The notes under the pieces are model-generated. The model did not search any database, had not been told where the DNA came from, and was given only the letters and a program-made list of their open reading frames with translations. Below are positions 1 to 64,000 of a stretch of DNA of 64,000 nt, piece by piece. The position numbers and the translations under genes were made by a program. Source of the DNA: Chloroflexota bacterium. Its GTDB lineage: Bacteria; Chloroflexota; Dehalococcoidia; Lucifugimonadales; Lucifugimonadaceae. The DNA is taken from the NCBI GenBank assembly GCA_018650845.1, contig JABIFF010000024.1:1-64000 (forward strand), in the 5' to 3' direction. Every line of letters starts with the position of its first letter. Position 1 is the first letter of the stretch.

Positions 1-99
1 CCGTAAACAGGTGGCGCTTGCAAAGTGTTTACAAATCACCACTTCAACTTCAAGTTCATCCTGCCAATAACTGCAATCTCTACTTAGAATAGAACTCAT

Positions 100-175
100 G
101 CCCCTGTAGCTCAGTGGATAGAGCAATGGTTTCCTAAACCATGTGCCGCGTGTTCGATTCACGCCAGGGGTACCA
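100..175 (+). tRNA. tRNA-Arg (anticodon CCU)
   Basis: A 76-nt cloverleaf can be folded directly. The acceptor arm GCCCCTG pairs with CAGGGGT, closing with a G-U pair. The anticodon stem ATGGT/ACCAT encloses the loop TTCCTAA, so the anticodon is CCT (133-135), which reads AGG. A TTCGATT T-loop is present and the 3' CCA is encoded in the DNA. A strong hairpin follows directly and probably ends the transcript. Confidence 0.95.
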
Positions 176-187
176 CTCAGAACTCCC

Positions 188-219
188 GCAAAGGCCCCGA
201 TATATTTCGGGGCCTTTGC
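188..219 (+). terminator. Hairpin terminator after tRNA-Arg
   Basis: Two perfect 13-bp arms (GCAAAGGCCCCGA and its complement) flank a 6-nt AT-rich loop, 12 nt after the tRNA. The only T run is the TTT inside the 3' arm, so it is a strong stem with a weak U-tract. Confidence 0.7.
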
Positions 220-327
220 GCGTCTTGCGATTGAACATCACTTCGATCCAACATGCTTGATTTCTGGGTAGCTTCACTTGTAGCCCATCTAGAACCTCAG
301 GATGACTATTTGGGATAGCTTCAGCGT

Positions 328-365
328 CAAATAAAGAAGCCCACCAGATCTCTCCAGTGGGCTTC
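328..365 (-). terminator. Terminator of the RraA-like gene
   Basis: The arms GAAGCCCAC and GTGGGCTTC (9 bp, loop 12 nt) are followed on the minus strand by TTTATTT. This lies about 45 nt past the stop codon of the minus-strand gene at 409. Confidence 0.75.
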
Positions 366-408
366 TCATCAAACTATTTTCATCGCCAAATAAACGTGGC
401 TATTGCGC

Positions 409-1188
409 CTACTTGCCGTTTGCCTTTTTCCACTCTTCGTACTCAGGTCGAGCCTCGTCAGAAAGTGGGTAGTAGAGACGTAGATCTCCGCCCTGTTCCA
501 GCTTCTGTCGACTGAACTCTTCCCACTCAGCGTGAACTTCACCGGCTTCAGCAAGTTCTTCAGCCAGGTGAATCGGAACAACAACCACACCGTCATCGTC
601 GGCAATGATGATGTCGCCAGGAGCAACGTACGTGCCACCAACTGCGATAGGAACGTTCACTGCATAAGGGAATATTTCAGTCTGAGTGTGGAAGTTAGGT
701 GTAACACCCTTCAACCACAGCCCCAAGCCCTCAGGAGCTTCTGGGTAGTCACGAATGCAACCATCGACAACCACACCGATACCGCCAGCACCCTGGAAGT
801 AAGTCAGCATCATGTTGCCGAACACACCACTAGTCATGCTGCCACGTGCATCGACAACAATAACGTCGCCATCCTTCGTGCCATAAAGTGCATGCCGGTG
901 AAGCTGAAGTTCAGGGTCGGTGTACTCACCGTCTTTGTAAACATCGTCACGTTTAGGCATGAACTGCAAAGTTGCAGCCGGCCCAACAATCTTCTTGCCG
1001 GGAGTGTATGGGTTAGGTCCTGGAATGAAGCAGTTTGAAACACCCAGCTTGTTGAGGTCACCAGCTGCTGTTGCCGAACTAACGTGCTCGTACAACTTTG
1101 CGATCAACTCTTTGGAAGGTCGCTTAATGTCTTGAATATCTTTGGGGTCTTGCATCGAAATATAAAGTCCTTGTTCTTGGAAATACAT
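409..1188 (-). CDS. RraA-like aldolase / oxaloacetate decarboxylase family protein
   Basis: This 259-residue protein belongs to the RraA-like fold family, which includes 4-hydroxy-4-methyl-2-oxoglutarate (HMG/CHA) aldolases, oxaloacetate decarboxylases and the RNase E regulator RraA. The family signature is visible as GGIGVVVDGCIRD (residues 135-147). D142, R146 and D147 occupy the places of the metal/substrate site, and a GD-x-I-x-AD-x-DGVVVVP block sits near 191-205. With a full metal-site motif and no RNase E partner nearby, an enzyme of hydroxyacid or ketoacid cleavage is more likely than an RNase inhibitor. That role would suit the sugar-acid dehydratase-like genes a few kb downstream, whose ketoacid products need retro-aldol or decarboxylation steps. 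The start may instead be Met12 (1155), which has AAGGAC 13 nt upstream. The true substrate cannot be read from sequence. Confidence 0.85.
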   Translation of the reverse strand: MYFQEQGLYISMQDPKDIQDIKRPSKELIAKLYEHVSSATAAGDLNKLGVSNCFIPGPNPYTPGKKIVGPAATLQFMPKRDDVYKDGEYTDPELQLHRHALYGTKDGDVIVVDARGSMTSGVFGNMMLTYFQGAGGIGVVVDGCIRDYPEAPEGLGLWLKGVTPNFHTQTEIFPYAVNVPIAVGGTYVAPGDIIIADDDGVVVVPIHLAEELAEAGEVHAEWEEFSRQKLEQGGDLRLYYPLSDEARPEYEEWKKANGK

Positions 1189-1703
1189 CCAAGCGAATTA
1201 CCTGGAGTCGGCGCATACAGATCGGATTAGCTACGGCTGGCAGGAGACCAAACGCACTGAGCGGCACTGTCAGAACTAGCCCGCCTACATCAACTATAAA
1301 AGCGCGACGAGTGAACACTAAACACCGATTCGCCTCTCCGCAAGTAAATACGAAATCTCGTTACCAGCAGTTCAGAGATATAAAGAATTAATACAAATTC
1401 CAAATCCGCATATATGTCTCACAATGTCACGAATTAGAACGAAAACTGGTATTTTTCACTCTATTTTCACCGTACGTTTACGATGTGCAATCTGAATAAA
1501 TACCCCATTTCCCCGTTGAAACCTTTACTGTTAAGCCCGCATTCAGCTGGTTCGGCTCGCGACTGTATCAACGAGATTACGTTTCGTGACGGACGTTTAA
1601 GCAGAATGAGAAACGAGATCGTGGGACGATAACCGTATGTAACGGTACTGGATATGTTCAACAATGAGCATTCGATGGGATTCCCACGTACGAGGCTTGA
1701 TTT
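1189..1703. other. Intergenic region with divergent promoters
   Basis: No convincing gene is present in these 515 bases. They separate the divergent RraA-like gene and the RRM gene and must carry both promoters. The left part is AT-rich with no clear coding signal. The right end folds into a probable leader, described separately. Confidence 0.5.
1620..1688 (+). promoter_or_regulatory. Possible structured 5' leader of the RRM gene
   Basis: CGTGGGA at 1620-1626 can pair with TCCCACG at 1682-1688, enclosing a nested hairpin ACCGT/ACGGT (1632-1646). The structure ends 15 nt before the ATG of a gene whose family is often cold-regulated through its leader. The pairing is seen in sequence; any regulatory role is inference. 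Confidence 0.3.
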
Positions 1704-2036
1704 ATGGGTAAGAAGTTATTTGTTGGTAGCCTGGCTTGGGCGACAGACTCGTCTGGTCTCCGAACTGCTTTCGAGCGATTCGGTGAGATCGAAGAAGCAC
1801 AGGTAATCAGCGACCGTGAGACCGGCAGGTCACGCGGTTTCGGTTTTGTAACCTTCACTGAAGAAGGTGTAACTCAGAACGCTATTTCAGAAATGAACGG
1901 CGCTGAGCTTGATGGTCGACCAATCGTAGTAAACGAAGCACGCGACCAGGCTCCTCGTGGCGGCGGCGGCGGCGGCGGCGGTGGATACCGTGGCGGCGGC
2001 GGCGGTGGCGGCGGCGGACGTCGAGAACGCTGGTAA
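1704..2036 (+). CDS. Glycine-rich RRM RNA-binding protein
   Basis: This 110-residue single-RRM protein resembles bacterial Rbp/GRP-type RNA chaperones. RNP2 (LFVGSL, residues 5-10) and RNP1 (RGFGFVTF, residues 44-51) are intact, with the aromatic residues needed to stack on RNA. Residues 86-105 are nearly pure glycine in two blocks split by YR, and the tail is RRERW, a small RGG-like RNA-binding tail. The glycines are encoded mostly by repeated GGC codons, making a GC-rich microsatellite that could change length by slippage. Bacterial relatives are typically cold-inducible and bind single-stranded RNA. The gene stands alone between its own leader and a strong terminator. The start is supported by GAGG 9 nt upstream. 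Confidence 0.93.
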   Translation: MGKKLFVGSLAWATDSSGLRTAFERFGEIEEAQVISDRETGRSRGFGFVTFTEEGVTQNAISEMNGAELDGRPIVVNEARDQAPRGGGGGGGGGYRGGGGGGGGGRRERW

Positions 2037-2079
2037 GCCAGCGTTTGTAGTTTCACCAAACTACCAACCGAAATCTAAA

Positions 2080-2110
2080 CGGGTGCAGCCAATGGCTGCG
2101 CCCGTTTTGT
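2080..2110 (+). terminator. Terminator of the RRM gene
   Basis: The arms CGGGTGCAGCC and GGCTGCGCCCG form 11 pairs, including one G-U, around a 3-nt loop and are followed by TTTTG. It lies 44 nt past the stop codon. Confidence 0.85.
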
Positions 2111-2120
2111 TTAAGTTTGA

Positions 2121-2200
2121 TTAGCTCCGGGCGTCGTCGAACGACTTGGTCGCCGCTGCAATCTACCCATCCCGTAGCCCCTTCCCGAAGGAAGGGGGAC
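2121..2200 (-). repeat. Two-hairpin dispersed repeat, copy A1 (inverted)
   Basis: Read on the minus strand, this copy closely matches the copy at 6531-6609. It contains hairpin 1 (CCCCTTCC...GGAAGGGG), a conserved core GGGTAGATTGCAGCG, the box ACCAAGTC, hairpin 2 (GTCGT-tcg-ACGAC) and the 3' end GCCCGGAGC. It lies head-to-head with copy A2. Nothing in it looks coding. Confidence 0.85.
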
Positions 2201-2246
2201 TGATCGCTCTAGCTACAAAATATGCCGGTTGAGCGGAGGTTTTTAT

Positions 2247-2321
2247 CCTCCCTCCCAGAGTGGGAGGGAGTTAGAGGGTGGGAGATTGCGACGCAAAGCC
2301 GAGTTACGCAAGTAACGAGCG
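2247..2321 (+). repeat. Two-hairpin dispersed repeat, copy A2 (divergent)
   Basis: This divergent copy keeps the architecture. Hairpin 1 is now CTCCCTCCC/GGGAGGGAG, followed by a core GGGTGGGAGATTGCGACG and hairpin 2 as GTTAC-gcaa-GTAAC. The stems differ from other copies but still pair. It is oriented opposite to A1, 46 bp away. Confidence 0.7.
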
Positions 2322-2337
2322 TGACTAACAAGAAAAC

Positions 2338-2380
2338 CTAAAAAAATAGCCCGCTCTCGGGGCTGAGAGCGGGCTATTTA
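2338..2380 (-). terminator. Strong terminator downstream of the archaellin-like gene
   Basis: The 15-bp perfect arms AAATAGCCCGCTCTC and their complement enclose a short loop. On the minus strand the stem runs into a T tract (complement of the A run at 2338-2346). It sits about 80 nt past the stop of the pilin gene and may work in both directions. Confidence 0.85.
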
Positions 2381-2459
2381 TAAGAAGACCTGAAGACCGG
2401 GGCCAGAAATTAGAATCGGGGCGGATTCCTCATTTAGCCTCCAAGCCGCATCACATTTT

Positions 2460-3167
2460 TTACTTCAAATCCATGACAGCATCGAGTCGAGACGGAAGGC
2501 TTCGCTCAACGTTCAACGTAGCTCCATCTGGCGGGCTCAAAGTAAGCGAGAACTTATCGTTCTTATCAAGAATCGTACCGCTCGAAAGAATACCGTTCGC
2601 ACCGTTTGAATCGGCAGTCCAATACTCAGTAGCCGAGCTAGAAGTGATCAACTCTGTTGTGTCACGAATCAAAAGCCAAACACTAATCTCAGCCTTCTCA
2701 CCCGTTTCAAGCAGGTTGTCACCGTTGTTAGTTCCTAGCCAGTCAACAGTCCAAGGAACATCACCCATGAACTGGTTCTGGTCGTTGTACGAGACGACAG
2801 TCTTGTACTCAGCACCGCTCACGAAATCGGGATCTGTAGCTGCTCCATTAGCTGTGTAAGGAGCAGTCAGGTCGACTGGTTCGCCACCAACAGCGTTCGA
2901 AACGATGAACGACACTTTGTAGATAGTGTCAGTGCCACCACGGTCTGCCTTATAAGCAACAACCGCACCACGTGGCTCAAGAGAACTCTTAGTCTCTTGA
3001 ATTCCAGCAAATATGGTCTCTTTCGACCTCTCTGAAGCGAAAATACCTGTCGATAACACGGTAAATGCAAATACCGATGCAACGACGACAAAGGCGATCA
3101 AAATGATCGCTGTCTCAAGCCCGGTAATACCGCGCTGTGACGTTTCTCGGGGGTCTGTTCTAAACAT
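2460..3167 (-). CDS. Archaellin-like / type IV pilin-like filament subunit
   Basis: From Met at 3167 this is a 235-residue protein with a short charged leader (13 residues ending in QRG). A class III (prepilin-type) processing site follows, then the hydrophobic helix ITGLETAIILIAFVVVAS with Glu at mature position 5. The rest is a beta-rich exported domain without cysteines. This N-terminus is characteristic of archaeal flagellins (archaellins, PF01917-like), which polymerise through that helix; homologues are known in some Chloroflexota. The start is chosen because GAGGAG lies 9 nt upstream of 3167. The upstream ATG-in-frame extension to 3242 would bury the leader. No FlaI/FlaJ-type motor, accessory or prepilin peptidase gene is present in this window, so the assembly machinery must be elsewhere. 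It could alternatively form a non-rotating adhesive filament. Confidence 0.82.
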   Translation of the reverse strand: MFRTDPRETSQRGITGLETAIILIAFVVVASVFAFTVLSTGIFASERSKETIFAGIQETKSSLEPRGAVVAYKADRGGTDTIYKVSFIVSNAVGGEPVDLTAPYTANGAATDPDFVSGAEYKTVVSYNDQNQFMGDVPWTVDWLGTNNGDNLLETGEKAEISVWLLIRDTTELITSSSATEYWTADSNGANGILSSGTILDKNDKFSLTLSPPDGATLNVERSLPSRLDAVMDLK

Positions 3168-3536
3168 ATAGCCTGGCTCCTCAACCGCTCCCGGGATTCT
3201 CATATCTAATAACTCCGGTAGGCGTGTAAATAAAGTGGCCAACCCACCGCCGATCCGTCAATTGGCAGTCCGGTGCAAAGGCCATATATCAATAGTTATC
3301 ACCTACCCAATCCACCTACTGCCCTCATGGAATCGCCCAACCGCTCCGATGGGTTCACTACCAATGTGGGCAGCCACGCGAACGCCTGTGGAAGTTTGCC
3401 CGTGCCTCGGCATCTCATTGAGATTGCTCCACACTCTTCCAACACCTGAAGGCAGAAAACAGGGTCACGAAATTGAGCCAACAAACAGCGAGGAGCGGCA
3501 CGTGAGAAGAGTTAAGAACCGGGATCGACGTTCGAG
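3168..3536. other. Intergenic region upstream of the pilin gene
   Basis: No gene is supported here. Open frames on both strands lack ribosome-binding sites and recognisable composition. It separates two minus-strand genes and should hold the pilin promoter. No terminator for clpS is evident. Confidence 0.5.
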
Positions 3537-3869
3537 CTACCAGCCAGGCTGCACATCACACCCAAGCTGAAGCACTCGCAGTGCATCTCTATACTTCAGC
3601 GCCTGCTCTTTACCGCACAACGTAACGACGCCCTTACCAGTGTTGTGAGCTTCCAGCATGATCAACGTAGCTTCGGTGGTCGACATCTCAGGAAGAGTCT
3701 TTATCAACGCCCAGATCACGTAATCCATCGAGTGATAAGTATCGTCGAACACCACCACCGCCCAGCGATCTGATCTGCCGCCGGAGGTTTCGTGAACCTC
3801 TGCAGGTGTCGAAATGCGTTCAGTATCTGACTCAGCAAGCGACTTTAGATCGCCCACGCTGTAGCGCAT
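3537..3869 (-). CDS. clpS: ATP-dependent Clp protease adaptor ClpS
   Basis: This is a 110-residue protein. Its C-terminal 75 residues match the ClpS core: VVVFDDTYHSMDYVI (the D-D-x-x-x-x-M/x-x-V segment that lines the N-degron pocket), the helix around LIMLEAHNTGKGVV, and the KEQALKYRDAL helix with LGCDVQPGW at the end. ClpS delivers proteins with destabilising N-terminal residues to the ClpA/ClpC unfoldase of the Clp protease. The first 30-35 residues are a variable N-terminal extension, as in the family. The frame stays open to 4106, but that part overlaps the divergent enolase-superfamily gene. ATG 3869, with AAGGGCGG upstream, is therefore taken as the start. No clpA or clpC is adjacent. 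Confidence 0.92.
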   Translation of the reverse strand: MRYSVGDLKSLAESDTERISTPAEVHETSGGRSDRWAVVVFDDTYHSMDYVIWALIKTLPEMSTTEATLIMLEAHNTGKGVVTLCGKEQALKYRDALRVLQLGCDVQPGW

Positions 3870-3972
3870 GACACGCTCGCCGCCCTTGACACCGATGCTC
3901 AACGGGAGGAATCTTCTCCGGCAATCATTTTTACTAGCCGGTGCAATCACTCGAAACGAAAGTCCTTCATAA

Positions 3973-5124
3973 ATGCGAATTACCGACATCAAGCCATTCC
4001 CAGTATGGGTTGGCACACGAAACCAAATGTTGGTCAAAGTGGAAACAGATGAAGGCATATACGGCTGGGGAGAATCTGGGCTTTCAAGCCGAGAAATCGG
4101 CGTCAAAGGAATCGTAGAGCACTACCGAGAGTTCCTGATTGGGCGCGACCCAATGCAGCGCGGTGCTCTCTGGCAAGAAATGTATCGTAGCCAGTACTTC
4201 GAGGGTGGTCGAACGCTAACCGCAGCAATTTCGGCAATTGATATAGCTCTTTACGATATCGTCGGCAAAAAGCTCGGCGTACCCGTATACGAACTACTCG
4301 GCGGCAAGCACCGCAACTATGTTCCTACATTCGCAACTGGCGGCGGCAACTCACCCGAAGAAATGGTCGACATCGCTCAGAAGATGATCGCCGAAGGCTT
4401 CGACTGCTTCCGCCTGCATCGCGGTTACGAAAAGGAATCTGAAGGAATCTTCGAACCACGCGAAGCTATTGCAAACGCTGCCGAAGGTCTGATCAAAGCG
4501 CGAGAAGTTCTGGGACTTCGACCCGTAATTGGTTACGACTTCCACCACCGGCTATCCGTCGCCGAAACAGCCTCGTTCTGCCAAATGATGCCCGAACACA
4601 CCCTCGACTTCCTTGAAGAACCTATCCGGGACGAAACGCCCGAAGCATACGAAGTGCTTCGCACAATGACGAACATGCCGTTCGCACTTGGTGAGGAGTT
4701 CGCATCGAAGTGGCAGTTCCTTCCTTATATCGAAAAAGGACTCGCCAACTACATTCGAGTCGATATCTGCAACGTCGGCGGAATCACCGAGGCAATGAAA
4801 GTCGTCGGTTGGTCGGAAGCGCACTACATCGATCTAATGCCGCACAATCCGCTCGGACCAATCTGTGTTGCTGCGACCGCACACATGGGAATGGCTGCAG
4901 CAAACTTCTCATGGCTCGAAATTCGTGAATCCGCTGGCGAAGACAACGGCTTCTACTCGAAGGAAGTCTTCCCAGTTCAACCTGAAGTGGTACCGGGCAA
5001 GGTGACTGTGCTCGACAAACCCGGACTCGGTGTTGAAGTCGATGAAGCAGCCCTCACCGAGCCATTCCAGTGGTCAGAGATGCCACACCTCAAACGAAAC
5101 GACGGATCACACACCAACTGGTAA
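3973..5124 (+). CDS. Enolase-superfamily dehydratase, DgoD/ManD-like (paralog 1)
   Basis: This 383-residue enzyme of the mandelate racemase/muconate lactonizing family has an N-terminal capping domain and a (beta/alpha)7-beta barrel. Metal ligands are readable as D189 (in GYDFHHR), E215 (LEEP) and E241 (GEEF), with H191 and H291 (MPHNPLGP) as the likely acid/base pair. The spacings (26, 26 and 102 residues, with D-x-H) equal those I recall for E. coli D-galactonate dehydratase (D183/H185/E209/E235/H285). An acid-sugar dehydratase (galactonate- or mannonate-like) is therefore the best guess. It is the first of three tandem paralogs with nearly identical active sites. The start overlaps nothing; the divergent clpS begins 103 bp upstream. 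The exact substrate is not predictable. Confidence 0.9.
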   Translation: MRITDIKPFPVWVGTRNQMLVKVETDEGIYGWGESGLSSREIGVKGIVEHYREFLIGRDPMQRGALWQEMYRSQYFEGGRTLTAAISAIDIALYDIVGKKLGVPVYELLGGKHRNYVPTFATGGGNSPEEMVDIAQKMIAEGFDCFRLHRGYEKESEGIFEPREAIANAAEGLIKAREVLGLRPVIGYDFHHRLSVAETASFCQMMPEHTLDFLEEPIRDETPEAYEVLRTMTNMPFALGEEFASKWQFLPYIEKGLANYIRVDICNVGGITEAMKVVGWSEAHYIDLMPHNPLGPICVAATAHMGMAAANFSWLEIRESAGEDNGFYSKEVFPVQPEVVPGKVTVLDKPGLGVEVDEAALTEPFQWSEMPHLKRNDGSHTNW

Positions 5125-5146
5125 GAATCAACCGCCAACAACAAGT

Positions 5147-5221
5147 CCTCCTTCCTTCGGGAAGGAGTTAGAGGAAGGGTAGATTGCAGCGGGTCCCAAG
5201 TCATCCGATGACGCCCGGACC
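5147..5221 (+). repeat. Two-hairpin dispersed repeat, copy A3
   Basis: Hairpin 1 is CTCCTTCC/GGAAGGAG, the core is GGGTAGATTGCAGCG, hairpin 2 is GTCAT-ccg-ATGAC and the end is GCCCGGACC. It fills the junction between paralogs 1 and 2 and ends 20 nt before the ATG of paralog 2. Confidence 0.85.
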
Positions 5222-5241
5222 AATTTACGCAATTCACGCAA

Positions 5242-6393
5242 ATGCATATAACAGACGTAATCGCTTATCCAGTTTGGGTCGGCTTCAGAAACCAGATGCT
5301 CGTCAAGGTTGAAACCAACGAAGGCATCTACGGTTGGGGCGAATCCGGACTTTCGGGTCGCGAACTTGGCGTAAAAGGAATTGTTGAACACTATCGAGAA
5401 TTTCTTGTTGGCAAAGACCCAATGGCACGTGGAGCGCTCTGGCAAGAGATGTACCGCAGTCAGTATTTTGAAGGCGGACGAACTCTAACAGCGGCAATTT
5501 CCGCAATCGATATTGCACTGCATGACATCGTCGGTAAAAAACTTGGCGTGCCTGTATACGAACTGCTTGGCGGCAAACAACGAAACTACGTTCCGACGTT
5601 CGCCACAGGAATCGGCGACACCCCAGAAGAAATGATCGACACTGCTCAGGCTATGATCGCTGAGGGGTTCGATTGCTTCCGACTACATCGTCAGGCTCTA
5701 AGCGAAAATAACCGCGAGTATGAGCCACGTGAAGCCATCGCTCTTACTGCTGAAGGCTTGATCAAAGCAAGAGAAGTTCTCGGAACTCGACCCGTAATCG
5801 GATACGACTTCCACCATCGTCTCTCTGTCGCTGAAACCGCTTCGTTCTGCCAGATGATGCCGAATCACACTCTCGATTTCCTCGAAGAGCCGATCCGTGA
5901 CGAAACGCCAGAAGCCTACGAAGCGCTCCGCAAGATGGTCACTGTGCCGTTCGCTATTGGTGAAGAGTTCGCCTCGAAGTGGCAGTTCCTCCCTTATATC
6001 GAACGCGGCATCACTCAGTACGCACGAATCGATGTCTGCAACATCGGTGGCCTTACCGAAGCCATGAAAGTCGTTGGCTGGGCAGAAGCTCATTACATTG
6101 ATCTCATGCCGCACAATCCGCTCGGACCAATATGTGTAGCTGCGACAGCACACATGTCGATGGCATCCGGAAACCTATCATGGCTAGAAATACGTGAATC
6201 TGCTGGTGAAAGCAACGGCTTCTACGACAAAGAAATATTCCCAGTTCAGCCTGAAATAGTTCCTGGAAAAGTAACGGTTCTCGATCGACCGGGACTCGGT
6301 GTCGAAGTCGATGAAGCATCGCTATCCGAACCATTCAAATTCTCAACCGGCAGTCCACTACGCCGCAAAGACGGATCACTCACCAATTCATAA
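5242..6393 (+). CDS. Enolase-superfamily dehydratase, DgoD/ManD-like (paralog 2)
   Basis: This 383-residue protein has the same length as its upstream neighbour and aligns without gaps over most of it. It keeps D189, H191, E215, E241 and H291. Differences cluster around residues 120-160 (GIGDTPEEM... and RQALSENNREYEPRE), the barrel-proximal region that often sets substrate specificity in this superfamily. The C-terminal segment IRESAGESNGFYDKE matches paralog 1 closely, so paralogs 1 and 2 probably act on related acid sugars. A two-hairpin repeat occupies the 117-bp upstream gap, and no strong Shine-Dalgarno sequence precedes the ATG apart from the GGA at the repeat end. Confidence 0.9.
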   Translation: MHITDVIAYPVWVGFRNQMLVKVETNEGIYGWGESGLSGRELGVKGIVEHYREFLVGKDPMARGALWQEMYRSQYFEGGRTLTAAISAIDIALHDIVGKKLGVPVYELLGGKQRNYVPTFATGIGDTPEEMIDTAQAMIAEGFDCFRLHRQALSENNREYEPREAIALTAEGLIKAREVLGTRPVIGYDFHHRLSVAETASFCQMMPNHTLDFLEEPIRDETPEAYEALRKMVTVPFAIGEEFASKWQFLPYIERGITQYARIDVCNIGGLTEAMKVVGWAEAHYIDLMPHNPLGPICVAATAHMSMASGNLSWLEIRESAGESNGFYDKEIFPVQPEIVPGKVTVLDRPGLGVEVDEASLSEPFKFSTGSPLRRKDGSLTNS

Positions 6394-6439
6394 ACACAGC
6401 CAATCAATTAATACTAATTAGCAACTAGGCAACAACAAT

Positions 6440-6490
6440 CCCTCTTCCTTCGAGAAGAGGTTAGTCAAAAGGAGATTTCCGGATACGCAC
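6440..6490 (+). repeat. Two-hairpin dispersed repeat, truncated copy A4a
   Basis: This copy keeps hairpin 1 (CCTCTTCC-ttcga-GAAGAGG) and the following TTAG...GGAGATT, then diverges; hairpin 2 is not recognisable. It lies about 40 bp upstream of the complete copy A4b in the same orientation. Confidence 0.6.
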
Positions 6491-6530
6491 AACTGCACAT
6501 ATCGCCTCTGAAGCAAACAATCGCTTCGGT

Positions 6531-6609
6531 TCCCCTTCCTTTGGGAAGGGGCTATGGGATGGGTAGATTGCAGCGAGCGACCAAGTCACGCCAGTGACGC
6601 CCGGAGCTA
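6531..6609 (+). repeat. Two-hairpin dispersed repeat, copy A4b
   Basis: This is a full copy with hairpin 1 CCCCTTCC/GGAAGGGG, core GGGTAGATTGCAGCG, box ACCAAGTC, hairpin 2 GTCAC-gcca-GTGAC and 3' end GCCCGGAGC. The terminal GGAG lies 10 nt from the ATG of paralog 3, so the repeat appears to supply its ribosome-binding site. Confidence 0.88.
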
Positions 6610-6616
6610 ATCACGC

Positions 6617-7762
6617 ATGAAAATTACAGATGTAAAACCATACGCAGTCTGGGTCGGTCGACGAAACCAGATGCTCGTAAAAATAGAAACCGACGAAGGC
6701 ATATACGGTTGGGGCGAATCCGGATTCTCCGGTCGTGAACTCGGCGTAAAAGGAATCATGGAACACTACCGTGAATTCCTAATCGGCCGAGACCCCATGA
6801 GCCGTGGCGGACTCTGGCAAGAGATGTACCGCAGCCAATACTTTGAGGGCGGACGAACCCTCACAGCTGCCATCTCAGCCATCGATCTTGCCTTACACGA
6901 CATCGTCGGCAAGAAGCTCGGCGTACCTGTTTACGAACTACTCGGCGGCAAGCACCGACACACCGTTCCCGTGTTCGCAACAACTGCCGGACCTTACGGC
7001 CCCGACATGATCGAACAGGCAAAAGAATTCATGGGCGCCGGAATCAACGCCTTCCGACTTTCCTACGACAACATGGATATCCAGAGCGGTGGACTATTCG
7101 AGCCACGCGAATCAATCGCTAACTCGGCTGAATGGCTAATCAAAACCCGTGAAGCACTTGGAAATCAGGCGATTCTCGGAGTCGACTATCACCACCGATT
7201 GTCACCAGCAGAAACAGCAAGCTTCTGCCAGATGATGCCTTCTCACACACTCGACTTCCTCGAAGAGCCGATCCGTGACGAATCGCCAGAAGCCTACGAA
7301 GCACTTCGCAAGCTAACCGACGTTCCGTTCGCTATCGGTGAAGAGTTCGCATCGAAGTGGCAGTTCCTGCCTTACATCGAACGCGGCATCACTCAGTACG
7401 CACGAGTCGATATCTGCAACGTTGGTGGATTCACCGAATCAATGAAGGTCGCAGGATGGGCAGAAGCTCACTACATCGATCTCATGCCGCACAACCCACT
7501 CGGACCTATCTGCACAGCAGCATCGGTTCACCTGGCAGCAGCGGTACCAAACTTTGCATGGCTCGAAGTCAACATGGAACGTGCTAACGATCCCGACCGC
7601 AGCGTATTCACCGAACAGGTCGAATTCAACGGCAGCGGCTACGTCGTCAACGACCGACCTGGTCTTGGTGTCGAAGTGGACGAAAGCAAACTCACGGAGC
7701 CGTTCAAGTTCTGGGAAGCTCCGCACCCACACCGCGGAGACGGATCACACACCAACTGGTAA
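6617..7762 (+). CDS. Enolase-superfamily dehydratase, DgoD/ManD-like (paralog 3)
   Basis: This 381-residue third tandem copy has its catalytic set shifted by one residue: D190 and H192 in GVDYHHR, E216 in LEEP, E242 in GEEF and H292 in MPHNPLGP. The N-terminal 115 residues are close to paralogs 1 and 2. Residues 120-165 (TTAGPYGPDMIEQ..., SYDNMDIQSGG) and the stretch from about 330 to 350 (MERANDPDRSVFTEQ) have diverged. These loops shape the active site in the family, which suggests a changed substrate. Its Shine-Dalgarno GGAG is the end of the preceding repeat copy. Annotated as a probable acid-sugar dehydratase; substrate unknown. Confidence 0.9.
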   Translation: MKITDVKPYAVWVGRRNQMLVKIETDEGIYGWGESGFSGRELGVKGIMEHYREFLIGRDPMSRGGLWQEMYRSQYFEGGRTLTAAISAIDLALHDIVGKKLGVPVYELLGGKHRHTVPVFATTAGPYGPDMIEQAKEFMGAGINAFRLSYDNMDIQSGGLFEPRESIANSAEWLIKTREALGNQAILGVDYHHRLSPAETASFCQMMPSHTLDFLEEPIRDESPEAYEALRKLTDVPFAIGEEFASKWQFLPYIERGITQYARVDICNVGGFTESMKVAGWAEAHYIDLMPHNPLGPICTAASVHLAAAVPNFAWLEVNMERANDPDRSVFTEQVEFNGSGYVVNDRPGLGVEVDESKLTEPFKFWEAPHPHRGDGSHTNW

Positions 7763-7798
7763 GCAAATAACTATCGTCTCAACCGACGATGAACCTCT

Positions 7799-7911
7799 TC
7801 CCGACCAGAGCGGAGGGATCGTGATCGAATCATTTCGAACGCCATCTCTCCGCTTCGGTCGAGACGAGAAAGTAAATAAGCACACTGTCATTCTGAACTC
7901 GATTCAGAATC
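7799..7911 (+). repeat. Palindromic repeat elements (families C and B)
   Basis: GACCAGAGCGGAG (7803 on) pairs imperfectly with CTCCGCTTCGGTC (ending 7860). The string CCCGACCA-xx-GCGGAGGGA recurs at 42449. It is followed by TGTCATTCTGAA with a hairpin ATTCTGAA-ctcga-TTCAGAAT (7890-7910). A related TGTCATCCTGAGG element lies at 42394 next to the second C copy, so both families occur together twice. Confidence 0.65.
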
Positions 7912-7970
7912 GGTAGCCAAAGTGATCGATCGTCCGACTCACCTACAGATAGAGAATGCCAACCCGTTGA

Positions 7971-8001
7971 ATGTGATTCTGAATCAAGTTCAGAATCACA
8001 T
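7971..8001. repeat. Perfect inverted repeat
   Basis: The arms ATGTGATTCTGAA and TTCAGAATCACAT (13 bp, perfect) enclose a 5-nt loop. The inner 8 bp are the same as in the hairpin at 7890-7910. It could act as a terminator for paralog 3 (no T tract), as an operator for fabI, or be a REP-like element. Confidence 0.8.
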
Positions 8002-8094
8002 CGAATCGTTCATACACCAGTTTGCCGTCTTCGCCTGTTACATTTGGTTCATTCGAAAAAAACCGGCTACTCAAGCGGAAGGCTAACTACAGCA

Positions 8095-8874
8095 ATGGCA
8101 GTATCGATCGATCTCAAAGGAAAACGTGGCGTCATTTGGGGCGTTGCAAACCAACGCAGCATCGCATGGGCGATCTCCGAGCGACTCGCCGAAGCCGGAG
8201 CCGAACTAGCGTTCACATACCTAAATGAACGATTAAAAGAGCCTGTTGAAAAAGCAACTGCAGGACTCGATAACCCGATCCTGCTCGAATGCGACGCCAC
8301 CAACGATGAACAGGTTCAGGGCGTTTACGACCGCATCAAAGAAGAGTGGGGCGAGATCGATTTCGTTGTCCACTGCATCGCCTACGCAGAACGAGATGAC
8401 CTTGGAGGAGACTTCTCCGCAACCAACCTGCAAGGCTTCCGAACCGCACTCGAAACCAGCGCCTACACGCTCATGCCAGTTGTCGGTAAAGCAGCTCCTT
8501 TATTTGGCGAATCTGGTGGATCAGCCATCACGCTAACGTTCGATGCTTCGCAGCGTGTTTACCCCGGCTACAACATCATGGGCACGGCAAAAGCAGCACT
8601 CGAAAATGAAGCCCGACAGCTTGCTGTTGAATTCGGACCAAGCAATATTCGAGTGAACGCAATTTCAGCCGGACCACTTCCGACTCTTGCTGCTCGAAGC
8701 ATTCCCGGATTCCGTGACATGACTCGTGCACACCGCGAGCGCTCTCCGCTCAACCGAAATATCAACCACAAGGAAGTTGCCGACACCGCTTTGTTCCTAC
8801 TAAGCGATATGTCATCTGGCATCACCGGGTCGATTATTCCTGTCGACGCCGGATACGGCATCATCGCTCTTTAG
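8095..8874 (+). CDS. fabI: Enoyl-[acyl-carrier-protein] reductase (NADH), FabI/InhA type
   Basis: This 259-residue short-chain reductase performs the last step of each fatty-acid elongation cycle, reducing trans-2-enoyl-ACP with NADH. The family dinucleotide motif GVANQRSIAW (16-25) and the catalytic YNIMGTAK (Y159-x6-K166) are intact. At the place of E. coli Tyr146 there is Phe149 within T-F-D. That is the arrangement I recall for mycobacterial InhA (F149/Y158/K165), so the active site is InhA-like. ATG 8095 is preferred over an upstream in-frame start at 8044 because the family begins right before the LKGKRGVIWG strand and GGAAGG lies upstream. A hotdog thioesterase follows 30 nt later in the same direction and is probably co-transcribed. 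Confidence 0.95.
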   Translation: MAVSIDLKGKRGVIWGVANQRSIAWAISERLAEAGAELAFTYLNERLKEPVEKATAGLDNPILLECDATNDEQVQGVYDRIKEEWGEIDFVVHCIAYAERDDLGGDFSATNLQGFRTALETSAYTLMPVVGKAAPLFGESGGSAITLTFDASQRVYPGYNIMGTAKAALENEARQLAVEFGPSNIRVNAISAGPLPTLAARSIPGFRDMTRAHRERSPLNRNINHKEVADTALFLLSDMSSGITGSIIPVDAGYGIIAL

Positions 8875-8904
8875 GCGAGCCACAGAAATCAGGCACAGCG
8901 ACCG

Positions 8905-9252
8905 ATGACAGCAGTTCCAACCGGACTCTCGGCGACACGATCACTCGTCGTCGAGGGCTCCAAGTTGTACAGCCCAACCGGCAAGCCAGAGCACTCGGTG
9001 CTCTCAAGCCCGGCGATGATCATGGAAATGGAACTCGCCTGCGTAGAAGCTGTGCAGGGACATGTTGAAGCATCGGTTGGCTTCCACGTCGATGTAAAAC
9101 ACATCGCCCCAACTCCAGCCGGTGAAACCGTCGAAACTACGGCAACGCTAATCGACATTGACGGTAAAAAGCTCCGATTCAAAGTCGAGACAAAATACGG
9201 CGAAATCGTAGTTGGAACCGGCACTCACCGACGAGCAATAGTCGACCTCTAG
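8905..9252 (+). CDS. Hotdog-fold acyl-CoA thioesterase, FlK-like
   Basis: This 115-residue protein resembles the fluoroacetyl-CoA thioesterase (FlK) branch of the hotdog superfamily. Conserved elements are SSPAMIMEMELACVEAV (the helix of the fold) and HVDVKHIAPTPAG. By alignment with FlK's T42/E50/H76 triad, the equivalents here are S35, E43 and H66, so Ser replaces Thr. Most bacterial members with this signature are general short acyl-CoA or thioester hydrolases; fluoroacetate resistance should not be assumed. It sits directly downstream of fabI, compatible with a housekeeping role in acyl-thioester turnover. Confidence 0.85.
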   Translation: MTAVPTGLSATRSLVVEGSKLYSPTGKPEHSVLSSPAMIMEMELACVEAVQGHVEASVGFHVDVKHIAPTPAGETVETTATLIDIDGKKLRFKVETKYGEIVVGTGTHRRAIVDL

Positions 9253-9365
9253 ACAAGGCTTATCGCACAGCGCTCCACACGCGTAGTTCCCACAAACTCG
9301 TACAAAAACTTCTGGCTGTTGAAATACCGGTTCCGTGTACGGTGATCTAGTCGCACTATCCACAA

Positions 9366-12300
9366 GTGCAGCGTATCGAGCAACCCCAACTAGAGAGAAT
9401 CCGTTTTTTCGCTGTGAGCAGTAGCCAGCATCACAAAACCGATCAGCCTTCAACGGCAACCGGCGCAGACCAAGAAACTGCGACTGGCGTAACGTCCTCT
9501 CACTCAGATCAGGGCGACGTACTCGCATCTAGCCAAGACAGGCTCTCACCCCGCAACTCACTCACCCTTGCGGAACTATCTACTCTCGGCGCAACAAACA
9601 ATTCCACCTCCGTATTTCAGAGAAATGCAGCGAGAACCCTTCGCACCGAGCTAGACGTCGATGCCGTAATGATCATCGATTACATCGATGCCTTCGGCGG
9701 CAAAGCCATTCGGGCGATCTCAGGAATCGAAAGCGCCGCTCTCGACTCCGAAATCTGGCTGCCAAACTGGCTCTCACCAGTAGATATCAACTCACCACTC
9801 ATCGCCGTCGATGTCGACCCCGCCGAGTTCACAGCAATCTCTGCAATGGGTGCAACATCTGAATATCGTTCGGCACTTGCAATCGCAATTCCTGGCGTCA
9901 CCGGCGCTGCAGGCATGATCGTCGCACTTTCAGAAAAGCCCGTTGGTTTCGACGATTCACAAATCGACAAAGCAAAAATGATCGTCAGCATGCTGAGCCT
10001 TTCAGCATCGCGATCAAACGCCCTAAACGTGGCAGAACGAGGCGAATCCCAACTCGCTGCCTCGCGACTAATCGCTCGATCAAAAAATACTGATTCTTCC
10101 TCTAGCAACAATACAAACGAACCGAAATCGCTCCTCTCCAAGATCGCCGATCAACTGAGGCAATTCTTCGAATTCGACGTAATCGCTATTCGTGTTCAAG
10201 CAGACGACAAGTTCGTGACCAGTGAAGCTGTGAGCCTGAACCAAAGCCACAACTTCACCGTGCCAAGCGCATCAGCGGATCGTGACATATCGTCCAACGC
10301 CCGACCTATCGAGGCACGAGCTGCTGAATTTTCTGTAGCACTCGCCAACACGAATCACCAAAACGACAATGGCGCACGACAATCGCCTGAACTCACTTGG
10401 AAATCGGTTGGCATTGAGTCCGTTCTCGCCATTCCCGTAATCAGCTCAACCCAAACCGTTGTGGTTCTCGGATCGACTCGATTCGCCGCGTACACACACG
10501 AATCGGTCGCAGTCGCAAATCGATTCGTACCTGCCTTAACCGCAGCCTTTGTTGGTGGCAGTTCTGCACCAGTAGAAGCCGTATCTCGCCACGAAACCGT
10601 GGTCGCTGCGCCTGAATATTTAGAATCTATTGCTTCAGCAACCGAGCTTGTTTCTGCCTGCGGAGTCATCGCAACTCAAATCACCAACCGCACCGGCGCC
10701 ACACGCGTTCAGGTCGGCTTTATCGATGATGAGTCAGGCAGGGCGAATTTAGGATTCGATACAGAACCTTCCGACGATCTTTCTGACATGGCATGGATAG
10801 CTCCAGAAGAAATCGAACGTTTGGACGAGATCGATTCGGAGCATCCTGAATCCCAGCGATATTCAGCAATACGCACTGCAATCAAAACAGCAGATCGAAC
10901 AATTGGGTATGTGGAAGCCACTCGCGATGAATCAGGTTTCGACAACGCCGATTTCGCTCAGATCAAAGAAATCATCGCAGCCTGCTCCCACGTTGTTGCA
11001 ACTCTAAGGCACCTCGAACAATCTGAGACGACGCTGAACAAGCTCGAAATGCTTCGCCGAGTTACCGAGCAAATCCGGGCTGAAAAATCTGACAACCCAA
11101 CTAGCAATCCTCGCATCGCATCGCTCATTCGTAATCTGTTCGATGCCGACTGGATTTACTTCGGCAGCGTCGACCACGAAAACGATCACTCGACGACTGA
11201 GATTACAGACGGACTAAACGTTCCCGAACTCGAACCCGGCGTACGAGTTTCTCGGCGTTCACTCCTGATTCCTTCGACACTGGCTGTTTCGAGCCCAGTA
11301 ACCATCGATCTCGAATCAGCTGCTCCGGGCCAACGTGCAGCCGGAAGATGGATGTACCGTGCTGGTCTCAGGTCGGCAATATGTGCACCCCTCCGACTCA
11401 ACGGTGTCGTCACTACGATGTTCATGTGCGCTTCTCGAACCCCAGCCGGATTCGGTTCGCTTGAGAAGAAAATGGTTGCAACCATCGCATCCGAACTAGA
11501 AATTTCACTTGAACGCGCGAACCAACGAGAAATCACTCCGAGCGAAGGCAAAGGTTCGGCACAGATCGTCCTTGAACAGCTCGGCCCTAACCTAGAAGCC
11601 ATACTCAACAACGCTTCGGTGCTTGTACTGACCGTCGGCCAAGACGGCATCGTAAAAGACGTTGCAGGTCGAGGCATCGAGGGGCTCAAGCTTGTTCCAG
11701 AACGTCTTCTTGGTAGGGATTTCATCTCGTACTCTCGAAAAATCGAAGGACTTGAAGATTCACTTAGCCGAGCCCTCAAAGGCCACTCGGGCAGAATTGA
11801 AATCGAGGTGTTTGGAACCATTCTCGACGCTTGGATGGAGCCAAATCTCGATCACAACGGTGAAACCAGCTCTGCAACCGTAGTTGTTTCCGACATCACG
11901 GATCGGGTGAGTGCTGCAAGAGCCGAAGCCGCTTTGATCAGCCTCAAAGATGAACAAGACCGAGCAACCAAGTTCATTGTTTCGCTATCGCACGAAATGA
12001 AATCGCCGCTGACCACAGTGGTCGCTCTCGCCGATCTACTTGGCATGAACGACCGTGGAAATCTGCATCCCGATCAGATCGAACGAATCAACGTCGTTCA
12101 GCAAAATGCCGATCGTCTCACGCTACTGGTGAACGACTTCCTGAACATCTCGAAAATGGAAGCTGGAACGTTCGAATCCAAACCGGCAAAATTCCAGATT
12201 TCTGAATTGGCCAGCGATCTCGCCACATCGTTCGAGCCAATTGCAAATGGTCAGGATCACAAGATTTCAGTAACCGCTCCCGATGAGCACCAGTTCGCTA

Positions 12301-12637
12301 CTGCTGATCGAGAACTACTCAGGCAAGCGATCATGAACCTGCTCACCAACGCAAGCAAGTACTCGCCTGCGAACACGAATATCTCTCTCGATATTTGGGT
12401 CGACGAGCAAGACCTACGAATCACAGTCACTGACGAAGGCCCTGGCATCCCTCACGACGAACGAGATCGTGTTTTCGAGCCATACAGTCAACTCGATAAC
12501 CCAGACGTCCCTGGAACGGGCATGGGGCTTGTAGGCAGATAGTCGAACTTCATCATGGAAAAGTATGGGTTGAAGATGGCCTAGGTGGCGGAACTTCGTT
12601 CGCTATCTGGCTGCCAGAGTCGATATCACATAGCTAG
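9366..12637 (+). pseudogene. Multi-GAF/PAS sensor histidine kinase with a C-terminal frameshift
   Basis: The intact frame runs from a GTG at 9366 to a TAG at 12540-12542 (1058 residues). It has several GAF-like modules (roughly 70-215, 245-395, 400-560, 570-735), a PAS-like segment (about 745-860), HisKA with the phospho-accepting His876 in SLSHEMKSPL, and HATPase with N-box NLLTNASKYS and G1 DEGPGIP. It stops just after the G2 box GTGMGL. The missing C-terminus (IVELHHGKVWVEDGLGGGTS, then FAIWLPES) is encoded in the next frame, 12539-12637, exactly where expected. One -1 shift near 12538, or a small indel in the assembly, explains this. No slippery heptamer is visible, so programmed frameshifting is unlikely. 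No transmembrane helix is obvious; it is probably cytosolic. The start codon is uncertain, with weak ribosome-binding sites. It converges on the next gene with 6 bp between them. Confidence 0.85.
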
Positions 12638-12643
12638 TCAGCT

Positions 12644-13834
12644 CTAGTCGGCCGACGTATCTCTATCCATCGGCTCAGCATGCATACCCTGAGTTTTGAA
12701 CTCAAGTAACGCCCGAACGATATCTTCTCTCGTGATGATTCCCACCACGTAGTCAGCGTCCATAACGACAAGCTGATTCAATCGATTACGATCCATCGAA
12801 CGCAATGCGTCTCGGAACGACTCGTTTGTCGAAATCACTCGTAGGCTGTCGGGATTCATAAGCTCACCGACAGATATTTGGCCTTTATGTTCTATCGGCA
12901 CCTGATCAAGATCTCGGCGTAGGACAAATCCGATCAGTTCACCCTGCCTCCCGACCGGCATCGAAGTCAGCGGATCCTCAGGCAATCCCTGATGCGTCAT
13001 CTGCTCAATAGACCAGCTACTCTCGATCATTGGCGGCATCGATCTAGTTGCCACACCAACACTGAATCCCAAGTGGTCTATCGACTCAAGATCAGATTCC
13101 TCCAACTGCTTCGCCTGCTCGCCAGCAATTTCACTGCGCGCCGACGTCATCAAGAAATATCCGATCATCGCGATCCAAATTCCGCCAGCAATGTCACCGC
13201 TCAGAATTTGCCAAGCACCCCAACCAATCAACGCGTAGAAGACGAACTTTCCAACGATATACGCAACTCGAGTAGCGCGTTTTGTATCGCCAGTGAATCC
13301 CCAAACTGCTGAACGAAGCACTCGCCCGCCATCCATCGGATACCCAGGCAGCAGGTTGAATCCTGCCACGAGCAAATTCATCCAGCCCGTAAAGAAAAGA
13401 ACTCCGTGGTACAGCTTCACATCGTCCTCGTAGATCGGACCAAATTTGATCCACCATCCAACAAGCACAACACCGATCACCAACGAAACCGCTGGTCCGG
13501 CAAATGCGATTAGAAACTCGTTACGTGGCCGAGAAGCTTTGCCCTGAATCTTCGACACCCCACCAAACAGCAACAACGTTATCCCATTAACTTTTAACCC
13601 CTGAGCCAAAGCCACTATCGAATGCCCAAGTTCATGCGCTAGAACCGAAGCGAACAACAGCAAAGTCGTGAGCAGTCCAGCCGTCCAATACTGCATGGTC
13701 GACCACGACCCGAAGAAAGATGGATAGGCAGCAGTCGAAAGCGACCAAGTAATGATCGCAACCGCGATTAGCCATGTCGCATTAATGTCGACAGGGATGC
13801 CAAGCACCGTGAAAAGTTTTATCGAACCGCGCAA
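12644..13834 (-). CDS. Site-2-protease-like M50 zinc metalloprotease with CBS domains
   Basis: This 396-residue membrane protein is an intramembrane zinc protease. The zinc motif HELGH (67-71) lies in a hydrophobic helix, and the third ligand Asp168 is in NLLPGYPMDGG (160-170). About six membrane segments cover residues 15-230. A pair of CBS modules (about 265-385) follows, ending in an acidic tail. This M50-CBS layout is the Rip3/SpoIVFB-like class, in which CBS domains sense nucleotides and regulate cleavage of membrane-bound factors. The substrate is unknown. A candidate anti-sigma partner gene is not adjacent. It is divergent from the MFS gene at 14072. Confidence 0.92.
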   Translation of the reverse strand: MRGSIKLFTVLGIPVDINATWLIAVAIITWSLSTAAYPSFFGSWSTMQYWTAGLLTTLLLFASVLAHELGHSIVALAQGLKVNGITLLLFGGVSKIQGKASRPRNEFLIAFAGPAVSLVIGVVLVGWWIKFGPIYEDDVKLYHGVLFFTGWMNLLVAGFNLLPGYPMDGGRVLRSAVWGFTGDTKRATRVAYIVGKFVFYALIGWGAWQILSGDIAGGIWIAMIGYFLMTSARSEIAGEQAKQLEESDLESIDHLGFSVGVATRSMPPMIESSWSIEQMTHQGLPEDPLTSMPVGRQGELIGFVLRRDLDQVPIEHKGQISVGELMNPDSLRVISTNESFRDALRSMDRNRLNQLVVMDADYVVGIITREDIVRALLEFKTQGMHAEPMDRDTSAD

Positions 13835-14071
13835 ATTTCAGACGACTTTCGTGAAGTTATCGAATCAATAGTAAAACGTGCTGTAACCCTATACGGATGC
13901 ACTCATCATCGTCGATCCAGCGACCACAAAGTTCAATAAAAACACTTAACTGCCCTTCGCAAGTGCAGAAGTATCCCGAAGCAGGACTATCATGCACGAA
14001 TCCTGAACGGCGACTCCCGAACGCAGACCGATAAGAATGTACGAACTAAATTCCTGTCCTGAAATATCCCG

Positions 14072-15403
14072 ATGAAATCCTTCAAACAACCCTTCTACGG
14101 TTGGTGGATCGTCGGAGCGGGCGGAATAGTCCAGTGGTACACATCGGCAATATTCTGGCGAGGATTTCAGGCGTTCGTTCCGCCCATCCTAGAAACTTTC
14201 GGCTGGAGTAGAGGCGTCACCGGAGCCGCAATATCTCTCCAGCGCGGTGAGAGCGGAATGATCTCACCATTCGTCGGGGTGCTTCTCGACAAATACGGCC
14301 CACGCAAGGCAATGGCGTTCGGCGTATTACTCACCGGCAGTGGCTTCATATTTATGAGCCAGATGCAATCTCTCTGGCAATTCTATGTTGCCATTGGGCT
14401 GCTAACGCTCGGAATGTCGTTCGGAACATTCATCGTATTCGTAGTCACGGTTGCCAACTGGTTCGTTAGAAAACGAGCAAGAGCCCTCGCCACACTGATG
14501 TCATTTTCAGCCGTTGGCGGACTAACACTGCCGATCCTCGTAACCTCAATCGACACTTTCGGTTGGCGTGAAGTTTTGATGGCGTGCGGTATAGGTTTCT
14601 GGCTCATCGGATTCCCTGCGACGCTCGTAATGCGAAAACGCCCAGAAGACCACGGCATGCTCCCTGACGGCGGTGTCGAAGTCGATGACAGCTCAGATGG
14701 CAGCAAGTCGGGCCGCCTCGCTACAGCACGAGAGCATGCCATCACGATGCGTCAGGCGATCAAGCTTCGCTTCTTCTGGCAACTGGCAATCGTTACAAGC
14801 CTCGGACAACTAGTTAGCTCCACCAACCTCTTCCACTTCGCTGCGCTCCTTGAGTACGGCATGACCGCGGCCCTAGCGGCTTCAGCTGCAGGAGCCGTCG
14901 CAATTGGTGATCTAGGAGGTCGTGCAGGCATAGCAGTACTCGGCGACAAATACGACAAACGAAAAATGCTGACCATAGCGATGATTATGCAAACGATTGG
15001 TGTGGCCGGACTCGCCGGAATTAATGCAGAAGTACTTGGCGTGAATCTCGGACTGTGGCCACTTCCGCTGTTCGTAGTTTTCTTTGGTCTCGGATTCGGT
15101 TCGTCCATACCGCTGAGACTATCTATTCTTGGCGATTACTTTGGACGAGCGAGCTATGGATCTATAGTCGGACTAACCAGCTCGGTAAACGCCCTGTTCG
15201 GGGCTGCAGGTCCTGCACTTGTAGGACTCATACGTGATATCGAAGGCAGCTACCGACTCGGGTTCACGACTCTCGCCGTGATGCTCGTGATTTCGATACC
15301 GCTTGCTATGGGACTCGAACCAGCGAGTCGTGTAGCCGCGCAAGCTCGCCGGCTAACACGAAAAAACTATCGAGACCGTAATCGCTTCGAATCTCCTAGC
15401 TAA
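14072..15403 (+). CDS. Major facilitator superfamily transporter
   Basis: This 443-residue polytopic protein has about 12 predicted membrane helices in two halves. A charged central loop (about 190-225, EVDDSSDGSKSGRLATA) splits them. The MFS motif after helix 2 reads GVLLDKYGPRKAM, and a second copy in the C-terminal half reads LGDKYDKRKML. The N-terminal FYGWWIVGAGG is typical of the oxalate/formate-monocarboxylate (OFA/MCT-like) branch, so uptake or export of a small organic acid is plausible. That is inference from family resemblance. It has its own 237-bp upstream region shared with the divergent protease gene. Confidence 0.88.
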   Translation: MKSFKQPFYGWWIVGAGGIVQWYTSAIFWRGFQAFVPPILETFGWSRGVTGAAISLQRGESGMISPFVGVLLDKYGPRKAMAFGVLLTGSGFIFMSQMQSLWQFYVAIGLLTLGMSFGTFIVFVVTVANWFVRKRARALATLMSFSAVGGLTLPILVTSIDTFGWREVLMACGIGFWLIGFPATLVMRKRPEDHGMLPDGGVEVDDSSDGSKSGRLATAREHAITMRQAIKLRFFWQLAIVTSLGQLVSSTNLFHFAALLEYGMTAALAASAAGAVAIGDLGGRAGIAVLGDKYDKRKMLTIAMIMQTIGVAGLAGINAEVLGVNLGLWPLPLFVVFFGLGFGSSIPLRLSILGDYFGRASYGSIVGLTSSVNALFGAAGPALVGLIRDIEGSYRLGFTTLAVMLVISIPLAMGLEPASRVAAQARRLTRKNYRDRNRFESPS

Positions 15404-15434
15404 GCTAGAGAAACCTCGAATCAGGCGAAAATTT

Positions 15435-18314
15435 CTAGCGCCTAGAACGGCTCGAAACTGAAATCGAACGAGCCGTGAACGCTCCACCCGGCCTACTCAC
15501 CAACACCGCAACAACTACTTCGCCAACCTCAGGATCTCCACCGCGAATATTTGTATCGTCGGTAACGGTGAACACACGACCGTTTATCACCCAGCGATTC
15601 CCGTCAATGGCTTCGATCACGCCAGAAATCGACAACTGAACAGTAGGTGCTTGATTCTCGCTACTGTCGTCGACTTCATCGGCTCCGATCTTGATCTGGA
15701 ATTTGATCGAAATAATCACACCCTGATCCGAATCAATCGAATCGCGAATAAACAGTACTTCTGGAATTAGCGCGCTGTAAGGCTGTGCCCGATACCAAGC
15801 TGAATCGATCAACTCGCTCACTTGGCCCAAGCTTTGAATTCGACGACCATTGAGATGCATTGTTGTTCCAGGTCCCACCCACAGTTCGAACTTCCGGCCA
15901 TCTGCAAGCTCGGCTCTAATGAATCGGTCGTTATCCGAAACCTTCAGCAACGTTCCACGTGACTGAATGAAATTATCTGAAACAACCGAAAGCTTTTCGA
16001 TCACGCCAGTCTCCAGAACGTAGAACACGAAATCGACACGATCACCACGCTCGATTTCTAGCAACGATCTGATCGGAAGACCGTCCTTTAGCAAATTATC
16101 GCCAAGCGGTGTTTCTGGCATTTTCAGCTTGATGAACTGCGTGTTGTTCGATCTGCCTGAAACAACCGTCAACCTACCTTCAACGACATTCACCTGGGTA
16201 ATAATTCCCGAAGCTCGACCTACTTTTGGCGACTCGATCGAAATAACCGTCGCTACGTTGTAGAAAGCCCCATTTCTTCCAGCAACTGAATACACACCAC
16301 TCACGATATTCATACCGGCGATCACGGCACCAAACTTGACCCTGCGTTCGTCAACGATCACCCATGTATCGTCGGTTACGAGAATGTTCAGCGACTGACC
16401 ATTGTCACCAGTCACTTGCAATCTTTCGGGCGCTCGACCAATTCCGGTTACCGTTCCAGAGAATTTCACATTCTTTCGAGCGACAACTACAAGCCGAGTT
16501 AAATCTTCCGACTCAGAATCAGATCGTGTGGCATCAACAACCAGATCCCCAACCTTCACATCTTCGAAATCAACCTGATCGCCATTCCGCACCACAGGCA
16601 CATCAGCACCAACAATCAGTCGGATCAATGCGCCATCCGTAGGTCGAATAGTTATCGCTGGAACATCAATTTCGATGGACTCAACAATTCCAGAAATATG
16701 ATCTTCCGTGGCAGGAGCCGAAGACCTAGCCCGAATAGCCAATGCACGCAGCGTCACATCACTGCCAGTGATATCTGAGATAGCCCCATCGTCAGACGAT
16801 TCAAACTGGATATCGACAACCTGACCGGCGCCTAGACTCGATATCGACCCCGACCGACCATTGAGTGTAATTTCCGTTTGGTCCGTTACCTTGGCGGTAA
16901 CTTTCACGCCAATTTTCTCGTTCGCTGCGATAACAATTCCAAGGGCATCCTCAAGTGAATCGTCGAGCTCTACAAGAGTAATTACTCCATTGAACGCTCT
17001 AAGAGATTCGTGCTCGAGAACAGCCTCTAGCTCTTCAACCAACCGAGGTTGACGCACTCGGATTTCGTTGGCAGTTCGAACATCGCCATCGATCGAATAC
17101 TGAACATCTAATTCACTACCCGGATCGATCAAACGGCGAACATCGCTTAGCAACTGCGGATTCTTTGCGTCTCTTGAAATTTCAAGCAGAAGATCACGTG
17201 GAAGAACGACTTTTGTTTCCTCTGGATCGTAAGTGAAGTCCACTGAGAACGGATTAGCATCCTGTTCTCCCTTTGGAACTATCGTGAACTTTGCCAACCC
17301 GATCTCGTCGACCAGCCCGCCTGAAATTTTCAGTCGAGGCTGTACCTCGCCACGAGTTCGAGCTGTGGCCTCGTATATACCTTTTAGCTCACGGAAACGT
17401 TTCTGAATCTCTTCAAATTGCGCAGCGGCCTGATCGAGCACTGATTGATCAGCACGCCCCGAATCGACCACACGTTTCAACGCTCTTGCCGCATCGTCCA
17501 AAGCCGATAAGTGCTGGCTTCGTGCAACAATCGCTATCTCTGCTAATCGTGCGGATTCAGCCTTATCAGCAGCACTGTCTTGGGCCTGCTGGATACGCTC
17601 GACTGTCTTGCTAGTCAGTTCAAATCCGACTGCAGTGAAAATTCCGCTACTGCGATCAAGACGCGCAACCATAGTTATGCCATCGCCTATCGAAGGCGCA
17701 TCGATACCGGCCGGAATCAGTACATCTACCACTCCAGCGTTGCGTGTTTGGATAGATAGTCCATCTTCCGATTGACCCGTCACTACACCAACAAGATGCT
17801 TGGTAACTGGCTGGGTATTGGCAACCCTCACTAAAGCTCTCAGCGCCACAAGCTCATCGTCAGCATTACGGGTAGCTGTCGATATAACCCTATCGCCTTC
17901 TTCGACTTCGCCAACAGTTGCCTTGTTAGATCCAATCTTCAATTCAGATTCTGAGTTGAAATTCAGAGTGACAAGACCGGAGTTGGAAGCCACAACGATA
18001 GCGTTAGGGGCGCGAACTTCAAATGCCGTGCCAAATACAGCTTCAATATCGGCAGAACGAACTTCAGCGCTGGCGGTGCCAGCCGTACCAACCCCAAAAG
18101 CGAACAACATCAATGCCAGCGCCATAATGACAGCCGCGCGTGTACGCAAAAATTGGACAGCTAAGTTTTCAGACGACGTAAACATACGGTGCGTAGGGGG
18201 AGTCGATTCAGGTTGCCTTCGACCTATAAATTCTGCACCAATCGTAGTTACGCCTTTGTTACTACTTCTTGACCCAACAAACGGTGTGGCCACTATGCGG
18301 AGTAATGAAATCAT
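15435..18314 (-). CDS. Large secreted protein with repeated DUF5666-like beta domains
   Basis: This protein has about 959 residues. A hydrophobic export signal (AVIMALALMLFAFGVGTAGTASA, in two parts around 64-83) is followed by some eight or nine beta-rich modules of 60-90 residues. Each opens with a pattern like 'GxVxxIxxxxIxI' and contains 'VGDxV' turns. The last one (ISGVIEAIDGNRWVINGR...) is typical of DUF5666. A charged helical insert, a probable coiled coil, spans about 232-325. The modules resemble OB-like or barrel domains whose function is unknown. The first ATG overlaps the stop of the upstream lipoprotein gene (ATGA), implying translational coupling. Met44 (18185) is an alternative start that would place the signal peptide at the N-terminus, but it has no Shine-Dalgarno sequence. 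It is the last gene of a two-component operon and so is likely an envelope or surface protein made with that system. Confidence 0.75.
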   Translation of the reverse strand: MISLLRIVATPFVGSRSSNKGVTTIGAEFIGRRQPESTPPTHRMFTSSENLAVQFLRTRAAVIMALALMLFAFGVGTAGTASAEVRSADIEAVFGTAFEVRAPNAIVVASNSGLVTLNFNSESELKIGSNKATVGEVEEGDRVISTATRNADDELVALRALVRVANTQPVTKHLVGVVTGQSEDGLSIQTRNAGVVDVLIPAGIDAPSIGDGITMVARLDRSSGIFTAVGFELTSKTVERIQQAQDSAADKAESARLAEIAIVARSQHLSALDDAARALKRVVDSGRADQSVLDQAAAQFEEIQKRFRELKGIYEATARTRGEVQPRLKISGGLVDEIGLAKFTIVPKGEQDANPFSVDFTYDPEETKVVLPRDLLLEISRDAKNPQLLSDVRRLIDPGSELDVQYSIDGDVRTANEIRVRQPRLVEELEAVLEHESLRAFNGVITLVELDDSLEDALGIVIAANEKIGVKVTAKVTDQTEITLNGRSGSISSLGAGQVVDIQFESSDDGAISDITGSDVTLRALAIRARSSAPATEDHISGIVESIEIDVPAITIRPTDGALIRLIVGADVPVVRNGDQVDFEDVKVGDLVVDATRSDSESEDLTRLVVVARKNVKFSGTVTGIGRAPERLQVTGDNGQSLNILVTDDTWVIVDERRVKFGAVIAGMNIVSGVYSVAGRNGAFYNVATVISIESPKVGRASGIITQVNVVEGRLTVVSGRSNNTQFIKLKMPETPLGDNLLKDGLPIRSLLEIERGDRVDFVFYVLETGVIEKLSVVSDNFIQSRGTLLKVSDNDRFIRAELADGRKFELWVGPGTTMHLNGRRIQSLGQVSELIDSAWYRAQPYSALIPEVLFIRDSIDSDQGVIISIKFQIKIGADEVDDSSENQAPTVQLSISGVIEAIDGNRWVINGRVFTVTDDTNIRGGDPEVGEVVVAVLVSRPGGAFTARSISVSSRSRR

Positions 18315-18883
18315 GCTGCATCATCCGGTGGAATCGAAATAATCGCTAACGATGAATAAATCTCGCTGCCATCCAAATTACTGGCAACTACGTCTACAAA
18401 ATTCCCGCCTGGTTGCAACACCAGTGTCAGTTCAAAAGTTCCGTCAGATTGCACTTCAACAATCACATCATTCACACTGACAATCGCATCAGCCGAAGTG
18501 AGTCCCCGCAGCAGTACGGTGTCGCTGTAGACAATACTTTCATCTCCTATCCCCTCGAAATTCAGCGCCAGATTGAACGTACCCGATGAAGAAGTCGGCT
18601 CCACCGTCGTGTCGACAACTTCTATAGGCGCCGCTGTTGGGCTAGGAGTAGCAGGAACTTCGGTAGGAGACGGAGTCGGCGAAGGTGGAACAGCAGTCGC
18701 AGTCGGCGTCGGCTCCGGAGTAGCTGTAGGCACAGGCGTAGAAGGAACTGGCGTATATCTAGCTCGACTCTCAACACAACCAGAGGCGAGAATTAGCAAT
18801 AAGCCGAAAATCAACATCGTCGAATTCAAGCGAATTACGCGAACTTTTCGCAACGGCGATCGACTCATCATTGCCGCCATCAT
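18311..18883 (-). CDS. Lipoprotein with Pro/Thr-rich stalk and Ig-like domain
   Basis: This 190-residue protein has a lipoprotein signal (STMLIFGLLLILASGC, Cys at about 36). A low-complexity Pro/Thr stalk (about 45-85) follows, then a beta-sandwich domain (about 100-185). That domain contains VLLRGLTSADAIVSVNDVIV and FELTLVLQPGGNFVDVVAS, patterns of the Ig-like/glucodextranase-B type bacterial surface domains. It is presumably anchored to the outer face of the membrane with the domain held away by the stalk. It overlaps both neighbours by 4 nt (ATGA junctions at 18880-18883 and 18311-18314), so it is co-translated with the histidine kinase before it and the large secreted protein after it. 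Confidence 0.8.
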   Translation of the reverse strand: MMAAMMSRSPLRKVRVIRLNSTMLIFGLLLILASGCVESRARYTPVPSTPVPTATPEPTPTATAVPPSPTPSPTEVPATPSPTAAPIEVVDTTVEPTSSSGTFNLALNFEGIGDESIVYSDTVLLRGLTSADAIVSVNDVIVEVQSDGTFELTLVLQPGGNFVDVVASNLDGSEIYSSLAIISIPPDDAA

Positions 18884-19854
18884 TTGACCGCTGATTGCCT
18901 ATTGTCGAGAGGCAATGAAAGAGTGAACGTCGTCGAATGCTCGCCAGATGAAGAACCATTGGCCTGTTGCGATTCGACTAGAAGTTCACCGCCGCATCGT
19001 TCGGTAAGCGAACTCGCGATGAACAGTCCCAAACCAGAACTCTGCTTCTCGCTTCGAGCCGAAAGCTCTGGAGTCCACCCTCGATCGAACACGTGAGCCA
19101 AATGAGATTCCGAAATACCGTTCCCATCGTCCCACACCCGCACCAAGAACGAATCTTCAGAACGTGTGAGTCTTATCTCGACATGACCTTCAGCAAATTT
19201 CGTTGCGTTGTCCACCAAGTTCGTAATCACATGATCAAGCGCCGAACCATCGCCATAGACAAGGCCGAATTCGCTTGGCTCACACCACCAAACAAGCTCC
19301 AACCCACGCTCACGCGCTATTGGCGTGTATCGATCTGAAACATTGCGAACAATCGCTGCCGCATCGACAGGCTCAACTGCCAGAGCTGCACTCTCGTCTT
19401 CAAGATCAACTAGAACCCTAACGTTCTCAATCATCAATCTGAAGTTTGGCGCCTGATTTTCAATCTCGTCCAGCAACTCCGCCACCATGTGGGGCGTAAC
19501 TTCGCCCGTCTCATTTAGGAGAGCACGAGCTTCTCGCTGTTTACCGAGAATTCGACGAAGAGGGCGGCCCATGTCATGGGCAAACGTATCGAAATAATCC
19601 TGAGTTACTTGGCTCCATGATCGATCATCAGGAACCACGTTTGGTCGACTCGCTACGTACTGCATGATCCCGAACGCAATCAAAGCGCCAAGAACGAAAA
19701 TTCCAGCACCGACATACGCAACTGGCTCGATGTACCACAGCGTTCCCGAAGAAACCGATTCGCCAATTAACGGCGAAAGCAAAATAAACAGCAGCCCAAT
19801 TACAGCCACTGCCAATCCCAGATATTTCAGAATCTTTAGCGTTTGATAGCTCAA
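18880..19854 (-). CDS. Membrane-bound sensor histidine kinase
   Basis: This 324-residue kinase has two transmembrane helices near 10-30 and 45-65 with only a short external loop between them. A HisKA-like dimerisation helix carries His93 in FAHDMGRPLRR. The HATPase domain has an N-box at TNLVDNATKF (N216), a G1 box WDDGNGIS and a G2 box SSGLGL. The tiny extracytoplasmic part suggests sensing through the membrane helices or a partner protein rather than a periplasmic ligand domain; the lipoprotein encoded immediately downstream is a candidate partner. The response regulator is encoded 43 nt upstream on the same strand. Confidence 0.9.
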   Translation of the reverse strand: MSYQTLKILKYLGLAVAVIGLLFILLSPLIGESVSSGTLWYIEPVAYVGAGIFVLGALIAFGIMQYVASRPNVVPDDRSWSQVTQDYFDTFAHDMGRPLRRILGKQREARALLNETGEVTPHMVAELLDEIENQAPNFRLMIENVRVLVDLEDESAALAVEPVDAAAIVRNVSDRYTPIARERGLELVWWCEPSEFGLVYGDGSALDHVITNLVDNATKFAEGHVEIRLTRSEDSFLVRVWDDGNGISESHLAHVFDRGWTPELSARSEKQSSGLGLFIASSLTERCGGELLVESQQANGSSSGEHSTTFTLSLPLDNRQSAVK

Positions 19855-19897
19855 GCAGCAAGAATCCTAAATTGCATCCACTCGTTCAAAAATTTGC

Positions 19898-20692
19898 CTA
19901 GTCGCCCGGGTTGACTAAGCGATAACCACGATTTCGTACGTTGATAATTAGCTCGTTTGCGCCAAATTCTCTCGAAACGGCCTTACCGAGCGAAACTTTC
20001 AGCTCTCTAATTCTCACCCGCAACGAAGCACGAGAGTCTTCACCCTCGGAGAAACGTTCAAGTCGAGAAAACGGCACCAACTCACCCTCAGATCTATACA
20101 TCGCTGAAGCCAATTCATTCAAAATTTCAAGCTTCATGCCCTGAATCTCTCTGATCAATTCACGCCGACCGTCAGCGATGGCATAAACCGCAGCATTAGC
20201 AGCATCCAACTCGAACAACGACCCTATCTTGATAGTTTCAGGCGCACTACCAATCAGCCTGCGCAAGCGCAAAACCACTTCTTCAGGGCTAGCCAGTTTG
20301 TCGATGAAATCGACTGAAGCACTAACACTCAAGCTCGCACTCACTGCCGTATCTCGGTACGGACCTTGCGTGTACTGAGTAAACATCAGCACCGGCATAG
20401 CATTGTCACGTTCGGCGATTTTCTTGAGAATTGAAAGTCCCTTGAAGCGATCCGAATCGTACTCACCAAACCGAACGTCCAGCAAAACTGCCGAAGGTCG
20501 TTCAGTCTCCATTGCAAACAACGTCTGTGCCTCGTAATCATCGCCAGTCACGTGCGGACCTTCTGGTGCGACAACAACCGGCTTAAAACCGTCTGTTTCG
20601 AGACGCCGTAATACTGAGCGCATGAGATCAGACATGTGCTCATCATCAACTACGAGTATTTTCTGGCCACCACCAATGGTTTTTGAAGTCAA
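19898..20692 (-). CDS. Response regulator with OmpR/PhoB-type DNA-binding domain
   Basis: This 264-residue protein has a receiver domain with the acidic pair D16/D17, phospho-acceptor D72 (VLLDVRF), T105 and K132 (FIDKLAS). The receiver carries extra residues between strands (45-60 and 76-82) compared with the minimal domain. The C-terminal part (about 150-262) looks like a winged-helix effector. Its end, RIRELKVSLGKAV...IINVRNRGYRLV, is the recognition-helix-and-hairpin signature of OmpR/PhoB regulators. It is the first gene of the operon with the sensor kinase, the lipoprotein and the DUF5666-like protein, which are its probable targets. Confidence 0.92.
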   Translation of the reverse strand: MTSKTIGGGQKILVVDDEHMSDLMRSVLRRLETDGFKPVVVAPEGPHVTGDDYEAQTLFAMETERPSAVLLDVRFGEYDSDRFKGLSILKKIAERDNAMPVLMFTQYTQGPYRDTAVSASLSVSASVDFIDKLASPEEVVLRLRRLIGSAPETIKIGSLFELDAANAAVYAIADGRRELIREIQGMKLEILNELASAMYRSEGELVPFSRLERFSEGEDSRASLRVRIRELKVSLGKAVSREFGANELIINVRNRGYRLVNPGD

Positions 20693-21026
20693 ATTGTCTC
20701 CTGCGGCTGCCTACCGAAACTCACCGACACTCAAACGATTATTACTATCAATCAATTGTGAAGATCGGTATAAATCGACTCTATCACTCGCCCGTAAATA
20801 AGCCCTTCACAATCAAGACGACTGATTTGAGCAATATGTTCCATTTTCGTCAGCCAATATTCCCAAACAATTACGCCTGAATAATCTGACACGAAAACCA
20901 AACTCACACCCAAAATGCGCTATCTTGGGGTCGTAAAACCTTTTCTGGGGTCGACTCGTTCTTTAGGGAACGCTATGCTCCCATGGCCGCACTTTTCCAC
21001 CCTCAATTTCCGAGAAATATCTGCCT
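20693..21026. other. Divergent promoter region between the response regulator and dnaE
   Basis: These 334 AT-rich bases between divergent genes contain no supported gene, RNA or repeat. They must carry the promoters of the two-component operon and of dnaE. I could not single out a convincing -35/-10 pair. Confidence 0.5.
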
Positions 21027-24000
21027 GTGACCGACCAGTTCGTCCACCTCCATAACCACTCCGAGTATTCACTGCTCGATGGGTTCAGCAGATTAGACGA
21101 TATGGTCAACAGGGCGGTAGAACTTGGGCAACCCGCTATTGCCCTCACCGACCACGGAAATCTTCACGGCGCAATCGGCTTATATCAATCGGCAACCAAC
21201 GCTGGCATCAAGCCAATCATCGGTGTTGAAGGCTACGTAGCAGATGGCGCTCGGGATGAACGAAATCCCCAAAAACGCTTCCCGTTCCACATGACACTAC
21301 TGGCTCAGAACCGAGTCGGTTATCAGAACCTAATGAAGCTAGTGACTGCTTCACACATCGAAGGCTTCTACTACCGCCCTCGAATGGATCGAGAAATCCT
21401 TGAGAAGTATTCGGAAGGGTTAATCGTTCTCTCCGGATGTCCTTCTGGCGAATTAGCTCGCTACATCAAAAACGGCGATATGGACGCCGCCAACGAAACT
21501 CTCGAGTGGTACGGCAACGTCTTCCAAGACCGTTACTACCTCGAAATGATGATGCACGAGCACGTTCCTGAGCAGGCCGAGATCAACGAAGCCATCATCC
21601 AGCTCAGCAACCAAACCGGCTTGCCGATGGTTGTAACGAACGACTCTCACTACGTACGTCGCGAAGATTCTGAAGCTCAGGACATCCTCACCTGTATTCA
21701 GACCAACTCCAATGTGAAAGACCCAAAGCGTCTGCACATGGAAGACACCTCGTACTACCTCCGCAGTGCCGAAGAAATGTTCGCCGAATGGTCACATCTT
21801 CCAGAAGCTTTGGCGAACACGCTGAAGATCGCCGAATCTTGCGAACTCGATCTCGAATTCGGACAAACCCTCGTACCTCGATACTCAACTCCACAAAACA
21901 AGCCTTCAATGGATTACTTGAAGGAGCTTTGTCACGAGGGTCTGAAAAAGCGATTCGACAACAAACCTAGTGAAGAAGTACTAGAACGCCTCGACTACGA
22001 ACTAGGCATCATCGAAGAAACGAAATTCGCTGACTACTTCCTAGTCTGTTGGGACATCTTCAACTTCGTAAACGAACGCGGAATCCTCTCTGCAGTACGT
22101 GGATCAGCAGCCGCAAGCTTGGTTCTTTACTGTCTCGAAGTAACTCAGATCGACCCGGTTGAAGCCGACCTGTTCTTCGAACGATTCCTGAACATCGAAC
22201 GTCGCGAGATGCCTGATATCGATATGGACTTCGCCGACGACCGTCGTGCGGAGGTCATTAAATACTGCGTCGATCACTACGGCAGCGATCACGTCGCCCA
22301 AATCGTGACATTCGGAACGCTCGGCGCCAAAGCAGCAATTCGTGACACCGCACGTGCGCTTGCACTCCCGCTCGATCTCAGCGACAAGCTCGCAAAGATG
22401 GTCCCGCTCACACTCAACATCAAGTTGAAAGATGCGATCGCAGAATCTGCCGAAATGCGGACTGAAATCAGCCGCAACAAAGATGCCCGTGACCTCATAG
22501 AGATGGCGCAGAAGCTCGAAGGTTCTGTGCGTAGTTCAGGTACTCACGCCGCAGCCGTCGTCATTTCCGAAAAGCCGCTTACCGAATACGTCCCACTCCA
22601 ACGCCCAAAGAGCGGTGATGAAGGATCGAGCCCGGTAACGCAATACTCGATGAACCCCGTCGCCGACGTCGGCCTGCTCAAGATGGATTTCCTCGGGCTA
22701 GCCAACCTCTCGATTCTTGACCAGTGTGTGAAGCTAATCGCTGAAACCACTGGCGAACACATGGGTGTGTATGACGTTCCGGTAGACGATGCAAAAGCGT
22801 TCCACATTCTCGGAGAGGGCGACACCCTCGGCGTATTCCAGCTCGAATCCGATGGCATGCGCAAGAACATCAAATTGCTCAAGCCAACAACGATCAATGA
22901 CCTTGCGGCGATGATCGCCCTTTACCGCCCCGGCCCGATGGAACACATCGGCACGTTTATCGATGCGAAGCACGGTCGTGCTGAAATCACTTATCCGCAC
23001 GAAGACCTTCGAGAGCTACTCGAACCAACCTACGGTGTTCTGGTCTACCAAGACCAGGTAATGCTGATCGCCCAAGCGTTCGGTGGTTACACGCTTGGTG
23101 AAGCCGATATCTTGCGCAAGGCTATGGGTAAGAAAAAGGCATCGGTCATGAAGGCCGAGCACGAAAAGTTCAGCAAAGGTGCTCTGGAAAAGGGCTACAC
23201 CCAAGAACAGGCCGACACCGTATTCAAACTGATGGAACCGTTCGCTGGGTACGGATTCAACAAAGCTCACGCAGTGTCGTATGCATACATTGCGTACTGG
23301 ACTGCATATTTCAAAGCCAACTACCCAACCGAGTACATCGCCGCTGTTCTCGATTCCGCTTCAGGCAATCCTGAAAAAGTGGGACTGGCGATTCGTGAAG
23401 CATCACGTCTCAACATCGGAGTGAAGCCACCAAGCATCAACTACTCACGTTCCGGTTTCACTATCGAACGCGATTCCGATGGCAACGACGCTATTCGATT
23501 CGGCATGGCGGCCGTAAAGAACGTTGGAGCAGGAGCAATCGACCCAATTGTCGAGCTTCGCGAAGCTGCAGGACAGTTCAAAGACATCGAAGACATCGTC
23601 CGCAGAGTAGATTCAAAATCGCTCAACCGGCGAACGCTGGAAAGCTTGATACGAGTTGGCGCATTCGACGAATTCGGCGGGCGCGGAAACCTACTCGAAT
23701 CTGTAGATCGAATCATCGCCGCCATCCAACGTCAGACCAAGCTTCGTGACTCAGGTCAGACTTCCATGTTCGACATGCTGGGCGAATCAGTCCCTGCCCC
23801 GATGGTCGAAATCGAAATAGTCAGTTCAGACGACACCACCGATCAAGAACGTGTCATCTGGGAGAGAGATCTACTTGGCGTCGAGCTAACACAGAGTCCA
23901 TTCACTCGTGAAATGCGACAACAGCCCGACAACATCGTCGTGTTTGCCGCCGATATTTCACCCGATATGTCAGGACAAAAACGCGCAGCGCTCGGCCAGG

Positions 24001-24779
24001 TGAACGGCGTACGCGAACTCACCACAAAACGTGGCGATAACTTCCTCTCGCTCAACCTAACGCTGCTCGACGGCGATATCGAAATGGTTGTTTGGCCAAA
24101 TATTCTCGAACAGAACCCCACACTGTGGGAGAACGGCAACTTCGTTTCTGTTTCAGGCGAAGTTCGCGAACGCTTTGGCAGAGTTTCACTCTCGGTCGAA
24201 ACTGCGGGCGAATATCAGCTCAAAGCCGAAGGACAGGCCGAATCGGAAGCTGAAGCGAAACTCAACGAACCCGCACCAGTAGTACGTGCCGGATTCAACG
24301 AACAAAGCGAACCGAAGCCAGTGTTGAACGATCCTGTGCAACACATGAAACGCGAACGTGGTCCAAGCGAAACAACACCGTCGAATACAAACGACGCAGC
24401 ACCGATAAACACATCACCTACCCCTACTTACAAAACACCGGTTGAACAAATTGTTGAACCGATCATTGAGGAAACTCCACTGACAACCGAATCCGCCGCT
24501 CCGAACGACACAGCTCTCGATCCAGATATGGCGAGTGGCGGTCCTGTGCTTGTACGAGTCAAAGAAACTGGCGATGCTGCCGACGACAAGTACCGACTCG
24601 AAGACATCATGCGACTGTTCGTAGAGTTCGCTGGCTCCGATTCAGCGATCCTCGAAATCGAAACCGGTGGAAAAATCGTTCGACTCGATATGCCATTCAA
24701 AGTTCAATCTGGCGCACGACTCACTGGTCGCCTGCACGAACTGCTCGGGAGCGGCTCTGTTCGATCCGCTGCCATCTAG
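21027..24779 (+). CDS. dnaE: DNA polymerase III alpha subunit
   Basis: This 1250-residue replicative polymerase starts at GTG (MTDQFVHLHNHSEYSLLDG), where the PHP domain begins (about 5-270; HLHNH, DHGN). The Pol3 catalytic palm contains PDIDMDF with D397 and D399, matching the catalytic pair near 401/403 of E. coli DnaE. The fingers and thumb, the tandem helix-hairpin-helix region and an OB-fold (about 995-1085) follow. The last 165 residues are unusual: a Pro/Thr/Ser/Glu-rich linker (about 1090-1170) leads to a small C-terminal domain ending in LLGSGSVRSAAI. It is type DnaE1-like by length and layout. The next gene begins 46 nt later. Confidence 0.95.
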   Translation: MTDQFVHLHNHSEYSLLDGFSRLDDMVNRAVELGQPAIALTDHGNLHGAIGLYQSATNAGIKPIIGVEGYVADGARDERNPQKRFPFHMTLLAQNRVGYQNLMKLVTASHIEGFYYRPRMDREILEKYSEGLIVLSGCPSGELARYIKNGDMDAANETLEWYGNVFQDRYYLEMMMHEHVPEQAEINEAIIQLSNQTGLPMVVTNDSHYVRREDSEAQDILTCIQTNSNVKDPKRLHMEDTSYYLRSAEEMFAEWSHLPEALANTLKIAESCELDLEFGQTLVPRYSTPQNKPSMDYLKELCHEGLKKRFDNKPSEEVLERLDYELGIIEETKFADYFLVCWDIFNFVNERGILSAVRGSAAASLVLYCLEVTQIDPVEADLFFERFLNIERREMPDIDMDFADDRRAEVIKYCVDHYGSDHVAQIVTFGTLGAKAAIRDTARALALPLDLSDKLAKMVPLTLNIKLKDAIAESAEMRTEISRNKDARDLIEMAQKLEGSVRSSGTHAAAVVISEKPLTEYVPLQRPKSGDEGSSPVTQYSMNPVADVGLLKMDFLGLANLSILDQCVKLIAETTGEHMGVYDVPVDDAKAFHILGEGDTLGVFQLESDGMRKNIKLLKPTTINDLAAMIALYRPGPMEHIGTFIDAKHGRAEITYPHEDLRELLEPTYGVLVYQDQVMLIAQAFGGYTLGEADILRKAMGKKKASVMKAEHEKFSKGALEKGYTQEQADTVFKLMEPFAGYGFNKAHAVSYAYIAYWTAYFKANYPTEYIAAVLDSASGNPEKVGLAIREASRLNIGVKPPSINYSRSGFTIERDSDGNDAIRFGMAAVKNVGAGAIDPIVELREAAGQFKDIEDIVRRVDSKSLNRRTLESLIRVGAFDEFGGRGNLLESVDRIIAAIQRQTKLRDSGQTSMFDMLGESVPAPMVEIEIVSSDDTTDQERVIWERDLLGVELTQSPFTREMRQQPDNIVVFAADISPDMSGQKRAALGQVNGVRELTTKRGDNFLSLNLTLLDGDIEMVVWPNILEQNPTLWENGNFVSVSGEVRERFGRVSLSVETAGEYQLKAEGQAESEAEAKLNEPAPVVRAGFNEQSEPKPVLNDPVQHMKRERGPSETTPSNTNDAAPINTSPTPTYKTPVEQIVEPIIEETPLTTESAAPNDTALDPDMASGGPVLVRVKETGDAADDKYRLEDIMRLFVEFAGSDSAILEIETGGKIVRLDMPFKVQSGARLTGRLHELLGSGSVRSAAI

Positions 24780-24825
24780 CCATATCGAATTCATCGCCAA
24801 CCATTCAAGCAAAAGGAGCGGTGTC

Positions 24826-25092
24826 GTGAATTGGGAAGTACTCACAACCGCACCCGATCAGCTCATCGCCGAATCATGGTGTGGCCTAATCAGAGCCGCC
24901 GGAATCGAATGCAGGTTGCAACCAGGTGACGCCGTTGGGTTTATGGGCGTTTCGGTATTCCCAGTGCGGCTGATGGTACTCAAAGCAGACGTCGAGCTAG
25001 CTCAGTCGATTCTCGATTCGTACGTCGCCGAAGACGAAAACCCCGAAAATGAAGAAGACCCCGAACAGCCTGAAGCTGACGATCTTCGGTAA
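24826..25092 (+). CDS. Small DUF2007-like protein
   Basis: This 88-residue protein is read from GTG 24826, which is preceded by AGGAG at an 8-nt spacing; the frame extends further upstream but overlaps dnaE. It begins WEVLTTAPDQLIAESWCGLIRAAGIEC and continues with a short beta strand (VFPVRLMVLKADVELAQSILDSY). This is the pattern of the DUF2007 family, annotated as putative signal-transducing with little experimental support. The last 25 residues are highly acidic (EDENPENEEDPEQPE). It directly follows dnaE and probably shares its transcript. Confidence 0.75.
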   Translation: MNWEVLTTAPDQLIAESWCGLIRAAGIECRLQPGDAVGFMGVSVFPVRLMVLKADVELAQSILDSYVAEDENPENEEDPEQPEADDLR

Positions 25093-25094
25093 AC

Positions 25095-25619
25095 CTAACG
25101 ATCGGTTTCCATCGCTAGTAAGCGCGACTTCAGCGGCAAACCGGCGCCACCAAACCCGTGCAATGCTCCGCTCGAACTAATGACACGGTGACACGGAACC
25201 AACAATGCAAGCCTATTTCGAGCCATCGCCTGACCAGCACCACGTGCTGCCTTTATATTTCCTGCCTGCTCAGCCAACCAACCGTAACTTCGAGTCTCGC
25301 CAGCAGGAATAGTTCGACACGCATCCCACGCCTTCCTGAAAAACGGAGTAGCCGATCTCGTATCTATCGGAATGTCAGCAAGATCAATCGGCTCGCCAGC
25401 GCAATAAGCAGAAATCAATGCGCGAGCGTCAACATATTCAGCAGGAGCGTGTTCAGCCGTGTTCACTTCGGGCTGGACGTAATCGAGCGCAGTTTCAGGT
25501 GTATCTTCAGGCAAGCTGGCTCGAACGATACCGTGATCGCTGCCAACAATCGCAACCCATCCCATGTCCGTATCGAACACGTCGTAAGTCAACCTTTGAT
25601 ATTTGTCTTTCTTAGCCAA
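25095..25619 (-). CDS. ogt: Methylated-DNA--protein-cysteine methyltransferase
   Basis: This is an O6-alkylguanine-DNA alkyltransferase. The active-site PCHRV motif is present (Cys143 counted from the TTG start), preceded by the helix-turn-helix containing RGAGQAMARNRLALLV and followed by GALHGFGGAGLPLKSRLL. The protein transfers the alkyl group from damaged guanine to its own cysteine once. The frame is open to 25685, overlapping the transglutaminase gene. TTG 25619, with AGAGG 7-8 nt upstream and starting right after the upstream stop codon, gives a 174-residue protein, close to the family norm. GTG 25640 is the alternative. It is the last gene of the MoxR-DUF58-transglutaminase operon. Confidence 0.92.
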   Translation of the reverse strand: MAKKDKYQRLTYDVFDTDMGWVAIVGSDHGIVRASLPEDTPETALDYVQPEVNTAEHAPAEYVDARALISAYCAGEPIDLADIPIDTRSATPFFRKAWDACRTIPAGETRSYGWLAEQAGNIKAARGAGQAMARNRLALLVPCHRVISSSGALHGFGGAGLPLKSRLLAMETDR

Positions 25620-25620
25620 A

Positions 25621-28449
25621 CTACGTACCTCTGCCTTCACCAAGTTCAGGACCAATCCCACCGATCTGCCTGATGCGATACGCAATCAACGCCCGCGCAA
25701 CTTTGCGCCAAGCTCGATCAAGTTCTTTCGAACGTTCGCCTTCGGCGTCACTACTATCAGCAGCACCGGCATAAACCTGACGCTGGAATTCAAGCGCTAT
25801 GAAATTAGCAGGATCACTAGCTGCCACCGCTCGCTCACCCAGTATCTGAGCAAACTCCAACGCCGTCTCGTTCGCCTGCCTCTTAATGCCCATCACTGAT
25901 GCGACACGATTCATCCGAGCATAAGCTCGAGTCGGCGCATCCATTCCGCGAAGGCTTAGCTTCCATATACCCATCAGGGCTACGACCACTCCAACCAAAC
26001 CACCAAACCATGCAAACGGACGCCATGGGAATTCAAACTCATCGGCAGCAGCGCCATCATCCGTTTCCGGGAATTCGCCATCAGCCTCGCGTGATTCACG
26101 AGCGAGTCGTTCAAGATCCGCAATATCTTGGATGAAGTTTGGATCGTCTTCAGCCGATCCAATCGCACCTGCAGCAAACGGATCGCCCCCGGTGATAGAC
26201 GGTGCCAATCGACCACGCTCGATCGTCTGACCTCCGGGCGTCATTTCGTAGTCGATCCAACCGTATTCAGGGAAGTAAACCTGCGTCCACCCGTGTCGAT
26301 CTTCATCCCTAATTAGGAACAATCCGGCTTCAGGAACGTACTCTCCGGAACCCCATCCTGCGACAAATCTCGCTGGCACTCCAACTGAACGAAGCAGAAC
26401 CGCTCCAGACGATCCGAAGTACTGACTATAGCCCTTGATTTTGGCGGTGTCGCAATCAGGATCTACGCTTGAACAAGGTTCATCTTGAGTTTGGAATAAG
26501 AAGTAGAAAATTCCGTCGACCCCGAATTCAGGCCCCTGAATTTCTAGCGAATATTCCTGTCTCTTCAAAAACGACTTTATCGCCTCCGCCTTTTCAAACG
26601 GGGTTTCGGCTCCTGCATCGCGAACAATCTGAGAAGCCAATAATCCGACTTCCTCAGGTAACGAATTTGGAAGCTGCAAGTATCTATCGGTCACCCATGT
26701 CGGATAACCACTTCCAGCATCATTCAACTGGTCGTCAGTAGCCAACGAAACAAATGTCTGGATCGAGAACGTGTCTTCTTTGGAAATCTCGTCCGAAAGC
26801 TGGACTCCAACCTGCTGAATCGGAGACGCCCGCTCGATTTCCAGTCGAGTAGCCAGTCCTGACTGCGAGCTGACAGCTACATCAACGGAAATCTGATTCC
26901 ACTCCACCTGTCGAGATTCTGTGCTCAACGGCAGCAGTACCGTCTCGAACTTCTGCTCTGTGCCATCCTCAGCAACCACGGTCCTCGTAATAATCTGCTC
27001 TTCGCCAACAGCGTCGGCCGCCCTGAGACCCGCTAAAACCTCTTCCACTAGTTCTGGTTCAGCAAGGTTTTGGTTTCGAAGCCGCGTTGATTGGAACGAG
27101 TCAATCGGTACAAGATCGCCCAAAGCAAATCGAACGGCAAACGCTAAATCTCTCAAATCGGCAGGAAGCTCGCTGATCCCAGAAACCGATCCTGAAAGTG
27201 GCACTCGCCACTCGATCGGATTCAACACCTGAACCATCGCTTCTCTATCCACCGAATAAACAGCTCCCACCGGAACAACCGTAGTCGTATCCACCAAAGG
27301 AACATACACCTGTGAAATACGTTCTCGTTCGAGCTCAGTAGGTGCAAGAGTCAGGGCTGAGCGTGGAGCTGCCTCAACCTTTGTGTTCGGATCCGTCAAC
27401 CAGCCCTGCGAGCTGTACTGCTGATAAACACGACCTGCATAAGGAAGAATGTACTTCGATCTGATCCACATCAACGGCTCATCGCTGAGGTCGATAGCTC
27501 CGCCAAACGCCATCGTCTGTGATGGGCTCCCGAACAACTCGCTTCCACCCGGACCATCGATACCTGCGAGCAACCTGTTTGCCGGCTCTTGAAGAGCGTA
27601 GAACGGAGCTCGGAAGATGTCCCAAGTATCGTGAACCTCTTCAGATCTCGGCTCCCAAATCGGCAACAAAGCGCTCAACAGAACAATTGGCAGAGCAAAC
27701 AGAAGCCCATCTTGTACAGTCGACCACGCAAGGTGCCTCGAATACTCGATTCCTTGACCTCGCCATCGCTCGATTCGTTTCACTGTTGTGAGATGTGCGA
27801 ATAGCGCAATACCGCCAACGAGGAACAGGAAGAATGTGTGTTCATGTTCGCCGTGGCGATAGCTCAGATTGGTAAGAATTACCAACGACAGAAGCACGGT
27901 CGGCAACCACGGAGATCGGAACCTGAACGTGAGATAAGTTACACCGTATCCAACTATCCAAGATGCCGTCATAAACATCAAAGCAAACGGCACAGTATCA
28001 GTGCTGATACCACCCGATTGAGCGGTCGTAATCCAAGACGAGAACCTACCAAATCCATCGACTGCCTTAGCGATGGGATCACCGCCACTAGCCTGTGCCG
28101 TTCCTTGCCACAGCACGACGAAGAACCCAAGACCCAGAGCGTAGATGAGCGTCAAATACCAACTGAAGTTGAGTTTCGAAATGATAAACGCAGCAATAGT
28201 TCCAAGAAGCAAAGTTGGAATGATGGAAGGCAGATCGCCCCATCCAGCCAGCTGAACCGACCATCCGACGTTCGCCATCATCCAAATCAAGATCGATAAG
28301 CTCACCCAGTCGTGTGTAGGTGCAATTCGCGAAATGTTCGACACGTTCTCGGTAAGGGATTCGAATCTGCCCACCGGTAGTGCGCGCTCTTCCTCAGAAG
28401 GGGGACCGGGAACGTTGTTTAGAAACTCAGTGCTGGTGCTGATTCTCAT
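25621..28449 (-). CDS. TgpA-like membrane protein with transglutaminase-like domain (catalytic Cys replaced by Ser)
   Basis: This 942-residue protein has an N-terminal membrane region with six or more helices (about 45-270) and a large exported part. That part includes a transglutaminase-like domain (about 600-745), one more helix near 805-825 and a C-terminal cytosolic domain of DUF4129 type. In the transglutaminase core, His719 (DRHGWTQVYFP) and Asp733 (GWIDYEMTP) are present. The residue expected to be the nucleophilic Cys is Ser675 (KGYSQYFGS, normally GYCEYFA). The protein may therefore be catalytically dead or use serine. The genes for a MoxR ATPase and a DUF58 protein precede it and the DUF58 stop overlaps its start (ATGA). 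That is the classic MoxR-DUF58-TgpA grouping, linked to envelope or secreted-protein maturation. Confidence 0.9.
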   Translation of the reverse strand: MRISTSTEFLNNVPGPPSEEERALPVGRFESLTENVSNISRIAPTHDWVSLSILIWMMANVGWSVQLAGWGDLPSIIPTLLLGTIAAFIISKLNFSWYLTLIYALGLGFFVVLWQGTAQASGGDPIAKAVDGFGRFSSWITTAQSGGISTDTVPFALMFMTASWIVGYGVTYLTFRFRSPWLPTVLLSLVILTNLSYRHGEHEHTFFLFLVGGIALFAHLTTVKRIERWRGQGIEYSRHLAWSTVQDGLLFALPIVLLSALLPIWEPRSEEVHDTWDIFRAPFYALQEPANRLLAGIDGPGGSELFGSPSQTMAFGGAIDLSDEPLMWIRSKYILPYAGRVYQQYSSQGWLTDPNTKVEAAPRSALTLAPTELERERISQVYVPLVDTTTVVPVGAVYSVDREAMVQVLNPIEWRVPLSGSVSGISELPADLRDLAFAVRFALGDLVPIDSFQSTRLRNQNLAEPELVEEVLAGLRAADAVGEEQIITRTVVAEDGTEQKFETVLLPLSTESRQVEWNQISVDVAVSSQSGLATRLEIERASPIQQVGVQLSDEISKEDTFSIQTFVSLATDDQLNDAGSGYPTWVTDRYLQLPNSLPEEVGLLASQIVRDAGAETPFEKAEAIKSFLKRQEYSLEIQGPEFGVDGIFYFLFQTQDEPCSSVDPDCDTAKIKGYSQYFGSSGAVLLRSVGVPARFVAGWGSGEYVPEAGLFLIRDEDRHGWTQVYFPEYGWIDYEMTPGGQTIERGRLAPSITGGDPFAAGAIGSAEDDPNFIQDIADLERLARESREADGEFPETDDGAAADEFEFPWRPFAWFGGLVGVVVALMGIWKLSLRGMDAPTRAYARMNRVASVMGIKRQANETALEFAQILGERAVAASDPANFIALEFQRQVYAGAADSSDAEGERSKELDRAWRKVARALIAYRIRQIGGIGPELGEGRGT

Positions 28450-29873
28450 TGTTCATCCACCGAAGCTGGCTCCGACTCTGTCCCAGAATTCAACTCCTCT
28501 AACTCCTCGGTAGAGGAAGGAGCCAATCCCAAAGCTTCAGCATGAGCACGAGCCGACGCCTGTCGCAGACCATCGAACTCACCACCAACCGAATTGAGCA
28601 ACGCCGAAGCGATTGAATCACCACGAGCCAACGGATATGCCGAAACACCTGTCGCAACCAGATGATCCAACGCATCACCGTTCGACTCACCACCGTACGA
28701 TCCACGATTTATCAACACCGTGCTAACTCGAACACCGCGCCTAACAAGCCCACCCAAGGCATCGACCCACGAACCATCGCCCGCCGACGTAATCACAACT
28801 AGTGAAGTATTTTGCCCAAGCTCACGTTCCAACTCGGAAAGCGTCTCAAGAAGAGTCACATCGCCTACTGGCTTACTCGCCGCGATGTGACGCATGATCT
28901 GTTCTCGCTGATGGGCCGATCGATCAGGAGCTGCAATAAGTGACTTACTCCCGTGTGCCGCATATCCAACAGGCAAGAATCCTTTGCTATAGCGATCAAT
29001 TACCGACGCCGCGACAGTAGCCCCAACTTCGTCGGTTGAATCCTCGTCGATCTCAGCCATCGAATCGGCGTGCTGATCGAACAGCACCCACATATCACTC
29101 GACGACCCTTGATCGAACTGTTTCACCATCAACTCGCCAGTGCGTGCAGTCGAAAGCCAGTGAATTCGTCCAAGCGCATCACCTGCCTCATATTCGCGAA
29201 CTGACGCAACATCGGTACTAAGCACACGAGCACGCTGTCTTCGAGAGTTGTCACCAACAAGGTGAATAGAAGGCGAGGCAAAATCTGGAATGTCGAGAAT
29301 TTTCGGATAAACAAGAACCGATTCCTGTCCGCCAAATACAACCTCTTGAGGAAACATGCTGAACGGATCGGACGTTCGAGCAACAAGCGGACCAACCGTG
29401 TACTCACCACGCCGTGTGACACGACCCGACATCTCAAGACGATCGAACGCAACCATCAGTCCAAGACTCGCAACCTTCTTGAAACTGACTCCTGGCAAAT
29501 CGGTTCTATCCTCAACCTCAACCCAAGCCTTCGGAGTTCCACCCTTATTCCGCAGAATTACGGTTTCTGAAATCGAATCGCCAACGGTGTACGGACCTTT
29601 CGGCCGTTCAACCTCCGCAATCATCTGTTCCGAACTGCTCTTCGCCCAAAGCCAACCAGCAATCAGCAATATTCCAAGGGCATAGTAAAGGCGAACTGAA
29701 AGGTCGAAACCAGTAGCCATCCCAGTCAGGAATTCGATCACCATAACGACAAGAATTCCGTACAGGATCGGATTCTTCCTAAGGCGTCGGCCCGCACGAC
29801 GACGACGCCCACTTACTTGCGAAGTTGGCGGAGTACCGGCCTGATTATTCGTTGACCTGAAAGAACGGAGCAT
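28446..29873 (-). CDS. DUF58 family protein
   Basis: This 475-residue protein has two adjacent membrane segments near 33-75, a beta-rich stretch (about 90-200), and the DUF58 signature: VREYEAGDALGRIHWLSTA (about 215-235) followed by ELMVKQFDQ. The remainder resembles a von Willebrand A fold (WVLFDQHADSM..., LVVITSAGDGSW). DUF58 proteins work with MoxR ATPases, which are thought to remodel or activate VWA-containing partners at the membrane. It lies between moxR (78 nt) and the transglutaminase-like gene (4-nt overlap). The C-terminus is Glu/Ser rich and low in complexity. Confidence 0.9.
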   Translation of the reverse strand: MLRSFRSTNNQAGTPPTSQVSGRRRRAGRRLRKNPILYGILVVMVIEFLTGMATGFDLSVRLYYALGILLIAGWLWAKSSSEQMIAEVERPKGPYTVGDSISETVILRNKGGTPKAWVEVEDRTDLPGVSFKKVASLGLMVAFDRLEMSGRVTRRGEYTVGPLVARTSDPFSMFPQEVVFGGQESVLVYPKILDIPDFASPSIHLVGDNSRRQRARVLSTDVASVREYEAGDALGRIHWLSTARTGELMVKQFDQGSSSDMWVLFDQHADSMAEIDEDSTDEVGATVAASVIDRYSKGFLPVGYAAHGSKSLIAAPDRSAHQREQIMRHIAASKPVGDVTLLETLSELERELGQNTSLVVITSAGDGSWVDALGGLVRRGVRVSTVLINRGSYGGESNGDALDHLVATGVSAYPLARGDSIASALLNSVGGEFDGLRQASARAHAEALGLAPSSTEELEELNSGTESEPASVDEQ

Positions 29874-29951
29874 AAGTCCCGACTAATAACTCCTGATACC
29901 GGAACGATCTAAAAGTTCGCCCAGCGTGACAGAGGAGAGAAGGGTGGAGAA

Positions 29952-30914
29952 CTAAGTTCTTCGAACGCTAGCGCCCGGAACTGAAACCTGATTCAGCACA
30001 TCGGCGATGACCGTTTCTTGAGTGACCTCACGCATTCTTGCCGAAGGCGTTAACAACACACGGTGCGCAAGAGTCGAAGCCGCAATCGCTTTGATGTCAT
30101 CTGGCACAACGTAGTCGCGCTCGTTCAGCAGGGCGTAAGCCTTGCCGCCCTTCATCAAATTGATCGAAGCTCGTGGCGAAACACCAAGCGCAGCTTCGGG
30201 ATGAAGACGTGTGGCGTTCGCAATTTCAACAATGTACTGCTTCACCAGAGTATCGATGTACACGTCATCAGCCTCAGCCTGAAGTTTCGCAATATCTTCC
30301 GGTGTGCAAACCGGCTTCAACTCATCGATAGGGTCGATGTGCTCTCGACGATCCATAATCGCCTCTTCCTGCTCAGCATCTGGGTAACCCAAAGAAATAC
30401 GCATGAAGAATCGATCCAGCTGCGCTTCAGGAAGTGGGAATGTGCCTTCGTACTCAATAGGGTTCTGAGTAGCGAGAACCATGAATGGCGAAGGCAATGC
30501 ACGGGTAACGCCCTCAACGGTCACCTGCTGCTCACCCATCGCCTCTAGCAATGCCGACTGCGTCTTAGGGGTCGCACGGTTGATCTCGTCTGCGAGAACA
30601 ATTTGCGCCATGATCGGGCCAGGACGGAACTCGAAATTCCCCGTCTTCTGGTTGAACACCGAAGCACCGGTAACGTCACTCGGAAGCAAGTCAGGAGTGA
30701 ACTGCATTCGTCGATAATCACAACCTGTTGAAGTTGCAATCGAACGAACGAGCATCGTTTTACCAACGCCCGGAACATCTTCGATAAGAACATGGCCGTT
30801 GCAAATTAACGCAACAAGCACGAGCTCTACGGTTTCGCTTTTGCCAACAATTACCTTGCTGACATTTTCTATCAGCGAATTAGCAAGCGTTTTTGAATCA
30901 GCCGTAAGAGTCAA
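29952..30914 (-). CDS. MoxR family AAA+ ATPase
   Basis: This is a chaperone-like AAA+ ATPase of about 320 residues. Walker A is GVGKT within LIEDVPGVGKTMLVRS, Walker B is LADEINRA, sensor 1 is in LATQNPIE, and the C-terminal lid contains SPRASINLMKGGKAYAL. The frame can be extended to an ATG at 30971, but that start has no Shine-Dalgarno sequence. TTG 30914 has AGGGAG 6 nt upstream and gives the usual family length. It is the first gene of the MoxR-DUF58-transglutaminase-ogt run. A tRNA cluster on the same strand lies about 100 bp upstream. Confidence 0.93.
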   Translation of the reverse strand: MTLTADSKTLANSLIENVSKVIVGKSETVELVLVALICNGHVLIEDVPGVGKTMLVRSIATSTGCDYRRMQFTPDLLPSDVTGASVFNQKTGNFEFRPGPIMAQIVLADEINRATPKTQSALLEAMGEQQVTVEGVTRALPSPFMVLATQNPIEYEGTFPLPEAQLDRFFMRISLGYPDAEQEEAIMDRREHIDPIDELKPVCTPEDIAKLQAEADDVYIDTLVKQYIVEIANATRLHPEAALGVSPRASINLMKGGKAYALLNERDYVVPDDIKAIAASTLAHRVLLTPSARMREVTQETVIADVLNQVSVPGASVRRT

Positions 30915-31018
30915 TGATGTCTCCCTGTCTGCCGTGCTCGATCTGAATTCAGATCCGATCAGCCCAACCATTAGATGGTTTTAGTGTGGAGGCCGATTCA
31001 TCGAACAATCGAAAAGTT

Positions 31019-31095
31019 TGGTGGGCGATGTAGGATTCGAACCTACGACCCCCTGCTTGTAAGGCAGGTGCTCTAACCAACTGAGCTAATCGCCC
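31019..31095 (-). tRNA. tRNA-Val (anticodon UAC), copy 2
   Basis: A 77-nt cloverleaf on the minus strand: acceptor GGGCGAT/ATCGCCC, anticodon stem CCTGC/GCAGG with loop CTTACAA (anticodon TAC), T-loop TTCGAAT, encoded CCA. It is identical in sequence to the copy at 31600-31676. Confidence 0.96.
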
Positions 31096-31358
31096 AAACA
31101 CGCTGGTAAATGATCCATCTGCCCGCCCATAGCTACGTGAGTAACGTCTAAGCGGTTTCAAATGCCCGTCACCGGACTCATCATCAACCAGTTCTTCAAT
31201 TGTCGAAATATGACCTTCGTTTATCGCGAGCGCCGATTCTACACGGCGAGCGCCACGAACGATCAGTCATATTTTCCGGCGATGCGGAATGACGGGGATG
31301 TCACTGGCATCAATAGCGCCCCAAAATACCAAATATCAAGGGGCGCCAAGAGAGAATA

Positions 31359-31435
31359 TGGCGCGCTTGGCGGGATTCGAACCCACGACCTCAGCCTTCG
31401 CAGGGCTGCGCTCTATCCAGCTGAGCTACAAGCGC
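31359..31435 (-). tRNA. tRNA-Arg (anticodon GCG)
   Basis: A 77-nt cloverleaf on the minus strand: acceptor GCGCTTG/CAAGCGC, discriminator G, anticodon stem CAGCC/GGCTG with loop CTGCGAA, encoded CCA. The anticodon reads GCG, which decodes CGC. Most bacteria instead read CGN with an ACG anticodon modified to inosine, so this is unusual. Confidence 0.9.
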
Positions 31436-31487
31436 ACAAAGTGTGGACTAATCCACGTACTGAATTTTACTTCAATAAACACAAATA

Positions 31488-31573
31488 TGGTGCCGAGGGC
31501 GAGAGTCGAACTCGCACGCCCTTACGGGCACTACGTCCTGAACGTAGCGCGTCTGCCATTTCGCCACCCCGGC
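31488..31573 (-). tRNA. tRNA-Leu (anticodon CAG)
   Basis: An 86-nt class II tRNA on the minus strand: acceptor GCCGGGG/CCTCGGC with one G-U, anticodon stem CTACG/CGTAG with loop TTCAGGA (CAG), a long variable arm (TGCCCGTAAGGGCG), and encoded CCA. Confidence 0.95.
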
Positions 31574-31599
31574 ACGAGGTTTCAGATACAAAATCTGAA

Positions 31600-31676
31600 T
31601 GGTGGGCGATGTAGGATTCGAACCTACGACCCCCTGCTTGTAAGGCAGGTGCTCTAACCAACTGAGCTAATCGCCC
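31600..31676 (-). tRNA. tRNA-Val (anticodon UAC), copy 1
   Basis: A 77-nt cloverleaf on the minus strand, identical to the one at 31019-31095, with anticodon TAC and encoded CCA. The spacers around the two copies differ, so only the tRNA itself is conserved. Confidence 0.96.
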
Positions 31677-31723
31677 GAAGATTCAATTGTACTCGCCGAC
31701 TTCAGGAATAACGGCTTAATGAA

Positions 31724-31800
31724 TGGTAGCGATGGTGGGACTTGAACCTACGACCTCACGCTTATGAAGCGCGCGCTCTAACCGGCTGAGCTACATCGCC
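31724..31800 (-). tRNA. tRNA with CAU anticodon (Met likely)
   Basis: A 77-nt cloverleaf on the minus strand: acceptor GGCGATG/CATCGCT, anticodon stem CGCGC/GCGTG with loop TTCATAA (CAT), encoded CCA. It lacks the mismatched first pair and the three G-C pairs of an initiator tRNA. Elongator Met is most likely; Ile2 with lysidine-modified CAU cannot be excluded. It is the first tRNA of the minus-strand cluster. Confidence 0.9.
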
Positions 31801-31920
31801 GTGCCATTCGATGCAATCGAAGACCGAAATCAACAACTGCAATCATTCATGCTAACCACGGCTCTATGTCGGGTCAACGAAATACTGGCTCACTACGCGG
31901 GGTAATTAATCGCCAGAGTG

Positions 31921-32418
31921 CTACTCAGCGACGAAATTACCGCTCTTGCCACCACTCTTGCTGAGCAGTCGAAGCCGTTCGATTCGCATAGCGCGGTCAA
32001 CGGCTTTGCACATGTCGTAAACCGTGAGAGCTGCAAGACTCGCAGCAGTCAAAGCTTCCATCTCGACACCAGTCTTGCCTGAAGTTCGAGCCATGCTGGT
32101 GACAGTCAGACCAACGCCATTCTCAAGATCACCAAAGTCGATAGTGATCTGGTTGAGCGCTAATGGGTGACATAGCGGAATGAGATCAGAAGTCTTCTTT
32201 CCGGCCATCACCCCAGCAATTCGTGCAACGCCAAGAACATCGCCTTTATCGAACCCGCCCGAACGAATCAGATTGAGAGTCGACTGCTGCATGTGAATCT
32301 CGCAGCCAGCCGTAGCAACTCGCTCAGTCACATCCTTCGAACCAACATCAACCATCCGAGCCTTACCCGAATCATCGATGTGACTGAGACCGCCTGAAGC
32401 ATCTGTTGAATCTGACAT
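31921..32418 (-). CDS. moaC: Cyclic pyranopterin monophosphate synthase
   Basis: This 165-residue MoaC works with MoaA in the first step of molybdenum cofactor synthesis, converting the 3',8-cyclised GTP intermediate to cPMP. The signatures are KKTSDLIPLCHPL (about 74-86) and SGKTGVEMEALTAASLAALTVYDMCKAVDRAM (about 112-143, in two stretches). These contain the catalytic Lys and the Asp/Glu set. The N-terminal SHIDDSGKARMVDV is also typical. It lies 6 nt downstream of rnhA on the same strand. The rest of the pathway seen here (moaA, moeA) is scattered several kb away rather than in one operon. Confidence 0.96.
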   Translation of the reverse strand: MSDSTDASGGLSHIDDSGKARMVDVGSKDVTERVATAGCEIHMQQSTLNLIRSGGFDKGDVLGVARIAGVMAGKKTSDLIPLCHPLALNQITIDFGDLENGVGLTVTSMARTSGKTGVEMEALTAASLAALTVYDMCKAVDRAMRIERLRLLSKSGGKSGNFVAE

Positions 32419-32424
32419 TTATAA

Positions 32425-32919
32425 CTACCCGTTCAACTTCATAAATTCTTCGTCAACAATCTGACCCGAAGCAGAGCCACGGGCTGCACCGTTCGCCAAC
32501 TCATCGCACCGTTCGTTCTCAGCGTGACCCGTATGCCCACGGATCCACTCGAAACTTACATCGTGACGCGAGCAAGCATCAAGCAGCCGTTGCCACATAT
32601 CGGGGTTCAGAGCTTTTTCATTCTTGTTACGCATCCACCCGTTGGCCTGCCACTTCTTAGCCCATCCCTTCTCAATTCCGTTAATTACATATTGAGAATC
32701 TGTCGTCAGAACAACGCGTTGTCGCCCCTTAAGAGCGTCGAGTGCCGTTATCGCTCCAAGCAACTCCATACGATTGTTCGTCGTGTGCTTGAAACCCTGA
32801 CTGAACTCTTTTACGTTATCGCCGTACTTGAGAACAGTCCCATAGCCTCCAGGGCCCGGATTTCCAATCGCCGAACCATCGGAGAACGCATAAACAGTGT
32901 TGTCATTATTGTTAGCCAT
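32425..32919 (-). CDS. rnhA: Ribonuclease HI
   Basis: This 164-residue enzyme cleaves RNA in RNA-DNA hybrids. The catalytic acidic set is readable as D14 (FSDGSAIGNPGPGG), E52 (NNRMELLGAI), D74 (LTTDSQYVI) and D139 (NERCDELA), with His129 in RGHTGH. The basic handle region (KGWAKKWQANGWMRNKN) is present as in E. coli RNase HI. ATG 32919 is used; an upstream TTG at 32946 would add nine residues. The gene is divergent from the GNAT gene at 32982 and overlaps moaC's control region. Confidence 0.95.
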   Translation of the reverse strand: MANNNDNTVYAFSDGSAIGNPGPGGYGTVLKYGDNVKEFSQGFKHTTNNRMELLGAITALDALKGRQRVVLTTDSQYVINGIEKGWAKKWQANGWMRNKNEKALNPDMWQRLLDACSRHDVSFEWIRGHTGHAENERCDELANGAARGSASGQIVDEEFMKLNG

Positions 32920-32981
32920 TGCATCAAAGATACTCTTGACCCACAATCTGGCACAGTCTTGACCACACGAAGGATGAGCTT

Positions 32982-34148
32982 TTGCCTGAGAAATCTAGCA
33001 TTCACGAAGAACTCAGCACCGCCGACACGCCCACTCTAGTCGTATCTGATCAGCTAACGCTTCGCCCAGCTGATCTCGACGACACCGAAATATTCATGGC
33101 ACTCGTAGCGAAGAATCATTCTCTACTCGATCCATGGTTCCACAGCTTCGTACCTCCAAACACCGCCGACGAACGTCGAAAAGTTATGGCAGCCGATCTC
33201 GAACCATCCAAACACCACGAACGCTACTGGTGGATGATCGAATTCGAAGGTGAGCTAGTCGGCAAGATCGACATCCACGGCATGCACCGACCTTCCCGCA
33301 CTGGCTCAATTGGCTACTGGATCGACCAAGATTTCACAGGAAAAGGAATAATCACCGATAGCGCACGAGCAGTTCTAAATTGGGCGTTCACTGAACTTAA
33401 CTTCAACAGGGTTGAAATCGTTACCGCTATCGACAACACAGCAAGCGCAGCAATTCCTGAACGACTCGGAATTCGCCGTGAAGCGATACTGCAGCAAGAA
33501 AACATCAATAACGGCGTTTTTCAAGATATGGCGATCTACGCAGCATTCGCCGACAACTGGCCGCCCAAAGCACCGGCACGTGCCCTTCCAGCCACGGAAA
33601 TACGAGTCGATAACGACATATTGCTACGACAACACGTCGATAGCGACTACGACTCCATGTGGAACGCGTTTCTTGCAGGCCGTGACTATTTGGGTGCGTA
33701 CCTTCCATGGATGGCCGCTTACAAAACGAAAGACGACTACACCCGTCTATATACCGCTCGAAGACTAGAGGCGGACAACTTCGATGGCTCGCGCGGCTAC
33801 GTCGTCGAATACAACGGTGAACTAGCAGGAACTGTTGGATTCGGAATTCCGAACAGAGACAACGTCATCGAAGTCGGCTACTGGCTACGGCAAGATCTTC
33901 AAGGGAAGGGAATCATGACGCGCTCCGTCGAAGCAGTCATCACCATGCTCTTCGTTGAAGTCGGCATGCACCGAGTTACGATTCGAGCAGCTACAACGAA
34001 TCTGCCTTCACGCGGAATCCCCGAACGGCTCGGCTTCAAACACGAAGGAACAATGCGAGAGGGCGGCTTCGTTAATAACGAATACCTAGATCTAGAAATC
34101 TATTCGATGCTCGACCACGAATGGCTCGCCCGTTCGAAAAACGCCTAG
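32982..34148 (+). CDS. Tandem GNAT acetyltransferase (two RimJ/RimL-type domains)
   Basis: This 388-residue protein is made of two consecutive GNAT domains of the RimJ/RimL type. Domain 1 is about residues 20-195 and domain 2 about 205-383. Each has its own acetyl-CoA loop (DFTGKGIITDS and DLQGKGIMTRS) and the matching late motif (IPERLGIRREA and IPERLGFKHEG). The domains clearly resemble each other, so the gene probably arose by internal duplication of a single-domain ancestor. Both cofactor sites look intact. Substrates of this class are N-terminal amino groups of proteins or small amines. TTG 32982 is taken as the start because AAGGATGAG lies just upstream. The 3' end overlaps the convergent gene by 4 nt. 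Confidence 0.88.
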   Translation: MPEKSSIHEELSTADTPTLVVSDQLTLRPADLDDTEIFMALVAKNHSLLDPWFHSFVPPNTADERRKVMAADLEPSKHHERYWWMIEFEGELVGKIDIHGMHRPSRTGSIGYWIDQDFTGKGIITDSARAVLNWAFTELNFNRVEIVTAIDNTASAAIPERLGIRREAILQQENINNGVFQDMAIYAAFADNWPPKAPARALPATEIRVDNDILLRQHVDSDYDSMWNAFLAGRDYLGAYLPWMAAYKTKDDYTRLYTARRLEADNFDGSRGYVVEYNGELAGTVGFGIPNRDNVIEVGYWLRQDLQGKGIMTRSVEAVITMLFVEVGMHRVTIRAATTNLPSRGIPERLGFKHEGTMREGGFVNNEYLDLEIYSMLDHEWLARSKNA

Positions 34149-34678
34149 CTCGGCACTCCGCGAACAAGCATCAGGCCAAGAATAGCGACGACAATCGCAA
34201 TCACCATGTTCAACCTCGCAAGCATGATCAATCGCTTGCGAGAAGAAACTAAAGCAGCAGGTGGTCGCTCACCACGTGGAATCAGCTGCATTGCCTCGGC
34301 AAGTCGTGGGCCAAGAATGAAATCGTGAACACCGCTCATCACGAGCAAAATACCCACTAAGACGATTTTCACGCCAAGTGCAGTTCCGATCTCAGTTGAC
34401 CAGAAACCATCTTCGGTGAACCGATCAAAGCCGATACCCCGACTCTCCAGAGCCGCAAGACCCGAAACCACCAGCAGGCCCAGAAGTACCCAAGCAATAC
34501 CGCGGAATCGAAGCGCCGCACGGCGTAGAAAAATAAGCCCCATAGCTGGCGGCTCCATGCCACGAGCCACCGGAACCATCACCAGTGCTAGAAATATTGC
34601 CCCACCGATCCAAATGATCGCGGAGAAGACGTGAACTACAACTACGATGAACTGCCAAATAGGCAAAGTATTCTCCAA
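34145..34678 (-). CDS. CopD-like integral membrane protein
   Basis: This 177-residue protein has four membrane helices (about 8-32, 55-75, 95-118 and 150-172). The first carries VVHVFSAIIWIGGAIF, the His and Trp-Gly-Gly motif typical of the CopD (copper resistance D) domain. A conserved Arg-rich loop separates helices 1 and 2, and HDFILGPRLAEAM follows helix 3. CopD-domain proteins are linked to copper uptake or to haem/oxidase assembly. A copper-using cytochrome oxidase operon lies about 2 kb away, so a role in copper supply is plausible but unproven. Confidence 0.8.
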   Translation of the reverse strand: MENTLPIWQFIVVVVHVFSAIIWIGGAIFLALVMVPVARGMEPPAMGLIFLRRAALRFRGIAWVLLGLLVVSGLAALESRGIGFDRFTEDGFWSTEIGTALGVKIVLVGILLVMSGVHDFILGPRLAEAMQLIPRGERPPAALVSSRKRLIMLARLNMVIAIVVAILGLMLVRGVPS

Positions 34679-34720
34679 TAACGTGGCAGAAAATCCTGCG
34701 CTACCGATCAGTCGGCCCGA

Positions 34721-35773
34721 TCAGCCACCGATGTAATACATCTCGACTTTATCTTCGGAACTACCAGTTTTGAATTCGGTGTCGCTAGAACGAAGTTCCG
34801 AATAGCGATCAGCTCTGCCGGTCCAAACCTTGGCAACCATAGCAGCGAGTTCGTCGTCAGTAGAGCCCGATCGAATTGCCTCTTTAAAGTCGGTGCCACC
34901 AGAAGCGAACAGACACGTAACAAGCTTGCCATCGGTCGAAAGCCTAGCCCGCGTGCAATTACCGCAGAACGGCTCGCTAACAGACGAGATAACACCGATC
35001 TCGCCCTCGCCATCGACATATCGATAGCGACTGGCCACCTCGCCCGAGTAGTTCGCATCAACCGGTTCAAGCGGGAACTCTTCGCCAATCATGTCGATTA
35101 CTTCCTTAGAAGTAACAACCTGCGAAAGATCCCAACCGTTCTTAGTTCCAACATCCATGAACTCAATGAAACGAACAATCGCCCCAGTTCCACGGAAATA
35201 CCGAGCGGTATCTACAAGCGTGTGATCATTCACACCTCGCTGCACAACAACATTGATCTTGATCGGATCAAATCCAAGCTCAGTTGCAACCTTGATTCCC
35301 TCAAGCGTATTCGCAGGACCTTGAGGCCTACCCGACATCTTCTTAAAGATATCTTCATCGATCGAATCTAGAGAAATCGTAAGACGGTTCAGGCCTGCGG
35401 CCTTTAATGCCTGTGCATTCTTCGCCAGCAGGTAACCATTAGTCGTCAGAGCGATATCGTCGATGCCGTCGATCTTAGACAGACTCGATATCAACTCAGG
35501 CAGATTCGCACGTACAAGCGGCTCGCCACCAGTAATTCTCAGTTTAGAAACACCAGCTGAAGCGAAAATCCTTGCCAAACGCTCGATTTCTTCAAATGTG
35601 AGGATATGCGGGCGAGGCAAAAATTCGTAACGCTCACCAAAAATTTCCGCTGGCATGCAGTACGTGCAGCGGAAATTACACCGGTCGGTAACCGAGATTC
35701 GTAAATCTCGAACCGGGCGGTTCAGTTTGTCGGTAATCCCTTTAAGGGAAGGGAACTCAGATTTTTGTGACAT
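34721..35773 (-). CDS. moaA: GTP 3',8-cyclase
   Basis: This 350-residue radical SAM enzyme catalyses the first step of molybdenum cofactor synthesis. The N-terminal [4Fe-4S] motif is CNFRCTYC (C32, C36, C39), and the SAM-binding GGE motif is RITGGEPLVR. The C-terminal second cluster is at FCGNCTRARLSTDGKLVTCLF (about 270-290). The chain ends in Gly-Gly, which in MoaA reaches into the active site. All elements are intact. It is monocistronic as far as visible, 3.3 kb from moaC on the same strand. Confidence 0.97.
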   Translation of the reverse strand: MSQKSEFPSLKGITDKLNRPVRDLRISVTDRCNFRCTYCMPAEIFGERYEFLPRPHILTFEEIERLARIFASAGVSKLRITGGEPLVRANLPELISSLSKIDGIDDIALTTNGYLLAKNAQALKAAGLNRLTISLDSIDEDIFKKMSGRPQGPANTLEGIKVATELGFDPIKINVVVQRGVNDHTLVDTARYFRGTGAIVRFIEFMDVGTKNGWDLSQVVTSKEVIDMIGEEFPLEPVDANYSGEVASRYRYVDGEGEIGVISSVSEPFCGNCTRARLSTDGKLVTCLFASGGTDFKEAIRSGSTDDELAAMVAKVWTGRADRYSELRSSDTEFKTGSSEDKVEMYYIGG

Positions 35774-35900
35774 GAAAACTTGGCGGCAACCTTGAACACA
35801 ACGTTTCAGATCGCCTACTTCAATACTACTGCCAGAGTTGATCGATTTCCTGAATCACCTGAATAAATAGATGAGGATTCACCAGTGCCAGAAATAGCGA

Positions 35901-36503
35901 TTACGCCAGTGATGCCAACGTATCGGTCAGTCCACGCAGAGCCGCACCCCTATGACTGATCGCATCCTTCTCTTCGCCTGAAAGCTGCGCGGTAGTCTTT
36001 GCCTGCGACGCCAACCAGAACACCGGATCGTAGCCAAAACCGTTCTCGCCAATCGGCTGATGCATGATCGCACCCTCTAGAACACCCTCACTGGTGGCCA
36101 GTCCACTCGGAACATCGTCTCCAACAAGCGCCAGCACAGCAACAAACTTAGCCGTACGTTCCCAACCCGGTAGATGCTCCATTTTGTCGAGCACCAACTG
36201 CACCCGACCTTCGTCATCGAGGCCATCACCACCGTAGCGAGCCGACAACACGCCGGGTTCACCATTTAACGCATCAACCACCAGGCCAGAATCATCAGCG
36301 AGAGTCAGTTCCCCAGAAGCTTCGGCATATGCGCGTGCTTTTAAAACAGCGTTTTCTTCGAAAGTAGAACCGGTCTCTTCTACTTCGAGATCGATACCCA
36401 AATCGTCCAGTCCAACGACCTCAAAACCCACGCCTGAGAGCATTCGTGAGAACTCGCGAACCTTGCCAGAGTTACGTGTCGCTACAAGTAATTTCTTTGT
36501 CAT
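35901..36503 (-). CDS. rdgB: dITP/XTP pyrophosphatase (RdgB/HAM1 family)
   Basis: This 200-residue house-cleaning enzyme hydrolyses non-canonical purine nucleoside triphosphates (dITP, XTP) to the monophosphates. The nucleotide-binding start LLVATRNSGKVREF (5-18), the catalytic stretch ADDSGLVVDALNGEPGVLSARY and the C-terminal FGYDPVFW...SHRGAALRGL are all present. ATG 36503 is used; an in-frame TTG at 36527 would add eight residues ahead of the first strand. The gene is divergent from the cytochrome oxidase operon. Confidence 0.96.
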   Translation of the reverse strand: MTKKLLVATRNSGKVREFSRMLSGVGFEVVGLDDLGIDLEVEETGSTFEENAVLKARAYAEASGELTLADDSGLVVDALNGEPGVLSARYGGDGLDDEGRVQLVLDKMEHLPGWERTAKFVAVLALVGDDVPSGLATSEGVLEGAIMHQPIGENGFGYDPVFWLASQAKTTAQLSGEEKDAISHRGAALRGLTDTLASLA

Positions 36504-36709
36504 AAGCACAAACCTAACCCCTACCAACAGGTGCCGGGGAATCGAAGTGAACCAAAAAGGTCAGTTATTCGGGATTTATTGACCGTTGCGACGATAATTC
36601 TCGGGTGTTACGCTTTCCAAGCTTTTAACGCTACATCGCCGATTTATGTTGTCGGTGATTTTTTTGTGATAAATAAATTAATACCCAGCACGATACGTAC
36701 AGCTCCCAG

Positions 36710-38161
36710 ATGCACCGAGTCTCAAAGCTTTCCTTCCCACTTCGCCCGGCACTGTTTCTTTTAGTACCGATGGCGATTGCCCTCCTGGCAGCGTGTACAC
36801 CAGAAAATAATCAATCGACTTTCGGCACCGCCGGACCGATTGCCAAAGATCAGGCCGACCTGTTCAACTTTATTTTCTGGATCGCTGCCGTCGTCTTCAT
36901 CCTTGTTGAAGGCGCAATCATCTACATCTCGGTTCGTTACCGACGACGGTCTGATTCGGACAAACTTCCGCACCAGACTCACGGTAACGACCGGCTTGAA
37001 ATCACCTGGACAATCATTCCAGTACTGATTCTTGCAGTCATCGCTGTCCCAACCCTCACCGGTATCTGGGAACAGCAGAACGGTGTTCCCGACGACCAAG
37101 GCGAAGTCCTGAACGTCGAAGCAATCGGTCACCAGTGGTGGTTCGAATTCCGATACCCAAACCACGAAGTAGTCACATCTAACGAACTTCACATTCCGGT
37201 TAACCGCCCAGTTGCGTTCAAACTAGAATCTCAAGACGTTATCCACAGTTTCTGGGTTCCAAAAATCGCCGGTAAGGTCGATATGGTTCCACTAAACGAC
37301 AACTACATGTGGATGATTGGTGACGAAGTAGGCGAGTACTACGGTCAGTGTGCCGAGTTCTGTGGAATTGCCCACGCTCACATGCGCTTCCGAGTAATCG
37401 TTCACACCGAAGAAGATTTCCAAGCTTGGATCACCGGAATGCACACAGCACCCGATGCTCCAGTTGCAGGATCGCCAGAAGCATCAGGTAAGAACTTGTT
37501 CGCTGCAAACTGTTCCTCATGTCACTCGAGCGACACGACATCACCGGGCTCCTACGCTCGTGAAGTCACTTCGCAGCAGGCTCGCTGGAACGGTTGGATC
37601 TCAGATATTGAAAACTCTGGAATCGTTTCTGCTCCAAACCTGACTAACTTTGGTCAGCACACAACAATTGGTGCTGGTCTGAAAGACCTCAACCAAGCAT
37701 CTCTTGAACAGTGGATCACCGATCCTTCATCGATCAAAATCGGCACACGTATGCAGAAGCATGCAGCCGTATATGACACTGCCGATGGCACTGCCAAGCT
37801 CAGCCCTGCTGAAGTTTCTGACATTGCCACATATCTGCTCTCGCTCAAGCCAGGCTCTGCACCAGCAGGCGCTGTAGCTGACGCAGGCGGAGATGTTGAC
37901 GGCGCCGATGTATTCGCAGCCAACTGCACAAGCTGTCACTCAACCGGTGACAACACTGTTGTTGGTCCAGGACTCGCTGGAGTAGGCGACCGAGCCGGTT
38001 CACGAGTTGATGGCATGGACGCCACTATGTACCTCAAGGAATCACTCACTGATCCCGGATCGTACATAGTCGATGGATTCCCTGCTGTGATGCCTGAAAT
38101 GGGCCACCTCGGAACTGAATCAATCGAAGCACTCGTCACCTATCTAAAGACACTCAAGTAA
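36710..38161 (+). CDS. coxB: Cytochrome c oxidase subunit II with two fused cytochrome c domains
   Basis: This 483-residue protein is a lipoprotein-type subunit II (lipobox ALLAAC, Cys29) with two transmembrane helices (about 48-72 and 93-114). The CuA domain has WWFEF, HSFWVP and the CuA loop QCAEFCGIAHAHM (C214, C218). Two c-type haem domains follow, with CSSCH at 268-272 and CTSCH at 406-410. Single haem-c fusions define caa3 oxidases; two haem domains in series are less common. The first has extra residues between its haem motif and the distal part. Electrons would pass through the haems to CuA and then to subunit I. It is the first gene of a five-gene oxidase operon. Confidence 0.95.
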   Translation: MHRVSKLSFPLRPALFLLVPMAIALLAACTPENNQSTFGTAGPIAKDQADLFNFIFWIAAVVFILVEGAIIYISVRYRRRSDSDKLPHQTHGNDRLEITWTIIPVLILAVIAVPTLTGIWEQQNGVPDDQGEVLNVEAIGHQWWFEFRYPNHEVVTSNELHIPVNRPVAFKLESQDVIHSFWVPKIAGKVDMVPLNDNYMWMIGDEVGEYYGQCAEFCGIAHAHMRFRVIVHTEEDFQAWITGMHTAPDAPVAGSPEASGKNLFAANCSSCHSSDTTSPGSYAREVTSQQARWNGWISDIENSGIVSAPNLTNFGQHTTIGAGLKDLNQASLEQWITDPSSIKIGTRMQKHAAVYDTADGTAKLSPAEVSDIATYLLSLKPGSAPAGAVADAGGDVDGADVFAANCTSCHSTGDNTVVGPGLAGVGDRAGSRVDGMDATMYLKESLTDPGSYIVDGFPAVMPEMGHLGTESIEALVTYLKTLK

Positions 38162-38215
38162 CGGAAACCACCTGTACAGGCGAGTTGAATCGTCTAGCAG
38201 CGGAGCTCACACCTA

Positions 38216-40132
38216 GTGACAACAAAATCACTGAAATTTCCACAAGCGTTTCCACGGCCTAAATCGGCTACGGGAATTTGGAGCTGGATCGGCACAGTCG
38301 ATCACAAGCGAATCGGAACTATGTACGGGATCGTCTCGTTCATTTGGTTCCTCGTTGGTGGTCTAGAAGCTCTGCTGATGCGAGCCCAGTTGGCTTCCGC
38401 TGAGAACGACCTCATCGGTCCTGAAGCGTTCAACCAGTTGTTCACAATGCACGGAACAACAATGGTGTTCCTTGTCATCATGCCGTTATCGGCGGCGTTC
38501 TTTAACTGGCTCATACCGTTACAAATTGGAGCAAGAGACGTTGCGTTCCCACGCCTAAACGCTCTTAGCTTCTGGATTTTCTTGTTCGGTTCAATTCTGA
38601 TCAACTTCAGTTGGGTAACCGGCGATGCACCAAACGGTGGTTGGTTCGGTTACGCACCTAACTCAGGTACTACCTTCAACCCCGGACTCGGTATGACGTA
38701 CTGGGTAGTTGGTTTGAACGTTCTTGGTGTTGCTTCTATCGCAGCCGGTTTGAACTTCATTGTCACCATCCTGAACATGCGTGCTCCTGGCATGGACATG
38801 TTCAAGATTCCGATCTTCACGTGGATGACCCTGATCACTTCGGTTCTGATCGTACTCGCAATGCCAGTTCTGGCTGTTGCAGGTATCCAGCTCATGACCG
38901 ACCGTGTTTACGGCACACACTTCTTCAACTCCCTCGGAGGTGGAGACCCAGTCATGTGGCAACACATCTTCTGGCTGTTCGGTCACCCTGAGGTCTACAT
39001 TCTGATTCTCCCTGCGATGGGTATCGTTTCCGAAGTGCTTCCGACATTCGCTCGCAAGCCACTCTTCGGTTACCCCTTCGTAGTATTCGCCGGAGCTGTA
39101 ATCGCATTCATGGGCTGGTTCGTTTGGAGCCACCACATGTTCACTGTCGGACTCGGACCAGCAGCTAACACTGCGTTCTCGATATCGACGATGCTGATCG
39201 CGGTGCCGACGGGTGTGAAAATATTCAACTGGCTTGGCACACTATGGGGCGGTAATATCCGGCTCAACACGCCAATGCTGTTCTCGATATCGTTTATTGC
39301 GATGTTCACGATCGGTGGTCTTAGTGGTGTCATGCACGCCTCTCCACCGACCGATGCACAGCAGCAAGACACGTACTTCATCGTTGCTCACTTCCACTAC
39401 GTTCTCGTGGGTGGAGCGCTTCTGGGTATCTTCTCTGGAATCTACTTCTGGTGGCCTAAATTCACCGGATACTTCCTCAACGAGAAACTCGGTATCGCCA
39501 ACTGGGCGCTGATGATGATCGGATTCAACCTGCAGTTCGCTCCGATGCACTGGCTCGGAATGGACGGCATGCCACGACGTATCTACACATACGCCGAGAA
39601 CATGGGCTGGGAAGGTTCAAACCTTGCTGCCTCTATCGGTGGCCTAATACTCGGAATAGGTATTCTCGTATTCATCTTCAACGTCTTCTACTCGAAGATG
39701 AACAAGGTGATGGCGGGCGACGACCCATGGGACGGTCGAACACTGGAATGGGCAACTTCATCGCCTCCACCAGTACACGACTTCGATGTGATCCCTCAGG
39801 TTCAGTACCGAGACGACTTCTGGTTCAAGAAGTACCCAGAAACTATTTCCGAGTACTACCACGATGATCACGATCAGGCAGTTCCTTCGGGGGCACAGCT
39901 TGACGATGAAGTAGAAGAAGCTCTACCGGTTGTATCCGGTGGTTCAGACGACCACGGACACGGTGCTATTCACCTGCCCGACATGTCGTACTACCCGTTC
40001 ATCTTGTCAGTCGGTATCGCAATTCTCGGTGCCGGATTCATAACAAACACTTACGTCGTCGGCGCCGGCGTTCCGTTCATCCTCTGGGGTCTCCTCGGAT
40101 GGTCGATGGAACCCGTCAACGATCCCGAATAA
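38216..40132 (+). CDS. coxA: Cytochrome c oxidase subunit I
   Basis: This 638-residue haem-copper oxidase catalytic subunit has twelve or more helices. The ligand set is present: MHGTTMVF for haem a, and GHPEVYILILPAMG with the CuB His, the His-Tyr crosslink tyrosine and the Glu of the D-channel. SHHMFTVG and HFHYVLVGG supply the remaining CuB and haem ligands. The GHPEVY glutamate makes it A1-type. The C-terminus is about 80-100 residues longer than a minimal subunit I: an acidic, His-containing loop (about 535-590) is followed by two more helices ending at 638. Translation starts at GTG, 54 nt after coxB. Confidence 0.97.
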   Translation: MTTKSLKFPQAFPRPKSATGIWSWIGTVDHKRIGTMYGIVSFIWFLVGGLEALLMRAQLASAENDLIGPEAFNQLFTMHGTTMVFLVIMPLSAAFFNWLIPLQIGARDVAFPRLNALSFWIFLFGSILINFSWVTGDAPNGGWFGYAPNSGTTFNPGLGMTYWVVGLNVLGVASIAAGLNFIVTILNMRAPGMDMFKIPIFTWMTLITSVLIVLAMPVLAVAGIQLMTDRVYGTHFFNSLGGGDPVMWQHIFWLFGHPEVYILILPAMGIVSEVLPTFARKPLFGYPFVVFAGAVIAFMGWFVWSHHMFTVGLGPAANTAFSISTMLIAVPTGVKIFNWLGTLWGGNIRLNTPMLFSISFIAMFTIGGLSGVMHASPPTDAQQQDTYFIVAHFHYVLVGGALLGIFSGIYFWWPKFTGYFLNEKLGIANWALMMIGFNLQFAPMHWLGMDGMPRRIYTYAENMGWEGSNLAASIGGLILGIGILVFIFNVFYSKMNKVMAGDDPWDGRTLEWATSSPPPVHDFDVIPQVQYRDDFWFKKYPETISEYYHDDHDQAVPSGAQLDDEVEEALPVVSGGSDDHGHGAIHLPDMSYYPFILSVGIAILGAGFITNTYVVGAGVPFILWGLLGWSMEPVNDPE

Positions 40133-40183
40133 GTAAGCAAATTCAACTATCTCAGTTCACTTCCCACTAAGGAACAAACGAAC

Positions 40184-40831
40184 GTGACACAGGCCGCAGC
40201 AACAGAACACCACGAACCAGTAGAAAATACTTCTACTGGTTTGAACAGCAGAAAGCTCATGATGTGGGCTTTCTTGGGTTCCGATGTGATGTTCTTCGGA
40301 GCATTTATCGCAACCTACCTCGTATACCGAGGGAAGAGCCTCGTCGGGCCATACCCGTCTGAGATTCTCGACATTCCGTTGACGTCGGTATCGACCTTCG
40401 TCTTGTTGATGAGCTCACTCGCTATGGTTCTCGGACTTCACTATGTGAAGGAAGGCCAGAAGAACAAAGGAACTATTTGGATTCTGGTAGTCGTAGTCCT
40501 TGGTGCGATTTTCATGGGATTCCAGTTCTATGAATTCCGAGAATTCGCTCACGAGGGTCTAACTCCTCGAACGAACATCTTCGGAACTACGTTCTTCATC
40601 CTCACAGGCATCCACGGTGCTCACGTAACCATCGGTGTCGCTTGGATGGCATTCATGGCATACGGTTCACACACCGGTGCTCTTCGAAAAGACAATGCAC
40701 TCGATCTCGAAATCGCTGGTCTTTACTGGCACTTTGTCGACATTGTCTGGATCGTAATTTTCACAGTCATTTACTTGATTTCAGCCACCGACGGTCCGCC
40801 TCCTGGGGTTGGACCGACGATTCTTCACTGA
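40184..40831 (+). CDS. coxC: Cytochrome c oxidase subunit III
   Basis: This 215-residue subunit III has five membrane helices. Recognisable blocks are MMWAFLGSDVMFFGAFIATYL near the N-terminus (in pieces), TSVSTFVLLMSSL, the FYEFREFAHEGL loop and LTGIHGAHVTIG followed by YWHFVDIVWI at the end. It is the short, bacterial form that lacks the first two helices of mitochondrial subunit III. Translation starts at GTG and it sits 51 nt after coxA in the operon. Confidence 0.96.
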   Translation: MTQAAATEHHEPVENTSTGLNSRKLMMWAFLGSDVMFFGAFIATYLVYRGKSLVGPYPSEILDIPLTSVSTFVLLMSSLAMVLGLHYVKEGQKNKGTIWILVVVVLGAIFMGFQFYEFREFAHEGLTPRTNIFGTTFFILTGIHGAHVTIGVAWMAFMAYGSHTGALRKDNALDLEIAGLYWHFVDIVWIVIFTVIYLISATDGPPPGVGPTILH

Positions 40832-40859
40832 TAACACGGGATAGGCGCAGGAGCTCATA

Positions 40860-41303
40860 ATGGCCAATCTCTGGCAGAAACTTACACATCACGATGGCAA
40901 CGGCTGGTGGAACCTTCCACACGGCCCTAGCAACGAATTGAACCCTCCACACGAAGGTCCAATCGGTGGTGCTTGGTTCGGAAACTTGTGGCAAACACTC
41001 ACCCACGGCGGCGTTTCACACGCCGGTGCAGGATTCTACTGGCTCGTAGGATTCCTTCTCGCAGTAGTAACACTGCTCGAAGTCTGGCTGTTCACGGTCG
41101 AAGGACTCGGTGGATGGTACATCCCAATCCTTCTGATCCTGTCGGTCGCAAAATTCGTCGGAGTTGTTGCGTACTTCATGCATCTACGATTCGATCATCG
41201 GATGTTTACGTACTTCTTCGCGTCGGCGATGATAATTGGAATACTAATTTTCACTATCATCCTGTTCGTAGCTGAGCACGCACATCAGAAGCCGCTGTTC
41301 TAA
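40860..41303 (+). CDS. Cytochrome c oxidase subunit IV (prokaryotic type)
   Basis: This 147-residue protein has three membrane helices (about 55-75, 83-103 and 110-135), preceded by an unusually long Trp/His/Gly-rich N-terminal stretch. That stretch contains two similar segments, NLWQKLTHHDGN and NLWQTLTHGGVS. The helix pattern and VAYFMHLRFDHRMF match the prokaryotic oxidase subunit IV family (COX4_pro). Its role is structural. The repeated N-terminal NLWQ-LTH segment is not a general feature of the family that I know. It follows coxC by 28 nt. Confidence 0.88.
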   Translation: MANLWQKLTHHDGNGWWNLPHGPSNELNPPHEGPIGGAWFGNLWQTLTHGGVSHAGAGFYWLVGFLLAVVTLLEVWLFTVEGLGGWYIPILLILSVAKFVGVVAYFMHLRFDHRMFTYFFASAMIIGILIFTIILFVAEHAHQKPLF

Positions 41304-41457
41304 CAGCACTCCTCTGATACAGGCCATCACGGATATCTGGCCAACCTCCAGCGAAGATACAGGTAATTGTCACCCGGGTCTGACTTAACACGTCGACCCG
41401 TACAAGCTGGTAATTTTGCTCGAAGCAATCCGCCAGTCATTGAAATGATTCGACGCC

Positions 41458-42354
41458 ATGGACGGCGGTTCAGCCCCCAACCTTATCGATAGCTTTGGCG
41501 AGTTCGTCTCGGCTTGGGATTTCACATCCCCACCTGCAGTAATTTTCCTACTGCTCGCAGCTGCCTACACTATCGGAACCATTCGGCTAGCAGCTCGATC
41601 TGATAGCGACCAAAATTTTTGGTTGAAGGTCGCAGCCAGCTTCTCGGCATTCGCACTGTTAGCAATCGCACTTGCAGGACCTCTCGACTACTACTCGGGC
41701 GAACTCTTTGCAGCGCACATGGCGCAGCACATCGTCATAGCGATGTTCGCAGCTCCACTGCTCTTAGTCGCCCGACCAATGCCGGCGTACATCTGGGCAC
41801 TGCCTCGACCTCTACGCATCGGAGCCGGAACTGCCCTCACAGGCTCAGGAATCGTTGTCAGAGTCCTGACACTCCTCACCAAACCTGTAGTCGCCCTCCC
41901 GCTCTTCATAGGCACGCTTTACGGATGGCACATACCGCAGGCTTACAACGGGTCGTTGGAAAACGAGTGGGTGCATCTGTTCATGCACTTCACAATGTTC
42001 ACAACTGCGATTCTCTTCTGGTGGCCAATCGTCGGACCTCCACCTATTCGCACGCAGCTCAACTACCCTCGACGAATCGTCTATCTGCTTCTGGCGGTAA
42101 CACCAACCGCTTTACTAGCAGCGATCATCACGCTCACCAAGTCGGTGCTCTACGACTTCTATATTGATCAGCCAGGGCACTTCACATGGTCGACCATGGA
42201 AGATCAACGAACAGGCGGATTGTTCATGTGGATCCCCGGCAACTTCGTGTATCTGGCAACTATGACCGTTCTATTCTTCCGATGGTTCGCCGCCGAAGAA
42301 CGCAAATCCTCCCCCGGCCGGCGCCGCCGACCACCCCCACCGCCTTCGAAGTAG
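41458..42354 (+). CDS. ctaG: Cytochrome c oxidase assembly factor CtaG (caa3 type)
   Basis: This 298-residue membrane protein of the caa3_CtaG family has about seven helices and conserved histidines in AAHMAQHIVIAMFAAPLL, YGWHIPQAYN and HLFMHFTMFTTAILFWWPI. CtaG is needed for active caa3 oxidase, probably in copper insertion into subunit I or II. The C-terminus is basic and proline-rich (SSPGRRRRPPPPPSK). It is the last gene of the oxidase operon, separated from subunit IV by a 154-bp gap that may hold a secondary promoter. Confidence 0.9.
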   Translation: MDGGSAPNLIDSFGEFVSAWDFTSPPAVIFLLLAAAYTIGTIRLAARSDSDQNFWLKVAASFSAFALLAIALAGPLDYYSGELFAAHMAQHIVIAMFAAPLLLVARPMPAYIWALPRPLRIGAGTALTGSGIVVRVLTLLTKPVVALPLFIGTLYGWHIPQAYNGSLENEWVHLFMHFTMFTTAILFWWPIVGPPPIRTQLNYPRRIVYLLLAVTPTALLAAIITLTKSVLYDFYIDQPGHFTWSTMEDQRTGGLFMWIPGNFVYLATMTVLFFRWFAAEERKSSPGRRRRPPPPPSK

Positions 42355-42387
42355 TCCAAGTCCCCTACAACGACTGGTCACAATCAG

Positions 42388-42484
42388 AAAAGTGTCATCC
42401 TGAGGCTCTCGAAGGACGACAGCCGAATTGAACAATCTCTCAACGAGTCCCGACCAACGCGGAGGGACGCGTGCAACGTCCCGC
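42388..42484 (+). repeat. Palindromic repeat elements (families B and C)
   Basis: TGTCATCCTGAGG...AAGGACGA (42393 on) is a variant of the TGTCATTCTGAA element at 7886. It is followed at 42449 by CCCGACCAACGCGGAGGGA, nearly the same as at 7799. GGGACG/CGTCCC forms a short hairpin at its end. The same two families occur together at both places, but in opposite order. Confidence 0.6.
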
Positions 42485-42499
42485 ACTCAACCAAAACAA

Positions 42500-42534
42500 A
42501 AACGCCCCTGCCGAAATCGGCAGAGGCGCTTTTA
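42500..42534. terminator. Bidirectional terminator between ctaG and the hypothetical gene
   Basis: CGCCCCTGCCGA pairs with TCGGCAGAGGCG (one mismatch), flanked by A runs on the left and TTTT on the right. It can end transcription from both the oxidase operon and the convergent gene at 42555. Confidence 0.85.
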
Positions 42535-42554
42535 CAAAAATCTCTAAAGAGAAA

Positions 42555-43028
42555 CTAGCTTCGGCTTCGGCGACGTCGAATCACTGCACGCTTGATGAAG
42601 TAGTCATTTTCCTGATCGAGCATTCGTCGAAGAACATCGTCTGAAAGATTCTTCAAGTAAATCACACTCGCCCAAGCAGTCGTGAGACCCGACTGAATTT
42701 CGTCGAGAGTCATCGCCTTGTTGGTGTTAGCGAGAAGAAGCTTGAACACTGCCTCGGTAATCGGAGTACCCGGAAGAAGAAAATCTGGCTCCTTGGAGCA
42801 GATGTTCGACATCACCTTCATGTACTCAGCAGCAGGACCAAACCCGCCAGCTGTCTTACCGTCGTCAATTACGGCCTTACCGCTTGCTGAAAGCCGTGTG
42901 TAAACGGCGTATCCGAATGAACGACCTGAAGTATCGAACGCCTTCGTGTCGATCTGGTACTTCGGTTCTTCCACTGGCTCTGGAGCCGGTGCTTCGGTCT
43001 GCTCTGTTTGTTCTGTCTGGTTAGTCAT
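42555..43028 (-). CDS. Uncharacterised conserved-looking protein
   Basis: I do not recognise this 157-residue protein. It starts with a short repeat (TEQTEQTE) and an Ala/Pro/Glu-rich linker up to about residue 24. A compact region follows with an aromatic segment (GRSFGYAVYTRLSASGKAVI) and a helical part (KVMSNICSKEPDFLLPG; AVFKLLLANTNKAMTLDEI; VIYLKNLSDDVLRRMLDQ). The end is a basic tail RAVIRRRRSRS. No signal peptide or membrane helix is visible. The helical core and basic tail would suit a nucleic-acid- or ribosome-associated protein, but this is only a suggestion. The ATG start is clear, and the gene has its own terminator. Confidence 0.7.
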   Translation of the reverse strand: MTNQTEQTEQTEAPAPEPVEEPKYQIDTKAFDTSGRSFGYAVYTRLSASGKAVIDDGKTAGGFGPAAEYMKVMSNICSKEPDFLLPGTPITEAVFKLLLANTNKAMTLDEIQSGLTTAWASVIYLKNLSDDVLRRMLDQENDYFIKRAVIRRRRSRS

Positions 43029-43086
43029 ATAAATATCTACGTTTGCCTAGGCGAGAAACGGCGCGTGAAAACTCAGTAAAAAAATT

Positions 43087-44409
43087 CTAGAAAATATCGT
43101 CTGGCCAGTCGAGTAATTCGACTCTTGCAATTTCGCCTACATCAATCATACCAATGTCATCGGGGCAGATGGCTAATCCATTTGCCTGAGCCATAGAACT
43201 CAGTACGCCTGAACTCTGATTTCCAGTTGATTTAGCACGATATTTGCCCGAATCGTCCTTATAAACATGCACTCGTGCATACACCCGGCGACCGTCGTGA
43301 TTGCGAATTGGGTCATCCATAATCGCCTCAACAGAAGGTTTAGCGACGTTTGGCTTACCCATCATCAAACGAATAGCCGATCGTCCAAACTGCTCGAAAG
43401 CCACCATCGCACTCACCGGATTACCGGGCAAACCCAAATGTGGAACCTTCGTGCCGTCCTCACGTTCAAGCACGCCAAACGCCAGAGGCTTAGCCGGTCG
43501 CATACGTACCGACCACAAAGCAATCTCGCCCTTAGAAGATAAAACGTCCTTCACGACGTCGTAGTCGCCCTTGGATACACCAGCCGAAGTAACAACTAAA
43601 TCGGCATCCATCGCATGTTCAAGTGCCGCCTCTAGCGATTCGATAGTGTCTCGAGCGATGCCCATGATCTTCGGAACACCACCGTAGTGACTCACCATCG
43701 AAGCAATGCTGTAAGCGTTCGAGTTGTAAATCTTGCCGGGTTCGAAAGCATCACCCGGCTGTAGCAGTTCATCGCCGGTGGAAACAATCGCCACTACAGG
43801 CCTACGAACAGCGTTCACGCTGGAATGACCAAGCGAAGCAATAACGCCAATCTCGCCGGCACGCAAAATTTGACCGCTTTGCAAAACAGTCTCGCCCGAT
43901 TCAACATCCTCACCAGCACCACGAACATTGTCGTAAGTTTCAGTTTCTAGATGAATGTTTATCGCTTCGGACGAACCACCAGCAGCACGACGCTCTAGCT
44001 CGTCAGTGTCTTCAAACGGCACAACAGCGTCGGCGTTCTCAGGCACCGGAGCGCCCGTCATTATGCGAATAGCAGTACCAGGCTTCAAAGCGTGGTCAGG
44101 AAGCTGTCCGGCTGCCACAACACCCGTCACTGTTAGTTCAACCGGCGATTCCTTTGACGCACCTTTGGTGTCTGAGGAAAGCACGGCGTAACCGTCCATC
44201 GCTGAATTCGCCAACGGCGGAATGTCGAACGTTGCAACAACATCTTCAGCCAACACTTGGCCGAGAGAATCGACTAACGGAATGGCTTCAACGGGCAGTG
44301 TTGCGAAGTACGAAAGTATCCGTTCGCGTGCCTCCTCTACGCTGAGCATCTCTGCGTCGTAGTGGTGACGATGTGGTCGATCGTGGTGTTCGTGAGGTTT
44401 CTTTGCCAA
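43087..44409 (-). CDS. moeA: Molybdopterin molybdenumtransferase
   Basis: This 440-residue MoeA inserts molybdate into adenylated molybdopterin. Landmarks are LSVEEARERILSYF near the N-terminus, the PPLANSAMDGYAV motif with its catalytic Asp, IMTGAPVPENADAVVPFEDT, the SAGVSKGDYDVV nucleotide-like site and HLGLPGNPVSAMV. The first 20 residues are an odd His-rich segment (six His in residues 6-16, PHEHHDRPHRHH). It depends on a TTG start at 44409 with a weak Shine-Dalgarno sequence. ATG 44349 would give the usual family N-terminus without it. It is downstream of pheT on the same strand (23 nt), with no functional link apparent. Confidence 0.94.
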   Translation of the reverse strand: MAKKPHEHHDRPHRHHYDAEMLSVEEARERILSYFATLPVEAIPLVDSLGQVLAEDVVATFDIPPLANSAMDGYAVLSSDTKGASKESPVELTVTGVVAAGQLPDHALKPGTAIRIMTGAPVPENADAVVPFEDTDELERRAAGGSSEAINIHLETETYDNVRGAGEDVESGETVLQSGQILRAGEIGVIASLGHSSVNAVRRPVVAIVSTGDELLQPGDAFEPGKIYNSNAYSIASMVSHYGGVPKIMGIARDTIESLEAALEHAMDADLVVTSAGVSKGDYDVVKDVLSSKGEIALWSVRMRPAKPLAFGVLEREDGTKVPHLGLPGNPVSAMVAFEQFGRSAIRLMMGKPNVAKPSVEAIMDDPIRNHDGRRVYARVHVYKDDSGKYRAKSTGNQSSGVLSSMAQANGLAICPDDIGMIDVGEIARVELLDWPDDIF

Positions 44410-44432
44410 TTTAGTTCGCCGAAAGCCTGTCG

Positions 44433-46865
44433 TTATTGAGCTCGAAGTTCAGCACCAAGTTCCTTGGATAGCTGTTTCAGAATCTGACCTTCGATTTTGC
44501 CAATCTGGTCGGCAGTAAGTGTCTTGTTTGGCGACTGGTAAACGAGCCGAACTGCGACAGCCTTCTTGCCATCGGGAACGCCCTTACCTTCGAACAGATC
44601 AAACACTGTCGCAGCGGAAACGATTCGGTTCCGATTTGCGATATCGGTGATCTGCCCAGCAGTTACGCCGGTATCGACGATCAATGAAAGATCTCGATGT
44701 GAAGCTGGAACACGAGGAAAATCTTCGAACTTACTTGATCCAACGCCTTTGGCGGTTTCAAGAACTTTCAAAATCGCAGCGAGATCAAGCTCGAACATGG
44801 CGACCGTCTCGACTTCCGCATCGAATCGAGAGAACACTTCGCCAGAAACTTCACCAACCACACCGATCACAGCATGATTTGCAGCCTTCACCTTGATGAT
44901 GGCTGTTCGCCCTGCAGCAAATGTGGCATCTTCGCCAACTTCAAATTCAGGCTCGATTCCAATATCAGCTAGCACCGCTTCGACAGCACCTTTGGCGTCG
45001 TAGAAATCTGATGCATCACTCGACTCGTCCCAATGCAAATCGTTTCTCGGGCCTGCAAACGCCCCTGCAACCATCTGTCGTTCTTCCGGAAGTCCTTCGC
45101 CATAATCGAGGAATACACGACCTGCTTCGAACAACGCAATCGGGCCTCGCCAAGTTCGAGAATTGCGAGCAACAGTCTCAAGAATCGCTTCACGAAGCGT
45201 TCGTCGCATCACGGCAAAATCAGCCGTAATAGGATTGCGTAGCTTCAGTGCCGATGCGGTTTCGCTCGGCAAGTTCACACGATCTTCGCCATCTGCCGTT
45301 GTAGCCGCATACGAAATCATCTCTCGCATCCCGGCTTGAGCCAGCGAATCGCTCACTCGAATACGCAAGTCCATCTCAGGCTGCGGCTGCCACTGAGGAG
45401 GGCGACCCGAAAGCGTGGTTGTCGGAATATTGTCGTACCCAACGATTCGAGCTACTTCTTCAATAATGTCTTCAGGAATCGAAACATCAGGGCGCCAGTA
45501 AGGAATGCTCACATCCCAGCCATCTGCGTCTGATTTCAGTTCAAATCCAAGATTTCCAAGTGTTGTTTCGATTAGGTTCGATTCGAACTCAACACCAAGC
45601 ACTCGAACAATGTGATCTCGATCCAAGCGAACGCTTTCCTGCTCTTGCCCCTTGCTCGGGTAAACATCGATGATCCCCGAAGCAGCTTCACCACCAGCAA
45701 TCTCAAGAATCAGCTTAGTAGCTCGTCGAAGCCCAACTTCACTTAGTCCTGTGCGAAGGCTCTTCTCAAACCGCAAAGTCGCCTGACTACCTAGCTCAAG
45801 CCCACGAGCAGTCTTGCGATTGTTCACACCGTGGAACGTAGCCGATTCAAGCAGAACCGTATTCGTAGATTCAGAAATCTCAGAGTTTGCTCCACCCATG
45901 ACACCCGCAAGCCCAATGCTGCGTTCAGGATCTGCGATCACCAACATCTCAGACTCGAGTTTGCGTTCCTTGTCATCGAGCGTTGTCAGCTTTTCGCCAG
46001 CCGCCGCACGTCGAACAATAATCTTGTGATCGACCACCTTGTCGTAGTCGAACGCGTGCAATGGCTGTCCGAGTTCGAACATCACAAAGTTTGTAATGTC
46101 GACCAAGTTGTTGATAGGTCGCTCGCCAAGTGCGATCAACCTATCTTGCAGCCACTTGGGTGAAGGGCCAATTTTTACGCCTTGAATCACCGAAGCTGTA
46201 TAGCGAAGACACAGGTCAGGATCGGCGATCTCAACTGAAGCCAACGTGTTCACATCCGGCCCCGTCGCCTCAAAGCTAACGTCAGGCTGCTTCAGCGGGT
46301 TGCCTGTGATTGCCGATACATCACGAGCCACACCCACAATGCCCAAGCAATCAGGACGATTAGGTGTCAGCTCAATATCAATAACAGATTCGCCAAGTAC
46401 TTCACCAATTGGCGTGCCAATCGCTAAGTCGTCATCAAGAACCAAAATACCGTCGTGATCGTCGCCAATGCCGAGCTCCCTAACGGAGCAAACCATTCCT
46501 TCAGAAACGACTCCGCGAATCTTCGATCGCTTTAGCTTCTTAGTCTTACCGGGTTCCTCGGCGTAAGCGTCCTGAAGCACAGCACCAATCGATGCGTATG
46601 CAATCTTCTGACCTTCAGCCACGTTCGGAGCGCCGCAAACAACTTCCGCTTCGCCATTGCCGTGATCAACAGTAACCAAACGAAGTCGATCAGCATCAGG
46701 ATGCTGCGCAACCGCCTTAACGTGACCAACTAACACGTTGTCGATCCAGCCAGTGCGCTCGATGTCTTCGACCTCGTTGCCGCCCATAGTTAGGCGATGT
46801 GCGAGATCGTCGAGACTCATATTGATGTCTACGTACTCACTCAGCCAGGAAACAGGAACCTTCAT
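44433..46865 (-). CDS. pheT: Phenylalanine--tRNA ligase beta subunit
   Basis: This 810-residue protein has the full bacterial PheT layout. The start is MKVPVSWLSEYVD, followed by the EMAP-like tRNA-binding domain (about 40-150, LVTVDHG...VVCGAPNV). The B3/B4 editing domain (about 210-370) contains LVDITNFVMFELGQPLHAFD, and the B5 domains span about 400-475. The catalytic-core-like region includes FEAGRVF (about 585-590). The C-terminal anticodon-binding FDX-ACB domain spans about 718-808 (FPRVPASHRDLSLIVD). With PheS it forms the (alpha-beta)2 synthetase. The partner gene lies 118 nt upstream. No T-box-like motif precedes pheS. Confidence 0.97.
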   Translation of the reverse strand: MKVPVSWLSEYVDINMSLDDLAHRLTMGGNEVEDIERTGWIDNVLVGHVKAVAQHPDADRLRLVTVDHGNGEAEVVCGAPNVAEGQKIAYASIGAVLQDAYAEEPGKTKKLKRSKIRGVVSEGMVCSVRELGIGDDHDGILVLDDDLAIGTPIGEVLGESVIDIELTPNRPDCLGIVGVARDVSAITGNPLKQPDVSFEATGPDVNTLASVEIADPDLCLRYTASVIQGVKIGPSPKWLQDRLIALGERPINNLVDITNFVMFELGQPLHAFDYDKVVDHKIIVRRAAAGEKLTTLDDKERKLESEMLVIADPERSIGLAGVMGGANSEISESTNTVLLESATFHGVNNRKTARGLELGSQATLRFEKSLRTGLSEVGLRRATKLILEIAGGEAASGIIDVYPSKGQEQESVRLDRDHIVRVLGVEFESNLIETTLGNLGFELKSDADGWDVSIPYWRPDVSIPEDIIEEVARIVGYDNIPTTTLSGRPPQWQPQPEMDLRIRVSDSLAQAGMREMISYAATTADGEDRVNLPSETASALKLRNPITADFAVMRRTLREAILETVARNSRTWRGPIALFEAGRVFLDYGEGLPEERQMVAGAFAGPRNDLHWDESSDASDFYDAKGAVEAVLADIGIEPEFEVGEDATFAAGRTAIIKVKAANHAVIGVVGEVSGEVFSRFDAEVETVAMFELDLAAILKVLETAKGVGSSKFEDFPRVPASHRDLSLIVDTGVTAGQITDIANRNRIVSAATVFDLFEGKGVPDGKKAVAVRLVYQSPNKTLTADQIGKIEGQILKQLSKELGAELRAQ

Positions 46866-46983
46866 GCTATTTTCTCGTTTATCGGAATACTGGTGCCAGA
46901 TTTATGGCGTGGGTATTACAGGTGAAATGGAATTTGAAAGATCGATTTTCGATCTCGAACAATTGACGGCGCATTCGCCGCTT

Positions 46984-47991
46984 CTAAAACTGAGTTAGGA
47001 ACCGCAGATCGTTCGAGAAGAAATGACGGATGTCAGTAATTTCATTTCGCAACATAGAAATTCGCTCAGGCCCCATTCCGAAAGCGAAACCCGTGTACTT
47101 CGTCGAATCGTAACCAGCGTTTTCGAGAACCTTTGGGTGCACCATTCCAGCCCCCATGATTTCGAGCCAGTTGCCCTGCCATTCGATAGACATATCAACG
47201 CCCGGCTCAACAAATGGGAAGAAGTCGCAACGGAATCGGACCTTCATAGAAGGACCAAATATTCGACGTGCAAATTCGTACAACGTTCCTTTTAAGTCGG
47301 CGAACGTAATGCCCTCATCCACAGCCAATCCCTCGACCTGATTGAAGTGCCACTCGTGAGTAGCGTCGGTCGATTCGTATCGGTAGCACTTGCCGGGAAC
47401 AATCACCCTAATCGGCGGATCATTCGTTTCCATTGTGCGCGCCTGCATGGGCGACGTATGCGTCCTTAGAAGAACATCATTGTGCGTATCGTCATCTACC
47501 CAAATCGTGTCCCACTGGTCACGCGCCGGGTGATCCGCTGGAATGTTGAGCATGTCGAAGTTGTACTTCTCAAGCTCAACCTCAGGACCCTCAATCGTCT
47601 GGAATCCCATCTCGTTGAACGCCTGTGTGATCTCCCGAATCATCTGCGTCGAAGGGTGAAGCCCCCCATGCGACGGTTTCCGCCCGGGCAACGTAATGTC
47701 GATTGACCCCACCGGAGCCTGAGACGACTTCGACTGGTTCACTCGCTCTTCAAATAATGATTCAAGTTCACCACGTAGGCGGTTTGCGGCCGCACCAACA
47801 ACTTTGCGTTCGTCGATCTCGAGCGAGCCAAGTCCACGCAAAAGCCCGGTTAGGCGGCCCTTGCGGCCCATAAAGTCGACTCGCCACGCCTCAAGCTGAT
47901 CGTTCGAATCTGCTGAATCTAACGCTGCGACGGCTGCGAGTTTCAGTTCCTCTACAGTTTCGCCTGTCTGGGTACCTTCAGTTTTTGGCAA
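46984..47991 (-). CDS. pheS: Phenylalanine--tRNA ligase alpha subunit
   Basis: This is the catalytic alpha subunit, about 335 residues from the chosen start. The N-terminal coiled-coil arm (about 5-95) is followed by the class II core. Motif 2 lies near RVIVPGKCYRYESTDATHEWHFNQVEGLAV, here quoted in two overlapping parts (GKCYRYE, HEWHFNQVEG). Motif 3 is GFAFGMGPERISMLR. The phenylalanine pocket residues FFPFVEPG are present. The frame is open to a GTG at 48054, but that N-terminus does not resemble the family. TTG 47991, with AGG 9 nt upstream, fits better, so the start is uncertain. It is first in the pheS-pheT pair. Confidence 0.93.
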   Translation of the reverse strand: MPKTEGTQTGETVEELKLAAVAALDSADSNDQLEAWRVDFMGRKGRLTGLLRGLGSLEIDERKVVGAAANRLRGELESLFEERVNQSKSSQAPVGSIDITLPGRKPSHGGLHPSTQMIREITQAFNEMGFQTIEGPEVELEKYNFDMLNIPADHPARDQWDTIWVDDDTHNDVLLRTHTSPMQARTMETNDPPIRVIVPGKCYRYESTDATHEWHFNQVEGLAVDEGITFADLKGTLYEFARRIFGPSMKVRFRCDFFPFVEPGVDMSIEWQGNWLEIMGAGMVHPKVLENAGYDSTKYTGFAFGMGPERISMLRNEITDIRHFFSNDLRFLTQF

Positions 47992-48054
47992 CGACACTAA
48001 CCTGACATAAATGATGGTGAACCGCGGCGATTGCAATCTAGAGAGCACTTCCAC

Positions 48055-48473
48055 GGTGATTTTCGACTCGAAATTATAGTCGATTAATATGAGATTACCG
48101 GCATTTGTCGCAAACTCATCGCAATCTCAACATCAGTTGGGAAACAGCCAATCTAGGTCTCCATAGTGGATTTAAGCGGATTTCGAGCATGAATTTCCAA
48201 AATCACACAAATGAACGTAATCCCACACGTTACCGGATATTTACTACGATATTCGTAACAATCTCCACCTGAACCGTTACGATTCCATCATCTACCCCTT
48301 CTTGAGTGAACGGCGGTTACTGCCATCGACTCGCATCTTGCCCTTCTGAACTAGCGACAAGTTCAAAAATGTGTAGTAGGGTCGAGCCACGATCAACGAT
48401 CTACCGCAGTGACGCACGATGCGCACAATCTCAAGCGGTACAACTAATATCCGAATTATCGGGGGGGTCCAAT
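48055..48473. other. Intergenic region between pheS and the zinc-ribbon gene
   Basis: No RNA gene, repeat or further gene is supported in these 419 bases. They contain the divergent promoters. A frame open from 48306 into the small gene lacks a start with a ribosome-binding site. Confidence 0.5.
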
Positions 48474-48617
48474 ATGGAAGCCTACTGCATGAAGTGTAAG
48501 ACCAAGCGTGAGATGCAGAACGCAGAGCAGATCACTATGAAGAACGGTCGCCCCGCAACTCAGGGCACATGCCCGGTTTGCAGCACAAAAATGTTCAAGA
48601 TTGGTAAAGCTTCGTAA
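48474..48617 (+). CDS. Small zinc-ribbon protein (DUF5679-like)
   Basis: This 47-residue protein has two Cys-x2-Cys knuckles, CMKCKTKREM (residues 5-8) and CPVCSTKMF (about 33-36), spaced like a zinc ribbon. Between them is the conserved-looking ITMKNGRPATQGTC. This resembles DUF5679, a family of very small proteins common in Chloroflexota and some Actinobacteria, sometimes placed near topoisomerase or ribosomal functions. The start at 48474 is supported by a run of seven G about 6 nt upstream, an unusually G-rich Shine-Dalgarno sequence. A clear terminator follows 22 nt after the stop, so it is a monocistronic gene, probably well expressed. Confidence 0.85.
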   Translation: MEAYCMKCKTKREMQNAEQITMKNGRPATQGTCPVCSTKMFKIGKAS

Positions 48618-48639
48618 GCTAGCCGCTATTGAATTAATT

Positions 48640-48668
48640 GACCCGTGCTTCGGCACGGGTCTTTTTTT
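48640..48668 (+). terminator. Terminator of the small zinc-ribbon gene
   Basis: GACCCGTGC-ttcg-GCACGGGTC forms 9 pairs capped by a UUCG tetraloop and is followed by seven T. This is a textbook intrinsic terminator. Confidence 0.95.
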
Positions 48669-48771
48669 GCTCAAAAATAGTTCGCTACGTTCTCTACCTC
48701 CATCTTCAAGTAGTAAGCTTCGGGCGCAAATATCACCAGTACTCGTTACTTAGCTTTTGGAACTTTCTTAT

Positions 48772-49698
48772 ATGCAGACCGTGCCGTTCGGAAAAACAGG
48801 ATTTAATGTCAGCCGACTCGGAGTCGGTCTTTCAGAAATTGGCTCACAGCTATCAGTCTCTGATCAAGATCAAGCAACGAAGATGCTGAATACCGCTCTC
48901 GATAGCGGCATCAACTTCCTCGACACTTCAGCCTGCTACGGAATATCCGAACTTCTCACAGGAAAAGCAGTTGCCGAACGTCGAGACGACTACTTCCTAG
49001 CAACCAAAGCCGGGCACATCGCTCTTGGCGCAGACGGCGAAGAATGGACATACCAGGCGGTTTCCGAAGCTATCGACCGCAGCTTGCGACTGCTCCAAAC
49101 CGATCACGTCGACCTCGTTCAGCTCCACTCCTGTGGAATCGATGTTTTAGAACGTGGTGATGTAATTCGTGCGCTTCAGGACGCCCAGAAAGCCGGAAAG
49201 ACTCGATTCTTCGGTTACTCAGGCGATAACGAAGCCGCACACTGGGCCGTCGATTCAGGGCTGTTTGCAACTCTACAAACCAGCTACAACCTAGTTGAAC
49301 AGCGCGCACGAACTTCTGGGCTCCTTGAGAAAGCCACGGCACAGGGCATGGGAACGATCATCAAGCGACCTATCGCTGGTGGTGTCTGGGGCAAGTCTCG
49401 ACCCGAGGCTGGAATCGACGATGCAGGTCGGTACAACACGCCATATTTGATCCGTGCCAAAGCGATAAGAGCCCTCGGTGAAATCACCGACGAACCAGCC
49501 GACGGAATTCTTACCGCACTCGGATACACACTCGGCGATCCTAACGCCAACGTTGCCATAGTAGGCACAACAAACCCATCGCACATGGCGACCAATATCA
49601 AGCAGATCGACAACGATCTACCAATCCCAGAATCGGTAATAGAAGAACTCAAAAGCCGATTCGAACAGCTCGACAAGGATTGGTCGCAGCGCACTTAG
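48772..49698 (+). CDS. Aldo/keto reductase family oxidoreductase
   Basis: This 308-residue (beta/alpha)8-barrel NADPH-dependent oxidoreductase starts at ATG 48772, with GGAAC upstream. The frame also allows a TTG at 48757. The catalytic tetrad is D51 (NFLDTSACYG), Y56, K79 (LATKAGH) and H119 (VQLHSCG). Cofactor-site elements YNLVEQ and IVGTTNPSHMATNI are present. It belongs to the broad bacterial branch near D-threo-aldose or L-galactose dehydrogenases, so sugar oxidation is a plausible role. It opens the second catabolic block of the window, followed by two mandelate-racemase-type genes. Confidence 0.92.
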   Translation: MQTVPFGKTGFNVSRLGVGLSEIGSQLSVSDQDQATKMLNTALDSGINFLDTSACYGISELLTGKAVAERRDDYFLATKAGHIALGADGEEWTYQAVSEAIDRSLRLLQTDHVDLVQLHSCGIDVLERGDVIRALQDAQKAGKTRFFGYSGDNEAAHWAVDSGLFATLQTSYNLVEQRARTSGLLEKATAQGMGTIIKRPIAGGVWGKSRPEAGIDDAGRYNTPYLIRAKAIRALGEITDEPADGILTALGYTLGDPNANVAIVGTTNPSHMATNIKQIDNDLPIPESVIEELKSRFEQLDKDWSQRT

Positions 49699-49784
49699 GT
49701 GCCAGTGGCACACTCTCTATTGGTTTGTGCCTTCAGTGAACATCGATTCCAAAATTTTCAAAAAGAAAGCCTCATAAACAAAAA

Positions 49785-50972
49785 ATGAAAATCGATCGAA
49801 TAGAAGTACGATTCGTTGAAGCTGAACTCGATGAGCCGTTTGGATGGTCGCAGCGCTGGACCAACACCCGCAGCGTCGTAGTACTCAAAGTTTTCACCGA
49901 CGACGGAGTAATCGGCTGGGGCGAAACTTATGGATCGCAAGATTCAATTGCAGCCATCGCCTCAGTAGCGCGCTCAGCTATTGGCGAAGACCCAGCTAAC
50001 ATCTCGCAAATCTGGCACAAAATTCACCGTGCCACTTTCCAGAGCCACATGTACGCAGGTGCCGCGGTGATGGCCGCTAGCGCTATCGACACCGCCCTCC
50101 ACGACATCGTTGGCAAATCCACTGGAAAGCCTGTTGCTGAAGTTATGGGTGGCAGACTTCACGATTCGATCGCCGTATACGCCACAGGGCTCTACTACGT
50201 CGACAACTACGCACTGCAGCCACACCTCGACGAAGCGGCCGGCTACGTTGAACAGGGCTTCGGTGGCATGAAGATGAAGGTCGGGGCGCTCTCGCTTAAA
50301 GAAGATGCCGACCGCATCCGAGCAACGCGGGAAGCTATCGGACCTGATGTGCGTTTGATGTTCGACGCCAACGAATCGTACGATCCTTCAAGCGCACTAA
50401 CATTTGCCAACATGGTCGCCGATCAGGACATCACATGGTTCGAAGAGCCGTGTGCGTCTAGAGATTTCATTGCGAACAAGATGGTTCAAGACAAGTCACC
50501 CATTCCTATTTCAGGTGGCGAAAGCCTTTCTACCCGCTGGGAATTTGCGCCTCGATTCGCCGAACGCACGTTCGACATCGTTCAGCCCGACATCTGCGGA
50601 GTAGGCGGACCTTCCGAGATGCACCGTGTAGGACTGATGGCACAAGCGTTCGGAATCAAATTTAACCCGCATTTCTGGGGCACAGGAATTAGCTTTGCGG
50701 CGGCACTTCATTCGCTGGCGCTACAGCCAATAGGTCAAATTGGCCAAACAAACATTCCGTACCAAAACGAATCGGTGCTTGAGTTCGATCAGACACCTCA
50801 CCCTGTACGCGAAAACCTAACCGAGCCGTTCTTCACTCAAAAGAACAGCCGAGTAGAAGTGCCAACAACACCCGGATTAGGAATCGAAATCGACGAAGCA
50901 GTCCTAGAAAGATTCACAAAAGGCGAAGTCCTAGTAGTAGAAACATCGTCCGATACACAACCGTTTTTCTAA
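49785..50972 (+). CDS. Mandelate racemase-type enolase-superfamily enzyme
   Basis: This 395-residue enzyme carries the complete mandelate racemase catalytic set. K163-x-K165 lies in MKMKVG, metal ligands are D194, E220 and E246, and the Asp-His dyad is D269 (QPDICGVGG) and H296 (FNPHFWG). Each position is exactly one less than the Pseudomonas putida mandelate racemase numbering I recall (K164/K166/D195/E221/E247/D270/H297). It therefore has both an S-specific Lys base and an R-specific His base, and could racemise or dehydrate a 2-hydroxyacid or acid sugar. Capping-domain loops (SQRWTNTRS, GSQDSI) differ from true mandelate racemase, so the substrate is open. It has its own 86-bp upstream gap; a hairpin repeat follows. 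Confidence 0.92.
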   Translation: MKIDRIEVRFVEAELDEPFGWSQRWTNTRSVVVLKVFTDDGVIGWGETYGSQDSIAAIASVARSAIGEDPANISQIWHKIHRATFQSHMYAGAAVMAASAIDTALHDIVGKSTGKPVAEVMGGRLHDSIAVYATGLYYVDNYALQPHLDEAAGYVEQGFGGMKMKVGALSLKEDADRIRATREAIGPDVRLMFDANESYDPSSALTFANMVADQDITWFEEPCASRDFIANKMVQDKSPIPISGGESLSTRWEFAPRFAERTFDIVQPDICGVGGPSEMHRVGLMAQAFGIKFNPHFWGTGISFAAALHSLALQPIGQIGQTNIPYQNESVLEFDQTPHPVRENLTEPFFTQKNSRVEVPTTPGLGIEIDEAVLERFTKGEVLVVETSSDTQPFF

Positions 50973-50996
50973 ATCGCCAATCGGAATCCACAAGTC

Positions 50997-51072
50997 CCTC
51001 TTCCTTCGGGAAGAGGTTAGGAGAAGGGTAGACTGCGACGCGCGACCAAGTCGTTCGACGACGCCCGGAGCC
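50997..51072 (+). repeat. Two-hairpin dispersed repeat, copy A5
   Basis: Hairpin 1 is CCTCTTCC-ttcg-GGAAGAGG, the core is GGGTAGACTGCGACG, then ACCAAGTC, hairpin 2 GTCGT-tcg-ACGAC and the end GCCCGGAGCC. It again fills an enolase-to-enolase junction and ends 14 nt before the downstream ATG. Confidence 0.88.
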
Positions 51073-51086
51073 ATAACGAGAGCAAT

Positions 51087-52196
51087 ATGAAAATCACCGA
51101 TGTAACCGTCACGCTGTTCAAATGGGAGAACATCCCCACTACGAACTACAGTCCGCTTTCTGGGAAGATCCGTGGCGAGTCGGATCTTGGTCTTGTAACC
51201 ATTTCAACCGATGAAGGAATCGATGGCCATGCCTTTCTGGGCACATCAAGCCAGCCCGCCAGCCTCGATACAAGCTCGCTAATCAAATACCTGAAACCAG
51301 TGCTAGTCGGTCAAAACCCACTCGACCGCGAACGTCTGTTTCAAACCCTGACCCAGCTCGTTCGAAAATCTGGCATTCGAACAGTTGGCGCGTGTGACAT
51401 CGCCCTCTGGGACATTGCTGGCAAAGTCGCCAACATGCCAATCCACCAACTACTCGGCACCTACCGATCCAGCGTCCGTGCCTACGCATCATCGGTCGTT
51501 TATCAGCAGCCTGAGGTCTACGCCGAAGAAGCCGCAAAGATGAAGAGCGAAGGCTGGACCGCATACAAAATCCACCCGCCAACAGACCCTCAACTCGATA
51601 TTGAATGCTGCCGACAAATTCGTGAAGCCGTCGGACCCGATCACACCCTCATGCTTGATTCCACATGGGCGTACGACTACCCCCAGGCGATCCGAGTTGG
51701 CCGTGCGATTCAGGATCTTGACTACTACTGGTACGAAGACCCTCTCGCCGACGACGATATTTACAACTACACGAAGCTAAAGCAACAGCTCCACATTCCG
51801 CTCATGGCAACCGAGCAAACACTCGGCAACTTCACCGCATACGCACCATGGATAACGTCGAAGGCAACCGACTATCTCCGTGGCGATGTCGCGGTAAAGG
51901 GCGGCATCACAGGCATTATGAAAACGGCCCATCTCGCCGAATCGTTCCACATGAATTACGAAGTTCATCACGGCGGTAACTCGCTCAACAACGTCGCAAA
52001 CCTTCATGCCATCATGGCGATGAAAAATTGCGAATTCTTCGAAGTACTACTGCCAAACGGTGCGCAAAAATACGGACTCGAAAACGATATCGAAATCGAT
52101 TCCCAAGGCAACGTGCATACGTTCAACAAACCTGGACTCGGAGCCGATATAGACTTCGACCTAATCGAAAACAAGAAGATCGCAGTCGTTTCCTAG
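51087..52196 (+). CDS. Enolase-superfamily enzyme with K-x-H motif
   Basis: This 369-residue member of the mandelate racemase/muconate lactonizing family has metal ligands D191 (MLDSTWAY), E217 (YEDPL) and E243 (ATEQTLG). The usual K-x-K of the racemase group is K161-x-H163 (YKIHPP), and the far side has a histidine pair H294/H295 in EVHHGGNSLNN. The second lysine base is thus replaced by His. That points to a dehydratase-like or otherwise altered chemistry, and the protein is not close to its upstream neighbour. The N-terminus (ENIPTTNYSPLSGKIRGESD) forms a long capping loop. A two-hairpin repeat lies directly upstream and supplies the nearest GGAG. The M48 gene follows 12 nt later. Confidence 0.88.
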   Translation: MKITDVTVTLFKWENIPTTNYSPLSGKIRGESDLGLVTISTDEGIDGHAFLGTSSQPASLDTSSLIKYLKPVLVGQNPLDRERLFQTLTQLVRKSGIRTVGACDIALWDIAGKVANMPIHQLLGTYRSSVRAYASSVVYQQPEVYAEEAAKMKSEGWTAYKIHPPTDPQLDIECCRQIREAVGPDHTLMLDSTWAYDYPQAIRVGRAIQDLDYYWYEDPLADDDIYNYTKLKQQLHIPLMATEQTLGNFTAYAPWITSKATDYLRGDVAVKGGITGIMKTAHLAESFHMNYEVHHGGNSLNNVANLHAIMAMKNCEFFEVLLPNGAQKYGLENDIEIDSQGNVHTFNKPGLGADIDFDLIENKKIAVVS

Positions 52197-52208
52197 CCGC
52201 CACGCACC

Positions 52209-53381
52209 ATGACCACTGCCGAAAACGAAAATCTAGAGCCGAACGAACCCAAAGCCACCGTGCCGACAAAGCCTGTCGACCCCGTGCAAGCTCGTAGCTA
52301 CCAACGAATCAAGTTGACGTTTTCGATCGTTTCGATGGCGCTGAACGTAGTCGCACCTCTCGTGTTCCTACTCGCTGGCGGTTCAGAAGCGATCAGAAAT
52401 CTTGCCGAAGGCTGGTCGGGAATCGCCGCCGTAGTAGTAGTCATCTATCTGCTCGTCACCGGTATTGGACTCCAGATAATCGAATTCCCGTTCGAGGTCT
52501 ATTCGGGGTTCATAGTCGAAAAGAAATTCGGACTCAGCAAGGTCAACATCACAAGCTGGCTGTTCGATTGGCTAAAAGGAACACTGCTGCAGTCGGTATT
52601 GCTCGTAGCTTTAATATCAGGAATGTACTGGCTACTCCGATCACAACCCGAACTCTGGTGGCTCTGGGCTGCAATAGCAGCAACCATACTGGTCATCATC
52701 CTGATGGCACTCGTGCCAGTGTTGCTGCTCCCGCTCTTCTACAAATTCGAGCCAATCCCCGAAGGCGAACTAAAGGACCGACTGTTCGCCCTCGCCGATA
52801 CGATTGGCACGCACGTGCAAGGCATCTACGTTTGGCACCTTGGCGATAAAACATCCAAAGCGAACGCCGCAGTCACGGGGTGGGGTCGTACTAGACGAAT
52901 CATCATCTCCGACACGCTGATCGAGTCAAATTCCATAGAAGAAATCGAAGTCGTGATGGCTCACGAACTTGGGCACCACGTTCGATGGGACGTTTGGAAA
53001 ATGCTCGCAGTTTCGACCGTGCTAATTTTTGTCAGCTTCTTCGTTATCGACATGGCGCTCACAGCATGGATCGACTCACTCGGCCTACGAGGAATCGACG
53101 ATATCGCCGGGCTTCCACTCGTTCTCATCGTCGGTGCGGGAGTTTCGCTCGTCGCACTGCCAATCTCAAACTGGTTATCACGCAAAGCGGAAACCGCCGC
53201 CGATCTCTATGCACTCAATCTCACTGGAATGCGTGACGAATTCATCTCTGCAATGGACAAACTCGGTGATCAGAATCTTTCACAAAAGAAACCAAATGCG
53301 GTAGTCGAATTCATTTTCCACTCTCACCCGTCAATCCAACGTCGAATCGACAACGCCAACGCGTGGTCGCCAAAAACCTAG
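52209..53381 (+). CDS. M48 family membrane zinc peptidase (Ste24/HtpX-like)
   Basis: This 390-residue integral membrane protease has about five helices. The zinc motif is HELGHH (252-257), with the third ligand expected in KAETAADLYAL (about 320). The layout is that of M48A, with a YSGFIVEKKFGLSKVNITSW loop, an NAAVTGWGRTRRIIISDTLIE segment before HELGH, and FIFHSHPSIQRRIDNA at the C-terminus. This matches the CAAX-protease/Ste24 type more than HtpX. The N-terminal 35 residues are polar and rich in Glu/Pro. It probably acts in membrane protein quality control. It sits between catabolic genes with only 12-19 nt gaps, suggesting co-transcription without an obvious pathway link. Confidence 0.92.
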   Translation: MTTAENENLEPNEPKATVPTKPVDPVQARSYQRIKLTFSIVSMALNVVAPLVFLLAGGSEAIRNLAEGWSGIAAVVVVIYLLVTGIGLQIIEFPFEVYSGFIVEKKFGLSKVNITSWLFDWLKGTLLQSVLLVALISGMYWLLRSQPELWWLWAAIAATILVIILMALVPVLLLPLFYKFEPIPEGELKDRLFALADTIGTHVQGIYVWHLGDKTSKANAAVTGWGRTRRIIISDTLIESNSIEEIEVVMAHELGHHVRWDVWKMLAVSTVLIFVSFFVIDMALTAWIDSLGLRGIDDIAGLPLVLIVGAGVSLVALPISNWLSRKAETAADLYALNLTGMRDEFISAMDKLGDQNLSQKKPNAVVEFIFHSHPSIQRRIDNANAWSPKT

Positions 53382-53400
53382 TTCGCTCAAGCAATAACAA

Positions 53401-54561
53401 ATGCCAAATTCATCATTCACGCCCAAAACCGCAGTCGCTATCGAAGGTGAAAATTTCCTCATCAACGGCGTTCCAACACATGAGGGACGTTCGTTTAGAG
53501 GGAACTCAATCGAAGGTCTGATGCTCAACAGCCGCATGGCAAACGCTATGTGGGACGACGAAAACGAATTCACCCGTCACCTTTGGGCATACGCCGAAAA
53601 CGACCGCTGGCGAGCCGATCGCAACACCGACGAACTAATCGACATGCTGCCGATCTATCAGTCGAAAGGTCTCGACTGCATCGATATCAACCTGCAAGGC
53701 GCATCGCCTCTCGGCTACTACCGATCTGACGAAGAGGGTCTTGCCGATCTTCGCCAGCGAATTCATGCGGTTCACCCAGATGCTACCGATGAACAAATTT
53801 GGGAAGGCGTGCCAAATGTCGAATCTCAGCCGTGGATTTCTGGTGCATTCACAGCTTCAGGCGAACTCAAACCGGCCTTCATGGACCGCACAGCAAGAAT
53901 CATTGAAGCCGCCGACAATCTCGGAATGGTCATATGCCTCGGCTACTTCTACTTCGGACAAGACGAACGCCTCGCTGACGAAAATGCCGTGAAAGCTGCG
54001 GTCGATAACGCAACTCGCTGGGTACTAAATCAGGGATACACAAACGTCCTGATCGAAATAAATAACGAAGCCGATGTGCCGCGCTACGAGCACGAAATAC
54101 TCTGCCCGCCACGGGTGCACGAACTAATCGAACGTGCTGCTGCAATTGAAGTCGATGGCAAACGGCTGCTCATCAGCACCAGCTTCACTCGTCGTATGGT
54201 TCCAACCGATGCCGTTATTGCCGCTTCCGACTACATCCTCCTGCACGGCAACGGGATGCATGACACGCCTCAATTGACGAAACGCGTGATCGATACAAGA
54301 GCGTCTGAATCGTTCCGAGGCCAGCCAATATTCTTCAACGAAGACGATCACTTTGACTTCGAAAATGGCGACAACAACTTCGCTGCTGCGTTAGAACAAC
54401 GAGCCGGTTGGGGTTACTTCGATCCCGGGCCAGGTGCCGGAGGCGCAGCTGCCTACGGCGACTACGAAGTCGGCTACCAAAACCCGCCTATCAACTGGAC
54501 CATCAACACTCAACGCAAAGAGAGCTTTTTCTGGTTCCTGAGCGAAGTCACCGGCAAATAA
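53401..54561 (+). CDS. Clan GH-A-like (beta/alpha)8 glycosidase-like protein
   Basis: This 386-residue protein has no signal peptide. Features resemble the clan GH-A barrel hydrolases. An N-terminal strand pair (VAIEGENFLINGVPTHEGRSF) is of the kind that opens GH5/GH-A proteins. NE at strand 4 is in LIEINNEAD (E223, candidate acid/base), and a second Glu is in PIFFNEDDHF (E314, candidate nucleophile). DNLGMVICLGYFYFGQ looks like a barrel strand. The two candidate catalytic residues are about 90 apart, slightly closer than usual. Lack of a secretion signal implies an intracellular substrate. Some homologues in marine bacteria are annotated only as hypothetical, so I keep this functional call tentative. 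Gaps of 19 and 43 nt to the neighbours suggest one transcript. Confidence 0.65.
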   Translation: MPNSSFTPKTAVAIEGENFLINGVPTHEGRSFRGNSIEGLMLNSRMANAMWDDENEFTRHLWAYAENDRWRADRNTDELIDMLPIYQSKGLDCIDINLQGASPLGYYRSDEEGLADLRQRIHAVHPDATDEQIWEGVPNVESQPWISGAFTASGELKPAFMDRTARIIEAADNLGMVICLGYFYFGQDERLADENAVKAAVDNATRWVLNQGYTNVLIEINNEADVPRYEHEILCPPRVHELIERAAAIEVDGKRLLISTSFTRRMVPTDAVIAASDYILLHGNGMHDTPQLTKRVIDTRASESFRGQPIFFNEDDHFDFENGDNNFAAALEQRAGWGYFDPGPGAGGAAAYGDYEVGYQNPPINWTINTQRKESFFWFLSEVTGK

Positions 54562-54604
54562 TCTCAGGCAAACTTACGCACCACACCAGCAGGAACCGAA
54601 CCAC

Positions 54605-55375
54605 ATGACAACCCAAAACCCAAACATTTCGCTCAAAGGCAAAGTCGCCTTCGTTAGTGGCGCATCAAAAGGCATCGGCGTATCGATCGCTGAACTGTTC
54701 GCTGCAGCCGGGTGCGATCTAGCTCTCACGGCACGGAACGAACAAGAACTCGAACAAACCGCTGAGAACGCTCGCAAATCCGGTGTAAAGGTTTGGACGA
54801 AAACTGCTGAAATGGCCGACGCCGACGAAGTGAAAGCAGTTGGAAATGCGGCTCTTGCAGAGTTCGGGCACATCGACATTCTCGTGAACAATGCCGGAGT
54901 CACGATTCCGCAGCCGATCCTGGAAACCACCCTCGATAACTTCCACACGATCATCAATGTGAACGTGCTCGCACCGTTCTTGCTGACTCAAATTTTCGCA
55001 CCAAGCATGATTGCGAAAAAGAAAGGCAAGATCGTAAACGTGACTTCACGTGCAGCGATCCGGGCGTTCCCAACTGGCAGCGTTTACAGTGCGTCCAAAG
55101 GCGCACTTCAGTTGCTCACGCAGTCGATGGCAGTGGAGTTCGGACCTCACAACATCCAGACCAATAGTGTCGCTCCTACAGTCACTATGACTCCAATGGG
55201 CGACAACGCTTGGCCACCAAGCCCACGACGTGACGCCAAGCTTGCAAAAATTCCTACGGGACGATTCGCCGAGCCAGAAGAAGTTGCCGACACAGTGCTG
55301 TACCTAGCATCGGAAAACTCCAATTTCATCAACGGAGTAGAGCTACCAATCGACGGCGGCGAAGGCGCCGGGTAG
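54605..55375 (+). CDS. SDR family NAD(P)-dependent oxidoreductase
   Basis: This 256-residue classical short-chain dehydrogenase has the nucleotide motif GASKGIG (about 16-22), NNAGV (about 94-98), catalytic S148 (NVTSRAA), Y161 and K165 (YSASK). The C-terminal LPIDGGEGAG is the normal end strand. Loop residues FPTGS and TPMGDNAWPPSPRR may shape the substrate pocket. It is related to gluconate 5-dehydrogenase and 3-oxoacyl-ACP reductase-like SDRs. In this block, next to sugar-acid enzymes, polyol or sugar-acid oxidation is a reasonable inference. It is the last plus-strand gene of the catabolic run. Confidence 0.93.
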   Translation: MTTQNPNISLKGKVAFVSGASKGIGVSIAELFAAAGCDLALTARNEQELEQTAENARKSGVKVWTKTAEMADADEVKAVGNAALAEFGHIDILVNNAGVTIPQPILETTLDNFHTIINVNVLAPFLLTQIFAPSMIAKKKGKIVNVTSRAAIRAFPTGSVYSASKGALQLLTQSMAVEFGPHNIQTNSVAPTVTMTPMGDNAWPPSPRRDAKLAKIPTGRFAEPEEVADTVLYLASENSNFINGVELPIDGGEGAG

Positions 55376-55410
55376 TTCGGGCGGATTGTGGCGCCTAGCG
55401 GAGCATATTT

Positions 55411-55944
55411 CTACGCCCGTGAGCCGCTGATCCATTTACTCAGACTGTTGCCACTGTACTTCACAGCTGAAATGGCTATATGCCCCGCTGCTTTGGCATC
55501 TTCAAGCGCGTCGTGATGTTCAAATTCGTAATCAAGCTGATCGCACAACTGGTCCAGCTTGTAGCCTCGGTTCATGTGCTCGGGCCATGTTCGCTTTGCG
55601 ACAACTATTGAATCGACCCATTGCGCCCGAGGTGGTCGAACCCCATAGCGAACAGCCGATTTTGTGATTGCCTGCTGATCGAATGGCGAATGGCTCACAA
55701 CAATCGAATCATCGAGAAACGTGTATAGCTTATCGACCACATCTGAATAGATTGGCGATCCTTCGACTGTTGAAGCCTGAATACCGTGAACGCCAACTTG
55801 CCAGACCCCGAACTCACCTTCCGGATCGATGTACGAGACCCACTCGTCCGTGAGCACCCCGCCAGCGTAACGTGCCACGCCTATCTGACAGATCGAAGCT
55901 CTTGCCGAGTTCGCCGTTTCTACATCGATAGCAACGAAGTCCAT
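55411..55944 (-). CDS. DEDDh 3'-5' exonuclease
   Basis: This 177-residue DnaQ-like exonuclease has the acidic metal-binding set: D6 and E8 (AIDVETA), an Asp in VVSHSPFDQQAI (about residue 89), and the His/Asp of HHDALEDA (about 143-150). It lacks the BRCT or UvrC-like extensions of longer relatives and is a standalone nuclease. It is similar to the short DEDDh proteins annotated as exonuclease or DNA polymerase III epsilon-like, but too divergent to call the proofreading subunit. It is convergent with the SDR gene, 35 nt apart. Confidence 0.9.
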   Translation of the reverse strand: MDFVAIDVETANSARASICQIGVARYAGGVLTDEWVSYIDPEGEFGVWQVGVHGIQASTVEGSPIYSDVVDKLYTFLDDSIVVSHSPFDQQAITKSAVRYGVRPPRAQWVDSIVVAKRTWPEHMNRGYKLDQLCDQLDYEFEHHDALEDAKAAGHIAISAVKYSGNSLSKWISGSRA

Positions 55945-55996
55945 AGATATCTTTCAACACAAACCTAAAACTGACTGTCTGAAATCGATTAGGTCC

Positions 55997-56701
55997 CTAG
56001 TACCCGATCTTTATCTGCATAAACTGCTCGGCTAGTTCTACGTCGTACTTCTTGCCAGTCTCGGCAAGACGCTTGCGTGAACGCTCGTCGCGTTCATCGC
56101 TTCGTTCGCCCACCTGGCTCACATGCGAATGAAGTGCGTTCTGCCGCGTTTCAAAATGTTCAGTCACATCCACGTGAATGTTCGGCTGCTCGGGCCTGAA
56201 TAACCAAACCTCTTCAACCTTGTGAGGCTCAATACCCTCTTCAAGATGCTCCGGATACGCAACGTGATCTCGTGCGTACGGGAACACTGCATCCAACGCC
56301 ACACGACCCGTCATCGAATGATCACGGTGACGGATATAAGGTCGATTTGGATCAATAGTCAGAAGCAAGCGAGGCTTGTGAATACGAATCTGACGAACAA
56401 GCTTCTCTCGAAACTCGTCATTGTCCTCAAGTCCCTGATCTTTCATTCGCAGAAACACAACATCAGCCAGCCCATAAGCCTTCGCAGCATTCAGCGTTTC
56501 AGCTTCACGAGTTGCCGCTAAGTCGGCAGGCTTCACCGAACGATCACTGGTGCCCTTGTCACCGTTGGTGCAAACGACCAACACTACCTTCTTGCCCTCG
56601 GCACACCACTTCGCAATCGTGCCGCCAGAAGCCGATTCTGAATCATCGGGATGCGGTGTAATTACGAGTATCGACTCAGGTTCGTTCGTTTGCTCTGCCA
56701 T
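55997..56701 (-). CDS. PIG-L/LmbE family deacetylase
   Basis: This 234-residue protein has the zinc-binding motif HPDDSE (H17, D19, D20), with the third ligand region YIRHRDHSMTGR. PIG-L proteins remove acetyl groups from N-acetylglucosamine derivatives such as those in mycothiol or bacillithiol synthesis, and from antibiotic or lincosamide sugar intermediates. ATG 56701 is preferred because AGGA lies 6 nt upstream; the frame is open for eight more codons. Its neighbours are a peptidase and an exonuclease, so context does not settle the substrate. Confidence 0.92.
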   Translation of the reverse strand: MAEQTNEPESILVITPHPDDSESASGGTIAKWCAEGKKVVLVVCTNGDKGTSDRSVKPADLAATREAETLNAAKAYGLADVVFLRMKDQGLEDNDEFREKLVRQIRIHKPRLLLTIDPNRPYIRHRDHSMTGRVALDAVFPYARDHVAYPEHLEEGIEPHKVEEVWLFRPEQPNIHVDVTEHFETRQNALHSHVSQVGERSDERDERSRKRLAETGKKYDVELAEQFMQIKIGY

Positions 56702-56773
56702 ATATTTCCTAATGATTTTCACCAAAGAATTTTTCTTAGGTGACCAGCCCGTTCAAAAGTAACCAACGGGATC

Positions 56774-58747
56774 CTAGAGTGCTGATTCGTTCTCGATTTC
56801 GACACCCGGTAGATCGCCAGCGGGCGAGAATCCCATCACACGACCGTAAAAGTACAGCTCCCCCTCAAGCGAAGCCTTAATATTTTTCGACTGCCGGAAC
56901 CCATGCTGCTCTCCCTCGAACATCATCAGCGCAAACGGCAATCCCTTATCCCGAAGTGCACCAGCCATAATTTCGGCCTGAGAGGGCGGAACGATCTTAT
57001 CTTCGAGTCCCTGCAAAATGATCATCGGACACGACAACCGATCCATGAAGTTAATCGCCGATCGATCGTGATACAGCTGCTTCGCCTCCGGGTACGGACC
57101 AATCAAAGTATCCATATAGCGTGACTCGTATTTGTGCGTGTCACCAATGAACACGCTCAAATCGGCGATTCCGTAGTAGGTCGCACCAACCGCGAAGCGA
57201 TCCTCGAAAGTAAGAGCGTTGATGGTCGTATATCCACCCGCCGAACCACCCTTGATCGCAAGACGATTCGTATCGGCCTGACCTCTACCAACCAGATAGT
57301 CGGCCGCTGCAATACAGTCGTCGGTGTCGTACACGCCCCAGTTGCCTTTCAAAGCGTCTCTGAACGCCTTGCCGTGACCTGTTGAGCCACGATAGTTCAC
57401 ATCCACAACAGCAAACCCACGACTCGTCCAAAACTGCACTGGCAAGCTCAAAGCTGAACTCGTTGCGCTGGTCGGGCCACCATGGCTGATAACCAATAGA
57501 GGCGGTTTTTCGTCACCCGACGATTCGAACTCGGGATTCGTAGGGGCGTAATAGAACGCATGCGCTTCGCCATCATCGGTCGAAGGAAACGTGATTGCTT
57601 CTGGAACCGAGAGATATGCGTCATCGAGTTCGATATCACTCGACGATTTCAGAGTCGTGGTCGCTCCGTTTCCGAGAGCCGCAACTACGATTTCGGCAGC
57701 TGATGTCGGTGAAGCTCCAATGTATACAACCTGCTCACCGATCACGTTTACTTCAGCAATCGATGTGTGCGGCACAACGGTCTCAGCGACCTCTCGAGCA
57801 TGCAGCGTCACCATTCTGAATGCGCCCTTGCCGTTCTTTGTGCCTTTCAGCAGCACAGCACCATCTTCCAAGAACGAATACGTGCTGAACCCAAACGCCC
57901 ACGCCGGACCTCCGTGGTCTTTTTCCTCGGCGAGCAGTGGTGTGATTTTGCCAGCCGACCACTTGGTCAGGTTCCACCAACCCGATTCGTCAGTGATGAA
58001 GACAAGCGTGTCGTCCTGACCACTATTGGCTGGTGCCCAATCTGGCTGAACAATGCTGGTATCGGTTCCGCCAGTAATCTTCTGTTCATTGCTCACAGAA
58101 CCAGTGGCTGAATCAAAATCGGCAATCCAAAGTTCGCAACCGTCCCATGGCATGTTGGGGTGATCCCAAGACAGCCAGCAGATCTTGTCACCGGCAGGAT
58201 TTTGCCGAGGCGACGAGTAAAAATCGTGACCGCTTGCCAACACCTGAACATCGCCTGAGCCGTCCGTAGGCACAACAACGATTGCGTTATCGGCTTCGCG
58301 ATCTTCGTGATGCGTTTCGCTTACTGCCAGAATCCATTTCGAATCGCTGGTCAATCTCAAATCGGCGAATCGAACGCCTCGCTCGATAGCTGGCTCGTCA
58401 GTAATCGCTTCTGGCTGGCCCGCTCCGGAAGCAGAAGCCTTGTAAATCCGCTGGTCATCCCAGTTCGCGAAATAAACAGCTCCGTCACGCACTGCATACG
58501 CACTTCCACCGTACTCGTGAACAGCGTTTCGAGCGTTGTATGGCGCAGGATTCACGTCGGTGGTTGAGCCATCGGCAGAACGCTTCACAATGACGTACCG
58601 GCCGGCTTCTTCGGGTCGACCCTCATGCCAGTAAACATCTTCGCCATCAACACGAACCTCGCCCAGACGAAGACCGCCCTGAGTTATCAAATCAGCGGAA
58701 ATAGGAGATTCCCACGAACCGTACGGAGAAGTCTGCTTAGTTGGCAT
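56774..58747 (-). CDS. S9 family prolyl-oligopeptidase-like serine peptidase
   Basis: This 657-residue protein has a beta-propeller (about 1-400) followed by an alpha/beta-hydrolase domain. The catalytic triad is S502 (GGSAGGY), D583 (LEDKIVPP) and H615 (GEQHGFRQS). Repeated propeller strands such as WILAVSETHHED and KICWLSWDHPNMPWDG are visible. No signal peptide is seen, so it is probably cytosolic. It fits the dipeptidyl-/acylaminoacyl-peptidase branch, which takes the last steps of peptide breakdown and would serve protein recycling in an oligotroph. Length and domain order are usual for the family. Confidence 0.94.
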   Translation of the reverse strand: MPTKQTSPYGSWESPISADLITQGGLRLGEVRVDGEDVYWHEGRPEEAGRYVIVKRSADGSTTDVNPAPYNARNAVHEYGGSAYAVRDGAVYFANWDDQRIYKASASGAGQPEAITDEPAIERGVRFADLRLTSDSKWILAVSETHHEDREADNAIVVVPTDGSGDVQVLASGHDFYSSPRQNPAGDKICWLSWDHPNMPWDGCELWIADFDSATGSVSNEQKITGGTDTSIVQPDWAPANSGQDDTLVFITDESGWWNLTKWSAGKITPLLAEEKDHGGPAWAFGFSTYSFLEDGAVLLKGTKNGKGAFRMVTLHAREVAETVVPHTSIAEVNVIGEQVVYIGASPTSAAEIVVAALGNGATTTLKSSSDIELDDAYLSVPEAITFPSTDDGEAHAFYYAPTNPEFESSGDEKPPLLVISHGGPTSATSSALSLPVQFWTSRGFAVVDVNYRGSTGHGKAFRDALKGNWGVYDTDDCIAAADYLVGRGQADTNRLAIKGGSAGGYTTINALTFEDRFAVGATYYGIADLSVFIGDTHKYESRYMDTLIGPYPEAKQLYHDRSAINFMDRLSCPMIILQGLEDKIVPPSQAEIMAGALRDKGLPFALMMFEGEQHGFRQSKNIKASLEGELYFYGRVMGFSPAGDLPGVEIENESAL

Positions 58748-58869
58748 TTAGAATTTCCTTCTGCTGAACGAACGGTAGAGCGAACTACCGAAAAATCGAA
58801 TGCGCAGAAGGCTCGCAGAAGAACGCACGTAAGGCAACAGTGCCACCCAACCAAATATCGACGAACGCG

Positions 58870-58924
58870 AAACGCCCTACCTGTTCAATCCACCGGGCGC
58901 AGCGGATCAATAGGTAGGGCGTTT
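58870..58924 (-). terminator. Long-loop inverted repeat, probable terminator
   Basis: AAACGCCCTACCT and AGGTAGGGCGTTT are perfect 13-bp arms around a 29-nt loop. It lies 48 nt past the stop of the minus-strand lipoprotein gene and could end that transcript in either direction. No separate T tract is present. Confidence 0.6.
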
Positions 58925-58971
58925 CTATTGGCAGTTTCCTGCCGATATATCAGACCGTTCTCAAGCAGCGA

Positions 58972-60633
58972 CTAGCCGCCGATAAACGTTCCCTGTCGTT
59001 CACCATTGACGATCACGTCGTACTCAACGCCCGATTCGAAATCGGAACCTATGTTGATCGACTGATCTTCGTAGATGATCGCCAACGTGCAAGGCACAGG
59101 AGCGGTAGGAACCTGAGTTAGCACTTCGACATGAACCTCGCGACCTTCAACAGTCCAGTCGATCGACTTGAAAGTCTCGCAGCTTCCGCCGAGAGAAATT
59201 GTGATTCCGACCAAGTGCTGCGCAGGGATCGATCGAGTCGAAGCGATGCTCGAAGCGTAGATCGTGGCGAGCTTTGTAGTGGATTCAGCAACATCCTCGT
59301 CTACTTCAACAGTCTCTTCGTATCCGTTGCCTGCGAACTGAGTCGCAATCGATCCCAAGAGATCGATGATCTCGTCGTCAAGACCGACGTACAGAATGAT
59401 CGAGTTACCGTACGAGTACCAGTGAGGTGGAGCAATCCACATCAAGCTCGTTGCCACACCATCGGCCGATTCAAACGATGTTCCATCAGCTGAAACTGTC
59501 TTTGCGGCATCTGCAGCTGCACTACCCGGTGCGAACTCAAAAAGCTCAACTCTGAACCCGTTCACTTTCAGAACGCTAGGATCTACGTTGAAGAATGAAG
59601 AGTCACCACTCTGTCCACCGTTCACCACATCAGCACCGGCGCCCTTCAATGAAAGCTCGAGTGCCAGAGCATCTGAAATAATGCTTCCGCCACCAGCAGG
59701 TGGGAACGGAGCAGGTGTTGGAGTAGCCGTATCAGGGTCGGCACATCGAACGTTAGGCGCAATCGCCTGGAAAGTTACCGATTCTTCGCCAGCGTTCACT
59801 GTGTAAACAGCGCAAGCATTCAACTCTTCACCAACAGCACCAAACGTAACTTCGACAGGCTCTAATCGGTAGTCATCGGTGCAAGCAACGTCACCTGTTG
59901 GCACTTTGACCACTGGGTAAACATCGAACACTGTTCTACTCGACTGAAGCACGTTCGGCTCAACTGCCTCTTTGCAGCCGTTTGAAAGTCCAATAATCAC
60001 GTTTGCGTAGTAGATCACCTGTCCACGGCTGTCTTCACCAATGATCAGTTCGATAGCTTCAACCGGAGCAGCTTCAATAGCAAAATCCGGTGCGCCGATT
60101 GGCGGAATGCCATCAACTGGCGATGATCCAGTTGTGAACGTAGTCGCAGGCTGATCGTTCACGTACACGCTGTAAGTCGTGCCGCGTTCGAAGTCGCTTC
60201 CGAGACCAACGTTCTCATCGTGAATTCCGTAGATCGCCGTGCAGGCGATCATCTGATCTGGCGCAGGCACCATGTTGTACACAGAAATGTGAACATCGGT
60301 TCCTTCACGAACTACATCTGCACGATCAAAAGTCGCACATCCACTAGGGAGTCCCGAAATCACCTGAACAACAAACTGTTCTGGGTATGATTCGAGAACT
60401 AGAATCTGCACGCTCTCGATAGGAGCAAGCTTCTCAACCACTTCATAGCCGAGATCCGTTGCTGGAGGGTCGCCCTCTGTAGGGTCTTCACCCACTGGCT
60501 GAGTTGGCTGTGCACCAACTCCGCCGTTATCCGAAACAAGCTTGGTCTCATCTGTGCCGCACGCAATAACGAACGCTGCGAGGGCTGCGATAGCAACCAG
60601 TACGAGCCATTTATGTTGTGTTCCGCTAAACAT
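58972..60633 (-). CDS. Lipoprotein with three related beta-rich repeats
   Basis: This lipoprotein has about 553 residues; the lipobox Cys follows LAAFVIAC. The start is set at ATG 60633, with GGAAAC upstream. The longer frame to 60759 would place an acidic stretch before the signal peptide. After a short linker rich in Gly/Thr/Pro come two beta domains of about 100 residues, a central domain (about 300-440), and a third beta domain of the same kind at the C-terminus. The repeats share a pattern: a strand ending in '-SGC' or '-GSC', an aspartate-rich turn, 'AxACTAIY' or 'PCTLAIIYED', then 'GSDFExGxxYxVxVN'. Each has a pair of cysteines, consistent with a disulfide. No enzyme motif is seen. It is probably a surface-exposed binding or structural protein. 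Confidence 0.75.
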   Translation of the reverse strand: MFSGTQHKWLVLVAIAALAAFVIACGTDETKLVSDNGGVGAQPTQPVGEDPTEGDPPATDLGYEVVEKLAPIESVQILVLESYPEQFVVQVISGLPSGCATFDRADVVREGTDVHISVYNMVPAPDQMIACTAIYGIHDENVGLGSDFERGTTYSVYVNDQPATTFTTGSSPVDGIPPIGAPDFAIEAAPVEAIELIIGEDSRGQVIYYANVIIGLSNGCKEAVEPNVLQSSRTVFDVYPVVKVPTGDVACTDDYRLEPVEVTFGAVGEELNACAVYTVNAGEESVTFQAIAPNVRCADPDTATPTPAPFPPAGGGSIISDALALELSLKGAGADVVNGGQSGDSSFFNVDPSVLKVNGFRVELFEFAPGSAAADAAKTVSADGTSFESADGVATSLMWIAPPHWYSYGNSIILYVGLDDEIIDLLGSIATQFAGNGYEETVEVDEDVAESTTKLATIYASSIASTRSIPAQHLVGITISLGGSCETFKSIDWTVEGREVHVEVLTQVPTAPVPCTLAIIYEDQSINIGSDFESGVEYDVIVNGERQGTFIGG

Positions 60634-60872
60634 TTTGTTTCCGTCTATCTCTTCTTCTTCATCTTCGTAGCGAGAATCGCCGTGAATCTTGTTTTGATCA
60701 GGAGCCAAATTCGGTTGCCTGTTATAGCTAAGACGCACTAGGGTTTCGATTTGTTCCATCGAATTCTCTCAATTTATATTTTCTGCCTTTGGATGCACTC
60801 ACCTAAACGTATTTCCTATTCAATTCCCAACTAAAATTGACTCCGCACCCCTTCGCGGGCTAGTCTTGAAGA

Positions 60873-61196
60873 TAGTTCGAATTTCATATTGGCGTTGATC
60901 GGGACTAGTAAGTTTCGTTACGGATCAAAGAGAATCGGGGCAAGCTGGAAGCCCGATATCACGACCGGAACCGAATGGACCCGTGAGCTTCGAAGCTAAA
61001 GTACCTACAAGTACGAGTACCTTCCGACGGAGTGGGCACCGTTATCAGAGCCCAGGGCCTACGATCTTAGATAGCCTTGATCGTGTGTCCGACAGAGATA
61101 CTGCTTCACGAAACGTGCAGCGGTAATAAGGGTGGCACCGCGGGATACATACCTCGCCCCTTGAAAATTATTTCAATTGGGAGTGAGGTTTTTTTA
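60873..61196 (+). promoter_or_regulatory. T-box riboswitch leader of trpS (Trp specifier)
   Basis: The leader carries the T-box antiterminator sequence AAGGGTGGCACCGCGG at 61128-61143, followed by a terminator (61152-61196). A UGG triplet flanked by A (GAAUGGA, 60976-60978) lies in the Stem I region and fits a Trp specifier loop. Uncharged tRNA-Trp would pair with UGG and with the T-box bulge and prevent termination, raising trpS expression when tryptophan is short. A plausible -35 TTGACT (60837-60842) and a weak -10 TAGTCT (about 60861-60866) lie upstream. T-boxes are known from Firmicutes, Actinobacteria and some Chloroflexota. Confidence 0.9.
61152..61196 (+). terminator. T-box-controlled terminator before trpS
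   Basis: CCTCGCCC pairs with GGGAGTGAGG (one G-U, one bulged A) around an AT-rich loop and is followed by seven T. It is mutually exclusive with the T-box antiterminator just upstream. Confidence 0.92.
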
Positions 61197-61264
61197 TGCC
61201 CGAAATTAGGAAGCCAAAACCTCGATCACTACACAAGTAACTAAATCGAGAGTCGACCGACATC

Positions 61265-62284
61265 ATGGCAGCGCCTACTAAGAAACGAATCCTCACCGGC
61301 ATCCGACCCACCGGAGCACTCCACTTGGGTCACTACGTTGGTGCGCTCCACAACTGGATCGACCTGCAGGATCAGTACGACTGCTACTTCCTGATCGCCG
61401 ATTACCAGGCGCTTGGCGACCACTTCCACGAAATCGATCTCATCAGAGATTCCGTACTGCAGGTCACTCTCGACTGGCTAGCAGTTGGTCTCGACCCCGA
61501 AAAATCTTCTTTCGTTGTACAGAGCTACGTTCCTGAGTTCGCTGAACTCACAATGTTGCTCAGCTTCATCACGCCACTCGGCATGCTCGAACGCAACCCA
61601 ACGCTAAAAGGCGAACTCGACGATCTCTCGGTCGAACAGCGCACAGTGGGCTTCTTCAACTACCCAATGAGTCAGGTAGCCGACATTCTGCTGCCACAGG
61701 CTCACTTGGTTCCGGTTGGCGACGACCAGCTACCGCACATCGAAATGACTCGTGAAGTTGCTCGAAAATTCAACCGAATGTTCAAGCCAGTGTTCCCAGA
61801 AGCCGACTCGCTGATGGGGAAGGTCCCGCGACTTTCGGGAACCGACGGGCAAGGCAAAATGAGCAAGTCGAAGGGCAACGTAATCATGCTGTCCGACGAT
61901 GAAAAGACTGTCACAAAGAAAATCCGTGGCATGTACACCGATCCCAATCGTGTTCGGGCCGACACTCCCGGCACTGTCGAAGGCAATCCCGTATTTCAGT
62001 ACCACGATGCGTTCAACCCGAACACCGAACAGGTCGACGAGTTCAAAGCTCGCTACCGTAAGGGAACTGTTGGCGACGTTGAAGTGAAAATGGCTCTAGC
62101 GGAAGCGATTAACACCTTCCTCGACCCTATTCGAGAAAAACGTGCCTACTACGAAGCGAACATGAACCTCGTAGAGGAAGCAATCATGAGCGGTGTAGGC
62201 CGAATGCGAGAAGTCGCCGCCGAAACCATGGAACAAGTTCGAGATGCAATGCGCATCTCCAGCTACACCAAAAACTGGAAGTAG
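61265..62284 (+). CDS. trpS: Tryptophan--tRNA ligase
   Basis: This 339-residue class I synthetase has its HIGH-type motif in TGALHLGH (16-23) and KMSKS at 198-202. A Trp-pocket loop and [10 protein letters not shown] are also present, matching the bacterial TrpRS fold and normal length. Translation starts at ATG 61265, 68 nt after the T-box terminator. Expression is predicted to be induced by tryptophan starvation via the upstream T-box. The stop codon lies within a short palindrome, GTGACTGAGTCAC. The next gene, trpE, is 152 nt away. Confidence 0.97.
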
Positions 62285-62436
62285 TGACTGAGTCACGTTT
62301 TCTATAGAACCGTAATTTCAATTCACGACTATTCCCATGATTACCCGAATCAAAAACTTAATAGCCATTGGCACTTCCTGGCGAAGCTGAATTCCGACAC
62401 TAGTAATTCGACTTCATAAACCAAGAACTAAAAATC

Positions 62437-63990
62437 ATGCCTAACTACACACCCGATCTCTCAACCTTCAAAAACCTCGCTTCAGACCACAATCTGATTC
62501 CGGTCTATCGCGAAATCAGTGCCGATCTAGAAACTCCCGTTTCTGCCTACCTAAAAACAGCAACCGGCAAGCACTCGTTCCTCTTCGAATCAGTCGAAGG
62601 CGGCGAGAATCTAGCGCGCTACAGCATGCTCGGAACCGAGCCATCTGAAATATTCACAACAGGTGCTGGAACAGATTTAGGCGAAGTCGATCCACTCGAA
62701 CTTCTGCGCAAACGCATGGAGAAAGTCAGCTACGCAAACGTAGAGGGACTTCCAAAGTTCCACGGTGGAGCAGTTGGCTATCTCGCCTACGACACGATTC
62801 GCTACTTCGAGCCGTCAGTACCGCCAATTTCGGACGAAAAGTCCGGCCTGGACGTACCCGAAGCAGTCTTCATGCTCACCGACTCGATTCTCATCTTCGA
62901 TCACGTGCGCCACACCATTTTCGTAGTCGCACACGCAGCTATAAACAACGGCGATGCTGAAGCTTCGTACGAACGAGCAACAGCGAAGATCGAAGAGGTA
63001 ATCGCCCGACTCGACAAACCTGTTCCGACATCCGGCGCACGGCGCAACTTCCTGCCGCCATCTGGCTTCACTTCACGTGACCCCAATCTCGATTACAGCT
63101 CGGTAGGTCATCCCGACCAATCGCCAATCGAAGGCGGAGAAATCACTGGGCAACCGTACATTCCGAACATGACTCGTGAGTACTACGGCGAGGCGATCGA
63201 CAAGTGCAAACAGGCGATTCAAGATGGCGAAGTAATTCAGGTCGTATTCTCGCAGCGACTCGCACGTCGAACGCCGGTAAAACCGTTCGATATGTACCGT
63301 TCGCTTCGAGCTATCAACCCTTCGCCATACATGTTCTTCCTAGAACTCGATGGTTTCGAAATCGTTGGCGCTTCACCAGAGCTTCTAACTCAGGTGATCG
63401 ACGGCAAGATGGCGGTTCACCCCATCGCCGGAACACGCCCCCGTGGCACAACTCCGGAACACGACGATGAGCTAGAAAACGAACTCATCAACGACGAAAA
63501 AGAAGTCGCTGAACACGTAATGCTTCTCGACCTAGGACGTAACGACGTCGGTCGAGTATCCAACCCTGGCAGCGTAAACGTTGAGCAAAGTTTCGAGATT
63601 GAAAAATACTCGCACGTGATGCACATCGTGTCGCACGTTACGGGCGATCTATCGGAAAAATACGACATGTTCGACGCCATGAAAGCTGCGTTCCCAGCCG
63701 GAACAGTTTCAGGCGCCCCAAAGGTTCGTGCGATGCAGTTGATCGCAGAGCTAGAGCCCGACAAACGTGGACCTTACTCGGGAGCAGTCGGATACTTCAG
63801 CTTCACTGGCAACATGGACACAGCAATTTCGCTGCGAACCATGATCATGAAAGACGGAGTTGCCTACCTGCAGGCCGGTGGCGGAATTGTTGCCGACTCG
63901 GACACTCAGACTGAGTACGAAGAAACCCTTCACAAGATGGGCGCTCTGATGCGAGCCATCGACCATGCTGAGGAGTCGTCAGGTGTCTAG
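62437..63990 (+). CDS. trpE: Anthranilate synthase component I
   Basis: This 517-residue protein turns chorismate plus glutamine-derived ammonia into anthranilate, the first step of tryptophan synthesis. The N-terminal half contains the feedback site (LLFESVEGG..., ARYSMLGTEP). The C-terminal chorismate-binding half has IAGTRPRGTTPEHDDE, LLDLGRNDVGRV, HIVSHVTGDL and the PAGTVSGAPKVRAM motif, ending in YLQAGGGIVADSDTQTEYEETLHK. The LLES-type element at the start is present in altered form (LFESVEGGEN), so feedback by tryptophan is likely. The 152-bp leader contains a short frame (62337-62390) with a single Trp codon, not a convincing attenuator. The stop overlaps the start of trpG. Confidence 0.96.
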   Translation: MPNYTPDLSTFKNLASDHNLIPVYREISADLETPVSAYLKTATGKHSFLFESVEGGENLARYSMLGTEPSEIFTTGAGTDLGEVDPLELLRKRMEKVSYANVEGLPKFHGGAVGYLAYDTIRYFEPSVPPISDEKSGLDVPEAVFMLTDSILIFDHVRHTIFVVAHAAINNGDAEASYERATAKIEEVIARLDKPVPTSGARRNFLPPSGFTSRDPNLDYSSVGHPDQSPIEGGEITGQPYIPNMTREYYGEAIDKCKQAIQDGEVIQVVFSQRLARRTPVKPFDMYRSLRAINPSPYMFFLELDGFEIVGASPELLTQVIDGKMAVHPIAGTRPRGTTPEHDDELENELINDEKEVAEHVMLLDLGRNDVGRVSNPGSVNVEQSFEIEKYSHVMHIVSHVTGDLSEKYDMFDAMKAAFPAGTVSGAPKVRAMQLIAELEPDKRGPYSGAVGYFSFTGNMDTAISLRTMIMKDGVAYLQAGGGIVADSDTQTEYEETLHKMGALMRAIDHAEESSGV

Positions 63991-64000
63991 CCTGATCGTC
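63983..64000 (+). CDS. trpG: Start of anthranilate synthase component II (partial)
   Basis: A GTG at 63983 opens a frame reading MSSLIV..., the usual beginning of the glutamine amidotransferase TrpG. It overlaps the end of trpE by 8 nt, with AGGAG about 8 nt upstream. Only six codons are in the window, so the call rests on context and those residues. Confidence 0.6.

Follow-up and report, generated by a model that had tools for sequence, protein, structure and literature searches.

Insertion sequences of the IS200/IS605 type carry a hairpin near each end. According to a review of the group (PMC5371812), their orientation follows replication. Among REPs, the survey by Di Nocera et al. (2013; PMC3733652) reports the GTAG super-family in Chloroflexi, associates no known transposase with CGTC REPs, and leaves open what mobilizes the latter.

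We analyzed a window of 64,000 nucleotides from a Chloroflexota bacterium (contig JABIFF010000024.1), in which a preliminary description had noted a two-hairpin repeat with five complete copies and a partial one. All six were recovered with model R1 (Table 1), and they belong to a genome-wide family found in the genus Ca. Lucifugimonas (SAR202).

Structure of the Element and Its Copies in the Window

The element is about 80 bp long and bipartite, being comprised of a hairpin H followed, in fixed order, by a hairpin T that exists in two versions, T1 and T2. The T hairpin is often reiterated, and the arrays that we read are head-to-tail; a few neighbors are inverted (e.g., the minus-strand copy at 2119 and the plus-strand copy at 2245), and inverted dimers are not the usual arrangement. 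Hairpins lie near both ends of the element, and the ends, compared by eye, are not inverted repeats of one another. Between H and T some copies have GTAG and others GGAGA, while CGTC, read on the complementary strand, is found within the stem of T; the unpaired GTAG or CGTC that marks the stem foot of REPs is not seen in the element. In T1 copies at gene starts, GGAG lies in the 3' arm of the T hairpin, and the copy ends a few nucleotides upstream of the ATG.

Table 1. Copies of the element and enolase-superfamily genes in the window.
Feature	Position	Strand	Pfam match	Bits (model R1)	Context
Full H+T1 copy	2119-2200	minus		99.3	between convergent genes
Full H+T2 copy (variant 3' half)	2245-2330	plus		64.7	
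Enolase-superfamily gene 1	3973-5124	plus	PF13378		
Full H+T1 copy	5145-5226	plus		97.7	between enolase genes 1 and 2
Enolase-superfamily gene 2	5242-6393	plus	PF13378		
Degenerate partial copy	6438-6519	plus		21.2	H half kept, T half decayed
Full H+T1 copy	6529-6612	plus		93.5	match ends 4 nt 5' of start codon 6617
Enolase-superfamily gene 3	6617-7762	plus	PF13378		
Enolase-superfamily gene 4	49785-50972	plus	PF13378		
Full H+T1 copy	50994-51076	plus		90.6	match ends 10 nt 5' of start codon 51087
Enolase-superfamily gene 5	51087-52196	plus	PF13378		

The preliminary description is corrected in two respects. The copy noted at 2121 is on the strand opposite to all other window copies, and the one noted at 2247 lacks ACCAAGTC and GCCCGGAGC and has the second 3' half, T2 (AGCCGAGT...GAGCGTGACTAA). 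In the copy at 5145-5226, the outer T stem pairs completely (GGTCC/GGACC). The core GGGWRGAYTGC occurs in the window four times against 0.22 expected, and GGGTAGATTGC occurs 17 times in the source genome against one occurrence of the reversed control; on these counts and the shuffle test below, a chance or artefactual origin was rejected. Rfam yielded zero matches at the gathering score at the window copies.

Distribution of the Family

The source genome has 94 matches at E≤1, of which 60 score at least 40 bits, and the complete genome of the relative Ca. Lucifugimonas marina JH1073 (G013) has 107 at E≤0.01. The element is thus a high-copy, short intergenic palindrome, with 6 of the 106 JH1073 copies with known context, and two copies in the source genome, overlapping predicted genes. 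The spread along JH1073 is very uneven, as 39 of the 72 copies scoring at least 40 bits are within 580-800 kb. Counterparts beside orthologous genes in JH1073 were found for 36 of 60 source-genome copies, which indicates slow turnover and means that the polarity counts of the genomes given below are not independent. Among the window copies, the one at 2119-2200 corresponds to a JH1073 copy at 2799549, between genes orthologous to its flanking genes; the copy at 6529-6612 has a counterpart preceding the JH1073 orthologue too, and the T1 copy at 50994-51076 is matched by a T2 copy at 2848921. No counterpart of the 2245-2330 copy was found in JH1073, and the JH1073 junction 3' of the gene 1 orthologue, where the window has the 5145-5226 copy, is 27 nt long and lacks the element.

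Within the genus, the element was found in 14 of 18 relatives and not found in four. A loose T1 pattern matches at least 113 stretches from many phyla; when model R2 was applied to 34 of these, it matched 21 of the 23 labeled Chloroflexi or Dehalococcoidia (not necessarily all members of the genus) and none of the other 11. Carriage by viruses was rejected, as the T module was found by model R2 in 0 of the 21 viral contigs that fit the loose pattern. H-type hairpins also occur alone outside the genus. In particular, an H-like repeat without T, CCCTCTCCC...GGGAGAGGG-CTAGGGTGAGGG, for which we know of no name, is present in three order-level relatives as well as in the source genome, and none of ten out-of-genus loci has a T half.

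Covariation of the Stems

The preliminary description had pointed to base changes that preserve pairing, and this is confirmed. In 139 copies from two genomes, both stems covary strongly: 96.9% of cells pair, 292 cells have two-sided changes, and none of 500 shuffles reached an equally high value; 89 of the 139 copies have no mismatch in the 13 pairs. Among the 1726 cells, the two mismatch types are about equally frequent (26 G.T vs 20 A.C), and therefore there is no mark of RNA-level constraint. This is the pattern expected of a DNA-level palindrome, and covariation alone does not demonstrate selection on RNA.

Orientation Relative to Replication

The direction of the element is that of the replication fork, regardless of how the neighboring genes are oriented. 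In JH1073, 63 of 72 copies scoring at least 40 bits, and 31 of 33 scoring at least 60 bits, are lagging-sense, as are 27 of 29 copies from 15 chosen stretches of another genome (G009). The polarity is weaker in the source genome, where 59 of 76 copies (at least 25 bits; local GC skew with elements masked) are lagging-sense and 17 are contrary. Predicted genes in the sampled JH1073 DNA served as a control and are nearly balanced (153 plus and 169 minus in the R arc, 134 plus and 108 minus in the L arc; 54% lagging-sense). Between co-directional JH1073 genes, the element is lagging-sense in 21 of 24 cases when the genes are on the lagging strand and in 19 of 20 when they are on the leading strand; hence, between leading-strand gene pairs copies are antisense to the genes in 19 of 20 cases in JH1073, and they are so in 12 of 15 in the source genome. 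Such orientation speaks for spread via lagging-strand single-stranded DNA, and against a leader as the primary role. A control palindromic repeat, ATCCTGAA..TTCAGGAT-GAC, has no lagging-sense bias in the JH1073 sample (4 of 15, one palindrome being scored on both strands) or in the source genome (12 of 21). The H hairpins found alone in JH1073 are lagging-sense in three cases out of three, numbers too small to judge.

Association With Enolase-Superfamily Genes

SAR202 bacteria are known for an expansion of enolase-superfamily enzymes. The members encoded here are sugar-acid enzyme genes, and the host group is one of ocean bacteria. A copy had been claimed for every junction of consecutive enolase genes, which is the case for all three junctions in the window and not for the source genome as a whole, where 6 of 15 tandem junctions have a copy and nine do not (same strand, domain starts less than 1.5 kb apart; a coordinate count, with one junction cut by a contig end). 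In the same enolase array of relatives, the element is present in 7 of 20 junctions and absent from 13, two of which (L198 and L207) have possible T remnants by eye. This variable occupancy gives no support to the suggested role in tandem duplication.

The enrichment before enolase (COG4948) genes that the preliminary description proposed to look for does exist. Among genes with a copy at most 60 nt 5' of a same-strand start, 18 of 33 are enolases (9 of 15 in the source genome, 9 of 18 in JH1073), not all of them independent events, as some are orthologous pairs. The excess is significant (Fisher test, 5e-10 and 3e-10) against backgrounds of 77 PF13378 matches in ∼2012 estimated genes and 80 in ∼2860 CDS, respectively, the latter estimated from 2.8% of CDS; two non-enolase seeds were excluded from the enolase profile, and copies overlapping predicted genes were dropped, so that 74 of 76 and 89 of 95 were kept. 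Same-direction enolases are common 5' of the element as well (9 of 38 and 8 of 43). The T1 to T2 ratio is 25:6 beside starts vs 9:18 beside stops when typed by a script that misread some copies, and 24:9 vs 10:24 by eye, 2 of 36 stop-side cases having no clear T. Leader-like copies are shared with JH1073 in 10 of 13 cases, vs 26 of 47 for other copies. The enolase link is thus real but secondary, and co-option of the element at some gene starts is plausible.

Search for a Mobilizing Enzyme and Insertion Sites

The REP/MITE-like mobile palindrome considered in the preliminary description is supported by how the element is built, by its copy number and dispersal between genes, and by its variable occupancy, but the Y1/TnpA-like transposase named there as evidence is absent. 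The domain Y1_Tnp (PF01797), characteristic of Y1/RAYT transposases, was found in none of the 19 genus genomes, including the complete one, and in 6 of 14 control genomes, and we therefore rejected the RAYT/IS200 machinery for the source genome and the genus. Spread by a reverse transcriptase was also rejected, as RVT_1 was found in only one of the 19 genomes (G017), which is neither the source genome nor JH1073. No integron integrase scored above the cut-off in the 19 genomes; sub-threshold matches were seen in all 14 controls as well. In the copy-rich 580-800 kb region of JH1073, 93 of the 96 predicted proteins (three were omitted for length) include no transposase among the best 25 of 119 and the best 25 of 61 families. 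No autonomous copy, with a transposase gene between H and T, was noticed in the material examined.

Immediately 5' of H there is a partial A-Y-C-N consensus (A in 85, C or T in 112, and C in 80 of 139 copies). No target-site duplication of 3-4 nt exceeded shuffles, and a 5-nt flank match had p 0.03, so that a short 5-nt duplication is not fully excluded; 46 of the 139 copies had no parseable ends and were left out of this test. A DDE-type MITE was rejected given the ends that are not mutual inverted repeats and the missing 3-4 nt duplication. No clean pre-insertion site was found, the relatives being too diverged between genes for base-by-base alignment.

Possible Origin and Role

Taken as a whole, we hold it to be somewhat better than an even bet that the element belongs to the REP/MITE-like dispersed repeats, is non-autonomous and peculiar to Ca. 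Lucifugimonas, and spreads through lagging-strand single-stranded DNA, with secondary use of T1 in leaders. Folded single-stranded DNA would be excised from and inserted into the lagging-strand template in the IS200/IS605 style, by an enzyme that we may have missed or that may since have been lost, and T arrays may have grown locally afterwards. T1 copies landing just 5' of start codons, chiefly those of lagging-strand enolase-superfamily genes, would secondarily supply a GGAG box, and may be retained as ready-made, hairpin-masked ribosome-binding leaders. A bolder version, in which the bipartite element is genus-specific and moved by an undescribed non-Y1 enzyme, with T1 domesticated as a shared masked ribosome-binding leader of enolase paralogues, seems to us improbable.

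The near-perfect stems with few intermediates, the head-to-tail T arrays, and the failure to find a mobilizer would also agree with a process in which replication alone multiplies the palindromes and keeps them perfect, through template switching and one-strand quasi-palindrome correction, polarity and compensatory changes being by-products. Copy density does track |GC skew| (Spearman 0.55 over 60 JH1073 stretches, 40 of them picked for holding copies). However, this leaves unexplained why the same H+T composite, in constant order, is found at dozens of unlinked sites, and we consider it doubtful. The polarity in three genomes, with genes as a balanced control, could also be due to selection on the direction of a polar replication signal (a site of lagging-strand priming or of fork pausing, for instance); given the clustering in JH1073, the variable occupancy, and the four relatives where none was found, this is quite improbable. 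Folded, singly oriented, intergenic sites also bring to mind integron attC sites, but the copies are scattered genome-wide, no integrase passed the cut-off, and the element does not match what we take to be the attC core sites, making this reading very improbable indeed.

The structured leader proposed in the preliminary description would be a cis-regulatory mRNA leader of enolase-superfamily genes, in which the T1 hairpin, masking a GGAG ribosome-binding site, would respond to a ligand or protein and all other copies are strays. The enolase excess, the predominance of T1 at starts, and the greater sharing of leader-like copies with JH1073 speak for it. Nevertheless, most copies are not leaders and their direction tracks replication, the element is missing from most junctions both in the source genome and in the relatives' array and was not found in four relatives, the 5'-side enolases are left unexplained, orthologous pairs reduce the number of events, and neither the G.T count nor Rfam points to RNA. 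A leader is not supported as the primary role, and the reading is unlikely.

If non-Y1 mobility and T1 domestication were true, a mobile repeat would have helped to wire the SAR202 enzyme expansion. How REP-type repeats manage with no transposase has long been a puzzle, and a fork-following family offers a direct lead to single-stranded entry at the lagging strand, while the bias toward enolase starts can serve to test whether an enzyme family under expansion acquired expression signals with the help of repeats. A host has been brought into culture and its genome closed (Lim et al., 2023; PMC10444878), the L. marina strains JH545, JH1073, JH639, and JH702 sharing at least 99.9% ANI, so that leader function, insertion, and the direction of replication are testable.

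Comparison With Known Systems

Like structured 5' leaders, such as riboswitches and RNA thermometers, T1 copies have GGAG in one arm of a hairpin and end a few nucleotides upstream of an ATG; unlike them, most copies are not leaders and are indifferent to gene direction. With IS200/IS605 elements and their non-autonomous derivatives, the element shares end hairpins, replication-following orientation, and no detected 3-4 nt target duplication, but the genus lacks the Y1 transposase, no autonomous copy was noticed, and any cleavage and guide motifs are putative. The CCCTCTCCC...GGGAGAGGG-CTAGGGTGAGGG repeat has the same design as the H half, but without the T half. As far as the 2013 survey describes the GTAG and CGTC super-families, the element resembles them in being a short palindrome with many intergenic, partly clustered copies and heterogeneous stems. 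The RAYT gene that usually accompanies the GTAG type, but not the CGTC type, is absent here. The element further differs from these REPs in that two dissimilar hairpins follow each other head to tail in a constant order over ∼80 bp, the tag motifs lie away from the unpaired stem foot, the arrays are mostly direct and not inverted dimers, and the replication polarity is strong.

Copies, modules and distribution of the repeat

The preliminary description had listed several two-hairpin copies in the window. All of them are present, and a search with a model of the H+T element (R1, built on 14 copies from the source genome, GCA_018650845.1) yielded five full copies and one partial one; the listing had to be amended for the copy at 2119-2200, which lies on the minus strand, and for that at 2245-2330, which has a different 3' half. 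The element core occurs well above chance in the window (4 vs. 0.22), and 17 times in the source genome vs. once with the reversed control. Genome-wide, we found at least 94 H+T matches (sequences were read for those of at least 17 bits) and, with a model of T alone (R2) at E≤1, at least 84 T matches, both counts being lower bounds, as 150 of 704 candidates were scored for R1 and 150 of 1495 for R2. Of the 84 T matches, 78 are inside an H+T match and all are within 16 nt of one. Copies are found within ∼1 kb from the ends of contigs C3, C6, C9, C12, C14, C20, and C23; therefore, they may have broken assemblies and caused copy numbers in draft genomes to be underestimated.

By reading the matches and arrays of the source genome, we found two modules in an invariant order, H then T. 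H is a hairpin (e.g., GTCCTCCCCC-loop-GGGGGAG) followed by YTAGAGGG. T opens with AGAYTGC, followed by a linker and a hairpin of the form CCAAGTC-stem-GACGCCCGG (T1) or GAGCCGAGTC-stem-GACGAGCGCGACTAACG (T2). T may be reiterated head-to-tail behind a single H, as in H-T2-T1-T2 at C14:857-1030. TTAG/GTAG-ATCCTGAA..TTCAGGAT-GAC, another repeat, is similar to REPs of the CGTC type and adjoins several H+T copies (e.g., at 586811 and 592435 in the complete relative Ca. Lucifugimonas marina JH1073, and at C14:47950-48450 in the source genome). Other features of the window are listed in the table.

Other features of the window
Feature	Position	Strand	Remarks
T-box leader RF00230	60886-61164		precedes an open frame that starts at 61265; 105 bits
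Cluster of five tRNA genes	31022-31800	minus	two near-identical genes, 31022 and 31603

R1 matches were found in 14 of 18 relatives from the genus, 3 to 77 per genome (E≤0.001, stricter filters). Of 41 relatives at a greater distance, 10 have matches as well (best E 1.2e-6). With one best locus per genome (E≤0.1), T is present in 13 of 14 genus loci, the exception being that of G017, and in none of the ten from outside the genus, three of which, by reading, carry H without T. Hence, as far as the best loci per genome tell, T is confined to Ca. Lucifugimonas.

Of 60 source-genome copies with at least 40 bits, 36 have a counterpart in JH1073 next to the orthologue of one or both flanking genes (both in 22 cases). 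The window's enolase array was compared in 15 relatives including JH1073 (a sixteenth locus, L205, has a single gene only and was omitted from the junction count): 7 of 20 enolase-enolase junctions contain a copy, while 13 are copy-free and 10-95 nt long, two with possible remnants. Thus the element is old at many sites, yet neither universal nor needed in the enolase array.

Conservation of pairing

The covariation of the stems noticed in the window held across two genomes (139 copies): of 1726 cells, 96.9% are paired, and 12 of 13 pairs show two-sided changes (292 cells in total), with none of 500 shuffles as high, although fitting of the alignment to the model flatters these figures. The covariation score, 0.43 in register, falls to 0.07-0.13 when partner columns are shifted by 1-3. 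With 45 T copies aligned solely by MAFFT, the inner T stem is paired in 99.1%. The outer T1 stem pairs fully in some copies (GGTCC/GGACC, GTGCC/GGCAC) and has two mismatches in most, with 65.9% of cells paired. An RNA-level constraint, acting on one strand, is expected to favor G.U above A.C. The observed mismatch-type pairs are G.T (26) and A.C (20); pairing may therefore be maintained in the DNA itself, via selection on a folded strand or mutation between the arms.

Enolase genes and leader-like copies

The source genome has 77 PF13378 matches, and 80 COG4948 genes (2.8% of CDS) are reported for L. marina (PMC10444878). Enolase-superfamily genes constitute 9 of 15 genes with a same-strand copy at most 60 nt upstream in the source genome and 9 of 18 in JH1073; among opposite-strand neighbors on the downstream-gene side there are none (0/24 and 0/46). 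On the 5' side of the element, they account for 9/38 and 8/43 same-strand and 0/34 and 3/46 opposite-strand neighbors, respectively. Judged by replichore or by local skew, all 18 leader-like enolase cases are lagging-sense in strand, the skew being weak for the three on C9. From a rough reading of PF13378-bearing contigs, source-genome enolases seem to be on this strand more often than expected.

The module adjoining starts was typed by script as T1 in 25 of 33 cases, T2 in 6, and unclear in 2, and that adjoining stops as T1 in 9, T2 in 18, and unclear in 9; by eye, the numbers were 24 T1 and 9 T2 at starts, and 10 T1, 24 T2, and 2 with no clear T at stops. GGAG is found 6-16 nt upstream of 22 of 33 starts, which come from a simple gene finder giving a small bonus to GGAG-like motifs. 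The predicted RNA folds of three window leaders are all stable, and only the first stands out against shuffles (z of -3.1, -1.6, and -0.2).

Orientation relative to replication

GC skew in JH1073 is positive from ∼3.0 Mb through 0 to ∼1.5 Mb, except for one negative stretch at 690 kb; elsewhere it is mostly negative, with values close to zero at 1.8-2.03 Mb and at 2.35 Mb. With the origin and terminus placed by GC skew only, 63 of 72 copies with at least 40 bits are lagging-sense (31/33 at ≥60 bits, 92/107 at ≥20 bits), as are 25 of 33 copies beyond the dense stretch at 580-800 kb. By local skew, the same holds for 59 of 76 copies in the source genome and, in 15 stretches chosen from among the matches listed, for 27 of 29 in the relative G009. 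As many sites are common to the genomes, these counts are less independent than the statistics imply.

Predicted gene strands are nearly balanced in sampled JH1073 stretches. The element is lagging-sense both between co-directional lagging genes (21/24 in JH1073, 19/19 in the source genome) and between leading ones (19/20 and 12/15), and therefore its direction is not set by transcription.

The 580-800 kb stretch of JH1073 (CP046147), holding 39 of the 72 copies with at least 40 bits, is extremely skewed between strands (by as much as 0.23 for GC and 0.21 for TA), and contig C20 is another stretch with extreme skew. Since Pfam searches there revealed ordinary and some core genes, e.g., that of ribosomal protein L1, such stretches are not simply mobile islands. 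The L. marina cultivation paper reports anomalous-GC-skew regions overlapping predicted islands (PMC10444878).

Comparison with known mobile elements

In the accessible literature on Chloroflexi REPs, Lucifugimonas/SAR202 repeats, and replication orientation, we found no description of the H+T element, and neither "repeat" nor "palindrom" occurs in the main text of the cultivation paper (PMC10444878). A Y1/TnpA-like transposase, suggested earlier as a mark of a mobile element, did not emerge: there is no PF01797 match in 19 genus genomes. One defining feature having thus failed, derivation from IS200/IS605 is not shown. According to a review (PMC5371812), IS200/IS605 elements favor the template of the lagging strand, and their orientation is therefore tied to replication. 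The two-hairpin anatomy and the polarity of the H+T element are compatible with such a route, as are a flank matching A-Y-C-N in part and the absence of a clear target duplication, and the chances that it works as they do are about even.
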